64,000 bases of DNA from Gautieria morchelliformis. Taxonomy: Eukaryota; Basidiomycota; Agaricomycetes; Gomphales; Gomphaceae. The notes beneath the pieces were generated by a model, which worked only from the letters and a program-made list of their open reading frames with translations, had not been told where the DNA came from and ran no database searches. Below are positions 1 through 64,000 of this stretch, piece after piece; within the stretch, counting starts at the first letter, position 1, and each line of letters opens with the position of its first letter. The position numbers were made by a program, and so were the translations under genes. The DNA is taken from the NCBI GenBank assembly GCA_015179125.1, contig WHVA01000239.1, forward strand, positions 62,001 to 126,000, read 5' to 3'.

Positions 1-1340
1 ATGGCTGGCGTGATAAGCAGCTACAGCACAGCCAAGACAGAAGCTACAGCAAAGCAAGGGTGTGGCAGTGGGAGGCAGTGAAGGCATGGCATGACACAGC
101 TGGAGGAACAAGCAGCTACAGCAGAGTGGCAAGACTCACACCACAGGTCCTCAGGGTCACTGGCGAGCTGCAGCACAGTATCCCAAGCCCCAGTCATGAC
201 TAGGAGAAGTCAGTGTCGTTGACGACACATGTGGGTAGAATAGAGACTGCTTAACCAAACATGGACAAATGTCACAATGCGGGTGACTTCGAGGACTGGC
301 AACATACACAGGTGGCCAGATAGGCATGGTGTCGACATTATAGACATGTTATATACACATTCTTTGCAACAGTTAGCATATTAATTCATGTTCAAAATGG
401 CACTGAGGCCTTGGTGTTTGGCTGGCAATACATCGATGGTGTTTGTTGAGGTTTGCAGAGGGCCTGTGGACCCACTGTTCCATTGAAGGACAGTTATTTT
501 GTTGGCATAGCTGGTCTGGTGTTTCCTTGGGGGAACATCTCAGCATCTCATTGGAGGGTTTCATCAATGTACCCCAGAAAACGTGTGAGTAGGTACTTGC
601 CAAAGTCAATCAGATGCACTCTTTCCATTGGCCAACGGCCATGGCAATACCCCAGGCCTCCACAAGCCGGGAAAACCAGAGGTCAACACATGACCAATAG
701 TCCTCCCCCTTTTTCACCCTTGCAACAGATGACTTCTTTCACTTTTTGCCATCCTTGTCTCTGATGCCAGTGCTTTCTTCGTCTTCAGGCTCCACTTCGA
801 CTTGGTCAACCAGGTTGGGATTTTCATAGGTACAGCGGCCCTGGAGGGTGCTCAGTCAATCAGAATTGAGCTTGAGATGGAGCGCATGAACCAGGAGCGC
901 ATTGTGCACACTATACAGTGGGTTCAGGTGGCTACCCAGCCCTCCAGTCTTGTATTTCACAGCACTTTCGAATGTGAAGGGAGCCAGACTCTGGGTCTTC
1001 CCTCCCAGGCAAGAGTCCTGGATCTGGTCCCAGGGGTCAGGTGGATACAGGGGAAAGTCTGACTACTTATATCGGCACGCCAGCCATTTCGGACCCTGGA
1101 GCATATGTGTCGTATGGTCCTGCCAATTACACGCTTGCAGGAGGGATTGCCAAAGACATTGGTAATTGCCAGTCGCTTCCAGTACTTGCGAATGACGGCC
1201 TGCAAGTGAACGGATGATGAGTTGGGGGCTCAACCATGTGAAGTTATGACATACCTCCATGTCCAAGAACAGTGTCACAGATGCCATCTGATGGCACTCA
1301 TAGATCTGGTCTTGGGCCACAAGCCGGATATCTTTGTCTT
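1..1340. other. No assignable gene
   Basis: Only short frames are open on either strand. On the minus strand, pieces around 373-609 and 960-1320 read like protein but are split by stops and frame changes, so this may be a decayed gene. I do not recognise the family. No LTR, terminal inverted repeat or tRNA-like fold was seen. Confidence 0.4.
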
Positions 1341-1556
1341 TATAGATTTGAACTTAATTTGACTATATTTAATCTTTAATCCCAGGAACAATTATAGAAC
1401 TTAAATCTGATTTTTTTTTTCAGATTCAGAATGAAGATCTCTAATGATTCTTAAGTAATAAGAAGCATTGGCCCTGACGCTTGAGCCCACTACTGTCTCG
1501 CGTGAATCGCCCGACCACCAGGCACAGTCCAGCCTGTTCGTACGAAGTGTCACCCA

Positions 1557-1982
1557 ATGTTTCTATTGTTGGACAATGAAGGCGAAAATACCCCAACCCC
1601 AAAGAAGGCCAAAATGGAGCCTGGTCCGCAACAACCCCTTTCAGAGCGAGCTCGGAGCCCTTCGATAGAGGTGCTACCAGATGATCCACCATCTCCGCTG
1701 CGTGGAAAGGGACACATGAGCGCGCAGGTTGCTGAGGCAGAGCAAGGGTACCCTGAGCATGCCTTTGTCACAAATATATACACCACCCCTACAGCACCTC
1801 CCCACCCCAACCCACACTTCACACACACGCCCACACCAGCCACCCGATCCCCACCATCCCACACTTGCCTCCTCAGGTCCACATACATCCATAAAGCCCA
1901 CAAACACGTCATCCTGGAGAGCCACGGATCGGTGGTCAATACATCAAACCGCGGGTATGCCCCTGAACCCAAGTACATCTGA
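1557..1982 (+). other. Possible exon-like ORF, unknown
   Basis: A 141-codon open frame is hydrophilic and Lys/Pro/Glu-rich in its first 55 residues, with a basic KKAK motif near residue 17, as in a disordered nuclear protein. After that it turns into Pro/Thr/His low complexity from a CCCAC-rich stretch. No domain is visible. A 197-codon frame overlaps on the other strand, so coding status is undecided. It could be one exon of a decayed gene or chance. Confidence 0.15.
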
Positions 1983-2028
1983 TCCATGGAGTGGTATGAC
2001 GGCCAGCCCGCCGGCCACTCATATTTCT

Positions 2029-2056
2029 CTTCTTTTCTTTCTTTCTTTCTTTCTTC
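2029..2056. repeat. (TTTC)n microsatellite
   Basis: A short pyrimidine run of TTTC/TTCT units that includes five consecutive TTTC-type units. It interrupts the weak open frames on both strands. Confidence 0.8.
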
Positions 2057-3283
2057 CATATCACTTGTTTCTGATGTCCACACCATATCCCACCCTTCCC
2101 ATTTGATAGACAGAGTATATACACATTCTGCAGTAACCGGCACACAAAACCCTGTAGCCTAGTCTCCGCACCCGCACCCTCACACACCAACTATGCCTAT
2201 CCATTCTAGCTCACTCGACACAGTAGTTAAAAAGCCGCTGCATGTACAGTACATTCCTCAGTCAATTGAACTCACCCTCTCACAAGAACTTGTTTGTTTC
2301 GACGCATCTACCTGTGTATTCTCCATCAGTCTTATTCACTCTCCAGAGAAATCTTATAGACCCTTGTCCTTAAAACACACTCTCAGTTCAGCTTCACTTG
2401 GAAGCTTGAATCATATACCTATCACAACTCATCATATTTGACTTAGATATCTTCTCAGCCTTCCTCTTATGGTGGAAGATTTTTATTGGAGTAAATGTCC
2501 ATTTTTCTTGCAGATGTTCACAGAGTTAATGGTATTCCCCTCCATAGCCCAAGCTGGGTATGAAGCCAGCGAAGTGTGGAAAATGCCTCCACTATAATCA
2601 CACGTGTAGTGGGCAGGTGGGAAAAATGTGTGGGTGATGTATCCACAATTGCTGGGCATGTGTGTCGCCAGAGGGTAAGCTGTTGTATTATGGATGGGAA
2701 ATCAAGTTCTATCCTAGTACTCTTGCGCTGATACTCGCGCATACGCATTACCGACACCGCATCTATTACACGCGCATGCGTTATCAGACACGCACGCATC
2801 TAGCCGGCCCCCTTTAACCCTGAGCCGGGTTCCGGGGCCACTCGAGGCACAGATCCGAGATGGAGCGCAGAAGGCGCTCCATCGTTCCTGAATGACATAT
2901 TAGCTCCACAGTAATATAGAATGAGCTCCACAGATCAAGGCACAAGTACCTGATGACCAGATAGGTACATCCTCCAGCACCGGTGCATACATCATGCACC
3001 GGCGGCATCTGTTCGCTCCACAAGTGTCATTCACATCTTTCATAGCATAGCTTCGTTCCAAACTAGTTAAATAGCTAGGAAACATGTATAGAATGCTAGG
3101 CAGTAAGAAACTCCATTTAGCTGGCTGTTTGAAGCCACAGTTCTCGTTGTTTTGTCCCCAGACTCGCTTCAGCCCTTCATTGGTGCTTGAAGACATTTCT
3201 CCTTAGTTCCCTTGACCCCTCATCATACACATACGTAGCTGCTTGCGCGCCGTGACTTACAACATGAGACTTTTAGATTAAAA
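2057..3283. other. No assignable gene
   Basis: Short frames only. The minus-strand frame 2518-2799 (93 codons) has no recognisable motif. A perfect hairpin (2859-2883) is the only ordered structure seen. The stretch ends at the LTR boundary at 3284. Confidence 0.4.
2859..2883. repeat. 10-bp perfect hairpin
   Basis: GATGGAGCGC pairs with GCGCTCCATC across a 5-nt AGAAG loop. No U-tract follows, and no flanking repeat links it to a transposon end. Function unknown. Confidence 0.6.
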
Positions 3284-4340
3284 TATTAATTAGTGCCTTT
3301 TAACGAATGAAATCTATTGCTTAGTGGTTGAAACCACTGTGTTCGCCTCTCTTCTATGTGCTGACTAAGCCCTTCGAGGCGCGTCCAGCACTGATGAATG
3401 AGGGTCACGTGACCGCGTCGATGGAAGAATGGTGTCGATCCGAGGGATAGTCAAATCAAAAGCGTTCGCTTTTAAGGTAGTATAGAGTGAGCAGTAATAA
3501 TAGACTCTCAACGAAGATTTGGAATAAACTATTGAGATCTGGGTTCTGCAGCTATCAAACAAGACTACAGCAATTTCAAGAGGCAGAATAATCGATTCTG
3601 GATTATTTCGTTCATACATTTGTACTAGCTATTTATACTATATTGATAGTAACTACTAGTGTTCAAGATATTGGATGGATGGGTCGAAAAACTACTTTGT
3701 AACTAAGGGGTGACTAATTTATAGTCATAAAGTCATGGGGTGATGGGGATGGTGTCAGGATTGTCTGGGCCTTGGAATAGAGATCTGTACCTAGTATACA
3801 AAGCCCCTGTCCACATGTTGTTAGGATAGTAATCATTCAGACGTGTCATGGGATTTAAGTAGAAAATGGATTTGATTTTACCCTGCCCAGCATATATGCT
3901 GGGCTTGGAGATAGGGCCACTGTCTCTGTGCCTTTCTTGTGTGGCAGCTGATTGAATATACATGTTGCAGATGACTTTCTCAGGTCACTCCACAACACCC
4001 TATACCCCTGCGCAGTCTGCTATTCTCTGCGGCGTTTGGTGCCCGTACCCCTCGGTACCTATGGCCTGGCGCCTGTCGACGTCATGGCTGATGCCATCAC
4101 CCGATAGGTGCGCCGTCCCTGATCGACCGCACGTGGTCGACGCTCGAACTCCTGTATATCACCTGATTTGTGAGTAACATAGCATGACATAAATTTCGTG
4201 TGATTGTCATTTGCGCCGACATCTGTCATAAGTATAATTTCTGTTTCTTTTGATTTTTTTTTTGTTTTTCTTTTCTTTCTTTATTAGTTGCCTTTTATAT
4301 ATAAATGATTCGGGGCGAAATAGTTGCGTTTGTCACAACA
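3284..4340 (-). repeat. LTR A1, probable 3' LTR of element B
   Basis: About 1057 bp matching 45700-46752 along its whole length with many transitions. Read on the minus strand it starts TGTTGTGACAAACGC and ends near ATTAATA (a decayed AACA end). Just upstream on the minus strand is GAAAGGATATTTGCTTA, which could serve as a polypurine tract. That order (chromodomain, convergent gene, purine tract, LTR) matches the Ty3 element at 13793-22570, so I infer it is the 3' LTR of element B rather than a solo LTR. Flanks TAAAA and TAAGC are not a clean target duplication, as expected if only one LTR is here. Confidence 0.7.
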
Positions 4341-4414
4341 TAAGCAAATATCCTTTCGAATCTTCCTTTCATTGTTCGAACTCATGCAAAGTTTTGGTCC
4401 CTTGTTTAGATTAT

Positions 4415-5061
4415 GGAGGATGTTCACATTGACAACAATGTATATTCTTCTAGGATATATTAGATATCTTTTAAAATATCAACCCTAACCAAATTCATAA
4501 TCCATCATTTTGAGCAACTTGTATATTGTGGACATCCTAAATTTTTTTGAATGTTCTGATATTTTAAAAATATGGTTGTATGTGCTAAAGCATGGTGTGT
4601 ATTGATATAACAGAGCAATTTCAGATAGGATTTGGATGACTATATATTAAAAGTATACATGAAACATGTTAGATGTACAATCACAGAATATAGAAGCAAG
4701 TATGGACCATATGAGTACATGTTAGAAGTATACATGAAACATGTTAGATGTACACTCACAGAATATAGAAGCAAGTATGGACAATACCTGTACTATATTA
4801 TTATATATGGTTGAGAGATCTGATTAGAAGGTCTGTTTAAAATAATATGCATGTATAGTACAAAGATATGTAACTATTGATGTTTAGACAATAGGGTATA
4901 CACCTTTTCCTGGGGGAGCAGCAGACTGTGAGAAAGAACTTTAGGACCAGGATTAAGCATGCCTTACAGGTGCTGGCAACTGCCTCAATATTGATATATT
5001 TTATGAAATATAGATGAGCTAAGCTATATATACATATATATGACAGTTACAACCATCCCCC
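4415..5061. mobile_element. MITE copy 1 (TIR GGAGGATGTT, TSD TAT)
   Basis: A 647 bp AT-rich element that is the reverse complement of 23685-24256. It begins GGAGGATGTT, ends with the decayed repeat AACCATCCCCC, and is flanked by TAT on both sides. It has no coding capacity. It differs from the other copy mainly by a tandem duplication of about 75 bp inside 4650-4787. It interrupts the convergent accessory gene region of element B. Confidence 0.85.
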
Positions 5062-5067
5062 TATGAA

Positions 5068-5369
5068 GTGAAGGAGGAGGATGGTCGGGAGGCTGAGGCG
5101 AAGGAGCAGGGTACGAAGGCCAAGGCAAAAGGGAAGGCGAAGGATAAGGGGTCAACGGTGTGTCCATTGTCGATCTCTTTGAAGGGTATTCTTGGTAAGG
5201 CCCTCCTAATTTCCTCAGTATTATCTTTGGCTGATTTCCAGATACCTTCAAAGGCACTCGAACATCCATGCTGGTCGCTGAGGAAAGGGTGGAGGAGCTG
5301 GTGGAGAGGTCGGAGGACCTGAGGAGGAATGTGTCGGTGAAATTAAATGAATTAAATGGAAAGTATTGA
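5068..5369 (+). pseudogene. Convergent accessory gene of element B, 3' part
   Basis: This frame runs toward the element's pol gene from the opposite strand. The first segment is Lys/Ala/Glu-rich (AKEQGTKAKAKGKAKDKG). A likely intron at 5195-5241 (GTAAGG donor, CTGAT branch-like site, TTCCAG acceptor) separates it from a last exon encoding a Glu/Arg-rich coiled-coil-like tail (VEELVERSEDLRRN) that ends at the TGA 5367-5369, about 70 bp from the pol stop. The 5' part is cut off by the MITE ending at 5061. Position and layout match the spliced gene at 20107-21735, though the sequences are not obviously alike. Function unknown. Confidence 0.5.
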
Positions 5370-5438
5370 TGAATTAGAGTCTTTAGAATTATTGTGAACA
5401 TGGAAGTGTTTCTTGGATTTTTGGATTTTTATAAGGTC

Positions 5439-6903
5439 CTAAGCCTTGGGTTTCTTTGGGTACTTCACATGAAATTCAGCAAGTCTGCAAGCCAAATTAG
5501 TAACATTCGAAGAGGGTTCCCAAGATGTAGCCTCAGGAGTGTGTTTGTATCCCTTCCATTCTACTAAGTACTCCAGTCTCCTTTGGTGAACACGACTATC
5601 AAGGATTTTCGAGATTTCCTATTCATCAGCCAAGTTGATTTCAATGGGAGGTGGAGGATCTGCATGTCGACCTAGAATAGTAGATGGCATGGCTGGTTCA
5701 AGGAGGGATACATGAAACATGGGGTGAATCTGGCAAAGATCCAATGGTAAGCCTAAGCAAAACGCATGAGAAGATATTTTAGCCGTGATGGGGTACAGGC
5801 CAAGTCTTTGGTGATTGAGTTTCTTCGAAGGCCGTTTCATGCGAATATTTCAGGGGTCAAGCCATACTTTGTCTCCAACCTGAAATTCAGGAATTGGAAT
5901 GCGGCAACTGGTTGTGGCTGAATTTTACTGGGTAATTGATTTCTTTATTTGATCTTGAAGGTACTGGTAAAGGTCCTTGAGATCTGCCGAATGGCGATAA
6001 GCATCTTCAGAAGCAACCAAAGCGAGAGATACTTCGAGCTTTGTATGGAAACCCTTGTTAGTGAAGAAGGGTGTGACCTGTGTCGTCAAATGGGCTGTGT
6101 TGTTGTAGGCGAATTCAGCAAGGGGTAGCAGGTCAACCCAGTCATCCTGCTGGTAGTTGATGTAGACACAGAGGTACTGTTCTAGGATCTGGTTCACTGG
6201 GTCTGTTTGTCCATCAGTTTGGGGGTGATAGGCTTTGGATAGGTTGCCTTTGATGCTGAGGATTTTGCAGAGTGAGGTCCAGAATCATGACGTGAAATGC
6301 TTCCCTCAATCGGAAATGATATCGCTGGGACTACCATGTTTAGTGAATATGTGGAAAAGGAAGAGCATGGCAACGTCTCCTGAATCAATGTCTGAAAATG
6401 TCAGAATGAACAGTGCCATCTTCATGAGTCAGTTGACAATGACCAGGATCATGTTGTGTCCATCTGAAGGTAGAAGTCCCTTGATGAAGTCCATGGAGAT
6501 TGAGTCCCAGGGTTGTTGGCTGATGGGCAGGAAGCGAAGAGGGCCGAAGGGTTTGTGATGAATGGATTTAGCATGGCGACACTTGGAACAGGAACCGATG
6601 TAGTTGGTGACAAAGGTGGACATGTCAATGGTACTGTCTCCGAATGTTCTTCATCATTTTGATGATCCCTGGGTGGCCTGCTAACTGATGATCATGCAGC
6701 GAGCGAAGGATGTCCAAGCGAATATCATTGTGATCAGGGACATACATTTGCTGTTTGTATAACAGCATTTTGCCATCCTCTCCAAGTGACCAAGGGTCCG
6801 GCGTTGCATTCGGAGAGATGATCGCCTGGTCTCTCGACTGAGACTGAAGATGAGTGATGCAGGCTGAGGACAAGGGCTCAGTCAACTGGCCCTGTTGGAT
6901 GTC
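5439..6903 (-). pseudogene. Element B pol 3' half: integrase and chromodomain
   Basis: Minus-strand remains of a Ty3/Gypsy (chromovirus) polyprotein. In order: a region beginning IQQGQL near 6890, the HHCC zinc part of integrase (LHDHQLAGHPG, then CSKCRHAK near 6590), the first catalytic aspartate in SMDFIKG, the central AEFAYNNTAH segment near 6110, MFHVSLLEPA near 5710, and a chromodomain (EYLVEWKGY...SWEP) ending at the TAG 5439-5441. Several frame changes and stops separate the pieces, so it is dead. Upstream of 6903 the sequence switches abruptly to the Gag of element R. The missing upstream sequence resumes on the other strand at 43083-43110. Confidence 0.85.
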
Positions 6904-9188
6904 ATCAATCTGTTGAAGAGAATTTTGACCGGGATCCATCGCTGGATCCTCGGCCGCATTGTCGTGCCTCACAGCTGCTGTCCTTATACCGGACCTAAGC
7001 CGGGGGCACTCTGCTTTCTTGTGGCCAGGTTGGCCGCATTCAAAGCACATGGTGTTGCTTTGGCTGCCGCTGGGCCGATCGTTAGGCCGGCCCAACATTT
7101 TCGTTGGTGGGGCAGGTCATGGGGATGACCCTGACGCTTGAGGCTGTTTAGCTTCAGGCGGGCGTCCAGCTTGTGCTGGGCGTGAGGGGGGTAGCCGTTG
7201 TCCTGTTCCGCTTCTTGAGAACAGGCTGGGCCTGGTCAGGCCCGTTTGTGTCAACGGCTTGCTCCCTGTGAGCCGGGCAGCGCTTGCCGTTGCTGCTGCG
7301 CTTTCCGCACGGTGCATCCCCATGTTGTATTGGGATGCCTCCTCGATCATCCGGGCCGTCTCGAAGAGTTGCTCTATTGAGCTGCTCTCGGCATTATAGC
7401 CCTTTTTGAGAACCTCACTGCACAGCGTTTCGCGCAGCGCTGATACGAACCGTCTCCGGAACGTGTAATCGTCTGGCGGCTGTATCATACGTGCCGCGTA
7501 TTTCGTGAGCTCGTTCAGCATTTCCTGAACGGTTTTCATGCCCTGCATGACCGCATCGAACTTATTCGATGCGTGATGGTACGTCAGTGTGTGCAGGAAC
7601 CTTTTTTGAAGGCCTTGCATCACAGTTTCCATCGTCCAGCTGCGGACCTGGCGATCTAAGTGTTCAACGTTTTGAAGGAACCACTCCTGGGCTTCACCAG
7701 TGAGGTGAGTTCCCACGTAGCCGACCTGCATGTCTATACTGGTTGGCCCTAGGAGGCAATTCATTTTCAGCCATCTTAGGATGGCTGCCACGAAGATTTC
7801 AAACTCTTCGAGGTCAGATCCCCTGGCATATGGCTCGGGGTGAGCCAATTTCACGCTGGCTTTCGCTAGCACAGACTTCTCCGGGTCTGTGTCTGCGGCG
7901 TCTGCTAACGCCACACGGATCATCCATGTGATCCCATCGTACGGCTCCATTGGCACGACGTCGGCCTGGTCAGGGATTCCCTGGCCTTCCGTTGGGGCCA
8001 TGGATCGCTTGCGCGGCTGTGACGCCACGCGGGGCAGGCTGTTATATGCCCTGACTGGCCCCGGGCCCGGATCGGGCTTGGGATCAGGAGCATTTTGTGC
8101 TCTCGGTTCCGGGGGCATTTTGTGCCTGGTGTCCCCGGTCAGTCCCGCGTTGCGGATCCGCAGCCTGCTGTTGTAGGCTGCGTGCGCCTGCCGTGCGTCC
8201 TGTACGGCTTGCGTGAGCTGCTCATTGGGCAGCTGAGCGGTGTGGCTGTGGGCCACTGTCTCTTCAGCGTTCTTCGCTAGTAGCTCGAGTGCCCATGTGT
8301 GGCGGCGCGCGGCTGCGGCTTCTTTACGCTGCCAGTGTGCGACTTTGAGCTCTAAGCTCTCGGTCGTCGTTTCAGAGTCAGGCTCTGAGGCGACCTGATC
8401 CCTAACGATCTGTTGGATCATCTTACGGCTGTCTGTTGGGGCAGCCAGTTGCTCTTGAGGTTCATTCCCGAACCTTACGTCCTGTTCGACCGGAACGGCT
8501 GGCAGCGGCATTCCCTGCTTGTCCCGCTCCTTTCAGCACGGGTCCTCCACGTCACGACTGCGTTCGTTGGCTGCAGACTGTCGCGAGCTCGGATATGTTG
8601 CGTCGCGTTCCCCGCATGGGCGGAGGGCTTTCTGGACGTCCTCCAGCATGGCTGCGTCTTGCAGCCTGATCTCCTCCGCCTGGTGGAGTTCCTTGCCGAT
8701 TGCCATTAGGGCGGCAGTGGTGTTGTCAAGCTGCGATGCCAGCTGATCGTGCTTGTGGCGCGTCAGCATGCTTCGGTGCAGTGCAGCCTGCACTTGTTTG
8801 TTCAGGGCCTCTGCCATCTCGTGGTCGATGGCGTGAGCCCTCGAGCTCTTGCGACTGGAGCTCGAGTATTCCGAGTCCTGACCATCGTCTGGGGCTCGTC
8901 TTTTTTGCCGTTGTCCCCCTTCAGGGACGATCATCATCACTCTACTTCGTGAGCGTCGGTTTGAGTTGTGGCTTTGTGCCCGCCTCGACGTTGTTGCTCT
9001 ATCATCTGACGACGGCGAGACTTCTCTTCCCTTTCCTTTGTTTCTGGGCAGAGAGGAATGGGGGGGCGGCACCAGCTCGTTGCCCGGCGTCGTCTCTTCC
9101 TCGGCCACGCTCGACGAGATGTGGTCGGGGTTTTCCTCATCCTCTACTGAGGGAACGAGGGCGGTGAGATCTACGATCTCTCCATCTT
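6904..9188 (-). pseudogene. Element R Gag (coiled coil, capsid, zinc knuckle)
   Basis: One minus-strand frame of about 760 codons, broken only by two TGA codons (8533-8535 and 7117-7119), both where CGA would fit. The N-terminal third is acidic and Ser-rich, then a coiled coil (residues encoded near 8790-8590). The middle, from 8100 to 7350, is a Ty3 capsid-like region (YVGTHLTGEAQEWF). The end carries a CCHC knuckle, CFECGQPGHKKAEC, near 7050. No in-frame ATG lies close to the LTR; the first is at 8937, so the start may be spliced or mutated. The frame stops being Gag at the 6900-6904 inversion junction, and the protease half is at 43106. Confidence 0.8.
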
Positions 9189-9327
9189 CTACGTAGTGAC
9201 AGGTAAGAGTAAGATGCGATGGGGACCGCTGGCCGGTTCCCACGCATAAACTAGACAGTGGGTCCCTAAGGGGCGCACTGGGATTATGTAATAACTATTG
9301 TACATGTAGATACACAGGTTATTTACA
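9189..9327 (-). repeat. 5' LTR of element R
   Basis: 139 bp reading TGTAAATAACC...CTACGTAG on the minus strand. It matches 50311-50449 with three differences that I can find. The other copy is preceded by a purine tract and the present one is followed by Gag, so they are the 5' and 3' LTRs of one family. The four bases GTAG (9328-9331) sit between the LTR and the TTCAG target duplication. Confidence 0.85.
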
Positions 9328-9331
9328 CTAC

Positions 9332-10542
9332 CTGAATTGCTTTCATGAGCCTTTTCGATATCAAAAGATGATTGAAAGTCGTCATCATGGAACAGGGCTA
9401 ATTGAGGTACGCTTCTTCTTCGATCGCGTGTTATGGCTGTGTATCGGTTCATCATCGAGCTCTGCTTCCACTATGGTATCTTTGAAGTCAGTGGTTGTGT
9501 TTTAGGTGCTAATGGATTGCTTACAGGCAGAATGCTTTGATGTCAATGCATCTTTTCCTTTGAGTTCGTGAATGATGCTGCTTAACCACTTTTGGGACAC
9601 TGCAGACTATTATTAGATGTCCAGACACAGTAAGATATTCAAGGCCTACCAAGGTATAGCTTACTTTCCTGCCAGCCTTTACTCTTACCTCCTTTAGCAT
9701 CCACAAAATCATATCCATCGGGGACTTCACGGTGCAGCGAGAGGCCCGAGCGGCTTGCTTTCAGCAGGCGCCAGGTAAATTCATCACCAACCTCTGCTAC
9801 GTCATCCATAGGCTCAAAATCAGCAGGTAACATTTGCCGCAGCCACTCATCAAGCTTGCGAGTTGACCATTGGTTGGAGAACTCCAATTCGCCAGGATTC
9901 CTGAATATAGCAAAGGTGGCTTCGCTTAGCTGATTGATACGCTGTAAGTTCGGTTCCGTTGTTTCATTGAGTGTCTTGGTATCCTGTGATCTCAAGGTAA
10001 GTGTAGTCATTAATCAACGCAACGTTTGCTCACATCAATGCCTTCTGGCATTATAACAAGCAGTCGCACACTTGTAAATACGTCCCCACTGTTGCCCCTT
10101 TTCTGTTTTCCCACAGAACGTCTTGTCCCCCCTTTCAGCTGGGACATCTGTTATCTCTTGTAATTCATATTATGAATGTAAGCTGTACCTTTTTGCTGCT
10201 ACCCTCATTCTCACTCATAGCTGTCTTCTTGAGACCAGCAATAGCCTTGCGGCGTGCATCATCTTCGCTCGCGTGACATTTACCCTTCATCCTCGTTTTG
10301 ACAGAGCCTCCCACAGCAGCAGCCTGCGCTGTAAAAGTCGAAAGTAAGTCTTGAAAAGATTTGTTAGTGTTTGGTGACTGAGCTGGTGGTGTAGATGATG
10401 GTATCCGATGCCATGCGATGGTGTGTAAACAGCCCGCGCATGTGGTTGCTTCATTGATACCAATGCTTTCCTTTGGGACAAAATGCGGGCATGAGCAGAG
10501 AGAGCCGTTCTCTGCTCCAGAGTATTTGCATCTTTGAGCCAT
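9332..10542 (-). pseudogene. Gene G, exons 1-5a, unknown function
   Basis: Five exons read through in one frame on the minus strand: 10189-10542, 10034-10147, 9650-9983, 9525-9599 and 9332-9470. The introns are 41-54 nt with GT...AG ends. The product begins MAQRCKYSGAE and has a Cys/His-rich N-terminus (CSCPHF, then CAGCLH), possibly zinc-binding, followed by WSTRKLDEWLRQMLP and a basic HNTRSKKKR stretch. One base appears lost in exon 5 near 9395, so it is not intact even before the insertion. The coding sequence is cut after TTCAG by the LTR of element R. The rest lies at 50457-50831 on the other strand. I regard it as a member of an agaricomycete multi-copy family of unknown role. Confidence 0.65.
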
Positions 10543-11991
10543 GGACTAGAAGTGGAAAGGGTGAAAGAGTGTGAAGATTCAGTGTGTGATGACGCAAAAA
10601 AATTCACACGTAGCTCATACTGTATACGCTCATTATCTGACCATCTCTTGACAGAGTTGATTTTGACATGAAAACTAAATGATATTTCGATTCTACAGTG
10701 TGTGAGATACATTTTTGATCCATGCGCATGTGCGACGTTCTGCATCTCTTATGTTTTCTCCCGTGGCAGGCCCACCCCAACCAGACAATGTCTACGCTCA
10801 TATTTCACGAGAGACGTCCCACCTTCATCGATTTTGCCTGCCTCTCTCGCCATTGTACAAACGTACACGCAGGATCATTTTACAACTTACATGCCATGCG
10901 CGCCTAGGCACCACGCACGCACATGTAATTCAAGGTAAGGTTCGTTGTTCAGGATCTGCACTCCCCCTCAGATATCCATCAAACCCACAATTGTCTCACT
11001 CATCGTTCAAGTTTCCTACACGAGAGCGAGCTGATTTTTTTTCAAGGGCCAGAACACACGCCTCAACTGTGCTGTCATGGTGAGAATCCCACATGCCGCT
11101 GACCTTGGGAGTATCATTCAATTATGAGATGTCATGTTTGACAATTCAAATCCGGCAGGTTTTCAAAAATCAGACTTGTGTAGGACCCAATGGTGTCCAT
11201 GCCGATGTCTGTGCAATACCACAAATCCTTAGAGAAGCTAATCAGACAACGACTGAACTCCCTCAAGGCTCCAGGCAGGCCCCTCTTTGGGTATCGCGAT
11301 AGGTCTTATCCGACTTACGCTTGTCGCATCAAGCACATTCTGGAAACCTTGATCTTGGCCCATAGGCAAGCCTTGATAAGAAACCATGATGCAGACAGTA
11401 TCTCTGAGTCACATTGATCATGCCGAGCTTGTATAAATTCAACGATTTTACTAGAAACTTAACAGTTCCCATATTATTCACTGCATGGCTGCACCTTGAT
11501 ATCTCAGGGGTTCAGCACGCTCTGTGGTTTCTTCGCCACAGCATCTTGTGCCTATAATGTTTGCGAGGGAACCTCTGGTGCCTAGCAGACAGACACCTCA
11601 TCTAAACTTCCCAACATGTCAATGGGACGGGAACAACATGGCTACCAGACAGTGCCACTCGTAAACTTGCCTCAGCTCACCGTATCGACATGACACCAGG
11701 CCTCTTGCTTGTTTGTGAGATACTTCCTGCCGTAAGCTTCATTAAGGGTAAGGTGTTCATGATACTCACAGCTGGCAATAGGTGTACCAGGTGGTGTGTT
11801 GGAAGGCACCTCAAGATGGATGCATGAGAATTCCAGTCGGTTGCTGTCGAAGTGACCCTTGTGCAAATAAGGGTTGACTTTAATCTTGCTAATGCACACT
11901 TTGAGGTTCAGTGGACTCATAATACCGTCTAGGCGTAACAAGGAGGTGAACGTGGAGGAGAAGTTGGTCAGGTGCATGCAGGAAAGAGTTG
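10543..11991. other. Upstream of gene G; no complete gene
   Basis: No convincing gene. The minus-strand frame 11672-11977 (101 codons, LEVPSNTPPGTPIASCEYHE) reads like one exon, with a possible GTGAGC donor at its end. Its upstream side continues across the solo LTR at 11992-12986 when one AGTTG copy is removed. Family unknown. The remainder is short frames on both strands. Confidence 0.35.
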
Positions 11992-12986
11992 TGTCATGAC
12001 CTGTCTATTTCTCTGACCCCACTGCCTCTATGTTCCCCCTCGTCACTCCCTAGCATCTTCGCCAGTGTTTGCCTCACCCTTCGACCACTCTTCCCCTACG
12101 TCCACTCTATTCGCTGTCCACCCCATTCTCCGAACCGCTGTTCGCTGCTCGAACATTTTGCCAGCAGGCACGTCATCAAATTCGATCGATACCATTTACC
12201 TGGCGTGATGATTCATCACTAGCCCCATCATCTTCTCGATCCAACCCCTTTGGGTGTTCATATGGCTAGAATGTGTTCGCGGGACATCCTGTCTGTAGGT
12301 CGTGTGGGATCAACCTGGTAGATGAAGAGTCCATGCAGGATAGCATGCATGCAGGTCCCAAGACATGGTTTCGTACATAAGTGCCTTCGCCACCTTTACT
12401 CTCCGTCGTTTTATGCTCACACTCTTCCCTCACTCTATTGTATGTTTATTTCATCTATTTTGTATCACGACTGTGCACCCCTATCCTACCCTGACTCACG
12501 ACGGCCTCTTCCCTATTCGCTAATACCTTACGAGCATTAGATATAAGTAGTTTACATTCACATGTATATTCCTCAGTTCAATTATCATACGTTGTCCATC
12601 TTGTGCAAACTTGACCTTGCTGTGATCATCACCTTGAGCCTTCTCCTGGAGATTTCTATCTTCGACCAGAAGAGGACTTAGGCATCACTGGTGAGTTCTC
12701 ATACTTCATCTTCGTTACCTTAGCCTTCGAACTATTTTCTGTGCTGTCGGATTGTCGCTACTTAGGCAGCCCTTCCATGACACCTTGTATGTTACATAGT
12801 CAAGTGCCACGGGCTATTTTCACTATGAATGTAGATAGGGCGAGCTCCGTTCGGGCAACCCTCTTATCTTGTGAACATTTGTTGGTTCACCTATTCGCCG
12901 AATGGCATACTTATTCGCACAAGTTATTCGGGCATTCGCTGTGTTCACTAATACACGGTATTAACGCCTAAAAACCAATCTTGACA
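11992..12986 (+). repeat. Solo LTR, family C, short variant (TSD AGTTG)
   Basis: 995 bp from TGTCATGAC to CCAATCTTGACA, flanked by AGTTG on both sides. It matches 25670-26941 and the interrupted copy at 35011-41549, but lacks roughly the first 240 bp of those. No internal element sequence is attached, so it is a solo LTR left by recombination. Confidence 0.85.
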
Positions 12987-13130
12987 AGTTGCCCCGAGAA
13001 AGGGAAGGAGAGTGGGTGATCATTTGGATTCAAGTATGATAGAACTTGTAGCTACTACAATAGATCTTCCAATTGATATAGCAATGTTTGCATAATATGA
13101 AGGCCTTGCGACCAAGCAACTGCACGAGGG

Positions 13131-13290
13131 TGTTGGAGTATGGCGAGCGCTAGAAGCTACTAGAAGATTAGTAAGCTTGGTCACAGGATATTTAAGTCGA
13201 GTCACCGTAGTTATATTCCTTACGCGTTTGACAGAGCTCAGACAAACGCGATTATTGTTAACTCTTGAGGTCCGCACCGAAAACCTAACA
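13131..13290 (+). repeat. Left LTR of the TRIM-like element
   Basis: 160 bp, differing from 22645-22804 at about five positions (about 3%). That is more than the point divergence of the Ty3 LTRs nested inside, as expected for the older, outer element. Confidence 0.85.
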
Positions 13291-13792
13291 CAAACGTGTC
13301 ACAGGTGGCTCCCGTTAACCACAGCTGAACTGCGGACAAGAGAGACCTCGAATCGAGGCGACTCGACGTACAAAGACCTGCGGGCAGTTCTGGGCATCGA
13401 ACAAAGTCCTCACCTTTTCGAGGCACCACCAATCACAACTACTGCCAATTTTGCAATCAATGACAGCTGCAATAGAGACGGGTGCGGAAGTACGGCGCGC
13501 AGGAAACCCCAGCGGATGCCTGAGGTAGTGGCCAACCGCAGTCTCATTGTGAGCCAGAGGGACAGAAGGGCTCTACTGGAGGGAACGCTGAACCGGGTGA
13601 TTAGCTGGATGGGCAAGGGAATGTTGGTGATGAGGTGACGAATTGGATGAAGAAATCAAGAAAATTACTTCGAGGCGTATCACACAGGGGAACGATGACC
13701 GGCGACTGACTTTCCCACAAGCGCACGGACTCACACACTTTTCAGATCATTGCACCTCAATGCTGCATGAAATGGAGATTCAGATGGAACTC

Positions 13793-14799
13793 TGTTATGA
13801 CCGTTCATTTCCGACTTCTGACCCTCAGTTCCGCAACACATTCCGCCCCTCTGACATTTCCGACTTCCGACCCTCAGTTCCGCAGCACATTCCACCCCTC
13901 TGATATTTCCGACATTCCGCCCCTTGTACATTTCTCTTGTTCTTTCGACTCTATTACTCGGATCCACCGGACCCACCTCATCGTTCATCAAAACCATATA
14001 TCTGGTCACCCTTGTAGTTCGTTGTCAGATATGTTTTCCTGACCCCTTGTTCTTTGCCATTGTTCTACCTTACCCTGAACCCCCCTTGTAGTCCCATTGT
14101 TCCCAATAGTTAGTTCCCACACATTGTCTACTCGACTTCCGCTTCATCCGGAATTTGCTTAGTACAATACCATTACTTGTTGTTCTGCGCTTGGTATAAA
14201 ACCCCCTCATGTATGTCTGTTATTCTGCAATCAGATAATCACCTTCGATACTTGATTTCCTTCGCTCCACCTCCTGTTCTTAGCACAGCGAGTCTGGCAA
14301 GATCTCAGTCTCTCTCTCAGCCTTCCGTCTTCCGCCTTCCGTCTTCCGCCTTCCGTCTTCCGCCTTCCGTCTTCCGCCTTCCGTCTTCCGCCTTCCGTCT
14401 TCCGCCTTCCGTCTTCCGCCTTCCGTCTTCCGCCTTCCGTCTTCCGCCTTCCGTCTTCCGCCTTCCGTCTTCCGCCTTCCGTCTTCCGCCTTCCGTCTTC
14501 CGCCTTCCGTCTTCCGCCTTCCGTCTTCCGCCTTCCGTCTTCCGCCTTCCGTCTTCCGCCTTCCGTCTTCCGCCTTCCGCCTTCCGCCTTCCGTCTTCAG
14601 CCTTCCGTCTTCCGCCTTCCGTCTTCCGCCTTCCGCCTCAGTTCCGACACAAGTTCCGACCAGACCTTTGGTTCAGTACTTTCCGACTTCCGACTCAGTT
14701 CCGAAATACTTAGGACGATAGTTCATCGGGGGCGCAACCTATAAGTTGAAGCCGCTGTCCTTTCCAGTTCCAACCCAGCGGAAATCTCGATACGTAACA
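13793..14799 (+). repeat. 5' LTR of the Ty3 chromovirus, expanded
   Basis: 1007 bp from TGTTATGACC to TACGTAACA. It is 294 bp longer than the 3' LTR, entirely through a 14-bp tandem repeat. I found seven positions where this copy has T or A against C or G in the 3' LTR, all in CpG context. Confidence 0.95.
14321..14637. repeat. 14-bp minisatellite in the 5' LTR
   Basis: Tandem copies of CCTTCCGTCTTCCG, about 317 bp, with minor variants near 14567-14600. The equivalent part of the 3' LTR (about 22386-22408) is 23 bp. The difference is exactly 21 units. Confidence 0.95.
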
Positions 14800-14832
14800 G
14801 TATTATCTGATTCCCACCCAATAACTATCACT

Positions 14833-16254
14833 ATGCCTCCTCGTGCCACAGCTACTTCAGCTCGAGCAGGAGCTGTCGAAGCTCTCTCTTATTTTGGCAG
14901 TCTTAGATCCGCAGCACCAAGGCACGCGGAACACTCCGGCAGCTCTTGTGCCGACGATGAGCTCTCCGATGCTTTTCCGCAAAGATTCGAAGAAGTGCCC
15001 GACGCTAATCCCGATGACAATCCCGACTATGACAGGAATTCAACGAGTAGCAGCGGCGAACAAACAGCAGCGTCGTTCCGACGCCCATCTCCACCACCAC
15101 CACCTCCACCAGGACCACCTCCAGGCGGCCCTCATGGCGGCCCACCCGGCGGTCCCCCAGGCGGTCCTCCACCTCCAATTCTGCCTCAGATTCCCGCCAA
15201 CCCAGTTCTGCCCGCGCCAGTTCCGGATCTTGCACAAGCCATAGCCATGCTAGCCGGACAACTTCAGCGCCCGGCCCAAGCACCACCACGCCCTAAGACA
15301 AAGGTCCGCGAACCAGATCAGTTCGACGGTTCCGACCCCAAGAAGCTCCAGCCTTTTTTGGTCCAGCTTCAACTCAATTTCCGTGATCGTCCCGACGCCT
15401 TTCCCGACGACGAACGGAAGGTCAATTATGCCCTTTCCTATCTCCGAGGCACGGCTCTTGACTACTTCGAACCCGCCCTCATGGATCTGTTCGCTATCGG
15501 CGACTGGGCCGACGATTACCACAACTTCGTTTCCGAACTCCGCAGCAACTTCAGACCATTTGACATGGAAGCCGATGCGGAAAATGAACTCGATAAGCTT
15601 CGCATGAAAGACACTCATAAGATAGCTAAATATATCATCACATTCCAGCAGCTCGCTCCTCGAGTCCAATGGGGAGAAGCAGCACTCCGACGCCAGTTTT
15701 ACATGGGCTTGCCATCCCAGATCAAGGATGAAATTGCCCACGTCGGAAAACCTGCCACCCTTACCGACCTCCGCAACCTCGCCCAATCCATCGATTCGCG
15801 CTACTGGGAAAGACACTCCGAGATCGCTCGCGAAACTTCCACACAGAGCAAGAACGACAAGTCTTCCGACAAAAAGTCTGGTAAAGACAAGAAGAAGACT
15901 AATTCCGGAAACAACAACTCCGGAAACAACAACAGTAACAACAGTTCCGGATCCAACTCCGGCAACCGGAACAACAACAACAACACCCCTCGCAATAACC
16001 AGGCCTCTGGTTCCAACACCAATGCCCGGAAGAGCACTCCGGACCTTTCCGACAAACTTGGGAAGGACGGAAAACTAACCCCTGTAGAACGCCAGCGTCG
16101 CATGGACAACAACCTTTGCCTCTTCTGCGGCAAAGGAGGTCACGTCGCTCGCGACTGCACTTGCGCTTCCGCCTCCGCTGCTAAGGCCAAAGGCCACGCA
16201 GCAAAGACGGAAGAGAAATCCGAAGCGGTTCCCGCTGCGGATTCAAAAAAATAG
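14833..16254 (+). CDS. Ty3 Gag polyprotein
   Basis: Uninterrupted 473-residue frame starting at the first ATG after the 5' LTR ([13 protein letters not shown]). A Pro/Gly-rich stretch (about residues 80-115) precedes a Ty3 capsid-like region (about 150-310, with [13 protein letters not shown]). An Asn/Ser-rich linker and a single CCHC zinc knuckle, [14 protein letters not shown], follow at about 429-442. Structural protein of the virus-like particle; the knuckle binds the element's RNA. It ends at a TAG immediately after seven adenines, which lets pol be read by a -1 shift. Confidence 0.9.
16245..16251 (+). promoter_or_regulatory. Candidate -1 ribosomal frameshift site
   Basis: A AAA AAA, phased as TC[A AAA AAA] TAG in the Gag frame. 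This is the X XXY YYZ form of a slippery heptamer. After a -1 slip the frame reads on through protease with no stop. No downstream pseudoknot was assessed. Confidence 0.7.
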
Positions 16255-19200
16255 TCAGCAGTCCTTCGACCTCCGCCCAAGCTGAGGGCTGTGTTGACCC
16301 CATTCGTGCGACAAACGAGGTTAAACTCAATGCATCCGCTCTTTCGTCCTCCGACTCCCTCTCTGTTCCGCTCACTTCTGACACCATTTCCGCACCCCCG
16401 TTTACAGCACTGGTCGACTCCGGTTCGACTCACTGTTTCCTCGATTCCGACTTTGTTTTGAAACATAAACTTCTGACTCGCAATATTCCGACAATTCCGC
16501 TCCGCCTTTTCGACGGGTCTTCCAACATGGGAATTTCCCAGGTTGTGGATCTGTCTATCCGTTTCGCTTCTGGGGACAATCATGAAGTTACGTTTTACGT
16601 TACTCCGCTAGATGCTAGCTGTTCCGTTGTACTAGGACACAATTGGCTCACCCGCTATAATCCGTCGATTAACTGGGCATTGGGCCAAATACAGTTCCGT
16701 ACCCCGGATCAGTTTCCGTCTATTCCGACGTCGTCCGCAAAGATGGCTCAGGCCTCTTCTGCATCTCCGCTCGTGGATTCAGTTCCGCACTCCGGTCCCG
16801 CTTTAGCACCTCCGTCCCTTGAAGCTCCTCGAATTGCGCTCGTCTCCGCCACCGCTTTCCGCGTATTGCAACGGCAAGAAGACACGACCATTTTCCAGCT
16901 TCACCTCTCCGATTCGGCTTCAGTCAAGGCGCGTTCCGCCTCGACTTCCGCTCCGGTCGACATGAGCTTAGTTCCGGAAGCATATCGTGACTTCCCGGAT
17001 GTGTTCAACAAGGCCAAAGCCAATAAACCAGCTGAACATCGACCTTACGATTTGAAGATAGATTTGGAAGAAGGAGCATCTCCGCCCCTTGGACCGATCT
17101 ACTCTCTTTCGCAAAGTGAACTCCTAACTCTCCGCGAGTTCGTCGATGAACATGTCAGCATGGGCTTTATCCTCCCTTCGCTGTCTCCGCATGGCGCTCT
17201 GGTCCTCTTCGTCAAGAAGAAGGATGGATCTCTCCGCCTCTGCATCGATTTCCGCGGACTCAATGCCCTCACTAAAAAGGACAAATATCCGCTTCCGCGC
17301 ATTTCCGACTTACTGGACACTCCCCGCAGGGCGAAGATCTACACCAAAATTGACCTCCGGCACGCTTATCACCTTGTCCGCATCCGGGAAGGTGACGAGT
17401 GGAAAACCACTTTCCGCACCCGCTACGGTGCTTTTGAGTGGACTGTCATGCCTTTCGGTCTAACCAATGCTCCCGCCGCTTTTCAGCGATTCATGAACGA
17501 CGTATTTTCCGACCTTCTCGACGTATGTGTCCTAGTCTACATTGACGACATCCTCATTTATTCCGACACACCGGAAAAACATTGGGAACATGTCCGCGAA
17601 GTACTCCGCTGTCTACGCAAACACCATCTCTAACCGGAGTTCGCCGGTACAGCGCAAAAGCAGAGAAATGCGAATGGCATCGCGACACGGTCGAATACCT
17701 CGGCTACATCCTCTCTCCAACAGGTCTTACCATGGCAGAGGACAAAGTCAAGGCAATTCAAGAATGGCCGGAACCCCAACGTGTTAAGGATGTACAGTCT
17801 TTCCTTGGCTTCGCCAACTTTTACCGGCGTTTCATTTATAATTTTTCCGACATTACTGTTCCACTTACGCATCTCACCAGGAAGGGTGCCCCATGGAATT
17901 TCACTCCGGAATGCCGTTCCACATTTGAAGCTCTCAAATCGGCCTTCACCACGGCTCCCATACTTGGTTTCTGGATTCCTGATGCCCAACTTGTACTCGA
18001 AACCGACGCTTCCGACTACGCGCTAGCCGCCATTCTTTCCATCATTTCACCCGACGACGGAGAAATTCATCCGATCGCCTTTCATTCCCGCACCTTTTCC
18101 GCCCCGGAACTCAACTACGATGTCCACGATAAAGAACTACTTGCGATTTTCGAAGCCTTCAAAATTTGGAGACACTACCTCGAAGGTCCAACTTATCCGA
18201 TCGACGTTGTAACGGATCATAAGAACCTTGAGTATTTTGCAACTACTAAGATTTTGACTCGCCGTCAAGTCCGCTGGTCTGAATACCTCTCACAGTTCAA
18301 CATGGTGATCCGCTTCCACCCTGGAAAGCTCGGAGCAAAACCCGACGCGCTCACTAGACGTTGGGACATCTACCCAAAAGAGGGAAGTAGCGACTATGCC
18401 AGCGTTAATCCGCACAATTTCCGCCCAGTATTCTCCACTGAGCAACTGGCATCGTCCCTGCGTGCCACAGCATTGCAGTTTCCGCTACTCCGCGCCTCAA
18501 TGATTATGGACACCGAGTCTCTCCATTCCGACATCCGTTCCGCACTCCGTTCCGACCCCACCTCCGCAGTCCACCTCGATGACCCCACCAGTCCTGGATG
18601 GTCCCTCGATTCCGACGGATTTCTCCGGTACAAGTCCCAGATTTATGTTCCGGATACCAACGATCTACGACTTCGTGTACTCCAGCAAAGCCACGATCAT
18701 CCGCTCTCAGGACACCAAGGCCAGAACAAAACCCTCGACATAATCCGACGTACCTATACTTGGCCTCTCCTCTGCACGATGGTCCAAGACTACTGCAAGT
18801 CATGCACCACCTGTATGCGCGCCAAGCCTCAACGTCACAAACCCTACGGCCTCCTGAAGCAACTTCCGATCCCGGAACAACCGTGGAATTCGATATCCAT
18901 GGATTTCATTGAGAAACTTCCTAAGTCATCCGGCTATGATACCATTCTAGTGATCGTTGACCGCCTCACAAAGCAGTCCATCTTTATTCCGACCTATGAT
19001 ACCATAACTTCCGCCCAGCTTGCACAGCTCTTCGTGCTCCACGTCTTTTCCAAGCACGGAATCCCTTCCCATGTCACTTCCGACCGTGGATCAGAATTCG
19101 TGTCATCCTTCTTCCACACACTCGGGAAGGCTCTCGACATGAAGCTCCACTTCACTTCCGGTTATCACCCCGAAGGAGACGGACAAACGGAACGTACTAA

Positions 19201-19978
19201 TCAGACCCTGGAGCAGTATCTCCGTGTCTATTGCAACTACCAACACAGCAATTGGTCCGACCTTCTTCCACTCGCGGAATTTGCCTACAACAACGCGCCT
19301 TCCGCTACCACCAGAATTTCACCCTTTTACGCCAACAAGGGCTACCACCCGAATCTCGCCATCCACCCCGAACGCGACCTCGCCTCTGCAAGAGCCTGAG
19401 ATTTCGTTGTGGAACTTGACGACCTTCACCAGCACCTCCGAGAGAACATTTCCGCTGCACAAAAGAGATACCAAACTTCCGCCGATCGGAAACGACTTCC
19501 GCAACTGGCATTCGAGATTGGTGACAAAGTCTTTGTCAAAGCGGAAAAATTCCGCACTACTCGCCCCTCGAAGAAGCTCTCTGAGAAATACCTCGGTCCT
19601 TATGAGATCATCGCTAAGGCCGGCAGTCGTTCTTTCACCCTCAGACTTCCTGACAATATGCGCGCAGTACACCCGGTATTCCATGTCTCTATGCTTGAGC
19701 CCGCAGTTCCGAATACAATTCCGAATCGAGAACAACCTCCGCCTCCGCCAGTGATCATCGACGGAGAACCGGAATATGAAATCTCGGAAATTCTCAACTC
19801 CAAGCTCGACAGACGATACCGCTGCCAACTCCAGTACCTAGTCAAGTGGGCAGGCTATGAAAACACCGACGAAGAGACCTCGTGGATTTCCGCCACGGAA
19901 CTAGACCACGCCTCTGACCTCGTCTCTGATTTCCACAAGTCTTATCCTGATAAGCCTGGCCCCATTTCCGCGCCCTAG
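16248..19978 (+). pseudogene. Ty3 Pol: protease, RT, RNase H, integrase, chromodomain
   Basis: In the -1 frame relative to Gag. Protease has VDSGSTHCF (near 16410). Reverse transcriptase has [10 protein letters not shown] and the YIDD box (near 17540). RNase H has ETDASDYAL and VVTDHKNLEY. Integrase has the H-H-C-C zinc part (ending CKSCTTC) and the D, D, E residues in SMDFIEKL, TSDRGSEF and QTERTNQ. The C-terminus is a chromodomain (LQYLVKWAGYE), which in this family guides insertion by binding modified histones. Two defects: a small insertion with frameshift near 17630, and TGA at 19397-19399 where CGA would fit (ARA*DFVVEL). Otherwise close to full length. Confidence 0.9.
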
Positions 19979-20145
19979 TCAATTCCGACATCATTTCCGA
20001 CACCCATTGCTTTCTTACAAGTTTTCAAGTTATTGTTCAAATCCGATTACTATTCCGCTACACTAATTTCCGACGCTCCAAGAAGTATTTACAAGTCATA
20101 TCGAACTCACTCCTCCCTCATCGTCTCCGCCTCTTCCTCGTTCTC

Positions 20146-21083
20146 AAGCCCAGGTTACCTGGCATCTAAAAACCTGGCAAGTCCAGGTTTGGCCATCAGA
20201 ATGGCACAGGTGACTTGCAGACCTGCAAGCCTTAAATGCCAAGAAATAGATGACATTCAACTACTGTTACATCCTTCTCCACAACAGCCTTCTTGACACA
20301 CTTACTCTTATCACGCAGTGACTCTACAACATGTTCCTCAGAAACCAGTCCTTTGTATGACAGCCATGTGCTGAGTATGGTTCAGGCGCATGTTGAATCT
20401 TCCTTCAGCAAGTGAGCATCAATGACACAGTCAGTTGGCCCTGGCTGAACGCATGTTCGACATCTGTGGATGTTGCTAGAGGAGCATGGTAAAAATAGGA
20501 CATAATGATGCAGTAAATAACAGGAATAGATAGGAAGTCTAGGGCCATTTGTGCAAGGCAGATGCTGTTCTGGATAAGCAAAGATGAGTGGTTGATGGGA
20601 TCAATCACACTGGTCATTGGAGGGGCCACAAGATATTCTTCAAGCTCATTGACTTGGCTTGGACACCAACTTGGCTACACCTCAAGTGCAACTTAAAGTC
20701 AAGTGGGAGCAATACTACCAACATCATGCACTCGCACGGAGCTGCAAGTGGACTAAGGTGAGTCAGCTTGGGATTACCTGGCAAGTCACCTGCAGGTTTA
20801 ACCTGTGGGTCCAAGTCAACCTGGATGAAAACTCAGGTCAAGTCCAGGTTCCACTTTTGGAAGCTGGCCGACCTGCGAGTCCAAGTCCAGGTCACCTGCA
20901 GGGTGACTTGGGGACAGCCCTGCCCTGTGGTCATATCATATATCTGTACCAAGCTGTTGGACCTGGTTGTGAGAGAGTGCCCATTGGGGGAGAAGCAGAT
21001 GGACTGTATGGGGCTGGAAGGTGAGGGGTTAGTATGGAGATACTAGATGGGAGATGAATCAAATTGAAGCTTGATCCAGCAAC
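20146..21083. mobile_element. 938 bp insertion with CAGGT/ACCTG palindromes
   Basis: Flanked by CTC on both sides and splitting the convergent gene in frame. Inside are many short inverted motifs such as AACCTGG-CAAGT-CCAGGTT (about 20170-20190) and repeated combinations of CAAGTC, CAGGT and ACCTG. Termini (AAGCCCAGG and CCAGCAAC) are not inverted repeats. No transposase is visible. Class unknown; a non-autonomous element carrying a gene scrap is one option. Confidence 0.5.
20905..21010 (-). pseudogene. WD40-repeat fragment inside the insertion
   Basis: One minus-strand frame reads SICFSPNGHSL followed by VQIYDMTTGQ, a recognisable WD40 blade. It is preceded on that strand by TACTAAC and a CCAG acceptor-like site. 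It is too short to function and lies within the 938 bp insertion, so I infer a captured gene scrap. Confidence 0.5.
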
Positions 21084-21857
21084 CTCGCATGTGTCGCAGG
21101 GCGCCTTTTCTTCTTCCCCGTCCCTTGTCTTCCATTTCCGGGTTGCGGGATTCTTCGGCCCCAACTCCCGGAGGTCGACGATGTGGGCCATCTTGTTCTT
21201 CCTGGCCTGTTGAAACTCATCCGCCCTCCTTTTCCGATCTGCCACAAGGTTCAGCACAGGAACTACTTCCTGTTGCTTCCCCTTCCCCTCAGGGGATGGC
21301 ATGCTTTCCGCAGTATCTTCCGATTCCGGTTCGGAATCGGATTCGACGATTATTTTCTGCCAAGTTCCTTCTGTCAGTCTCGGGACGATACTCAGAACCT
21401 TTCCGACTCACCCGGGATTGTCCCGTTTTCTCCGCCGCGACCTTGTCTTCCGCAGCCTTTTTGGCCGCGTCCCGTTTCCGCTGTTCTTCGCGGACGCGCG
21501 ACTCCTCCTCGCGATGTTTACGGTCACACTCCTCCTTCTCTTTCCGCTCCCGTTCCCGACGCTCCAGTTCCATGCGCTCTTTCTCCTTGCGCTCCTCCTC
21601 CAGCCGCTCCCTCTCTTTCCGCGCGGCTTCCTCGGCCTCGCGCTTCTCGGCCAGTTCCTTCTGCGCGAGAATGTCAGCAAAGTGCTGCTTCATCTCGGCA
21701 CTGGACATTTTGGAGAAATCGACTGGGGTACTCATGATGGACGAAACAGAAGACGCATCTTGTTTCCCGCCTATCTTTCGAACTCCGACACGTTTGTTCA
21801 CAGGTCACGTGATTCCGACTTGTGGTCTCGCAGGGCTCGACCTTAGAAGGGAGATAC

Positions 21858-22570
21858 TGTTATGACCGTTCATTTCCGACTTCCGACCCTCAGTTCCGCA
21901 ACACATTCCGCCCCTCCGACATTTCCGACTTCCGACCCTCAGTTCCGCAGCACATTCCGCCCCTCCGATATTTCCGACATTCCGCCCCTTGTACATTTCT
22001 CTTGTTCTTTCGACTCTATTACTTGGATCCACCGGACCCACCTCATCGTTCATCAAAACCATATATCCGGTCACCCTTGTAGTTCGTTGTCAGATATGTT
22101 TTCCCGACCCCTTGTTCTTTGCCATTGTTCTACCTTACCCTGAACCCCCCTTGTAGTCCCATTGTTCCCAATAGTTAGTTCCCACACATTGTCTACTCGA
22201 CTTCCGCTTCATCCGGAATTTGCTTAGTACAATACCATTACTTGTTGTTCTGCGCTTGGTATAAAACCCCCTCATGTATGTCTGTTATTCTGCAATCAGA
22301 TAATCACCTTCGATACTTGATTTCCTTCGCTCCACCTCCTGTTCTTAGCACAGCGAGTCTGGCAAGATCTCAGTCTCTCTCTCAGCCTTCCGTCTTCCGC
22401 CTTCCGCCTCAGTTCCGACACAAGTTCCGACCAGACCTTTGGTTCAGTACTTTCCGACTTCCGACTCAGTTCCGAAATACTTAGGACGATAGTTCATCGG
22501 GGGCGCAACCTATAAGTTGAAGCCGCTGTCCTTTCCAGTTCCGACCCAGCGGAAATCTCGATACGTAACA
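21858..22570 (+). repeat. 3' LTR of the Ty3 chromovirus
   Basis: 713 bp, identical in structure to the 5' LTR except for the absent 21 repeat units. One CpG-type difference is on this side (ACTTGG against ACTCGG). Confidence 0.95.
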
Positions 22571-22644
22571 AACTCAGGGATTCATGGCAAGCTAGGTTTG
22601 AGGGGGTGCATCATATATTGCGAGCTTCTACGCTCGAGGGGGTG

Positions 22645-22804
22645 TGTTGGAGTATGGCGAGCGCTAGAAGCTACTAGAAGATTAGTAAGCTTGGTCACAG
22701 GATATTTAAGTCGAGTCACCGTAGTTAGATTCCTTACGCGTTTGACAGAGCTCAGACAAACGTGATTATTGTTAACTCTCAAGGTTCGCACCGAAAACCT
22801 AACA
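22645..22804 (+). repeat. Right LTR of the TRIM-like element
   Basis: 160 bp partner of 13131-13290, preceded by the purine tract and followed by the GAGGG duplication, after which the integrase-core gene resumes. Confidence 0.85.
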
Positions 22805-23684
22805 GAGGGAACCAAATAGACTCCGGGAGCTCCACAACAAGCTCCCAAGCCCGACGACCCACACGAATACTCTCGAATACTGGGTAGTCATCTTCCTGCT
22901 CAGTAGCCATCACTCCATACCCCTCGGGGATTAGTCCTGTCTCATGAGCTTGATCCAGTGCTGCAAAAAAAATTGCCTCGTGAAGCCGATTGCTGAAAGG
23001 CGGCTGGCTGCGTGGGACGTGAATGGCAGGGTGGTTGATATTGGCTTGCACATCCATTGTCAATTGGTCTTCTATTGCACTGTTATTCTCATCATTGTCT
23101 TCCAAGTCAGATATACTGTCCCCGCTGCTGTCAGTAGCAGTAAGCGACTCCAAGTCATCACTTGTGTCCAGATCGTCTTCATCCAAAGGATGACCGGCCC
23201 CTGTGAGACCTGTGTGATGGACAACGGAGCCATGCATTGAGTAGTACCGCTGAAGCGTGTCTGGATGCACCTCGTCATACTTGGAGACAATCTTGTCATG
23301 CTTTGCATTGCTAAGAAAGCGCATATCCTATAAATAATGTCAATTGTGAAAGAGTAGCCTTGATGTCAGCAAAATTTACTTACTAATGGGGTCCGGTTAT
23401 TTGCACTGGACATCAGATGGTTATTCCAATCGGCTTCAAATGCATTGCAGTCTGCATTTATGTGATCAAGGAAAAGCATGTGTAGGAGCCATAGGTGGTG
23501 AGGGTTGAGACGATCCAGATGATGGGAGCTTTCAAGGCATGCAAAAAAGGTGCACCAAGGGCGGCTAAACTGCATTGTGACCTCAACCCATATTTGCTCA
23601 ATACAGGTGTTGTGAGTTGAACTAAACAAAATAATGAAGCTTATAGAGGAACAAGCACACAGTAGTACTTACAATCCCCACATA

Positions 23685-24256
23685 GGAGGATGTTTATAAA
23701 TGTCATATATATGTATATATAGCTTAGCTCATCTATATTTCATAAAATATATCAAAATTGAGGCAGTTGCCAGCACCTGTAAGACATGCTTAATCCTAGC
23801 CCCAAAGTTCTTTCTCACAGTCTGCTGCTCCCCCAGGAAAGGGTGTATACCCCATTGTCTAAACATCAATAGTTACATATCTTTGTACGATACATGCATA
23901 TTATTTTAAACATACCTTCCAATCAGATCTCTCAACCATATATAATAATATAGTACAGGTATTGTCCATACTTGCTTCTATATTCTGTGATTGTACATCT
24001 AACATGTTTCATGTATACTTTTAATATATAGTCATCCACATCCTCTCTGAAATTGCTCTATTATATCAATACACACCATGCTTTAGCACATATAACCATA
24101 TTTTTAAAATATCAGAACATTCAAAAAAATTTAGGATGTCCACAATATACAAGTTGCTCAAAATGATGGATTATGAATATGGTTAGGGTTGATATTTTAA
24201 AAGATATCTAATATATCCTAGAAGAATATACATTGTTGTCAATGTGAACATCCTCC
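23685..24256. mobile_element. MITE copy 2 (TIR GGAGGATGTT, TSD ATA)
   Basis: 572 bp, starting GGAGGATGTT and ending AACATCCTCC, flanked by ATA on both sides. Removing it and one ATA rejoins the integrase-core gene at codons for SFM and WG. It is the reverse complement of 4415-5061 without the internal duplication. The perfect 10-bp inverted ends and 3-bp duplication suggest a DNA transposon family moved by an enzyme not present here. Confidence 0.9.
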
Positions 24257-25669
24257 ATAAAAGAGCCGCGTGATGGTCCATGGTGCATGATCATCCAGAC
24301 AGTGAGTCCAATGTTCTCGCCACCCCGATCACCACAGAGGCGTGAAGGACAGCCGTACTTGGCTGCTGCATCCAAAAACAAGTCCAGGACTGTGCTTGCA
24401 CGCAGTGCAACCATCTGCACCCTCAGTGTGAGTATTGAGAATTCATGTTGCAAAAAGACATACTGTGTGATCATGTCCATCCACACTGCCATGGATAACA
24501 ATACCATATTGAATTAATTTGTGCAGGCCGTAAAATGCCAAACAGCATTTAACATGGTGGAGATATATTCACGCCATAACAGAGTGTCGTGTTGGCGAAG
24601 AGCCTGTCCAAGGCCATCAACCCGTCATAGAGATTTTCGAACACACTCCTTCTGTATCTGTATACCCTGGCGACTTAAAAATCCCATGGTATATCAAACT
24701 CCAGAGTTGGGGCATAGGCGTTTGTAGAGTTTGATTAGAAGATTGAGATCTATATCATTAAGAGTGGAGAAGCATTGGCTGAGTCCCATTTCTTGCAGCT
24801 TGTACCTCAGGGTGTTCCAGTGTATGCCTAAGAGTTGTGAAAGAAGCTGCAGACTGAGGTGACGGTTCCCAGATACGGCCTCTTTCACCCACTCGGCATT
24901 CAATTGCTTCGTTGGCCAACCGACACATCCGGTATGGATAATAGTGGTAAGATCCTCCCTAGACGTGGCTTCTGGATCACTAAACATGCAGACGAGTAGC
25001 GTAGTAAACCAATGAGTACAATATACATATATGTCATCTGCTCCTTTCACAGCAATGGTTAGCTCTACTAGTAATTTACCTAGACAGATGGCACATGTCT
25101 TAAGCCAAATCACAGGTAGTTCAGTAGCACCCAGGTTCCGGAGGAGATAGCATATGCGCCCTAGAAGGGAATTGAAGTGGTATTTGAGGCAAAGCAAATC
25201 ACCATCCTCACGATGAAGAACATGCAAGGCATGTGAGTAGGACCTAGAAATTATTTGATGAGCTCGGTTGACATTGTGTCCCCACCTGCTTGGTGGACCA
25301 GGACCTGGAAAATCCGGGAATGCAGGTGGGAGGACCATGTTGCATGACAGGTGTTGGAGTTTCCTTTTGCTTTCTTTACTTGTCCCCATTGCTTCTCAAA
25401 ATTCTACTTACAGTTTTCTACTAATACCATAGATCATGACTGTCATTACTCACCATAGCGAATTTTACCTCGAAGATGGTTCAATCACATTACAGGTATG
25501 AGATTATAGCAATGCTCACTTATATTACAAGCTAAAATACTGGTCCAGATTGAGGATGTCCTCTACAAACTCCATATATCACTCCTTCGCAAACTTTCAG
25601 TTGTTTTCAAGGATATGTTGTCCATGCCGCCAAGCTCTTCACAGCCCAACCATCATGAAGGCATGAGCG

Positions 25670-26941
25670 TGTCATGACGCATTTATTTCCCATACTCAGA
25701 TGCTCTGTTCTCCCATTCCCCACTCCACCTCTGTGTTCATTCCGATCGCCCTTGCCGTGTTCGGTGAGCGATCTTCGCTGTTCACACCATTTACCATAGC
25801 CACGCCATCAAAGCATGATCGACGTCTTTGGACTGACTTGGCAGTCATCGCTGGGCCTATCACCTCCTCTGATCAACCCTCTTTCGATGGTGTTCCTATG
25901 ATCGGATTGTCATGACTTGTGTATTTCCTGCACCTTGTTATCCCCATTTCCCCTTTTGCCACTCCTCCCCCATGTTCGCTCGGCTTTGCCCTCCACCTCG
26001 ACCACTCCTCCCCTATGTCATCTCCATTCTCCCTTCCTTGCATTTCTCTGAACAGCCATTCGCTGCTCGCATCATTCGCCAGCAGGCACACCATCAAAAC
26101 ACGATTGACATCCCTACCCGGCATGATGGCTCGTCAGTAGCTTCATCAGCTTCTCGATCCAACCCCCTTTTGGTGTTCATATGAGCAGGGTGCATTCACG
26201 GGACGCCCTACCCGTAGGTCATGTGGGATCAACCCAGTAGATGAAGAACCCATGCAGGGTGGTGTATATGCGGGCCCCAAGACATGATTTCGTACATAGG
26301 TGCCTTCACCACCTTTACTCTCTGTCGTTTCATGTTCTCCCTCTTCTCTCACTCTATTGTATGTTTATTTCATCTATGTTGTATCATGACTGCACACCCC
26401 TATCCAACCCTGACTCGTGACGGCCTCTTTCCTATTCGCTGATACCTCACGAGCATTCGATATAAGTAGTTTGCATTCGCATGTATATTCCCCAGTTCAA
26501 TTATCATACGTCTTCCATCTTGTGCAAACTTGACCTCGCTGTGATCATCATCTTGAGCCTTCTCTTGGAGATTTCTATCTTCGACCAGCAGAGGACTTAG
26601 GCACCACTGGTGAGTTCTCATACTTCATCTTCGTTACCTTAGCCTTCGAACTATGTTCTGTGCTGTCAGCGAAGGGCTCCGAAGGAGCACCTTCGCCGGC
26701 GAAGGGATTGTCGCTACTTAGACAGCCCTTCCGTGACACCTTGTACATTACATCGTCAAGTGCCACGGGCTATTTCGCTACAACTGTAGATAGGGCGAGC
26801 GCCATTCGGGCAACCCTCTTATCTTGTGAACATTTGTTGGTTCACCTATTTGCTGAACGGCATACTTATTCGCACAAGTTATTCGGGCATTCGCTGTGTT
26901 CACTAATACACGATATTAACGCCTAAAAACCAATCTTGACA
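25670..26941 (+). repeat. Solo LTR, family C (TSD GAGCG)
   Basis: 1272 bp from TGTCATGACGC to CCAATCTTGACA, flanked by GAGCG. This is the fullest uninterrupted copy of the family in the window. No element internal sequence is attached. Confidence 0.9.
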
Positions 26942-27109
26942 GAGCGATGAGAGCCCTGTTAAATTGGGTCTGCCATTTACGGTAAAAAAAATGGATTATT
27001 TACTGTGGTGGTTTATGTGTTGGTAAGACAGCATTAAACTATTTATTAATGGCTGAACTGAAGCACCCTAGCTATAGTTCAAATCTCCCCCCCTTAGAAG
27101 GGCTTGTTT

Positions 27110-27695
27110 AGATCCTCTAACTCGGCACATTCCTACAGATAGATGTTGCCAGGTCTTTTGCAATCCAGGCCCTCTCTACCGATTCCCTGAACCTTTCCCC
27201 TGCTTGGCAGCTCTCTCTTGCACTTAGGTTCCGCATCAGTGACTGGATCAAATTAGCTTTTAAAGCTCTCGTTGCGACACCAGCTCATCAACTCAGTCTA
27301 GAGGATGCCTCATTCTTAGGTCTCACTATCATGCACATTATCCACTCCACACAGTCAGAAATCTGCCATCTTCGCCTCATCCTCGCATATAACCCACTCA
27401 AGATGGACAAACACGATGTGTTGTGCAAGAGGCCTGCTCTTGGCTGCCAGGCCAGCTGGGAAGCTGCCTAGTGGGATGGGTTTGCACGCCATTATCTACA
27501 TCCAGATCACCCCTGCACACCACTCGAAGCACTTGCGAAGTTCGAATCCGCAAACATTGCAGTTGTCACGACAGCCTGCAGGCTTCAGGCAGTGGAATTT
27601 ATCAGAGATCATGGAGTTTTTGACAGGGAATATGGTATATTGGAGGAGGGACTGAAGTTGCTTAAGAAGTTTGAGGGAACTGTGGTTGGTGTCTA
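27110..27695 (+). pseudogene. BTB-domain-type protein, C-terminal remnant
   Basis: Frames read FAIQALSTDSL, SPAWQLSLALRFRISDWI, LEDASFLGLTIMH and ILEEGLKLLKKFEG, ending at a TAA near 27695. The combination resembles the region after the BTB/POZ domain in the large agaricomycete BTB family. A frame change near 27415 and an in-frame TAG near 27472 break it, and no BTB domain precedes it. Pseudogene fragment; family assignment is from recall. Confidence 0.45.
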
Positions 27696-28154
27696 ATTTC
27701 TTTGATTTTATACCGGTCTTTACTGCTCTTCATTGCTATCAGATTACAGTACTTAAAAAATTAATGGCATTAAATTTTTGATTACAAGTGGTTGAAATAA
27801 ACAATGTTGCGCGCGCGGGGAAGTCGCTCGCATGCGCACGCAGGTTTACATTTTCGGCGCTCATGGGAAAATTGATTTTTGTGCAGGATGACACCCATAG
27901 ATGAGTGCTTCTGCTTCCCAAATTGATGCGTGCCTTGTGGCGTGGCCAGCGAAGCGGCCTGCGCGCTTGACGTGAATCAACCCTAAATGGGTATATCATC
28001 AATACTTCTGATCGGGACTCCTTTTGCACTCCGACCACCACCATCGCCAGGGCGCTTAAGAAATTCCTACCTCTTTTCTCGTAGATACCTAGCCACGCAT
28101 GCTCTTAGAGCCCATCCATAACCAAAAAAGACACCTAGACGAGACTGGGCCACA
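27696..28154. other. Spacer before the LINE
   Basis: No gene seen. The last 100 bp probably form the 5' untranslated part of the LINE, but its exact start and target duplication could not be placed. Confidence 0.4.
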
Positions 28155-30031
28155 ATGCCACCCGGATCGTCGCCAAGTGGGCCGAGGGGCCGCGTCACGC
28201 CCACCACAAGGGCAACACACACCTCCACACCCACACCCACCCTGGCACAAGCGAAGTTGGACAGCCAGGGTAGGATATGGCAGAAGACACCCACAAGCCA
28301 GGAGAAGGACACAGAACAGGGGGATGAAGCAGGCCCGCCAGTCAAAAAGCGACCCTCAGCCGGCCAACCCACCATGAGGGGCACAGTTGCAGAGACAGAG
28401 ACGCTTGTGCGAGAGGAGATAAGGGACTTACCCGGGCAGGAAATAATGGACATAGAAGGAGGTAAGCATTACCTAGAGCGCACATTACGGACTGTCCCAG
28501 GAGCACCATGGATGATCGAGGCACTAGTCACAGCCATTCTCCAAGTTACTCAGTACAAAGGCCTGACGCGACAAATGACCAACGCGCTTCAATCCATAGT
28601 GTTCGTCCTAGAGCGGCTAGACGACGACGCCAGGGGGGATAGGATAGCTGACAGAGTGAGGATGCAGCTAAAGGAGGAAGGGAACACTCTTGAGACGAAG
28701 CTAAAGGGGGCCGCAGCCCTCATAGGAAAGGCCACGGTTGCAGCAGAACTGGCAGCCCAAGCCTCCCAGAGCATCACAGAAGGAGCAGAGGCGGCCCTGT
28801 TATCCATCCAAAATGTCTTCTCGACTGTCTCCACAACAGCCATGCAACTCAATGAAACAATGACCACCTACAGAGATGCTGTAAAGAAGGCAATAACACA
28901 CCCTCAGGGAGCGCCCTCTATCGTTGCCGCAGCCCCCACTGTCGACGTCAGTATTAGAGTGAGGGAGGAGTCAAACAATGACAGATACTAGTAGATGCTA
29001 CGGACACTGGAACACATATCCTCGGAGAGCTGGACAATGCAAGGTTGGCTGAGAAAGCCAATGAGGCTCTGCACGCAATAGACTCGGACACCATGCACTC
29101 TGTCATTAGTGCAAGACACCTGAACAATGGCGGAGTCATATTCAAACTTGATTCTGAAGAGGCGGCAGCATGGATCAATATGGCACAACACAGGGTCCAG
29201 TTCACGTCAGCGCTGGCCCCTGATGCAAGAATCAAGACCAGACTATTCCCCCTCGTGCTGCAGTTCATCCCCCTGCACTTCGGGCCTGACAGGGACAACG
29301 AGCTCAGAAACATCGAGAGCACCAACAGACTCCCCCATGGCGCGATCGACAGGGCCAAGTGGCTCAAGCCCATTCACCGGCGGTCGCCTAGCCAGACCTG
29401 TGGACATGCGCTCATCACCTTCAACAGCCCGGAGATAGCCAACAAGGTCCTGACTGGCGGACTCATCATCTGTCAGAAAAGGGTGTACGCAGAAAAATGC
29501 AAGAAGGAGCCCACCTGTTGCAGGAAATGCCAAGGGTGGAGCCACTTCTCCTATGCGTGTCCTCAGACTTATGACACATGCGGTACATGTGGAGACCGAC
29601 ACGAGATGTCTTCCTGCACCAACGTGAACAAAGTCCACTGTGCCACCTTCAGGGCCGACACCCACGCGAGTTGGGACCAGACATGCCCCTCTTTTGTGCG
29701 CAGATGTGAGGAGCTGGGCGGGAGGCTACCGGAGAACCTCTTGCCATATTTCCCCACGGCGGAGACCTGGACACGTATCGTGGCCACCCAAGGCTGCCCC
29801 TCCTACGCTGATGCTACCGCTACCTCCTGGCCCACACGCCAACAGCAGCTGGACAACGGTGCCCCACCGGGGAGGCACACACAGACAGCCAACACTACCT
29901 TACCTACTGACGACACGAGGACAGCTGACAATAGAACAAAGGCCACCAACCCCTCAGCGGTGGGGCAGCCCAGCCACCCTACCAAATCGCATCAAACTAG
30001 GCCCCACGACATGGTGGGGCAACACAGATAA
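28155..30031 (+). pseudogene. LINE ORF1 (Gag-like, zinc knuckles)
   Basis: Starts at ATG 28155 and runs about 625 codons with one frame change near 28978 (frame ends NNDRY*, and the next frame resumes QILVDATDTG). The first third is Pro/Thr/basic, then a helical Ala-rich region. The second half has an RNA-binding-like section and two knuckles, CRKCQGWSHFSYAC and CGTCGDRHEMSSC, near 29520-29620. In non-LTR elements this protein coats the RNA. The TAA at 30029-30031 precedes ORF2 by 33 bp. Confidence 0.75.
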
Positions 30032-30064
30032 TAACAAAGGTCAGTCACAGCCCGCACATGACTG

Positions 30065-33000
30065 ATGCCTTACACGATAGAACCTACACCGAGGAGACTG
30101 AGGATTTTTCAAAAAAACCTGAACAAATCGGACAAGGCCCAATACGACTTAATCAACTCGCCGATTCACAACAAATGGGATCTCATCCTGCTACAAGAGC
30201 CCTACATTGACTCCCTAGGCAACACCAAGGCCAACCACAACTGGCACATGCTATATCCCTCTTCCCATCTTACTGACAATTCTGCAAAACAATCTATCAT
30301 ACTGGTCAATGCCGTGCTTGACACGAACACATGGAAACAGCTGGCATACACACACTCGAACGACGCCACCATGTTCCAAGTCAGACATGCACAGGGTAAA
30401 GTTACCGTATTCAACATTTACAACGATTGCGGACACTCACAAACCATCCACCACCTTGAGCAATTCGTTGAGGCGGGGAGGCAGAGCATACTACTACATG
30501 ATTCGGATGCCATGGTCTGGTGCAGAGACTTCAATCACCACCACCCCATGTGGGACGAGGAAAGGAACCACCACCTATTCACGGCAACGGCAACAGCGGA
30601 AGCGGAGAAGCTCATATCAATGCTGGCAGACTACAACATGACCATGGCCCTGCCTAAACGCCTGCCCACACTCCAGTCCATGTCGACAAAGAACTGGACA
30701 AGGGTGGACAACGTGTTTTGTACCGACAACATAGCAGACTCCGTCGTTACATGCGACACCAACCCGCGCACCTGCGGCCCAGGCACTGACCACGTCCCTA
30801 TACACGCAGTGCTTGATCTCGAGGTCTCACTTGACCCACCGGCGCCCTTCCACAACTTCAGGGCGGACAACTGGGAGAGCTTCAGGGAACAGCTGGCTGA
30901 GCAACTGGAGCACCTGCCAGACGCAAAAGAGCTCAGAACAATAGAAGAGTTCGACGTGGCAGTAGATGTGCTGACGACGGCCATCCAAGACACAATAGAC
31001 ATAGAGGTGCCGCTGTCCAAACCAGTCCCACACTTGCGCAGATGGTAGAGCAAGGAGTTATCGGACCTCAAAAAGAAAAAGAATAAGCTAAACAATCTGT
31101 CCTATCAACACTGCGCAGTAGCTAACCATCCTTCCCATGAGGAGCTTTGACAGATCAATGAAAAGTACGGAGCGGCCATAAAGGACGCCAAGACACAGCA
31201 CTGGTCCGACTACCTGGACGACCTCGCTGACAACCTGCTATGGTCCGCCAACAGATACATAACAAACCCTGCCGCGGACGGGGGGAAATCACGAATACCC
31301 ACACTTGAGACAACGGGCCCCAATGGCACAATACACAAGGCGGAATCCAATGAAGAAAAGAGCCAGACCCTAGCAACAGTGTTCTTCCCGCCCAAACCAG
31401 AGTCCCCCCAGTCCTTTGACGGCTACAGCTACCCCAGAAGGGTTAACTACCACTTCCAGCTCCATGAGGGTCAACTACGGCGACAGATCACCAAGCTGAG
31501 ACTGCACAAAGCCCTGGGGGATGACGGTATACCCAACATCATCCTCAAGGAAGCAGTAGACCTCATAGCCGGACACCTTCTATGGATATACAGGGCTGCC
31601 TTCACGCTAGGGACATACAGCACCAGGTGGAAGTCATGGGTAACGGTTGTCCTACGAAAGCCGGGCAAAGCTAACTACAGCGCACCAAAATCCTACCGAC
31701 CCATTGCGCTGTACAACACAATGGGAAAGCTGCTGACCGCGATCATAACGGAGGACATGGTACATCTGACCGAGAAGCATCACCTCCTCCCTGCCAATCA
31801 CTTTGGAGGCAGGCCAGGCAGAACGACAACTGACGCGCTGCACTTAGTTGTCAACAAACAAAGGTGCCTGGCGACGCAAGAAAGTGGCAGTAATGCTGTT
31901 TCTGGACATAGAAGGTGTGTTCCCAAATGCAGTCACCGGCCGCCTCCTCCACAACATGCGGAAGCGAAGAGTACCTGAGGAGTACGTTCTATTCATGGAA
32001 AGGATGCTAACAAACCGGCGAACACGACTCAGATTTGACAGATACACATCGGACTGGGTCCCCATCGACAATGGCATAGGACAAGGGGACCCTCTCTCAA
32101 TGATACTCTACTTATTCTACAACATGGACCTCATCGATGTGGCCTCAGAGAAGGGCCAAGCGGCAGTTGCATTTGTTGATGACGCTAACCTGTTTGTGGA
32201 AGGGGACTCCTACGAAGAGGCATATGATAGCCTAGGGAGGATGCTGCTGAAGTCGGGAGGAGTGGAGTGAAGGACTGGACAGAAGCTCACCACTCAAGGT
32301 TCGAGAAAACCAAATTCGCAATAGTCTGCTTCTCACGATGAAGAGTCCCCGACGGCAACTGCCCCGGAAAAACAAAACCCAAGCCCAGGCCAGGCTTCAC
32401 CTACGAAGGGACCACTATCCAGCCACAGGAAGCACACAAGTTCCTGGGGGTGCTCCTTGACGAGGAGCTACAATGGAAAATACAGGCGGTGAAAGCGATA
32501 GCCAAAACGGTGAAGTGGACGATGTTATTCCGCAGACTAGCTAAGCCTTCCACAGGAGTGCGGGCCATGTACATGTGCAAGCTCTACACAGTGGTGGCAA
32601 TACCGAAGCTTGCATACGCAGCCGACATATGGTTCACGCTGGTCCAGAGGTGGGCCGGAAAAAAGAAAGTGTCAGGGTCAATTGGAGTGGTGCGTAGGCT
32701 AACGACAGTGCAGAGAATGGCGACCATCGCCATCACAGGCACCATGAAAACCACAGCAGCTGACATCCTGGAGGGCCACACCAACGTCCTACGATAGAAC
32801 TGCTCTTACTCTATGTCTGCTACAGGGCCGCCGCACATATGATTACACTACCGACGTCCCACCCACTCGCCAAACCGGTCAAGACCTGTGCTGCTAGACT
32901 CGTCCAACACCACCCCTCACCGATCCACGTACTACTGCACACCTTCACCCTGAAACCAGGCGACCTCAAGACAATCACGCCGGCGCTACAAGTACCCAAC

Positions 33001-33527
33001 CAACCCCCGTCCTTCACCACCGAGATAGCCGACACGAGAGAGGAATCGAAGGAGGCCGATCAGCTGATACCTCCGACGCGAAGGTCTACACCGACAGCTC
33101 GGGAGTCGACAGCAGTACAGGAGCGGCAGCAGTCCTATACAAAGGGGGCAGACGTACCAAAACACTGAGATACCATCTGGGCCCGCTGGCTCATAGGAAG
33201 CAGAGGCGGTGGGCGTGATGCTCGCGCTGGAACTCCTGGCACGAGAAAGAGGCATACAGAAGGTGTTGATCCTGTTGGACAACCAAGCGGTAATCCAGTC
33301 CCTCAGCTTCGTCAAAGCCAGACCAGGTCAGAGAATTCTGCACCACGCACACATGCTGGCCAACAGGGTAGCGGCCCCAACCAGACGACAGGGTACCAGC
33401 TTGAATATCGCATAGGTCTCGGGTCACGATGAAGTACGCGGCAATGAGGAGGCAGATGAAGAGGCGAGGAAAGCAGCAAAAGGGGATAGCGACCAGGCAA
33501 GTGAACTACCTGTATTCCTTACCACGG
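30065..33527 (+). pseudogene. LINE ORF2 (endonuclease, RT, RNase H), 3' truncated
   Basis: An APE-type endonuclease comes first (QKNLNKSD, LLQEPY, DFNHHHPMW, GTDHVPIH), then reverse transcriptase with LDIEGVFPNAV, GQGDPLS and the FVDD box near 32175, then RNase H with YTDSSG and GHDEVRGNEEADEEA. Breaks include a TAG at 31046-31048 (RRW*SKEL), TGA at 31148-31150 and near 32338 (both fit CGA), and frame changes near 31860 and 32260. It ends mid-protein at about 33527, where minus-strand chromovirus sequence begins, so no 3' end or A-tract remains. RNase H suggests a Tad1- or I-like clade. Confidence 0.8.
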
Positions 33528-33529
33528 AG

Positions 33530-35010
33530 ACCGTTCGCTGTTTGTATAACAGCGTTTTGTCATCCTCTCCAAGTGACCAGGGCTCTGACTTCACGTTCAG
33601 AAGGGGGACCACCATCCACTGAGACTGAAGACGGGTGATGTGGGCTGAGGACAAAGGATTGGTCAACTGGCCCTGTTGGATGGATGTCAACAGTGATGCA
33701 GAGTCAAGGATGATGGCGCGAATGAGTTGCCTGCTCTTAAACATCGACTGGAAGTTGTGGGGATTCACCAATGCATAAGCACCATCCCCCCCTTTAGGGT
33801 ACACGTTGCCCCGACGGGTCAATGCATCGGGCTTTGTGCCAAGTCACCCAGCTCAGTAGCGAATGATGTAGTTGAAACCTGACAGGTGTTCGGACCATCG
33901 AACCTGTCGTCAGGTCAGCTTTTTTGTAGTCGCGAAGTACTCAAGGATTTTTGTGGTCGGAGAGGACAAAGATGATGTGGGATGCCCCTTCAAGGGAGTT
34001 TCACCATTGTTTGAAGGCACAAAAGATGGCGAGCAGCTCTTTGTCATAGATCTCGTAGTTCATCTCGGCAGGTTGCCCTCTTTGTCGGAGGTGGTTCAGG
34101 AGGCGAAGAATGGAATGGGAGGTGGTCATCGATCAGCGATTCTGTACATGGTGTACAGGGGCAAGAATGACTCAGAATGGGCTCTGTTTTTGGTCGAATA
34201 GGTTCGGCTTCTATTATGCGTTCTTTCATAACTGAAAATGGATGGATGAGATTGTTAGGAAGCGATATAGAGGACTCAGAGGAGTGATTCTCGATCGGCT
34301 TGGTAGATAGAAGTAAGGGTTCGCCATCCACGTCGAACATCTGTTCATAACCAGAAAGATTCAGAATAGGAGTGGGCGAGGGAGTGACTTCCGGTGGAGG
34401 GACAGGGATGTAGGAGAGTGGTCCAATCGCCGTGTTGGGGACATAACCCAAGGATGGCGGGGACAAATGTGAACCAGGAACTGGCGGTGGCGAAGTCATC
34501 GACACAGTGTGGACTTCGGGGATACTGTTGAAGATAGCCGGCAGGGAAATCATCGTACAGGCCATGGCGACCGTCATACGTGGGAGCATGGAATCGGTGT
34601 CAGAAGGAAAGGTGATTGAGAGGGAGCCCCAATCGATAGTGGGTTTCTTAGAGCGAAGCCACGGAAGCCCAAGAACGATCACGGCCAAAGGGTGTAACTT
34701 TGTGACAAGGAACGAAATGTCCTGCGAAGAGGAGTTGCTGAAAGTGAGACTAGTATCTAGATATTCGTGAATGAAACCAGCAGTGGCTGGCTTCCCGTCG
34801 AAAAGGGACAGAGCGATCGGCGAACGGAGCGATGTACATATGAAACCGGGACGAGAGGAAAAGGAGCTATCAATAAAATTGGAAGTAGCACCAGAGTCGA
34901 TGAGAGTAGGGACGGAGTGAGAGAGACCAGGAAGATGTACATGGAGGATGAAGGATGAATCGGAATGGGAGCTAATAGACGCGAATAAGCACACCGGTGA
35001 TGCAGAGTAG
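33530..35010 (-). pseudogene. Chromovirus remnant: protease fused to RNase H, no RT
   Basis: On the minus strand, from 34994, a protease region (PTLIDSGATSNFID, near 34900) runs about 300 codons. It passes directly into RNase H (PAEMNYEIYDKELLAI, then SDHKN) near 34100-33900 and continues to ILDSASLLTSIQQGQL and WSLGEDDKTLLYKQ near 33560. The whole reverse transcriptase between them is missing. Upstream Gag lies at 41550-42053, beyond a solo LTR. It is close kin of element B at 5439-6903 and serves as the reference for the inversion junction. Confidence 0.8.
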
Positions 35011-35070
35011 TGTCATGACGCGTTTATTCCTCATAACTCAGGTGCTCTGTCCTGACATTTCTCACCCCAT

Positions 35071-35565
35071 TGTTGGGTGCATTTATGCTCCTGCACCAAA
35101 ATCAAGCATAATATATTCAATTTATTGTGTGGTGTTTCAATATTTTCTCATACTGTTCTTGTACCATGCATCCATTTCTCTGCTTATTTTCGAAATTTTC
35201 TAGTCACTCTCTATCTCTCCATTTCATTCTGTTATTTCTACTTTCACAGGCGGCTGCACCCAGCGGAGTTTGAAATGACTTCGACGCGCGAGCCCTTGGG
35301 CGCTAAAGGGCCGGGTGCAAGTATATGCCTTCTGAGACAGGATTACACTCCTCTCTCAGTGACAATAAATTCACTGAGAGAGGCGAGTAGTATCTTTCAT
35401 ATTTATATAGCATGTTGACTGAAAATCATGTAGTATATTTGATTCTAGGTATTGTATTAATACATCAGTGACAATAAATTCACTGAGAGAGTATATTTGA
35501 TTCTAGATTCTAGCTTTCTAAGAACTCTACCGAACCTTCCCTGCCATAGCCCCTAGTTGCCAACA
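35071..35565 (+). repeat. 5' LTR of the 35-kb Copia element
   Basis: 495 bp. It contains a perfect 13-bp stem (35350-35362 with 35371-35383) whose loop holds AATAAA, and a second partial copy of the same sequence near 35467. Confidence 0.97.
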
Positions 35566-35567
35566 AG

Positions 35568-35582
35568 GGTTATGGGCCCCGC
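35568..35582 (+). promoter_or_regulatory. Copia primer-binding site (half-tRNA iMet type)
   Basis: GGGTTATGGGCCCCG is complementary to the anticodon stem-loop expected of fungal initiator tRNA-Met, the half-tRNA priming mode known for Copia and Ty5. The shared core GGTTATGGGCCCCG also follows the 5' LTR of the unrelated Copia element at 51442-55948. Confidence 0.75.
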
Positions 35583-38500
35583 AGACACTTCGCAGAAGCT
35601 TTTGGGTGTGGAGAAGCTTGCAACAGATGGAAGTAATTGGCCTCTGTGGCGAGCTACTCTCACAAGTTATTTTGAGTCCAAAAATCTACTCAGGCATATA
35701 GAAGGGAGAGCCATTCGACCTCCTGATCCTCCAGTCATGCCCCCAGGCCATATTCTCACAGAAGCTGAGGAAACTCAGATAGAGAAGGCTGAGGAGAAGC
35801 TGGAGAAATATCTTGCCAGAGAAGGACAGGCCAAAACCCAAATAATCGTCTCAGTGTCAGAGTCACTAGCTCTGATGCTACAGAAGAGACATACAGCAAA
35901 AGAAGTCTGGGATGCATTGGTCAATGAGATGACCAAAAAGCCCAAGATGGTCCTCACCAACCTACAGAGACAGCTTCGCAGTATGAGGTGTCCTGAGGAT
36001 GGAGACTTGAGAGATCACTTGGACAAGGCCCAAGACCTCTATGCTCGTCTCAATGAGATGGGAGCCAGAATTTCTGAAGGAGAGTTCACCGACATTATCC
36101 TTGCATCACTTCCACCCTCCTATGAGGCAGTTATGAATGCCCTTACCACGTCGCTCGAAGAATGTGGAATGCCCTTAGTGCCTGATGATATTATCAGAGT
36201 ACTAAAGGCTCAATACGACAGGAGAAAGACTCTCAATATTTCACAAGAAGAGCAGGCATTTATTGGTTCATCTACGAAAGGGCAGAAGGGCCGGAAAGAC
36301 CCGAAGATGTCTACATGCACTAATTGCCACAAGCCTGGACATGCTATAGAGAGTTGCTGGGCTAAAGGAGGTGGTAAAGAAGGCCAGGGGCCACGTCAGA
36401 AGAAGAAAGCGAAAGCCAAAAAGAAGAAGGGCAAAGCCAAGGCGAATGTTGCCGAAGAAGTGTCCTCTGAGGAGGATGAGAGTGGCAGTCCAGCCGCTTT
36501 CGCCAACTTCGACTGCTCTAATTTGAGTAGTTTATCTCTGGACACTGTTGTTATTCTCGACACTGGAACGACCGCACATATGACCCCTCACAAGAATTTA
36601 TTGAGGGATTACAGTCCATTCTCACAGCCGCGCACAATTCGTGCAGCCAACAAAGGCACTTTTGATGCCTTCGGTTCAGGCTCACTCGTGCTATCTAACA
36701 AGGTTGGAGATAAGACTGTGAACATTACATTGAAGGATACGTTCTACGCGCCAAAAATGGCTGTTACCCTCATCTCGATCGGCCGGTGCGATGATGCAGG
36801 CTATAACACACAAATAGCTGATCAGAAATGCACAATATCCAATCGTAAAGGCAGGATATTGATGCAAGCACCGAAGCTGAATGGCTTATATCGATTTGAT
36901 TTGCAACACACAAGTGCCGAAGCGCATGTATGCGCATCAGCCATGGAAATACATCAAAAAATGGGGCACATTTCACAAAAGTCCCTACAGCACTTGCTCA
37001 ACCGTGGCATGATATTAGGCATTGAATTGAGCTCAAAAGGTGACAAGGTTGTTTGCGATGCGTGCATTCAGGCGAAGATTGCACGCAAATCACTTCCTCA
37101 GGAACCCAGAAGCCGATCATCAAAATTCGGTGACAGAATTTATTCTGATGTCTGGGGACCAGCGAGACACTCCACAATTGACAAGAAATCCTATTATGTG
37201 TCTTTCATTGACGACTACTCAAGAGAATCGGTTATCTATTTGATGGCAAACAAATCGGAAGCATTTTCAAAATACAAACTCTACGAGGCCTTGATGCTTC
37301 GACAGAGGAATATGCACATCAAAGCACTTGTTTCCGACAGAGGGGGCGAATACACAAGCTCAGAATTTGAACAGCATTTGGCCAAGCAAGGCACGAAGCA
37401 TCGGTTAACCGTGCACGACACCCCAGAGTCAAATGGTGTTGCTGAACGTTTAAACCGAACTCTAGTTGAAAGAGCTCGTGCCATGCTATTGGAATCAAGT
37501 CTTCCTAAGACTCTATGGGGGCATGCAATTCTGCACGCCAACTATCTTAGGAATCGGACACATACAAGAGCTTTGCCAGACAAAACCCCTTTTGAAATGA
37601 TCCATCACGAGAAACCGAACCTGAAAGACATACACGTGTGGGGAATTGAAGTCTACGTTAAAGTCAAAGAGGGAAACAAACTAGCAGCCCGTGCCAAAAG
37701 AGCTCGGTGGATAGGAATCTCTGGACAGAGCCATGGTCACTGCATCTACTGGCCTGACTCTCAGAAGGTTTCTGTCGAGCGGAATGTTATATTTGACTCA
37801 GAGATGAAGGGGGGTAAAGCTCCAATCATTTCTATTGAAGAGTCACAGCTACCTACGTCCAGAAAAATGGTACAGGCCATCTCGGCGCCAGCACCTATGC
37901 CTAGCTGCTTAGTCAGCGAAGAGGCAAAGATCGAGGAAATTGATGATGATGAACCAGAGGAACGTCTGAAAGAGCTGCAACCCAGTCAGACTGTTGATGC
38001 CAGACCTAAAGAAGCTGCTCCAACAAGGAGAAGCGAGAGAATCCGTCAGCAGCAGGCGCAGCCGGCCCCAAGTGGTCCCGTAACAAGATCTCAAACTAAG
38101 AGACATGCTGGTGCAGATATCACTACACTAGCTTACGAGGACATTGAGGACCATCAAGACAAATTATTGAACAAGATTTATCCTCTGTCACTGACGGCAT
38201 CAGTGATTATAACCTTGCCATCAGTACACTTTCGACCTCCGATCAAAACAAAGATAATGTGCTGCCGGATTTGAATCAGACCGAGCCTAGCAATGCAGAT
38301 GAAGCCTTAAATGATCCTATGTGGAAAGCATCGATGGATAAAGAGTATAAGGTGCTACTCGACAAAGGTGTATGGGAAGTGGTTAAACCACCTCCTGGGG
38401 CAAATATTGTCGGAAATAGATGGGTATTCCTCTGGAAACGCAATCCAGAAGGTGAACCCATCACACCTAGATCGAGGATGGTCGCCCAAGGCTTTACACA

Positions 38501-39820
38501 AAGTTTTGGAGTTGACTACAATGAAACCTATGCACCTGTTGCTCGGATGACTTCCTTACGGATTATATGTGCCATTGCTGCCAGGAACAACTGGCCTATT
38601 CACCAAATGGATGTGGACAGTGCGTATTTGAATGCTACACTGCCAGAACCTATTTACATGAGACAGCCGTATGGATATGAGACCGGAGACAAAGATGATG
38701 TCCTCCTGCTGAAGAAAGCACTTTACGGCCTCAAACAGTCTGGAAGGGAATGGTACAAACGTCTGAGTGGTGAATTTCTCAAGTTAGGATTCACTAAATC
38801 AGCTTCGGATGGAGCTGTATTTTGCAGACGTGGACCGAGAGGGCATGCATTATTGCAACGGCGGTAGACGACCTCACTATCACAGCTGAGAGTCAACCAA
38901 TCCTCGATGAGGTAAAGCATGACCTTGCCCAGGTTTTTAGTATGAAAGACCTAGGCGAGATTCACTGGCTTTTGAACCTCAAAATCGAAAGAGATTGGAA
39001 TAACAAATCGATTGCAATATCACAAGCCACATACATCCAGAAAATCATCAAAAAATTCAATCTGGATGATGCCAAAACATTTTCCACGCCTCTCGACCCA
39101 GCCGTTAAATTATCCAGGGACCAATGCCCTTCCACAGATGAAGACAAACAGAAGATGTCAAGAATTCCATACAGACAAGCGATAGGATCATTGATGTGGG
39201 CAGCAGTAGCCACTCGACCGGACATTGCGTTCGCAGTGTCATTACTTTCTCAATTCCTCGAAAACCCAGGTCCAACACATTGGCATGCAGTCAAACGTGT
39301 CTTTAAATATCTAAAAGGCACGATGGACTACAAATTGACACTTGGGAAAAATCGAGACGGCCTCATTGGGTATTCAGATGCGGATTGGGCTTCTCAAGAG
39401 CACAGGCACTCATACTCGGCTTATATTTTTCAGATTGATGGAGGGACAGTATCATGGAGTTGTCAAAAACAATCCATAGTAGCCCTATCATCAACTGAAG
39501 CCGAATTCGTTGCCCTGACTCATGCGAGTAAAGAAGCCTTATGGATGCGCCACTTTATTTCTGAAGTATTCCAACCGCTGAATTGTCCCATCAAACTTTA
39601 TTCAGACAATCAATCAGCCATTGCCATCGTCTATGGCACTCAACAACACACGAGGACCAAGCATTTCGACATTAGATTATATTTCATCCGAGATATAGTC
39701 GAAGATGAAGAAATTAAGCTTGTGTACCTACCAACGGAACACATGCTAGCCGATCTTCTCACTAAAGGACTTCCTAGTCCTAGAGTGAGAATCCTCAACG
39801 AGAGAATCGGAATATATTAA
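35572..39820 (+). pseudogene. Copia Gag-Pol polyprotein
   Basis: Starts at ATG 35572 (MGPADTSQK), inside the primer site. The first frame is 900 codons: Gag, a CCHC knuckle CTNCHKPGHAIESC (about residue 246), protease ILDTGTTAHM (about 327), GAG-pre-integrase, and integrase with D in YSDVWGP (about 525), D in VSDRGGEY (about 588) and E in VAERLNR (about 625). Reverse transcriptase follows after a -1 frame change near 38160-38200 (WVFLWKRNP, QMDVDSAYLN). A second -1 change lies near 38842 within GGG, then the VDD box (ATAVDDLTI) and RNase H (YSDADWAS, LYSDNQSAI), ending at the TAA 39818-39820. Two frameshifts make this copy non-functional as read. Confidence 0.9.
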
Positions 39821-39833
39821 GCTTGAGGGGGCG

Positions 39834-40328
39834 TGTTGGGTGCATTTATGCTCCTGCACCAAAATCAAGCATAATATATTCAATTTATTGTGTGGTGTTT
39901 CAATATTTTCTCATACTGTTCTTGTACCATGCGTCCATTTCTCTGCTTATTTTCGAAATTTTCTAGTCACTCTCTATCTCTCCATTTCATTCTGTTATTT
40001 CTACTTTCACAGGCGGCTGCACCCAGCGGAGTTTGAAATGACTTCGACGCGCGAGCCCTTGGGCGCTAAAGGGCCGGGTGCAAGTATATGCCTTCTGAGA
40101 CAGGATTACACTCCTCTCTCAGTGACAATAAATTCACTGAGAGAGGCGAGTAGTATCTTTCATATTTATATAGCATGTTGACTGAAAATCATGTAGTATA
40201 TTTGATTCTAGGTATTGTATTAATACATCAGTGACAATAAATTCACTGAGAGAGTATATTTGATTCTAGATTCTAGCTTTCTAAGAACTCTACCGAACCT
40301 TCCCTGCCATAGCCCCTAGTTGCCAACA
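39834..40328 (+). repeat. 3' LTR of the 35-kb Copia element
   Basis: 495 bp partner of 35071-35565, starting 13 bp after the pol stop. Confidence 0.97.
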
Positions 40329-41549
40329 CCCATTTCCGTGTTCGTTCCGATCACTATTGTCATGTTCGGCAACCGATATTCGCTGATTCGTGCCCGTTAC
40401 CACCGCCACGCCGTTAAACGCATGACCAACGGTTTTGGACTGACTTGACAAGTCATCACTGGGTCTACTACCTCCGCTGTTCGACCCTCCTCTGATGGTG
40501 TTCTGATAGTTGGATTTCCATGACCAGTGTATTTCCTACACCTTGGTATCCCCATTTTCCCTTTCGCTACTCCTCCTCGGTATTCGCTCGGCTTCGCCCT
40601 CTACCTCCACCTCTCCTCCACTAGGTCACCTCTGTTCACCCTTCCTTGCATTTCGCCAAACGGCGAGTCGCTGCTCGCATCATTCGCTAGCAGGCACACC
40701 ATCAAATACGATCGATACCATTCACCCGGCATGATGGTCCATCATTAACCCCATCGTCTTCTTAAATCCAACCCCATTGGGCGTTCGTATGGTCGGAGTA
40801 TGTTCGCAGGGCATCCCCTCCATAGGCCGTGGGGAATCAACCCAGTAGACCAAGAGTCCATGCAGGGTAGCATGTACACGGGTCCCAAGACATGGTTTTG
40901 TCCATAAATGCCTTCGCCACCTCTACTCTCTGTCGTTTCATGTGTTCCCCTTTCTTACATTCTATTGTATGTTTATTTCATCTATGTTGTATCATGACTG
41001 CGCACCCCTATCCAACCCTGACTTGTGACGGCCTCTTTCCTATTCGCTGATACCTTACGAGCATTCGATATAAGTAGTTTACATTCACATGTACATTCCC
41101 CAGTTCAATTATCATACGTCGTCCATCTTGTGCAAACTTGACCTCGCTGTGATCATCATCTTGAGCCTCTCCTTGAAGATTTCTATCTTCAACCAGCCAA
41201 GGACTTAGGCATCACTGGTGAGTTCTCATACTTCGCCTTCGTTACCTTAGCCTTCAAACTACTTTCTGTGCTGTTCGCGAAGGGCTCCGAAGGAGCACCT
41301 TCGCCAGCGAAGGGACCGTCGAAACTTAGACAGCCCTTCCGCGATATCTTGCACATTGCGTCATCAAGTGCCGCGAGCTATTTTGCTACGACTGTAGATA
41401 GGGTGAGCCCCTTTCAGGCAACCCTTTTGTTTCGTGAACATTCATCGGTTCACTTATTCGCCGAACGGCATACTTATTCGCACAAGTTATTCGGGCATTT
41501 GTTGTGTTCACTAATACACGATATTAACGCCTAAAAACCAATCTTGACA

Positions 41550-42053
41550 AGTAGATAGGGTTGTTATTTGGAGGGACAAAACAGGTATGGGTAAGAGTGG
41601 TGGAAAATGAGTCAGAGTCTGGTGGGAAAAAAGGTTCAGGTCCGCCAAGGAGGGCAGAAAGCTGTGCAAAGGATTGGTACAGGGAAGGGCGACCCACAAA
41701 GGAGTATGGCTTTCCCGCGAATAAACAAGGCTCAGGCGTGCCAGGGGAGGCAGGAATCTGTATAGAGGGGTGTTGGAGGGGAGGTTGTCCCATGAAGGGG
41801 AATAGCGCAGGCCTTCCAAGTAGGGCAGGAGTCTGAGGGAATGTTCGTTGCGGGGGAACGCGACCTGCGAAATGGTGAGGCTGTCCCACAAATAGAAGCG
41901 GCACAGGCCTGTCAGGTGGGGCAGGAGTCTGTGTGAAAACTTGTTGTGGTGGTGGTTGTCCCGCGAATAGAAGTGGCATAGAGTGCATGTGTAGAAAAGG
42001 GTGATGAATAGATGGAATAAATGCTTTGACTATAGTTGTTAGTTCAATTATAC
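41550..42053 (-). pseudogene. Chromovirus Gag remnant with Pro-rich repeats
   Basis: On the minus strand this is the upstream continuation of the protease frame at 35010. It is built from about four degenerate copies of a roughly 30-residue Pro/Gln unit (GQPPPQQVFTQTPAPPDRP and similar). No knuckle is visible in the part kept. It begins abruptly at the LTR at 42054. Confidence 0.6.
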
Positions 42054-43082
42054 CGTCAAGATTGGTTTTTAGGCGTTAATATCGTGTATTAGTGAACACA
42101 GCGAATGCCCAAATAACTTGTGCGAATAAGTATGCCGTTCGGCGAATAGGTGAACCAACAAATGTTCACAAGATAAGAGGGTTACCCGAACGGAGCTCGC
42201 CCTATCTACAGTCACAGCAAAATAGCCCATCCCACTTGACGATGTAACGTGCAAGGTGTCAGGGAAGGGCTGTCTAAGTAGCGACAATCCCTTCGCTGGC
42301 GAAGGTTCTCCTTCGAAGCCCTTCGCTGACAGCACAGAAAATAGTTCGAAGGCTAAGGTCACGAAGATGAAGTATGAGAACTCACCAGTGATGCCTAAGT
42401 CCTCTTCTGGTTGAAGATAGAAATCTACAGGAGAAGGCTCAAGATGATGATCACAGCGAGGTCAAGTTTGCACAAGATGGACGTATGATAATTGAACTGG
42501 GGAATATACATGTGAATGTGAACTACTTATATCGAATGCTCGTAAGGTATCAGCGAATAGGGAAGAGGCCATTAGGAGTCAGGGTTGGATAGGGGTGCGC
42601 AGTCATGATACAACATAGATGAAATAAACATACAATAGAGTGAGAGAAGAGGGCGAACATGAAACGATGGAGAGTAAAGGTGGCGAAGGCACCTATGTAC
42701 GAAACCATGTCTTGGGACCTGCATATACACCACCCTGCATGGACTCTTCATCTGCTGGGTTGATCCCACACGACCTATGGGTAGGATGCCCCACGAATGC
42801 ATCCTGACCATATGAACACCTAAAGGGGGTTGGATCGAGAAGATGATGGGGCTAGTGATGAACCATCACGCCGGGTAAATGGTATCGATCGTATTTGATG
42901 GCGTGCCTGCTGGAGAAATGTGCGAGCAGCGAATAGCAGTTCGGAGAATGGGGTGAACAGTGAATGGAGTGAACATAGACGAAGAGTGGTCGAAGGGTGA
43001 GGCGAACTCTGGCAAAGATGCTAGGGAGTGATGAGGGGGAACGTAGAGGCAGCGGGGTAAGGGAAATAGACAGGTCATGACA
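42054..43082 (-). repeat. LTR, family C, minus strand, no TSD
   Basis: About 1029 bp matching the other family copies in reverse. The expected terminal T at 42054 is C. Flanks are TATAC on the left and CATCC on the right, not a duplication. The left flank is Gag of one chromovirus and the right flank is pol of element B type, so it marks a rearrangement joint, probably LTR-to-LTR recombination. Confidence 0.8.
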
Positions 43083-43110
43083 CATCCTTGACTCTGCATC
43101 GCTGGTGACA
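43083..43110 (+). other. Displaced element B pol scrap at the inversion joint
   Basis: Reads ATCCTTGACTCTGCATCGCT, then GGTGACA, giving ILDSASLVT. This is the sequence found on the minus strand at 33685-33715 (ILDSASLLTS), directly upstream of IQQGQL. At 43106-43110 (TGACA) it switches to element R protease leader. It is the missing partner of the 6900-6904 joint. Confidence 0.8.
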
Positions 43111-43840
43111 GGGGGAGGGTGATCCCCAACCCAACGACACTCCGGACAACGGAGACGCGCCTGCTGAAGAGTGGGACCCTGAGCCGTCCCAATACTATGA
43201 ATGGGACGAGGAGGTGGAAGACACCACCTACAGGTCCAGCACGATCAGATTCGCGCTGGAGGACGAAACCGCCATGAAGTTCATGGCGGCATGCACTTCG
43301 GTCATGCCAGACAAGGTGGCCGAGCCGGTGTATCACCACCGAAGCAAACACAGGATGCGGCCAACGCACCCGCGCAGTGAGAACCGTACCCTATCGGGGT
43401 ACTGGGAAATAAACAGCGTAAAAGCCCACTGCCTGCTAGATAGCGGCAGCGAAGGGGTACTGCTATCCCCCGAATTCATGTGAGCCACAGGGATGAAGAC
43501 ATTCTCCCTGGAGCAGCCAATCGCGCTGCAGCTAGCCTGCATAGGCAGCCGTTCCACGATCAACTATGGAACGAACACGACCATCAAATTTGGTCGTGAG
43601 ACATATGACGAATATTTCGACGTAGCGAACGTCAAATATTATGACGCTATCTTAGGGACACCGTTCCTAAGGAGATTCAGCATAACCCTGGACTTCTCGA
43701 GTCCAGGGACGATCTGCAAGGGGAACGAAGTGATCCCCACGGGAAAGCTCTCATTCGACGACGACAGATCGACGAACAAGGACAAGGGGCCATGGGTGAG
43801 CAGGATCACCCGGGCACCGAAGCCTAACCTGGCTCATTGA
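43111..43840 (+). pseudogene. Element R protease region
   Basis: After an acidic leader (AEEWDPEPSQYYEWDEE) comes an aspartic protease with LLDSGSEGVLL near 43435 and LGTPFLRRF near 43655. TGA at 43481-43483 (FM*ATG) and at 43838-43840 (LAH*GQED) interrupt a frame that otherwise runs on into reverse transcriptase. Both fit CGA arginine codons changed by CpG decay. Confidence 0.8.
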
Positions 43841-43867
43841 GGCCAGGAGGACGAGTCGCAGGACGAC

Positions 43868-45522
43868 TTGTCCTCGAACTCACCCTACAACCATAAGGAG
43901 AGGCGCTCTCACCTAACGGTGAAAGCGATGGGAAAGAGGAAAGCGGGTCCGCGCGCCGCGGGACCTAATAGACGCCAACAGCGCCTAATGGCTTCTAAGC
44001 CAACCACCACCATCATCCTCACGGATGATGACCTTCCTCGCCCCCATGAGGAATGGATGGAACAAATCACTGACTTAGTCAGTGGAATTCCATTAGAACT
44101 CCCACCACTACGGGAGATCAACCATGAGATCAACCTCATTTATCCCAACAAGCACATGCGGTATCGACTACCGAAGTGCCCCGAACACTTCCGAGAGGAA
44201 CTGTCGGCTAAGATAGAACGATACACCACTGCAAAGTGGTGGATTCCAGCAGTCGCGCAGCAGGCCGTGCCCATGCTGTGTGTGCCGAAGAAGAACGGTA
44301 CACTGCGAACCGTCTTCGATCTGCGCCAGCAGAATGAGAACACGGTGAAGGACGTCACGCCCTTCCCCATCAGGATATCATTCGCAGCGACATGGCTCGC
44401 TGTCGGTATCGAACAAAACTCGATATGTCAGAAGCATACGAGCAGATCTGGATCCATCTGGATCACGTAGCAAAGACTGCCTTTGCCACAATCCTTGGCA
44501 CCTTTAGGAGCCAAGTGATACAGATGGGAGACTGTAACGCCCCATCTACATTCCAACGGCTGATGACAGCCATTTTCTGCGACTGCATAGGTCACTTCGT
44601 CCATGTGTACATGGACGACATCTTCATATTCTCGCTCTCAATACAGGAGCATGAAGAGCATCTCTATATCGTCTTTGAAAGACTGAGGAAGAATCACCTC
44701 TTTCTGAGCAAGAAAAAGGTGGACCTCTATTCCATCCGAATGGAGTGTCTCGGCCATATCATTGATGGCCGAGGGGTACATGCTGACGAGGACAAGATGC
44801 AACGCATCCGCGAGTGGTGCAGGCCACGGACGTTCAACGACATCCAGTGTTTCCTCGGGCTGGTACAGTATCTGGCACACTACATGCCAGATGTTAGCGC
44901 ATTTACCACCCCACTATCGGGCTGTGCGCGTAATAACCGTCCATTCGAATGGACTCCACTACTAGACAAATGCTGGCAAAGCATTAAAGCATTGGCCTGT
45001 AAGGCCCCAATCCTGCATCCAGTAGACGCAAGGTGCCCAGAGCCGATCTGGGTGATCACCGATGGGTCAAAAGCCGGCATCGGTGCGGTCTACGGCCAAG
45101 GTCCTGACTGGAAAACCTGTCGACCTGCCGGCTTCTTGTCAAAGAAGTTCAGCGTTGCTCAGCAACACTACCGGCCTCACGAGCACGAGATGATCGCGGT
45201 GCTCAAGGCTCTCATGAAATGGGAGGACAAACTGCTGGGGCGAAGGATCACCCTCGTCACAGACCATAAAGGACTCGAGTACTTCGAGACCCAGAAGAGC
45301 CTATCTGACCGCCAGGTCAGATGGTGGGAGTTTCTCTCCCGGTTCAATTTCAACACCGTTCATGTCAACGGTGTAGAGAACAAGGTAGCGGACTGCCTGT
45401 TGCGCTACTACGAGAACGACACGAGTGATGACAATCACCCGGACCACGTCTTCGTGAACGCAGATGCGCATTTAGACCCGGACGGTGAGTTATTGCCCAC
45501 CGACCGGTATATCGAGCTGTGA
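43868..45522 (+). pseudogene. Element R reverse transcriptase and RNase H
   Basis: The frame continues from protease. The fingers region reads VPKKNGTLRTVFDLRQQN. A -1 frame change near 44390 is followed by TKLDMSEAYEQIW, the YMDD box (VHVYMDDIFIF, near 44610), connection sequences, and RNase H (VITDGSKAGIG, FSVAQQHYRPHEHE, VTDHKGLEYF). Canonical Ty3 order. The reading ends at 45522, and sequence up to 45699 shows no clear domain. Confidence 0.85.
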
Positions 45523-45699
45523 ACAGTGGCGACAAGACGCTCTAAACGCCTCGCTGAGAAGACAGAGGCGAGAGTAACGGAATCCGCCGCATTAAACGAG
45601 GGCTCACCAGAGCCTGCGAACGTTGCCACGTCATGCGATGACGACGACAATGTCAGAGTTATCGCCGCAGGAAATGACGGCACGCCTTTTGGATTAGGG

Positions 45700-46752
45700 T
45701 GTTAACTGGTGCCTTTTAACAAGTGAAATCTATTGCTCAGTGGTTGGAACCACTGTGTTCGCCTCTCTTCTGTGTGCTGACTAAGCCTTTCGAGGCGCGT
45801 CCGACACTGATGAATGAGAGTCACGTGACCGTGTCGACAGGAGAATGGTGTTGATCCAAGGGATAACCAAACCAAAAGCGTTCGCTTTTGAGGTAGTATA
45901 GAGTAAACAGTGATAGTAAACCCTCAACGAAGATTTGGAACAAACTATCAAGATTTGGACTCTGTAGCTATCAAACAAGACTACAGTAGTTTCAGGGGGT
46001 AAAAAAATCGATTCTGGATAATCTCGTTCATACATTTGTACTAGCTATTTATACTATGTTAACAGTAACTACTAGTGTGCAAGATACTGGACAGATGGGT
46101 CGAAAAACTACTTGTAACTGATGGGTGACTGATTTATAGTCATAAAGTCATGGGGTAATGGAAATAGTGTTAGGATTGTTTAGGCTTTGGAATAGAGATC
46201 TGTACCTGGCATACAAAGCCCCTGTCCACATGATGTTAGGATAGTAATCAGTCGGTCGTGTCATGAGGTTCAGATAGAAAAATGGAGTTGAATCTGCCCT
46301 GCCTAGCATAAATGCTAGGCTTGGTGATGGGGCCGCTGTCTCTGTGCCCTTTCTGTGGGGCAGCTAATTGAGTATGTGTACTGTGGATGACATTCTCAAG
46401 TCGCTCCACAGCACCCTATATTCCTGCGCAGTCTATTGTTCTCTGCGGCGTTTGGTGCCCGCACCCACTTGGTGCCTGTGGCCTGGCGCCTGTCAACGTC
46501 ATGGCCGATGCCATCACTCGATAGGCGTGCCGTCCCTGATCGACCGCACGTGGTTGATGCCCGAACTTCTGTACATTACCCGATCTATGGGTAATATAGC
46601 ATGTCGTAAATTCATGTGATCGTCGTCTGCACCGACGTCTATCATAAATGTCATTTCTATTTCTTTTTTGATCTTTTTCTTGTTTTTCTTTCTTTATTAG
46701 TTTCTTTTATATATAAATGATTTAAAATGGGATAGTTGCGTTTATCACAACA
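45700..46752 (-). repeat. Solo LTR A2 within element R pol
   Basis: 1053 bp with TGTT and AACA ends, matching 3284-4340. It lies between RNase H and integrase. Flanks TAGGG and GCGCC do not match, so the insertion was followed by loss or by recombination between copies. Confidence 0.85.
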
Positions 46753-48124
46753 GCGCCCCTGCGCTGGGTCGTCGAGCAAGGCGTAGACCTGTCTAAGGTC
46801 CTACGAGACGCATACCACAGGGACACCATGTTCACAAAGATCATGGCGCACCCAGACGCGCACCCGAGATTCGGGATCCGGGACGGGCTGATCTGGACTA
46901 AGAACCAGCTCAAAAGAGACGTCATTGCCGTCCCCCACTCTGTTCTTCAAGGGGGAAGGAAGCTGATCGAAATTATCATCGATCAGGCACATCAGATAGT
47001 CGGCCACTATGGCCATCTGAAGACTTCGAACTACATTCGAAGAGCATATTGGTGGCCGGGCATGAGCCCAGACATAGAAGCGTTCTGCACATCATGCGCG
47101 AGATGTCAGATGACGAAAACCAGACCACAACGGCCCAAAGGCCTACTACACAGCCTACCCATTCCGGATAGGCCGTGGCAGTCGATTGGCATCGACTTCA
47201 TGGGACCCCTGCCCAAATCCAACGACTGTGACTACCTGATGGTAGTCATCGACCGACTAACGTCGCTCGTACACCTCGTACCAACCACGACGAGCATGTC
47301 AGCCAAGGGAGTAGCCTGGCTGTTTCTGAAGGAGGTCGTTCGACTCCACAGAGTTCCCAACTCCATCGTCTTGGACAGAGACTCGAAGTTCACATTGATC
47401 CGATCAGCCAGGTATTGCACGCGGTCGTCAGAGACGATCAGAAGGATTGGGCATTGGAATGCCCAATTGTTGAGGTCGCCCTCAACAGCAACGTCAGCGT
47501 GACCACAGGGTTCACACCTTTCGAGCTGAACCACGGCTATATGCGGCGGATAGACCTCCCCATAGCCGTGGACACCCCGTTCAAGGGGGTAGCCCAGTTC
47601 GCACATCAGGCAAAATGGAACCTGATGGCGGCACACGATGCAATCATAGAGCATCGAGTGACGCAAACATTTCATGCAAATAAGAAATGTATGACGAGCG
47701 ACAGGTATGTGGCCAACAACCGTGTCTACCTCTCGACACAAAACCTAACTCTCCCGAAAGGAAGAGCCAGAAAACTAGTCCCGTGGTTCATCGAACCGTA
47801 CCGCATCATCAAGGCTCACAACGATGCCTCGACGGTGACCCTCAATCTTCCCGACGAGCTGAAAAGCCGTCGCATTTCACCGGTCTTGCATTCAAGCCTC
47901 GTACGGCGATATGAGGCTAACAATGACGAATTGTTCCCTCATCGTGAGGCCAAGTCATTTTATGACTTCGGAGCGAATGACGACGAGGAGTGGCTCATCG
48001 ATGAGATGATTGCACATCGATGGATAAACTCAACGGACCTGGAGTTCCAGGTCCGTTGGACCCTAGGCAACGTGACATGGGAACCCATGTCGTCCTGCAA
48101 GGACCTTGAAGCCCTAGATAGCTA
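46753..48124 (+). pseudogene. Element R integrase and chromodomain
   Basis: The HHCC part is HQIVGHYGHLKTSN followed by CTSCARCQ. The catalytic core has SIGIDFMGPLP and VLDRDSKFT. Just after the second aspartate (near 47400) the frame changes and about 35 residues that would carry the catalytic glutamate are missing. The frame resumes at HAVVRDDQKDW, passes VLHSSLVRRYE, and ends in a chromodomain-like EWLIDEMIAHRW...WEPMSS with TAA 48122-48124. Not catalytically competent as it stands. Confidence 0.8.
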
Positions 48125-48289
48125 ACTAGAGCTTCGGGGGGTGGGCAAGCCACGCGACCTCCCCAGACGCCGCTAGACACGTCTGTCATGTGCAGACCAT
48201 GTGACGCGCTGGCCATGGCGTGGTTAAATTTTCACCTCGGATCTTTCCGAGGGTGCATCGCTTGTTGGAAGCTAACCACCATCATCCCT

Positions 48290-49717
48290 ATGAAGATGAT
48301 GCCCCCCAAAGATGGGATGGACGTTGATCCGTCAACCCCCACAACGTGAGCAACGGCCCCGAGAGAGGGGGCCGCAGACATTCTCCATGCTCCAATAGAC
48401 CAGGAGCACTGGATGATGGTGGGATGGGAGGACGCCCTTGCCATCGTCCACCCGGACGATTGCGCAACGTGTGCGGACTACGCCGCGCACCTAAGGGCCG
48501 CGACAGGCACCCGCAAGGTCAAATTGTGAGACGAAGACATCGGTGACACCATCGATGCAGCCTGGGGATGGCTCCCAAGGGGCATCGTGTGTGACGCACG
48601 AGAAGAGCCCCTCCGGGACATCCACGACCTTAAAAAATGGGTCAAGGAGTTGGAACGCGCAGTCAAAGACCGCGACGACGCGCTCGCAACCGAGCGCGCC
48701 AAGATCAAGGAACTGGAGCAACAGCTGAGTGCAGCCCAGCTCCAGGTTACCCTGGCCCACGTTGCCTCAAAAAGGCCGTGACATGACCCAGCCATGGACC
48801 CAGTGGCCGGGCCATCATCACTTCGCGCGACGGTGCCTCTGCCAGCATGCGCAACATCGGGACTAGTGTCCCGATTGTCGGCACCAACCCCGACAACGAC
48901 AACGACGGAAGGGCATAGCGCGCCTTCCGACTCTGCGTACGGTGTCCCAGAAGGATGGGAATCAGACTCGTCCATCTGGAAGACGTACGACCCGGAAAGG
49001 GCACAGCGGCTGGCAGAGCAGCCAAAGAAACAGTGCAAGAAATTGCGCGGCTCCCCCAACACCGTCAATGGGCTAACCATTGCAAGGGAAAGCGCGATTA
49101 GCGCTTACCTAGCAGCGTCATCGTCACACACTGTCAACGACCCCGCCCTTCAATGGCGGATAGCACAGGTCGAGGCCCAGTACATCGGGCCTGGCGTGGC
49201 CCTGCCTCCACCGGCAGGGACAGTTCACCCTCCCTACCTGGGGGAGGGGATGCTCATCCCACTCGGAGATCCACTGATCTCCGAGACGGGCCTCCTACCA
49301 CGGCCGGTAGGGAAGGCCCAACAGCGTCATACTCAATGGTACGACGTCTGCCCACTCGATGAACCACACTTCGTTGAACTCTTAGCGCGGCCAAAAGAGA
49401 CGCCACAGCTCGTGCGTACGCGTGAGATGATCGGCGTATTTAAACGCATCGAGCGCGAACAACGTGCTCGCAATCCCAAAAGGGATTGTCTCGTGATAGC
49501 GGGCGGTACCCCGCACGATATCGCGGCCATCCTGAAGGGTTGGATACATAACCCTGAAGGAATCCCATCCGCCATCCATGACAACACGGATGGCACCTTC
49601 AACCTAGACGACATGGACGTCTGGATGTGGTTGAAGGCCCTTGCACCCCGGGTCAAAGGGGTCGCATCACCGCTCAGGGCGAGGCTACTCAACCTATTCG
49701 GCTCAACAGACCAATGA
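48290..49717 (+). pseudogene. Element R ORF-X, unknown, downstream of integrase
   Basis: A 475-codon frame from ATG 48290 to TGA 49715-49717, with three internal TGA codons (48347, 48527, 48779), each where CGA fits. Features: an HPDDCATCADY Cys pair early on; a coiled coil (about residues 105-155, KKWVKELERAVKDRDDA); a Ser/Thr/Pro linker; then a folded-looking C-terminal 250 residues with RIEREQRARNPKRD and DDMDVWMWLKAL. No membrane segment, signal peptide or knuckle. It begins 165 bp after the chromodomain stop. It is not a displaced Gag, because this element's Gag is at 6904-9188. Role unknown. Confidence 0.7.
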
Positions 49718-50277
49718 TCGAGCCTCGTCGACGCCAAGGAAGTGCTGCGCCTCAGAGCACCACCCTGTGGCTCTCAATCACGGGCCCATTCCCTGTGGAG
49801 GGCCGAGCTGGCCCCGACATCCCCCTCGCCAAAATCACGAGATGGTTGGCCTGCTACGTGGGGGTCACGAGCGAGCGAGTGGCACGCATTGAACACTATG
49901 TTCAACGCAGCATCACCGGTGTGGCATTCAGTGCCGCCGCCCACGAGGGCCAACAAATGGTCATCAAGACCAGCCATGTGAGGGCCATGGTGCTGCGACC
50001 CCTCACTCATGCTCAGCTCGATCAAGAGCTGGCGCGCTTCCGGCCCCCTCCTCAGGCCGAGGACCTGGCCGTTGAGGCCATGCTCCACGAGGACACTGGC
50101 CTCATCACCCAAGCGGATACCGCCGCTAGTGGTGAGGCTGACCAGCCTCACCCAATCACCACCGATGACGCGGAGGTGCCCCCAGAGGAGTCACGCGCTC
50201 CACCGGCCCCGTACGACGATGTCATCATATCGGCCACTCTAGAGGACTCCCTTGTGGATGACCTCTATGAGTCGTAG
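49714..50277 (+). CDS. Element R ORF-Y, unknown, overlaps ORF-X by ATGA
   Basis: 187 codons from ATG 49714, sharing ATGA with the ORF-X stop; intact. The first half has a compact, possibly helical region (PLAKITRWLACYVGV, RIEHYVQRSITGVAF). The second half is acidic and Pro-rich and ends DSLVDDLYES. No known domain recognised. It stops 33 bp before the 3' LTR. The overlap suggests re-initiation after ORF-X. An upstream frame-open stretch from 49627 exists but begins inside ORF-X. Confidence 0.6.
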   Translation: MIEPRRRQGSAAPQSTTLWLSITGPFPVEGRAGPDIPLAKITRWLACYVGVTSERVARIEHYVQRSITGVAFSAAAHEGQQMVIKTSHVRAMVLRPLTHAQLDQELARFRPPPQAEDLAVEAMLHEDTGLITQADTAASGEADQPHPITTDDAEVPPEESRAPPAPYDDVIISATLEDSLVDDLYES

Positions 50278-50310
50278 TTGACCCCTATAGTTGTCTATAG
50301 AGGGGGAGGG

Positions 50311-50451
50311 TGTAAATAACCTGTGTATCTACATGTACAATAGTTATTACATAATCCCAGTGGGCCCCTTAGGGACCCACTGTATAGTTTATGCGTGGGA
50401 ACCAGCCAGCGGTCCCCATCGCATCTTACTCTTACCTGTCACTACGTAGCA
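50311..50451 (+). repeat. 3' LTR of element R
   Basis: Preceded by the purine tract AGAGGGGGAGGG. 141 bp from TGTAAATAACC to TAGCA, the first 139 matching 9189-9327 in reverse. It contains CAGTGGG...CCCACTG, a possible hairpin. TTCAG follows at 50452-50456. Confidence 0.88.
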
Positions 50452-50456
50452 TTCAG

Positions 50457-50831
50457 AATACCACTCATTGGTCAAGTTCTGTAGTGCCCTTGTGATACAA
50501 GGTTCTAAGATCGACACCCTTTACAGGTAGTCTGCGCTTCAACTCTGCAGAAATCAGACACTGACTTCTATGAGTAGTATCAAATGCTATATATGTTGTC
50601 AGTTCTGATAGCGAGGAAGGGTCACCTTTGGCATCGGCTCTCCCCATCCCACAAAAAGCAACAACCTCTGGCTCACCACCAGCCAAGCGACTCTCTACCC
50701 CTGAACTGGAGAAAAGCTTTGAGGATTTCGATGCATCGATGAAGACAGCATCAATGAAGCCAGCTCCTAAGCTCGGTGGATTCAAGAGTCCGTTCAAAAC
50801 AGCAGATAACCCTTGGGCCAATATAATCTAG
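50457..50831 (+). pseudogene. Gene G, exons 5b and 6
   Basis: Exon 5b (50457-50526) continues the frame left open at 9332: SNS|EYHSLVKFCSALVIQG. An intron at 50527-50602 (GTAGTC, CTGAC branch, TTGTCAG) joins in frame to the last exon (50603-50831): SDSEEGSPLASALPIP, a Pro/Ser/Lys-rich tail ending NPWANII and TAG. The two halves are about 40 kb apart on opposite strands because of element R plus the inversion. Function unknown. Confidence 0.65.
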
Positions 50832-51441
50832 GATATCATTTGAACCACCATTCTTTTGACAACTCCCTCTCTCTTTTTCCTCAAAAAAATTTTTTTCTTT
50901 TTTTGTTTTTTTTTCCTTCAGAATATTTTACACTTGAGCTAATGCAGGTATCTCTCTTGAAGTCATTCATTGCTTATTTACCACTACATATTATTCCTTT
51001 TAATACCTCGACCTCAACCTAATAGAATATTTCTTTCGTTTGTAAAACTTGAAGTATGCTCACATATGTATGTACCCATTTCTCCCAAGCAGGCCATGTC
51101 CACTTCCATACCTCCAGCCTCAGGCGCCTGTACTTAACAGCATACCTTTGCATCGCTTTCACCATTAACGCAAATATATTTTATCGTTTCCGATGCGGAT
51201 GCATCATGCCGGCTTGATGCCGCAAGCATTTGTCATGAGGGGCACATAACCACCCATACCCACCCACGTGGCTCGCGCGCGTGGGAAAAATCATTTTTGT
51301 GCAATTTGACCGCCATACTCATCGTGAGAAGCGTGCGCCTGCTCCGATCTTCGAATCCCTTGTTTCTATTCTCAGCACCCAGCAGCGCGCGGTGCCGCAC
51401 TTACCTTCAATTCGGTTGCGACTCATCACACGTGGCGGTAT
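50832..51441. other. 3' flank of gene G; no gene
   Basis: T-rich stretch with AATATTTTACACTTGAG-type sequence, probably the 3' untranslated region and intergenic DNA. Short frames only. It ends at the GGTAT target site of the Copia element. Confidence 0.4.
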
Positions 51442-51664
51442 TGTAGAACGAAGGAGTAAATATGATCTGATATCCTATCTTGATCTCAAGTAGATCGTTC
51501 CTTTATATACAAATTATAATGTTCATTATATTACCAATCCCTTCGAGCTGCTGTGCCGATGCGATGCCGGCGCACCAGCAACCCGGGGTCGAGAGCGATC
51601 TCGAACCTCCGGCTAAATGCGTGCCGGCTCTGCCTCGGCGGTGTCATCGTCCCGATTACTAACA
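51442..51664 (-). repeat. 3' LTR of the 51-kb Copia element
   Basis: 223 bp, with no difference seen from 55726-55948. The pol stop codon (51613-51615) lies inside it. Confidence 0.97.
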
Positions 51665-54600
51665 CTCCCCCTCAGCGAGAAATCCCTTCGGTAAAATCCC
51701 AATTTCCCTAATAGATACCTATGTTGGTGCATGTCTAATCCCTTTGTAAATATGTCCGCTACGTTCTCCTTCGTCGGTACGTATGTAAGTGATGCCTCGT
51801 GAGAGGCCACTTTCTCACGGATAAAATGATATGCGACATTGATGTGCTTGGTACGCGCATGATACGTTGCGTCATGCGATAGTGTAATGGCGCCTAGGTT
51901 GTCTGATCGAAGTGACGTGGGCTGGGTTTGATCGATTCCAAGTTCCTCGATGAAACGTCTCAGCCAGATTAATTGCTTGGCGCCCTCGGTAAGTGCCATG
52001 TATTCGGCCTCCGTGGTAGATAGCGCGATCGTTCGCTGCTTCTTCGAGCTCCATGCAATGGTTCCTCCTCCTAGCATAGCTACGTAGCCACTAATAGATA
52101 GTGCGTCGTTTCTATTAGCATAATCCGAGTCGACAAATATTTCGAGGTCGAGACCAGCGTCTCGTCGGAATGTTATGCCGTCGTCACGTGACCCTTTGAG
52201 GTACCTGAGCGCGTGTTTGATCGCCGTCCAGTGCTCGGGTCCATAAGTAGTAGTGAATTGGCTCAGATGTTGTACGGTAAAGGCCAAATCAGGTCGCGTG
52301 CTGAGTGCTGCATACATGAGTGATCCGATCGCCTTAGCATAGGGTACTTCGGCAGTTGGACCTGTCGAGTCCATGGGTGTCGTGAGTTTGATCATTTTAT
52401 GCAGAGGTGTAGATACGGAATGTGCCGTTGTCATGTTGAATCGATCGAGTATGATGTCGATGTAATGTCCTTGAGACATGATTAGTGTTCCCTCATCCCT
52501 ATTCCTCTCAACTCTAATTCCCAATATTTTCTTCATTTCTCCTAAATCTGTTAAAGGGAATTTCCCATGAAGCTCCCCCTTGAGCTTAATCATCCCTCCT
52601 TTGGAGTCAGCAAATAGTCCAAAGTCGTCCACATATACTGATATGACTTCGATTGAGTCCTTATCTTGTCTGATGTAGACGCATTCATCGGCTGTACTTT
52701 GATGGAAGCCGAGATCGAGTAGTAATTTGCGTAAGCGCTGATGCCAAGCTCGTCCCGATTGTTTGAGTCCATAGAGCGCTCTGTATATTCTTAGAACGCG
52801 TCCAGATCCATCATCAAATCCGTCGGGCTGGCGCATGTAGATCTCCTCATCTATAGTTGAATTGAGGTAGGCGCCTTTGACATCCATCATTTCGATTTCC
52901 CAATCGAGTGTGTTTGCGATCGCCAATAGAACACGTAGTGAATCGAATTTGACCACGGGTGAGGTTATCTCGTAGTAATCCATCCCTGGCCTCTGTGTGA
53001 ATCCTTGAGCCACGACCCTTGCTTTAGCCTTATCAATTGTCCATCCGGTTGCGTTTTGACGGCGTATACCCATCGGCAACCGATAGCTATTCGTCCGGGT
53101 GGTAGTTCTGTTAGCTCCCATGTTCCTAACGTCTTGTGTTGGTCCATCTCAATTTCCATTGCTTTCTCCCAGATCGGCGCATCATCACGTGATACCGCCG
53201 CTCTGTAATTCTCAGGTTCAGTGACGATTTCTCTCGTTATGTAAACCTGCTCGGTGCGTCCTGAATTATTCAGTTTCCGGTAATCCGGCCTTTGAGTGAT
53301 ACGCGCGCTCCGTCGGATCTCTGGAGCTGGCGCTTGTTCAGGTGGATCAGGAACGGGTGTCGTGTGGGGTGATGACGTCTGTGGGGTAGATGTGATCGGG
53401 TCCGGCACATGCTCGCGCGGTGAGTGCTCCCCCTCGAGCGGTGCCGTGTCATCATCGTCGTTGTCTGGGATAGGGTAGAGTCGGTTGTCATTTTCGTCGA
53501 ATGTGATATTTCTCGAAATTTGAACATGTTTTGAGGCTTTATTGTAATACCTCCATGCTTTTGCATGTTCTGCTACTCCGACGAAGATGTGTTCTTCTGC
53601 CTTTGGATCAAGTTTAGCTCGTCGTTGATCCGGCACCATAACCCAACAATTTGTCCCGAATTCCTCTAGACGTGCTATGTTCGGCTTCTTGCCGAATAGT
53701 GCCTGGAACGGTGTTGCGTCATCTCCAAGCGCTCGCGTGGGTGATTGATTTTTGATATAACACGCGTAAGCCACGGCCTCGGGCCAGAGTATTTTTGGCA
53801 GGTTCTTGGCAAACATCATTGCCCGTGCGTGCTCGAGTAAGGTCCGGTTGAGTCGTTCGGCAATTCCATTCTGGGCTGGGGAGTATGGAGCTGTGGTCTC
53901 CATGATAATGCCATATTTTGCACAAAATTCCTTGAAATTCTTATTGACATATTCCCCTCCATTATCTGAGCGAAACCTCTTCAGTTTCTGACCTGTTTGG
54001 GTCTCGAGGAATGCCTTGTACGTCTCGAAGTGTTTGAGCGCTTCATCTTTGGCGCTCCCAAAATAGATGACCGTGTACCTGGATTTGATGTCCGTGAAAG
54101 AATAAAAATACTTTTCACGTGATGGTCCCTCGGTCTGGGCAGGTCCCCATACATCGGATACTGTCAGGTCACCGACCTGTTCTACAGTGTCCTCGGCTCT
54201 TTTGGGGAATGGCTCCACATGCCGTTTGCCTTGTATGCATGCCTTGCACTGGCTCGGCTCGTTTGATTCGTCGATCTCAAGTCCGGTGACTAGATCGTTA
54301 GATTTCAACAACTTTATGGAGTTTATATTGACGTGCCCTAGTATCCTGTGCCATTTGTCCCATGACCGTCCCTTTGCCGCTGCGGCAAAGTCCCGTGCCT
54401 CGACTGATCGGGTGACCCGTGCCTTCATACAGAACAGCCGCCCGCGCTTCTGTCCCTGTGCAAAGGTAACTCCGGCGCGTGATTTGAATTCGACGCCGGT
54501 GCCTGAAAAAGTGGCTGTGTTGCCCTTATCAGTCAGACGCCCTACGCTGATAAGGTTGTTCGGCGCATCCGGTGCATGCTTGACGTCACGTAGTTCGATC

Positions 54601-55634
54601 GTGTTCGTCTTGGCGCCGATCTTGAATTCCATGTATATAGTGCCTCGGCCTTGTGTATGTAGTACCGCGCCGGGTGAAATTCCTTCGATTTCCGATGGTT
54701 CCTCGGCATAGCTAGCGAAATCATTTCGGCTTCGAGCTATATGTGTTGTTGCCGCTGAATCGGCTAGCCAGTCGGATGCAGATATAGCACTGTATGCTAC
54801 CTCCTTAGATACAAATGCGAAGTCCTTTTCTTCTGCTTGTTTGACTGTTTCTTTGTTCCCTGATTTGAACCATTTCGGTGCTTGGCCTTCCTTGCCGCCA
54901 CCTTTCGCCCAACAGTCCTTCACGTAATGACCCTTCTTGCCGCAATTTCGGCATTTTCCCTTTGTTGCTCCTGAGTCATCTTTCCTAGGTCTGTGACGTT
55001 GTTGCGCCTTAAGCGCCGTCTGCCGTGCCGATCCAGCTTTCCGTGCTCGATCCTCATCGAGGACCCGAGCTATTAATATATCAGCTGTTGTCCCGGCTCC
55101 ACTGGCGTTTACTGCCGTAATAAACGCCGACCAAGAATCTGGTAATGACATCAGCAACGTGTTCGAGAACTCGGTGTCACTGATGTAATGCCCCCGCGCA
55201 TTCAATTCCTGTTGAATGCCGCGGAGCTTGCGTACGTGCTCCTCCATGTTCGCGCCGTCCTCGGCAAGCGTCCGGAAGAAATCTCTTCGGAGATTTACAA
55301 TCCCCACTGCTCCCTTAGATTCGAATATAGCTTGTAGACTAGTCCATACAGCAAACGCAGACATCGTCTGATTGATGTAAACTAGTTGTTCATCGGCAAC
55401 TCTGAGGCAAATCTCTTTTCTAGCCTTCTTGTCCTTCCTTCTCCAATCGTCGATCTCCTGCTGTTCGGTCGCAGTGACGTTGTCGGCATCTGCCGGTCTC
55501 GGTTCCGTCTCCCTGCCGATAGCCACGTCCCACAGATCTGAGTCATCGAGTATCCACTCGAGCCGCCGGCGCCACGCCGCGTAGTTATCCCCGTTCAAGG
55601 GGTCGATCTTGTACGTGTTGTTGCTATTCGACAT
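51613..55634 (-). pseudogene. Copia Gag-Pol polyprotein (minus strand)
   Basis: ATG 55634 opens 889 codons: Gag (DPLNGDNYAAWRRR), a CCHC knuckle CRNCGKKGHYVKDC (about 227), protease WLADSAATTHI (about 287), GAG-pre-integrase (WHRILGHVN), and integrase D-D-E in TVSDVWGP, FRSDNGGEY and GIAERLNR. Early reverse transcriptase (IGCRWVYAVKTQ) follows. A -1 frame change near 53030-53040 leads to a 502-codon frame with KARVVAQGFTQ, MDVKGAYLN, the VDD box (VISVYVDDFG) and RNase H (FVDSDYANR, LRSDNLGAI). One frame change in otherwise intact coding sequence of about 4 kb. Confidence 0.9.
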
Positions 55635-55725
55635 CGTCGATCGGTTATTGAGTCGTTGGAGTATAGAGTGTGATTTGGAGTAAGCTAGATGTGTAATAGT
55701 TTAGTTATGGTCGGGGCCCATAACC

Positions 55726-55948
55726 TGTAGAACGAAGGAGTAAATATGATCTGATATCCTATCTTGATCTCAAGTAGATCGTTCCTTTATATACAAATTA
55801 TAATGTTCATTATATTACCAATCCCTTCGAGCTGCTGTGCCGATGCGATGCCGGCGCACCAGCAACCCGGGGTCGAGAGCGATCTCGAACCTCCGGCTAA
55901 ATGCGTGCCGGCTCTGCCTCGGCGGTGTCATCGTCCCGATTACTAACA
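55726..55948 (-). repeat. 5' LTR of the 51-kb Copia element
   Basis: 223 bp partner of 51442-51664. Confidence 0.97.
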
Positions 55949-56559
55949 GGTATAACTGTTAGGTACGCAGCGGTGAATTATGTAAGGGTCGGTATCCTGA
56001 AGTGAACCTGTGCCTTGATCTGTGCGAGGTTGTAATGATGGTATATGAAGAACATTCATGGTGCTGACCTTCCATGGCAGAGACGGTGACAGACACCCAC
56101 CGTACAGGCAGGCAGGACATCGACAGTACGGCAGGACATCAGACATGCAACCCTCTCCTGACCGATGGTCCATCGCGCACAACGGTCTGCGAAGTCCTGA
56201 ATCGAAGACATCACACAGTCATGTCCTGTCCTTGATAGGGACTTCCAGGGGGTGGAGGGAATTGCAGGCAGCGGTGGAGGAACATGCAAGCCCTAGGATG
56301 ATACCGATGGAAGAAAGCAACATTGGGCTCAATTGTCGTGGGTAGGGCGCATGTGCGAGGGTGGTGGATGTCAGGTACGATGGTGCCATAATGTCATACC
56401 TGTGGTCGACCGGGGTGCGTTCACCCTGCATTACTTGAAGTGTTCAGCGCCTTGACCACGCGGACTCGCATCTGGAACAGAACAACGTTGCTTACCACTT
56501 AGCCGGTTGAGCTTAGCTACGGAGCTCCGAAGAATCACTGACACTCAGTGGCCCTTCCA
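55949..56559. other. No assignable gene
   Basis: Short frames on both strands with no motif. Possibly decayed flank of the WD40 pseudogene that follows. Confidence 0.35.
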
Positions 56560-57735
56560 TGACTTTAGCTTGTCCGGATACCATTCCTGCCGAAGACAGC
56601 CTCGCAACAACCGCTGAATATTACCGCTCTCCAGACCAGTACAGAGTCATGGGATGTGAGGGAACCGGAGATAGAGCTGGAGCACGAATCCCCGTGGGGT
56701 GGTATACTTTCATAATCGAAGATGGCGGGTTCCGGAGGTCCTACAGCGCGAATCAGGTCACAATACTGAGAGTTTGGCAGACGGTAAACGTTACCCATAA
56801 GCGCAGGTGCCCGTCCTGCGAGCCACTCGCAAAGAGGTAGAGCAGGAATGGAGAGATAGCTAGCTTATTGACTGCGCGCTTGCGTTCCTTTATTCTCGTT
56901 TCTGGCTGCGTAATGTGAGTACTCTGCGTAACCCACGCCAACGCACTATACTTGGACCCCGACTTGTTAACATCCCAATAAATAATCTCCCCATTCCTCG
57001 CAGTAGTAACGATCTTGTTGTCGAGCGCTTCGTGCGTGTCACGCTGGGACGGGTCGCAAGCTGACGAAGAGCGAAACACTCACTTCCGCGTGCCCACACA
57101 ACATCGGTCGGAGCACTGTCAATCTTCAGTCAGGAGCCCATCCACACGTTGGTCCCAATTTCGATGCTCCGCCTGAATTAGTGCATATTCTGGCATCCGT
57201 CGAGCTGCCGCTAGAAATCGGCCTAATATGGGGTCGAGATGGCGACTTCCGCGCGCGAATGGGGTCAGTTATGTATATAATTCGAAGTACTATATAGGGA
57301 GGTCATAGTATCAGGTATTTAAAACACATAGACACAGGATGACGATGTCGGAAACGAACGCACCATCCCTCCCAGCGACAACACATCTCGAGCCATCTTC
57401 GGATGTGGCAAATTGAAATGTCCTCCACCGACCGTGCATGCGCGAATATCGTACTGTTCTCGAGGGGCCCTGATATTTGTGATGTCTTTGGTCGGGGTAG
57501 ACCGGAGGTAGCATCGCACGGTCCAGGAATTGCAAGGATCGAGATACTTATGGTCGCCAAATTTGCCGGCGTTTGCTGCCGCGGCTTTTTGCCGCCCGCA
57601 GACTATCCCACGGTGAAGGCACGTGACCTCTCGCATTGCGGTATGGTACAACGTGCACGTACTGAGAACCGGGATACGGTCACCGTATGTAAAGGCATAA
57701 GGACTGTCGGCAGCAGAATTTACGACCCACACAAA
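56560..57735 (-). pseudogene. WDR24/RTC1-like WD40 pseudogene
   Basis: Minus-strand fragments in the expected order: NSAADSPYAFTYGDRIPVLS (near 57700), GDHKY (57570), ENSTIFAHARSVEDISICH (57450), IEIGTNVWMGS*LKIDSAP (57150), NKIVTTARNGEIIYWDVNKS (57000), ASGSQDGHLRLW (56800) and IMKVYHPTGIRAP (56700). This pattern resembles the beta-propeller of RTC1/WDR24, a part of the SEA/GATOR complex that controls TORC1. Frame changes and stops occur throughout, and no C-terminal RING is seen. I judge it a decayed duplicate rather than the working copy. Identification rests on recall. Confidence 0.5.
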
Positions 57736-58145
57736 GGATGTCCTTTGTGAGCGACACGCAAAATATTAGCAATCAGCGCCAGCGACAATCGACCCGTACC
57801 CAGGGAGGTGGCACCGGGTGGGAGGCGTAGTCGATGTCTTGAGGTCTGGCGACGTTTCGATTAGGATCGGTCACGAGATGATGCGCGGGACATTCTATTT
57901 CTATAGAGATACAATGAGTCAGGCACGCGAAGATCATAGCCTCCGTGCGTAACATCGCCATTGCGTCGCAGCTGCCCGAGCTAAACCGTACGATCTGATG
58001 GCCCCGGTGTCAGGACCAATGCATGTAGACCGATGAAGTTAAGTTGACTCACCCAAGATTTTTGCTAAATGTCTCACTGCTATGTACCCATGGCACAGGT
58101 CCCCAAGGGAAGCCGTCCCGATGAGATGTGTACTACCCATCCGGC
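57736..58145. other. No assignable gene
   Basis: Short frames only; nothing recognised. Confidence 0.35.
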
Positions 58146-58430
58146 CTTCAGAGATGAATTATGGCTGGCGGGCACGTGTCGGGAGCGTTGCTAATGCGTT
58201 CCTTCGGCTTCGGACTCCTGGCTTCAGGCTCCTGGCTACTTGACTTCTTGCGCTTCTTCCTCCCGATCTTGGCGACTTGCCTGTTGCCAATCGGAGCTTG
58301 GCGCTCGATGCTTCCATTGATTGCCCTGTCTGTTGCTTCCGTACTTCCGTGTGCCGGTTATAGCGCCGGTCCCCACTTTGTGTACAGCGCAACCATTTTT
58401 TGTCCATGAGCGCGGAGACGTATGTTCCAT
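58146..58430. repeat. Duplicated segment, copy 1 (partner 61630-61905)
   Basis: Similar to 61630-61905 over about 280 bp with substitutions and small gaps (for example CTTGCGCTTCTTCCTC and CTTCCATTGATTGC in both). On the plus strand both could give a hydrophobic peptide with ASVxPCAGYSxGP; on the minus strand both give a basic Ser/Arg peptide with QSM EASSAKLR. Coding strand undecided. Confidence 0.6.
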
Positions 58431-58512
58431 CGGGTCTCTACTCGGTAGCGTTCTCTCCAGACGGCAAGCGCATCGTCTCGGGATCCGATGACGAGACAAT
58501 CCGGGTCACCGG
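58405..58512 (+). pseudogene. Single WD40 blade fragment
   Basis: Reads GLYSVAFSPDGKRIVSGSDD followed by ETIRV, a near-consensus WD40 repeat, then loses similarity. In agaricomycetes such repeats belong to long NACHT-WD40 or related proteins. Only one blade is present. Confidence 0.7.
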
Positions 58513-58623
58513 GTGTGGGACCCAGAAATGCTTCTTTCTTATATCACCGAGCTTGAGTAGCCGAGATATATATATACTGAGCGCTCGGCACCCTACTTCC
58601 ACACGCCGTACAGGGCAGGTATT

Positions 58624-59670
58624 GGGTGACTATCCGTAACCCAAATTCCTAAAGTCGCAGTTCTAAACCGTGGGAGCGATCCACGTCCCCTCATTTAGAA
58701 CACAGTTCCAAACCGTAGTGCCAAATTTAGGACATGTCCTAGCTGCTCGGCCCTCAAGTGTGCCGATATGGAGTTCACCCTCACGACCGACCTCAAGGAA
58801 GAGGAAGAACCCCTACAATATTATCTGTGAGTCTATTATATTGCACCTACAACGTGCGCACACTTGTAAGTGCATTGGGCTGAATCAGATTCGGGCAGTA
58901 TATTTTGACATCTGGAGGAGAGCTGAATGTGATGGTATCTTGGTTTCATATTGGGTGGAGGAGCACTAAATTCTACTGTCAAGTTTGGATATATTTAAGT
59001 ATTTATTGTTCTTCGCACTTATTCGCCCGCAAATTCTGGATGCATGTTGAGATGGTGTACAGACATTCAACCCCATCTTCTCCTGGTTCGCACTCGTAAG
59101 TTTTCCCTCTTTCCCTGGCAATCATGGAATGGTTCGCGCAGGGTTGCCTGCGAAGGGCTAGCGCAACTTATATTGCATTTGTATGTCGGCCTATGGTGTG
59201 TTTCCCTCTTGTACCACAGACCTGACAACCCTTTGTATCAGAGCATCGTGAGTAGTAATGCGTTAGAAGATCTTGCTTATACCATCTGGAATTTTGTTTA
59301 TTTTTTCTCCGAAAAACAATTTTAAAAACTACATACTACTATATTAATATTTAGTTCTCATTGGAGGGTGGATTAATGTCCTCAACACAATGTTGACTTT
59401 TCTTCTACCTAGGCCTCTTAGTCATGTGTTTCGGGAGCAAAACCCGAAAAGGGACCTTCGCTATCAAATTGGTGGTGGGTAAGGTTTGGAACAGCAAAAA
59501 AAATCTAGGAAGGGGGTCCGGACCCCCTTCCTAGATGTTGCGTTTAGGATCGTGCGTTCACCATCGGCGGGGCTTGAATTAGTCATGTGATCATCGGCTA
59601 AGGAGCGGAGCGGGTATCCGAATGATCTAGAACCACGAATTTAGGAATTTGGGCTTACGGATAGTCACCC
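58624..59670. mobile_element. Non-autonomous TIR element (TSD ATT)
   Basis: Begins GGGTGACTATCCGTAA and ends TTACGGATAGTCACCC; the inverted match extends about 30 bp to CCAAATTCCTAAA with small mismatches. ATT lies on both outer sides. 1047 bp, with no transposase frame recognised. It contains a 34-bp perfect palindrome at 59503-59536. Confidence 0.75.
59503..59536. repeat. 34-bp perfect palindrome
   Basis: ATCTAGGAAGGGGGTCC followed directly by its reverse complement, no spacer. Preceded by an A8 run. Confidence 0.9.
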
Positions 59671-61629
59671 ATTGATGAGTGTGGCGTGATGGATGATCGC
59701 CGCGTGATCGTGATCGTGTGGCGTGATTCATGATCGTGTTCGCGTGGCGTAATTGATTGCGGGTGGCGGCCTGATCGTGATCGGTTGGCGCGTGCCTGAT
59801 CAGGCTCGTGACGCGCCACGTCATCATGGCTCCCGTGCGTAACTGGCGATTCTCAATGGCCGTCTATTGCTAGAGCCTTTCTATCGACCCTAGAGTATAT
59901 CTGTCCTGAGACTCTCCGTCCACCTTCCGCCGTTGTTCCCTCTTCCCACTTTCCGGCCCCTGGTAGTGTGCGTGTGCGTGCCTGAGCTGGTACCGTCTGC
60001 CTCTTGGCACTCCACCTTTCCTGTTCTTCCCTCGTTCTCGTTCCTTTCCCGTCTCCCTCCATGCCGCTTGCCGTTCTGCCTCCCGTTCCATCACGCAACT
60101 GCTTTCCATATAAGCGCACTCTCGCCTTCACCCACTCCACCATACGACTACCGGTAGAACGCAAGGCAATCATACCCTCTGTCTCAGAACTCCATGCGTC
60201 GGGTGTGTCGTGGTGTGGCTTGGGTCCTGCGATGCTTCAGGAGGTGCGTCCTCCTTCCCATATTCGCGTCCCAAGGCCATCTCGCGTTCTGGCCTAGCAG
60301 CCTTGTCAGGTCGGGCATGACGTAGTATGGAATTTTGCAGTGCGTCCTTTCCTGGCAACCTCGCACACGTCGACGACCAGTGGCGCAGTACAAGCTCTCA
60401 CCCACACTCTCCAAGCCTCGCGTCCCGTCCTAATATCCAGCTCGACGGCATCGACGGGTGCTTCACGCCTGCCTGTCTTTATGTCAGCATGTCTGTGTAG
60501 GCCCTTGGCGTTGAGGGGAGTGGAAAGGGTGCCAATGGGTGTCGCTGGAGCTAGAGGATGTGATGCTTATGACGGTGGCAGAATGGAACGACATGGTGAG
60601 AGGACAACATGAGGCAATGAGGAGGGGGACGACTCGGACGGACGAGCGCCCACGCTCGCACCCGCATGGAATCTGAGACAAGGGAGAATTACGGGGTGGG
60701 ACGATGAGATGAGAGGACGACAGGATGAGAATGAGATGGAAGGATGAAAGAATGACATGGGACGATGGAACGGTAAGACAATGCCGCGCACGAACGATGA
60801 AGGAGGACAAACCTCTGGTCAATGAGTATGATGGATGACACTTCGACACTTCAGTGCGTCAAGGAGTCAATGAGTCGACCCTGAGCCAATTCAGCTCACA
60901 CTCATCCTACCCCACGGTCATGAGTCTGAGGTATGCGGCCGTGGCGTGGTTAGTGTTGAGCGTACACAGCTTGTGTTCGACACATGCTTGGAGGGAGGCC
61001 TTCGGTGAGGCGCATGCCTTATGTTTGAAGTGGTCCACCCTCCCGCATATTCTTGAATTGACCCTTGTCCACGGTCCGTTCTGGTCAACGTAAGCCAAGC
61101 ATTGACCGAAGGAAAGATGGGGAAAAACCAGAAAGTCCCTCGACGCCTACGTCCAAGACAGAATCATTCTTGAAAGGCCGGACAATGCGACCTACCGTGG
61201 AGTTACCGAAGCCACCGACCAGCCCACTCTTTGTCGGCTGGTCTCTCCGCTCCCGACCCCGCCGATAAACATCCTGCCAGTTCCGCCTCTTCCACCCACC
61301 CTCCTTTTGTTCCCTATCACGCGTCGAGCCCATCCTTCCGACGCCGACGCCGACGTCCCTGCCGCATCTCCCATTTTCCCCGTCGCGCGCCAGCGTAGCT
61401 AAGCAGATTGCCTTTATCAACCTCCGCACCTCCTCGCGCGCTGTCCCCGCACCCCAGTCTGCATACCCGCCAAGCCATCCGTTTTCCGCTCGAGCGAGGC
61501 TTTCGGTGGTGCCCTTCAAGTTCCCACCTCGAGCTGAGGTAAATCGTCGTTAACCATCAATCCCGGGGATTCGGTTGCGAGTGAGACGTCCTGCGTCCTA
61601 CGACGGTTTCTCCCACGTGACCCCGTCGG
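59671..61629. other. Host-like, GC-richer DNA; no gene resolved
   Basis: Many short overlapping frames on both strands, none with a motif. A purine-rich GATGAGA/GGACGA stretch lies at 60690-60800, and a Pro/Ser-rich plus-strand frame at 61065-61268 (PESPSTPTSKTESF) may be part of a gene with introns. I could not settle a model. Confidence 0.3.
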
Positions 61630-61905
61630 CGCTTGAGAGATGAATTGGCGCCACGTGTGCCTCTTGCTTGCTTCGGGTTCCTGGCTATGTACTCTTCTTG
61701 CGCTTCTTCCTCGTGATCTTGGCGACTTGCCGCCGTCCCTGTGGTGCTTCTGTACTCGGAGTTTGGCGCTGGATGCTTCCATTGATTGCGTTTTCTGCTG
61801 CTTCCGTCGTTCCGTGCGCCGGTTATAGCCCCGGTCCCCGCTGGCTGTACGGCGCAACCCCTTCCGTGTGCGCATTCCGTGGAGGAGTGTGGAGACGTTT
61901 ATGTT
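61630..61905. repeat. Duplicated segment, copy 2 (partner 58146-58430)
   Basis: See partner. Similarity runs through GGAGACGT and TATGTTC at its right end, which in copy 1 is the start of the WD40 blade. This copy lacks the blade. Confidence 0.6.
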
Positions 61906-61926
61906 CTATTATTTTCGCCGTCTGCC

Positions 61927-61962
61927 ATTCTTTTTATTTTTATTTTTATTTTTATTTTTATT
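61927..61962. repeat. (TTTTTA)n microsatellite
   Basis: Five consecutive TTTTTA-type units. Confidence 0.85.
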
Positions 61963-62934
61963 CTTGCTCGCCTCCACGCACACCAGATGGTCGCTGACAC
62001 TACTCGCAGGGATAACGAGAGGCCTTCCGAACCCCGGCGACTCTGCGGACAAGTGGAGTTTGGCCAAGAGCACGGCCGTGTCGCAACGTGTGCTGCACCG
62101 AACCGCCTCGGGAGATAGTACGAACAGCAGTGGGACGGGTGCTATCGCTGCATCATATGAGGACCTTGTGGATGGGGTGGGAGCGGGGATGCAGCCGCCT
62201 CAAGCGTGGTGACCACCTCGCTCACAGATAATAGGTGAGTCCCCTGTGTTACGCTCAACTGCCCAATAAGGCAACCCGGCCTCGGCACGAGGACGGGTTT
62301 CCATGTTTCCATGGCCGCCGACCGGTCTTTAGCTATCAGTCGCATGCTGATGCTGATGTGGAAACGGGACTCTGGTGAGATTGCAATTTAGTACTTTGGG
62401 TTCACTATGAAACTGCTCAAGCACAAGACAGGCTTCGTTTTGCTGTGTATTTACACTCTATCTTACCCACATGCCCGCCAACACAACGCTTACTGAAGGA
62501 CTGTACCTGGAAGAAATAAATGGACAAGGAGAAGCGAGCGCGAAGGAAGCGACGAGGAGATGATGCGAGGAGAAACGATGGATGAGTGACTCGGCACAGG
62601 CTGTAATGTAGTGTGTAAATAATGGCTAGCGTCGTTGTAATTGGAAAAACCAAGTGTCAGTATGTTCTGAATGTTGAATAGAGTCTATGCGAAGGGGAAC
62701 ATCTGTGCACCAACCGTGCGCCCCCGCTCGTGCTCCCTGTACTCAGACTACGCACCACGGACAAGAGCCGCCGCCATGCGCAGCATTGCGCACAAGTTCA
62801 ATCACCGGCCCGCCTTCGCCCATCCTACAGCGCGCCGCCACCACGCACACGGGGAAGCGCAGGAGCGGGGGGACGCACGCGTGCGTGTACAGCGCGTTTG
62901 CGAGCGTCGTGAGGGTGAGGAGCAAGGGTCCCCC
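61963..62934. other. No assignable gene
   Basis: A plus-strand frame continuing to 62212 (PNPGDSADKWSLAKSTAVSQR) and several GC-rich frames at 62670-62930 show no domain. Could be untranslated or regulatory sequence of the minus-strand gene at the edge. Confidence 0.3.
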
Positions 62935-63964
62935 TCATGTGGCGTCGTGGGCGTAGGGTTTGCCAGCGTAGGCGATGGCTCCTGGGGGCGCGCTTTGGCC
63001 CGCTCGAAGACGGTGTCGGCAGCAAGGGCGAGGAGAGGAGTCTCGCAGCGCCGTCCAGCCAATCTGCCGTAAATGCGCTTCATCCTCCACGATCAGCTGC
63101 GTCTGCTCCTCGCTCAGCCTGGTAGGGTAAGTAATGCTTAGCACGAGGCTGCTCGGCTGCATATTTCTCGTGTCATCAATATTCGATAGACCAAGCGCGG
63201 GTACTGTGGCAGACACAGCGCGGTGATGATGAGGAGACGGCCGGCGTGTGGACATCTCTTCGGCAACGGCCATGCGACCGTCAGCTGATCTGGTAACGAG
63301 ACTCAGTCTATGGATGGCGCATAGACCGACGCCGAAGGCGCTACAGTGACGGTCCGCATACTATTCTGGGATTTCTGCGTGGTAAGAGACCGCTGGGAAT
63401 AGGCCATGTTTGTCCCATGATGACCAGATAACACTGGCACTGGTACTTGACTGGGTGGCTCATATTTCTGATTCAAAGCTTGTGAGAGTTTGGAAGGGGA
63501 GATGCGCGCGGCAGATTCAGATGAAGAGGGCGAGGCTGGGGACGGCGGCGAGCGAGACTCGTCCGACGTATTGGTGTCATAGGCGCTGACACTGCCCTCC
63601 TCGTCACGTTCGTCGGGAGAATCTTCACGCGGCGCAGGAACCTTCAACAAGAGACTGCGAGGCGGCGCGGGATCACAGGGTAGTTTGTGGCGGACGACGA
63701 GGCCTGTGGTCCTCCTTGTGAGTCTGCCATGTCGTGGGTGAGACTGTTCTGCGCGGGTGCTGACGCCTAAGATCCACCGCTTGACTCTGAGTCGTCCAGA
63801 GCGCCTTCGCCAACATGCGCATGCTGAAAGGAGACAGGTTGTTCACTGACAGACAGATCCCCACCGGTACTGGGAGTCGATATCGAGGCCCGACGCAGGG
63901 CGAGGCGGTGCGTAGGAGGAAGGAGGGGAAGAGCGGTGGAGGCAGGGCGCGATACCGTGCTCAA
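62935..63964 (-). pseudogene. Ser/Pro-rich protein, broken frames, unknown
   Basis: Minus-strand fragments that read as one disordered protein entering from beyond the window: PASTALPLLPPTHRLALRR (63900), KVPAPREDSPDERDEEG (63640), YDTNTSDESRSPPSPASP (63570), SQNSMRTVTVAPSASVYAPS (63340), then MSTRRPSPHHHRAVSATVP (63240) and TRLSEEQTQLIVEDEAHLRQ (63110). At least two frame changes separate them, near 63660 and 63305. Low-complexity acidic/Ser composition, no domain recognised. Either a decayed gene or an intact gene with sequence errors or unseen introns. Confidence 0.4.
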
Positions 63965-64000
63965 CTTAGATGTATCGTGCGACGAATTCGGGGAGAAAGG

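Follow-up and report, generated by a model that had tools for sequence, protein, structure and literature searches.

A probable 36.2-kb inversion with both breaks inside two different LTR retrotransposons of Gautieria morchelliformis

The comparative analysis of the retrotransposons embedded in the window, i.e., the whole stretch of 64,000 nucleotides analyzed in this work (C270:62001-126000), indicates that a 36.2-kb segment, positions 6902-43109, has very probably been reversed by a single inversion, whatever the mechanism. The two breaks fall within two Ty3/Gypsy-type elements, R and B, and a flip of this segment represents the simplest change, because it accounts both for the opposite orientations of the two ends of R and for the two joints (Table 1). 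The genome has a size of 122 Mb in 1113 contigs; the window contains no N, much of it is filled by nested LTR retrotransposons and a LINE-type element, and no tRNA genes were detected in it by ARAGORN.

Table 1. Features of the window, with positions numbered from its first letter
Feature	Position	Strand	Description
Left joint	6900..6904	-	Switch from R gag/nucleocapsid (...TGA) into B integrase (CATCC...); a single genomic occurrence
Right joint	43106..43110	+	Switch from B (...TGAC) into R (AGGGGG...); a single genomic occurrence
Probable inverted segment, 36.2 kb	6902..43109		Reciprocal joints, R target-site duplication, 13 empty X sites
5' half of R	6902..9327	-	Ty3/Gypsy-type; truncated 5' LTR 9327-9189, gag
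3' half of R	43110..50525	+	Reverse transcriptase, RNase H, integrase, 3' LTR 50311-50525
R 5'-side target-site duplication	9328..9332	-	GGTAG in R sense
R 3'-side target-site duplication	50526..50530	+	GGTAG
Repeat X left part (target of R)	9328..9900	-	Genome search, query ended at 9900
Repeat X right part	50526..51318	+	Genome search
B1 3' part	5418..6901	-	Ty3/Gypsy-type; integrase zinc-binding motif, Tf2-1-like SH3
B1 remnant upstream of the break	43083..43109	+	27 bp
B2, 5' LTR (43082-42055) and leader	41550..43082	-	In B1, opposite orientation; collinear with L044 7595-9165
B2 continuation	33532..35010	-	Protease and integrase region, gap relative to L044 at 34072; cut at 33531
B-type solo LTR in B2	35011..41549	+	Target-site duplication AGTAG; holds Copia element F
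Copia element F	35071-40328		Inside the B-type solo LTR; duplication CCCAT

The assignment of R to the Ty3/Gypsy-type LTR retrotransposons is based on its LTR pair, its 5-bp target-site duplication, the presence of gag and the order of its domains, with RT-RNase H followed by integrase. The Pfam family Integrase_H2C2 was recovered above the cut-off and rve below it, a Tf2-1-like SH3 is present, and no protease was found in the subset of frames scanned. The LTR reads TGTAAATAAC...CCTTTACA; the 5' copy starts at 9327 on the minus strand, the 3' copy has its last base at 50525 (plus strand), and the two differ at 3 of 139 bases. In the 5' half, about 325-330 bp from the inner part of the LTR and the leader have been lost at 9186/9189, and the 3' half is broken by a solo-LTR-like piece (45687-46752). 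In all of the 18 non-self R loci fetched from the genome, the sequences corresponding to the two halves adjoin each other.

The sequences lying outside the two halves point to the same conclusion. Read in the sense of R, the flank on the 5' side ends with CAGGTAG and that on the 3' side begins with GGTAGTC, so that they have the 5 bp GGTAG in common, a match that simple chance would produce once in 1024. Both flanks belong to a repeat, X, whose two parts, separated by 41 kb and oppositely oriented in the window, are contiguous in 13/13 close non-self copies; the flanks were searched separately, and these copies are 95-96% alike to the left one and 84-96% to the right one. In each of the 13 copies the left and right matches overlap by 8 bases, the length expected if GGTAG is accompanied by the chance-matching neighbours CA and T. 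Given the presence of GGTAG on both sides and the 13 contiguous copies, the pieces ending at 9327 and 50525 are the two ends of a single insertion of R into X. Eleven further matches to the left flank are weaker (70-81%); one of them, on contig C113, has the right flank adjacent, with five unmatched bases in between, and no right-flank match was found for the other 10 among the best 40 of 130 candidates. Three frames of or near X gave no Pfam family.

According to the initial annotation, R switches to B at 6900-6904 on the minus strand and B to R at 43106-43110 on the plus strand. The bases are as it had read them and the non-self matches break there, the exact positions of the joints being 6901/6902 and 43109/43110. 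The left joint reads ...CAACAGATTGATGA/CATCCAACAGGG... on the minus strand and the right one ...GCATCGCTGGTGAC/AGGGGGAGGG... on the plus strand (the slash marks the joint). When positions 6500-7300 were compared with the genome, 40/40 non-self rows (best 40 of 875 candidates; the rows come from 39 places, one of which gave an additional short row) started at query base 403, that is, at 6902; with positions 42700-43500, 39/39 started at query base 411, that is, at 43110 (best 40 of 4590), and with positions 6400-6910, 39/39 stopped at 6900-6902 (best 40 of 171). The same annotation had described the pentanucleotide TGACA as shared by the two joints. TGACA can indeed be read literally at minus 6904-6900 and at plus 43106-43110, but it is ruled out as a microhomology of the parental sequences, since all 18 fetched non-self copies of R read GATGA-AG-AGGGG at the break, i.e., TGAAG and not TGACA; the bases common to the R and B parents are TGA at most.

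Relative to the other copies, R has lost 2 bp (AG) at the break; in B the loss is about 3-4 bp (ATC or ATCC) and falls where ATCC is repeated in tandem, its exact extent depending on the number of ATCC units that this copy of B had earlier carried. The genome search for B copies having one ATCC unit, at up to 1 mismatch, matched only the left joint of the window itself, with 1 mismatch. Homology at the left joint amounts to 0 bp, or to 3 bp if the B1 copy had one ATCC unit, and at the right joint to up to 1 bp (A). Neither joint contains extra inserted bases beyond those supplied by R and B, and at most one base can be counted twice. The BLAST comparison of the parts of R and B adjacent to the breaks (500 bp each, and 27 bp for the B1 remnant) revealed no long homology, the longest exact word among the matches printed being 9 bp, with none at either joint.

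Whole-genome pattern counts, allowing up to 3 mismatches and giving 0 for the reversed-pattern control in all four cases, revealed a single occurrence of the left chimaeric joint and a single occurrence of the right one in the 122 Mb, in both cases the window itself. The unbroken R site occurs 564 times and the unbroken B site 117 times, the B2 of the window included. Other copies of the chimaeric junction, which the initial annotation had named as evidence that would speak against an inversion, were found nowhere in the whole genome at this tolerance. An uninverted allele was not found in the assembly among the best 40 of 875 and the best 40 of 4590 candidates, and the best other copies of R, among the 40 scored per search, are 96% alike to the R halves of the window.

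The assignment of B to the Ty3/Gypsy type is based on the LTR pair, seen in copies L044 and L042, and on an integrase zinc-binding motif with a Tf2-1-like SH3 downstream; Pfam recovered Integrase_H2C2 and SH3_Tf2-1, the aspartyl protease of B2 fell below the cut-off, and two further frames of B1 gave no family. That the two B pieces at the joints belong together had been proposed on the basis of a third, uninterrupted relative at 33665-33715. This relative is real, scores 25/27 and is part of B2, and the kinship itself is borne out by the genome: the sequence of the B1 remnant directly precedes that of the left B piece in 11/11 fetched non-self B loci (25 of 27 bases identical in eight loci, 24 in two and 23 in one), the best other 27-mer of the window scoring 18. 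The 5' LTR of B2 ends 27 bp from the right joint, and the B2/B1 boundary has one occurrence in the genome; we infer that B2 would have used CATCC, the first 5 bp of the remnant, as its target site, the other side of which is missing.

One inversion had also been expected to restore both elements at once. This holds for R, minus 2 bp, but not for B, which regains 27 bp only. Indeed, neither the 5' half of B1 (in the comparison with four B copies) nor the 3' half of B2 was found in the window. Matches above 80% to the internal part of the same four copies occur in the window only at 5418-6901, 33532-35010 and 41550-42055, the weaker ones (65-79%) corresponding to the Gypsy element E and to short stretches within 41627-42009. 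The solo LTRs at 11992-12986, 25670-26941 and 35011-41549 were considered as possible ends of B1 or B2 and rejected, each of them having its own 5-bp duplication. The joint between the LINE-type element and B2 at 33531 has one occurrence in the genome, and a single deletion ending there would remove both the 5' half of B1 and the 3' half of B2. At least one more event, probably a deletion ending at 33531, has touched the segment.

As regards the mechanism, we suggest, as the likely explanation, a single inversion with two breaks in the inserted R and B, resealed by non-homologous end-joining. Two double-strand breaks would have occurred, one in the gag/nucleocapsid region of R and the other in the integrase region of B, and the released 36.2-kb segment would then have been resealed in the reversed orientation, at the cost of 2 bp in R and about 3-4 bp in B. 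The assembled sequence displays reciprocal joints, a loss of bases with respect to the other copies, no long homology and one R insertion on both sides. We further infer that the breaks were simultaneous, that the ends were sealed by end-joining and not by a replication-based pathway, that the cutting was not due to an enzyme of the elements and that the contig is correctly assembled. The features agree most closely with near-blunt end-joining, and repair mediated by microhomology or by template switching is possible. The preference of the initial annotation for end-joining over repeat recombination is retained on the basis of the reciprocal joints, the R target-site duplication and the 13 empty sites, and the argument from TGACA microhomology is dropped. 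Against this explanation, B is represented at the right joint by 27 bp only, and an event with several breaks is possible.

A replication-based template switching (of the MMBIR/FoSTeS type), or a compound event including the 33531 deletion, might also have produced the inversion, and we regard this as unlikely, albeit a real competitor. The TGA common to the parents would fit template switching, and the joint at 33531, being non-homologous, unique in the genome and located within the segment, would fit a compound event; nevertheless, the latter joint can be an independent deletion. A further clue is the nine-base stretch CATCGCTGG, which lies near both joints. At 43097-43105 it is generated by two bases at which the B1 remnant differs from all 11 fetched B copies (the first of these changes being present in 2 other B places among the matches listed), and it is found again, on the same strand, at 6937-6945 in the R copy of the window, 35 bp from the left joint, a place where 0/18 fetched R copies carry it. 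However, CATCGCTGG also occurs at 25846 and the BLAST E value for the 43097/6937 pair is 0.031, so that its presence may be due to chance or may represent a short templated patch, the latter pointing to template switching. The lack of inserted bases beyond the R and B supply, with at most one base doubly countable per joint, also speaks against such a mechanism. One multi-break event behind the inversion as well as the losses at 33531 and 9186/9189, in the form of a local shattering and resealing with short templated patches like CATCGCTGG and confined to the transposon nest, appears very improbable.

An error of assembly, with two false joins within repeats imitating an inversion, is improbable as well. 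The contig set is fragmented and both joints lie inside high-copy repeats; however, misjoins usually need shared sequence, and the two elements have 3 bp in common where they are broken, an overlap too small to mislead an assembler easily. Moreover, two reciprocal joints with a small loss of bases would both need to be chimaeras, in a window without N. Recombination between inverted repeats flanking the segment and template switching during reverse transcription are both nearly excluded. The former might be invoked on account of inverted arms such as 9189-9328 with 50310-50449 (98%), but these are the two LTRs of R, which the event brought into opposite orientation and which are located 2.3 and 7.2 kb from the joints, and the self-comparison of the window revealed no inverted pair at both joints, which leaves this possibility extremely slight. 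Two unrelated chimaeric elements, arising through reverse-transcription template switching or separate truncations and only seemingly reciprocal, are hardly conceivable. R and B are both of the Ty3/Gypsy type, and a single open frame of 163 codons runs across the left joint from an R zinc knuckle to the H2C2 motif of the B integrase, where it ends, a frame that we see no reason to think functional; yet, both outer ends are those of a single R insertion, with GGTAG on both sides and 13 empty X sites, and neither chimaera occurs elsewhere in the genome at up to 3 mismatches.

Simple cut-and-paste inversions formed by non-homologous end-joining are characterized by reciprocal joints, the loss of few bases and the absence of duplicated flanks. 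The inversion described here resembles them in its two reciprocal joints, resolved by one flip, in the small loss of bases, in the lack of homology between the partners beyond a few bases (TGA) and in the absence of duplicated flanks, and differs in that both breaks lie within retrotransposon bodies in a nest of elements. Staggered-break inversions, known from Drosophila, likewise need no repeat, but they leave inverted duplications at the breaks, whereas here bases were lost (2 bp in R, about 3-4 bp in B), and the self-comparison showed no inverted pair at both joints. As in ectopic recombination between inverted copies of a transposon, the breaks are located in transposons; however, they affect two different families without long homology, and the same repeat is not found at both breaks.

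The inversion is thus well supported and ordinary in kind. It illustrates that a single genome, without a relative, can document such an event to the base, because the unbroken copies of the elements provide both original sites, and the duplication together with the empty sites shows that the two halves were one insertion. It also represents a clear case without long homology for the distinction between transposons acting as recombination partners and transposons acting as broad, tolerant targets of breakage.

Concerning the order of events, R, B1 and X were in place before the inversion, given that the flip broke R and B1 and moved the two parts of X away from each other; the R insertion is therefore older than the inversion. 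The elements B2, E, H and F and the loss at 33531 might have come before or after the flip alike, because they lie within the segment without spanning either joint. The likeness of their LTRs is 98.5-98.9% for the pieces of E, 96.9% for H and 99.8% for F.

The left joint (6901|6902) of the proposed inversion creates a single open frame (6625-7116) that leads from a Gag zinc knuckle into an integrase H2C2 motif. Close to both joints the same 9 bases, CATCGCTGG, are present (6937-6945 and 43097-43105), and this stretch was absent at the corresponding place in the 18 copies of R (the Ty3/Gypsy-type element split by the inversion) and in the 11 B-type copies that were fetched from elsewhere in the genome; its presence near both joints might be due either to chance or to a templated patch.

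The comparison with two genomic copies of R (L033 and L034) revealed that about 325-330 bp of the inner 5' LTR and leader of this element are gone at 9186-9189, an additional deletion close to the left joint. A further joint lies at 33531|33532, where a LINE-type stretch meets the middle of B2, the B-type element inserted in opposite orientation in B1, which is the one cut at the joints. The genome search found this junction once, and it was probably left behind when a deletion took out the 5' half of B1 together with the 3' half of B2.

Other repeats of the window are listed in the table.

Other repeated elements in the window
Feature	Coordinates	Repeats	Duplication
Short LTR element H	13131-22804	LTRs of about 160 bp	GAGGG
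Ty3/Gypsy-type element E, inside H	13793-22570		AACTC
Copia-type element	51442-55948	identical 223-bp LTRs	GGTAT (target site)
Solo-LTR-like pair, one family	3270-4340; 45687-46752	85% alike	
Short AT-rich repeat, inverted pair	4411-5065; 23681-24260	95-98% alike	

The left LTR of E embeds a 14-bp unit, GCCTTCCGTCTTCC, repeated in tandem in 22.6 copies (14320-14635), and the right LTR has just a short version of this repeat. Since its LTRs are identical, the Copia-type element was probably inserted recently. One solo-LTR-like copy sits within R, and the flank scan found no exact 5-bp duplication around it (flanks ACGCC and GCGCC); for the copy outside R, the scan detected a duplication only in shifted form. 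Lastly, the AT-rich inverted pair brackets the left joint, but away from the joints themselves.
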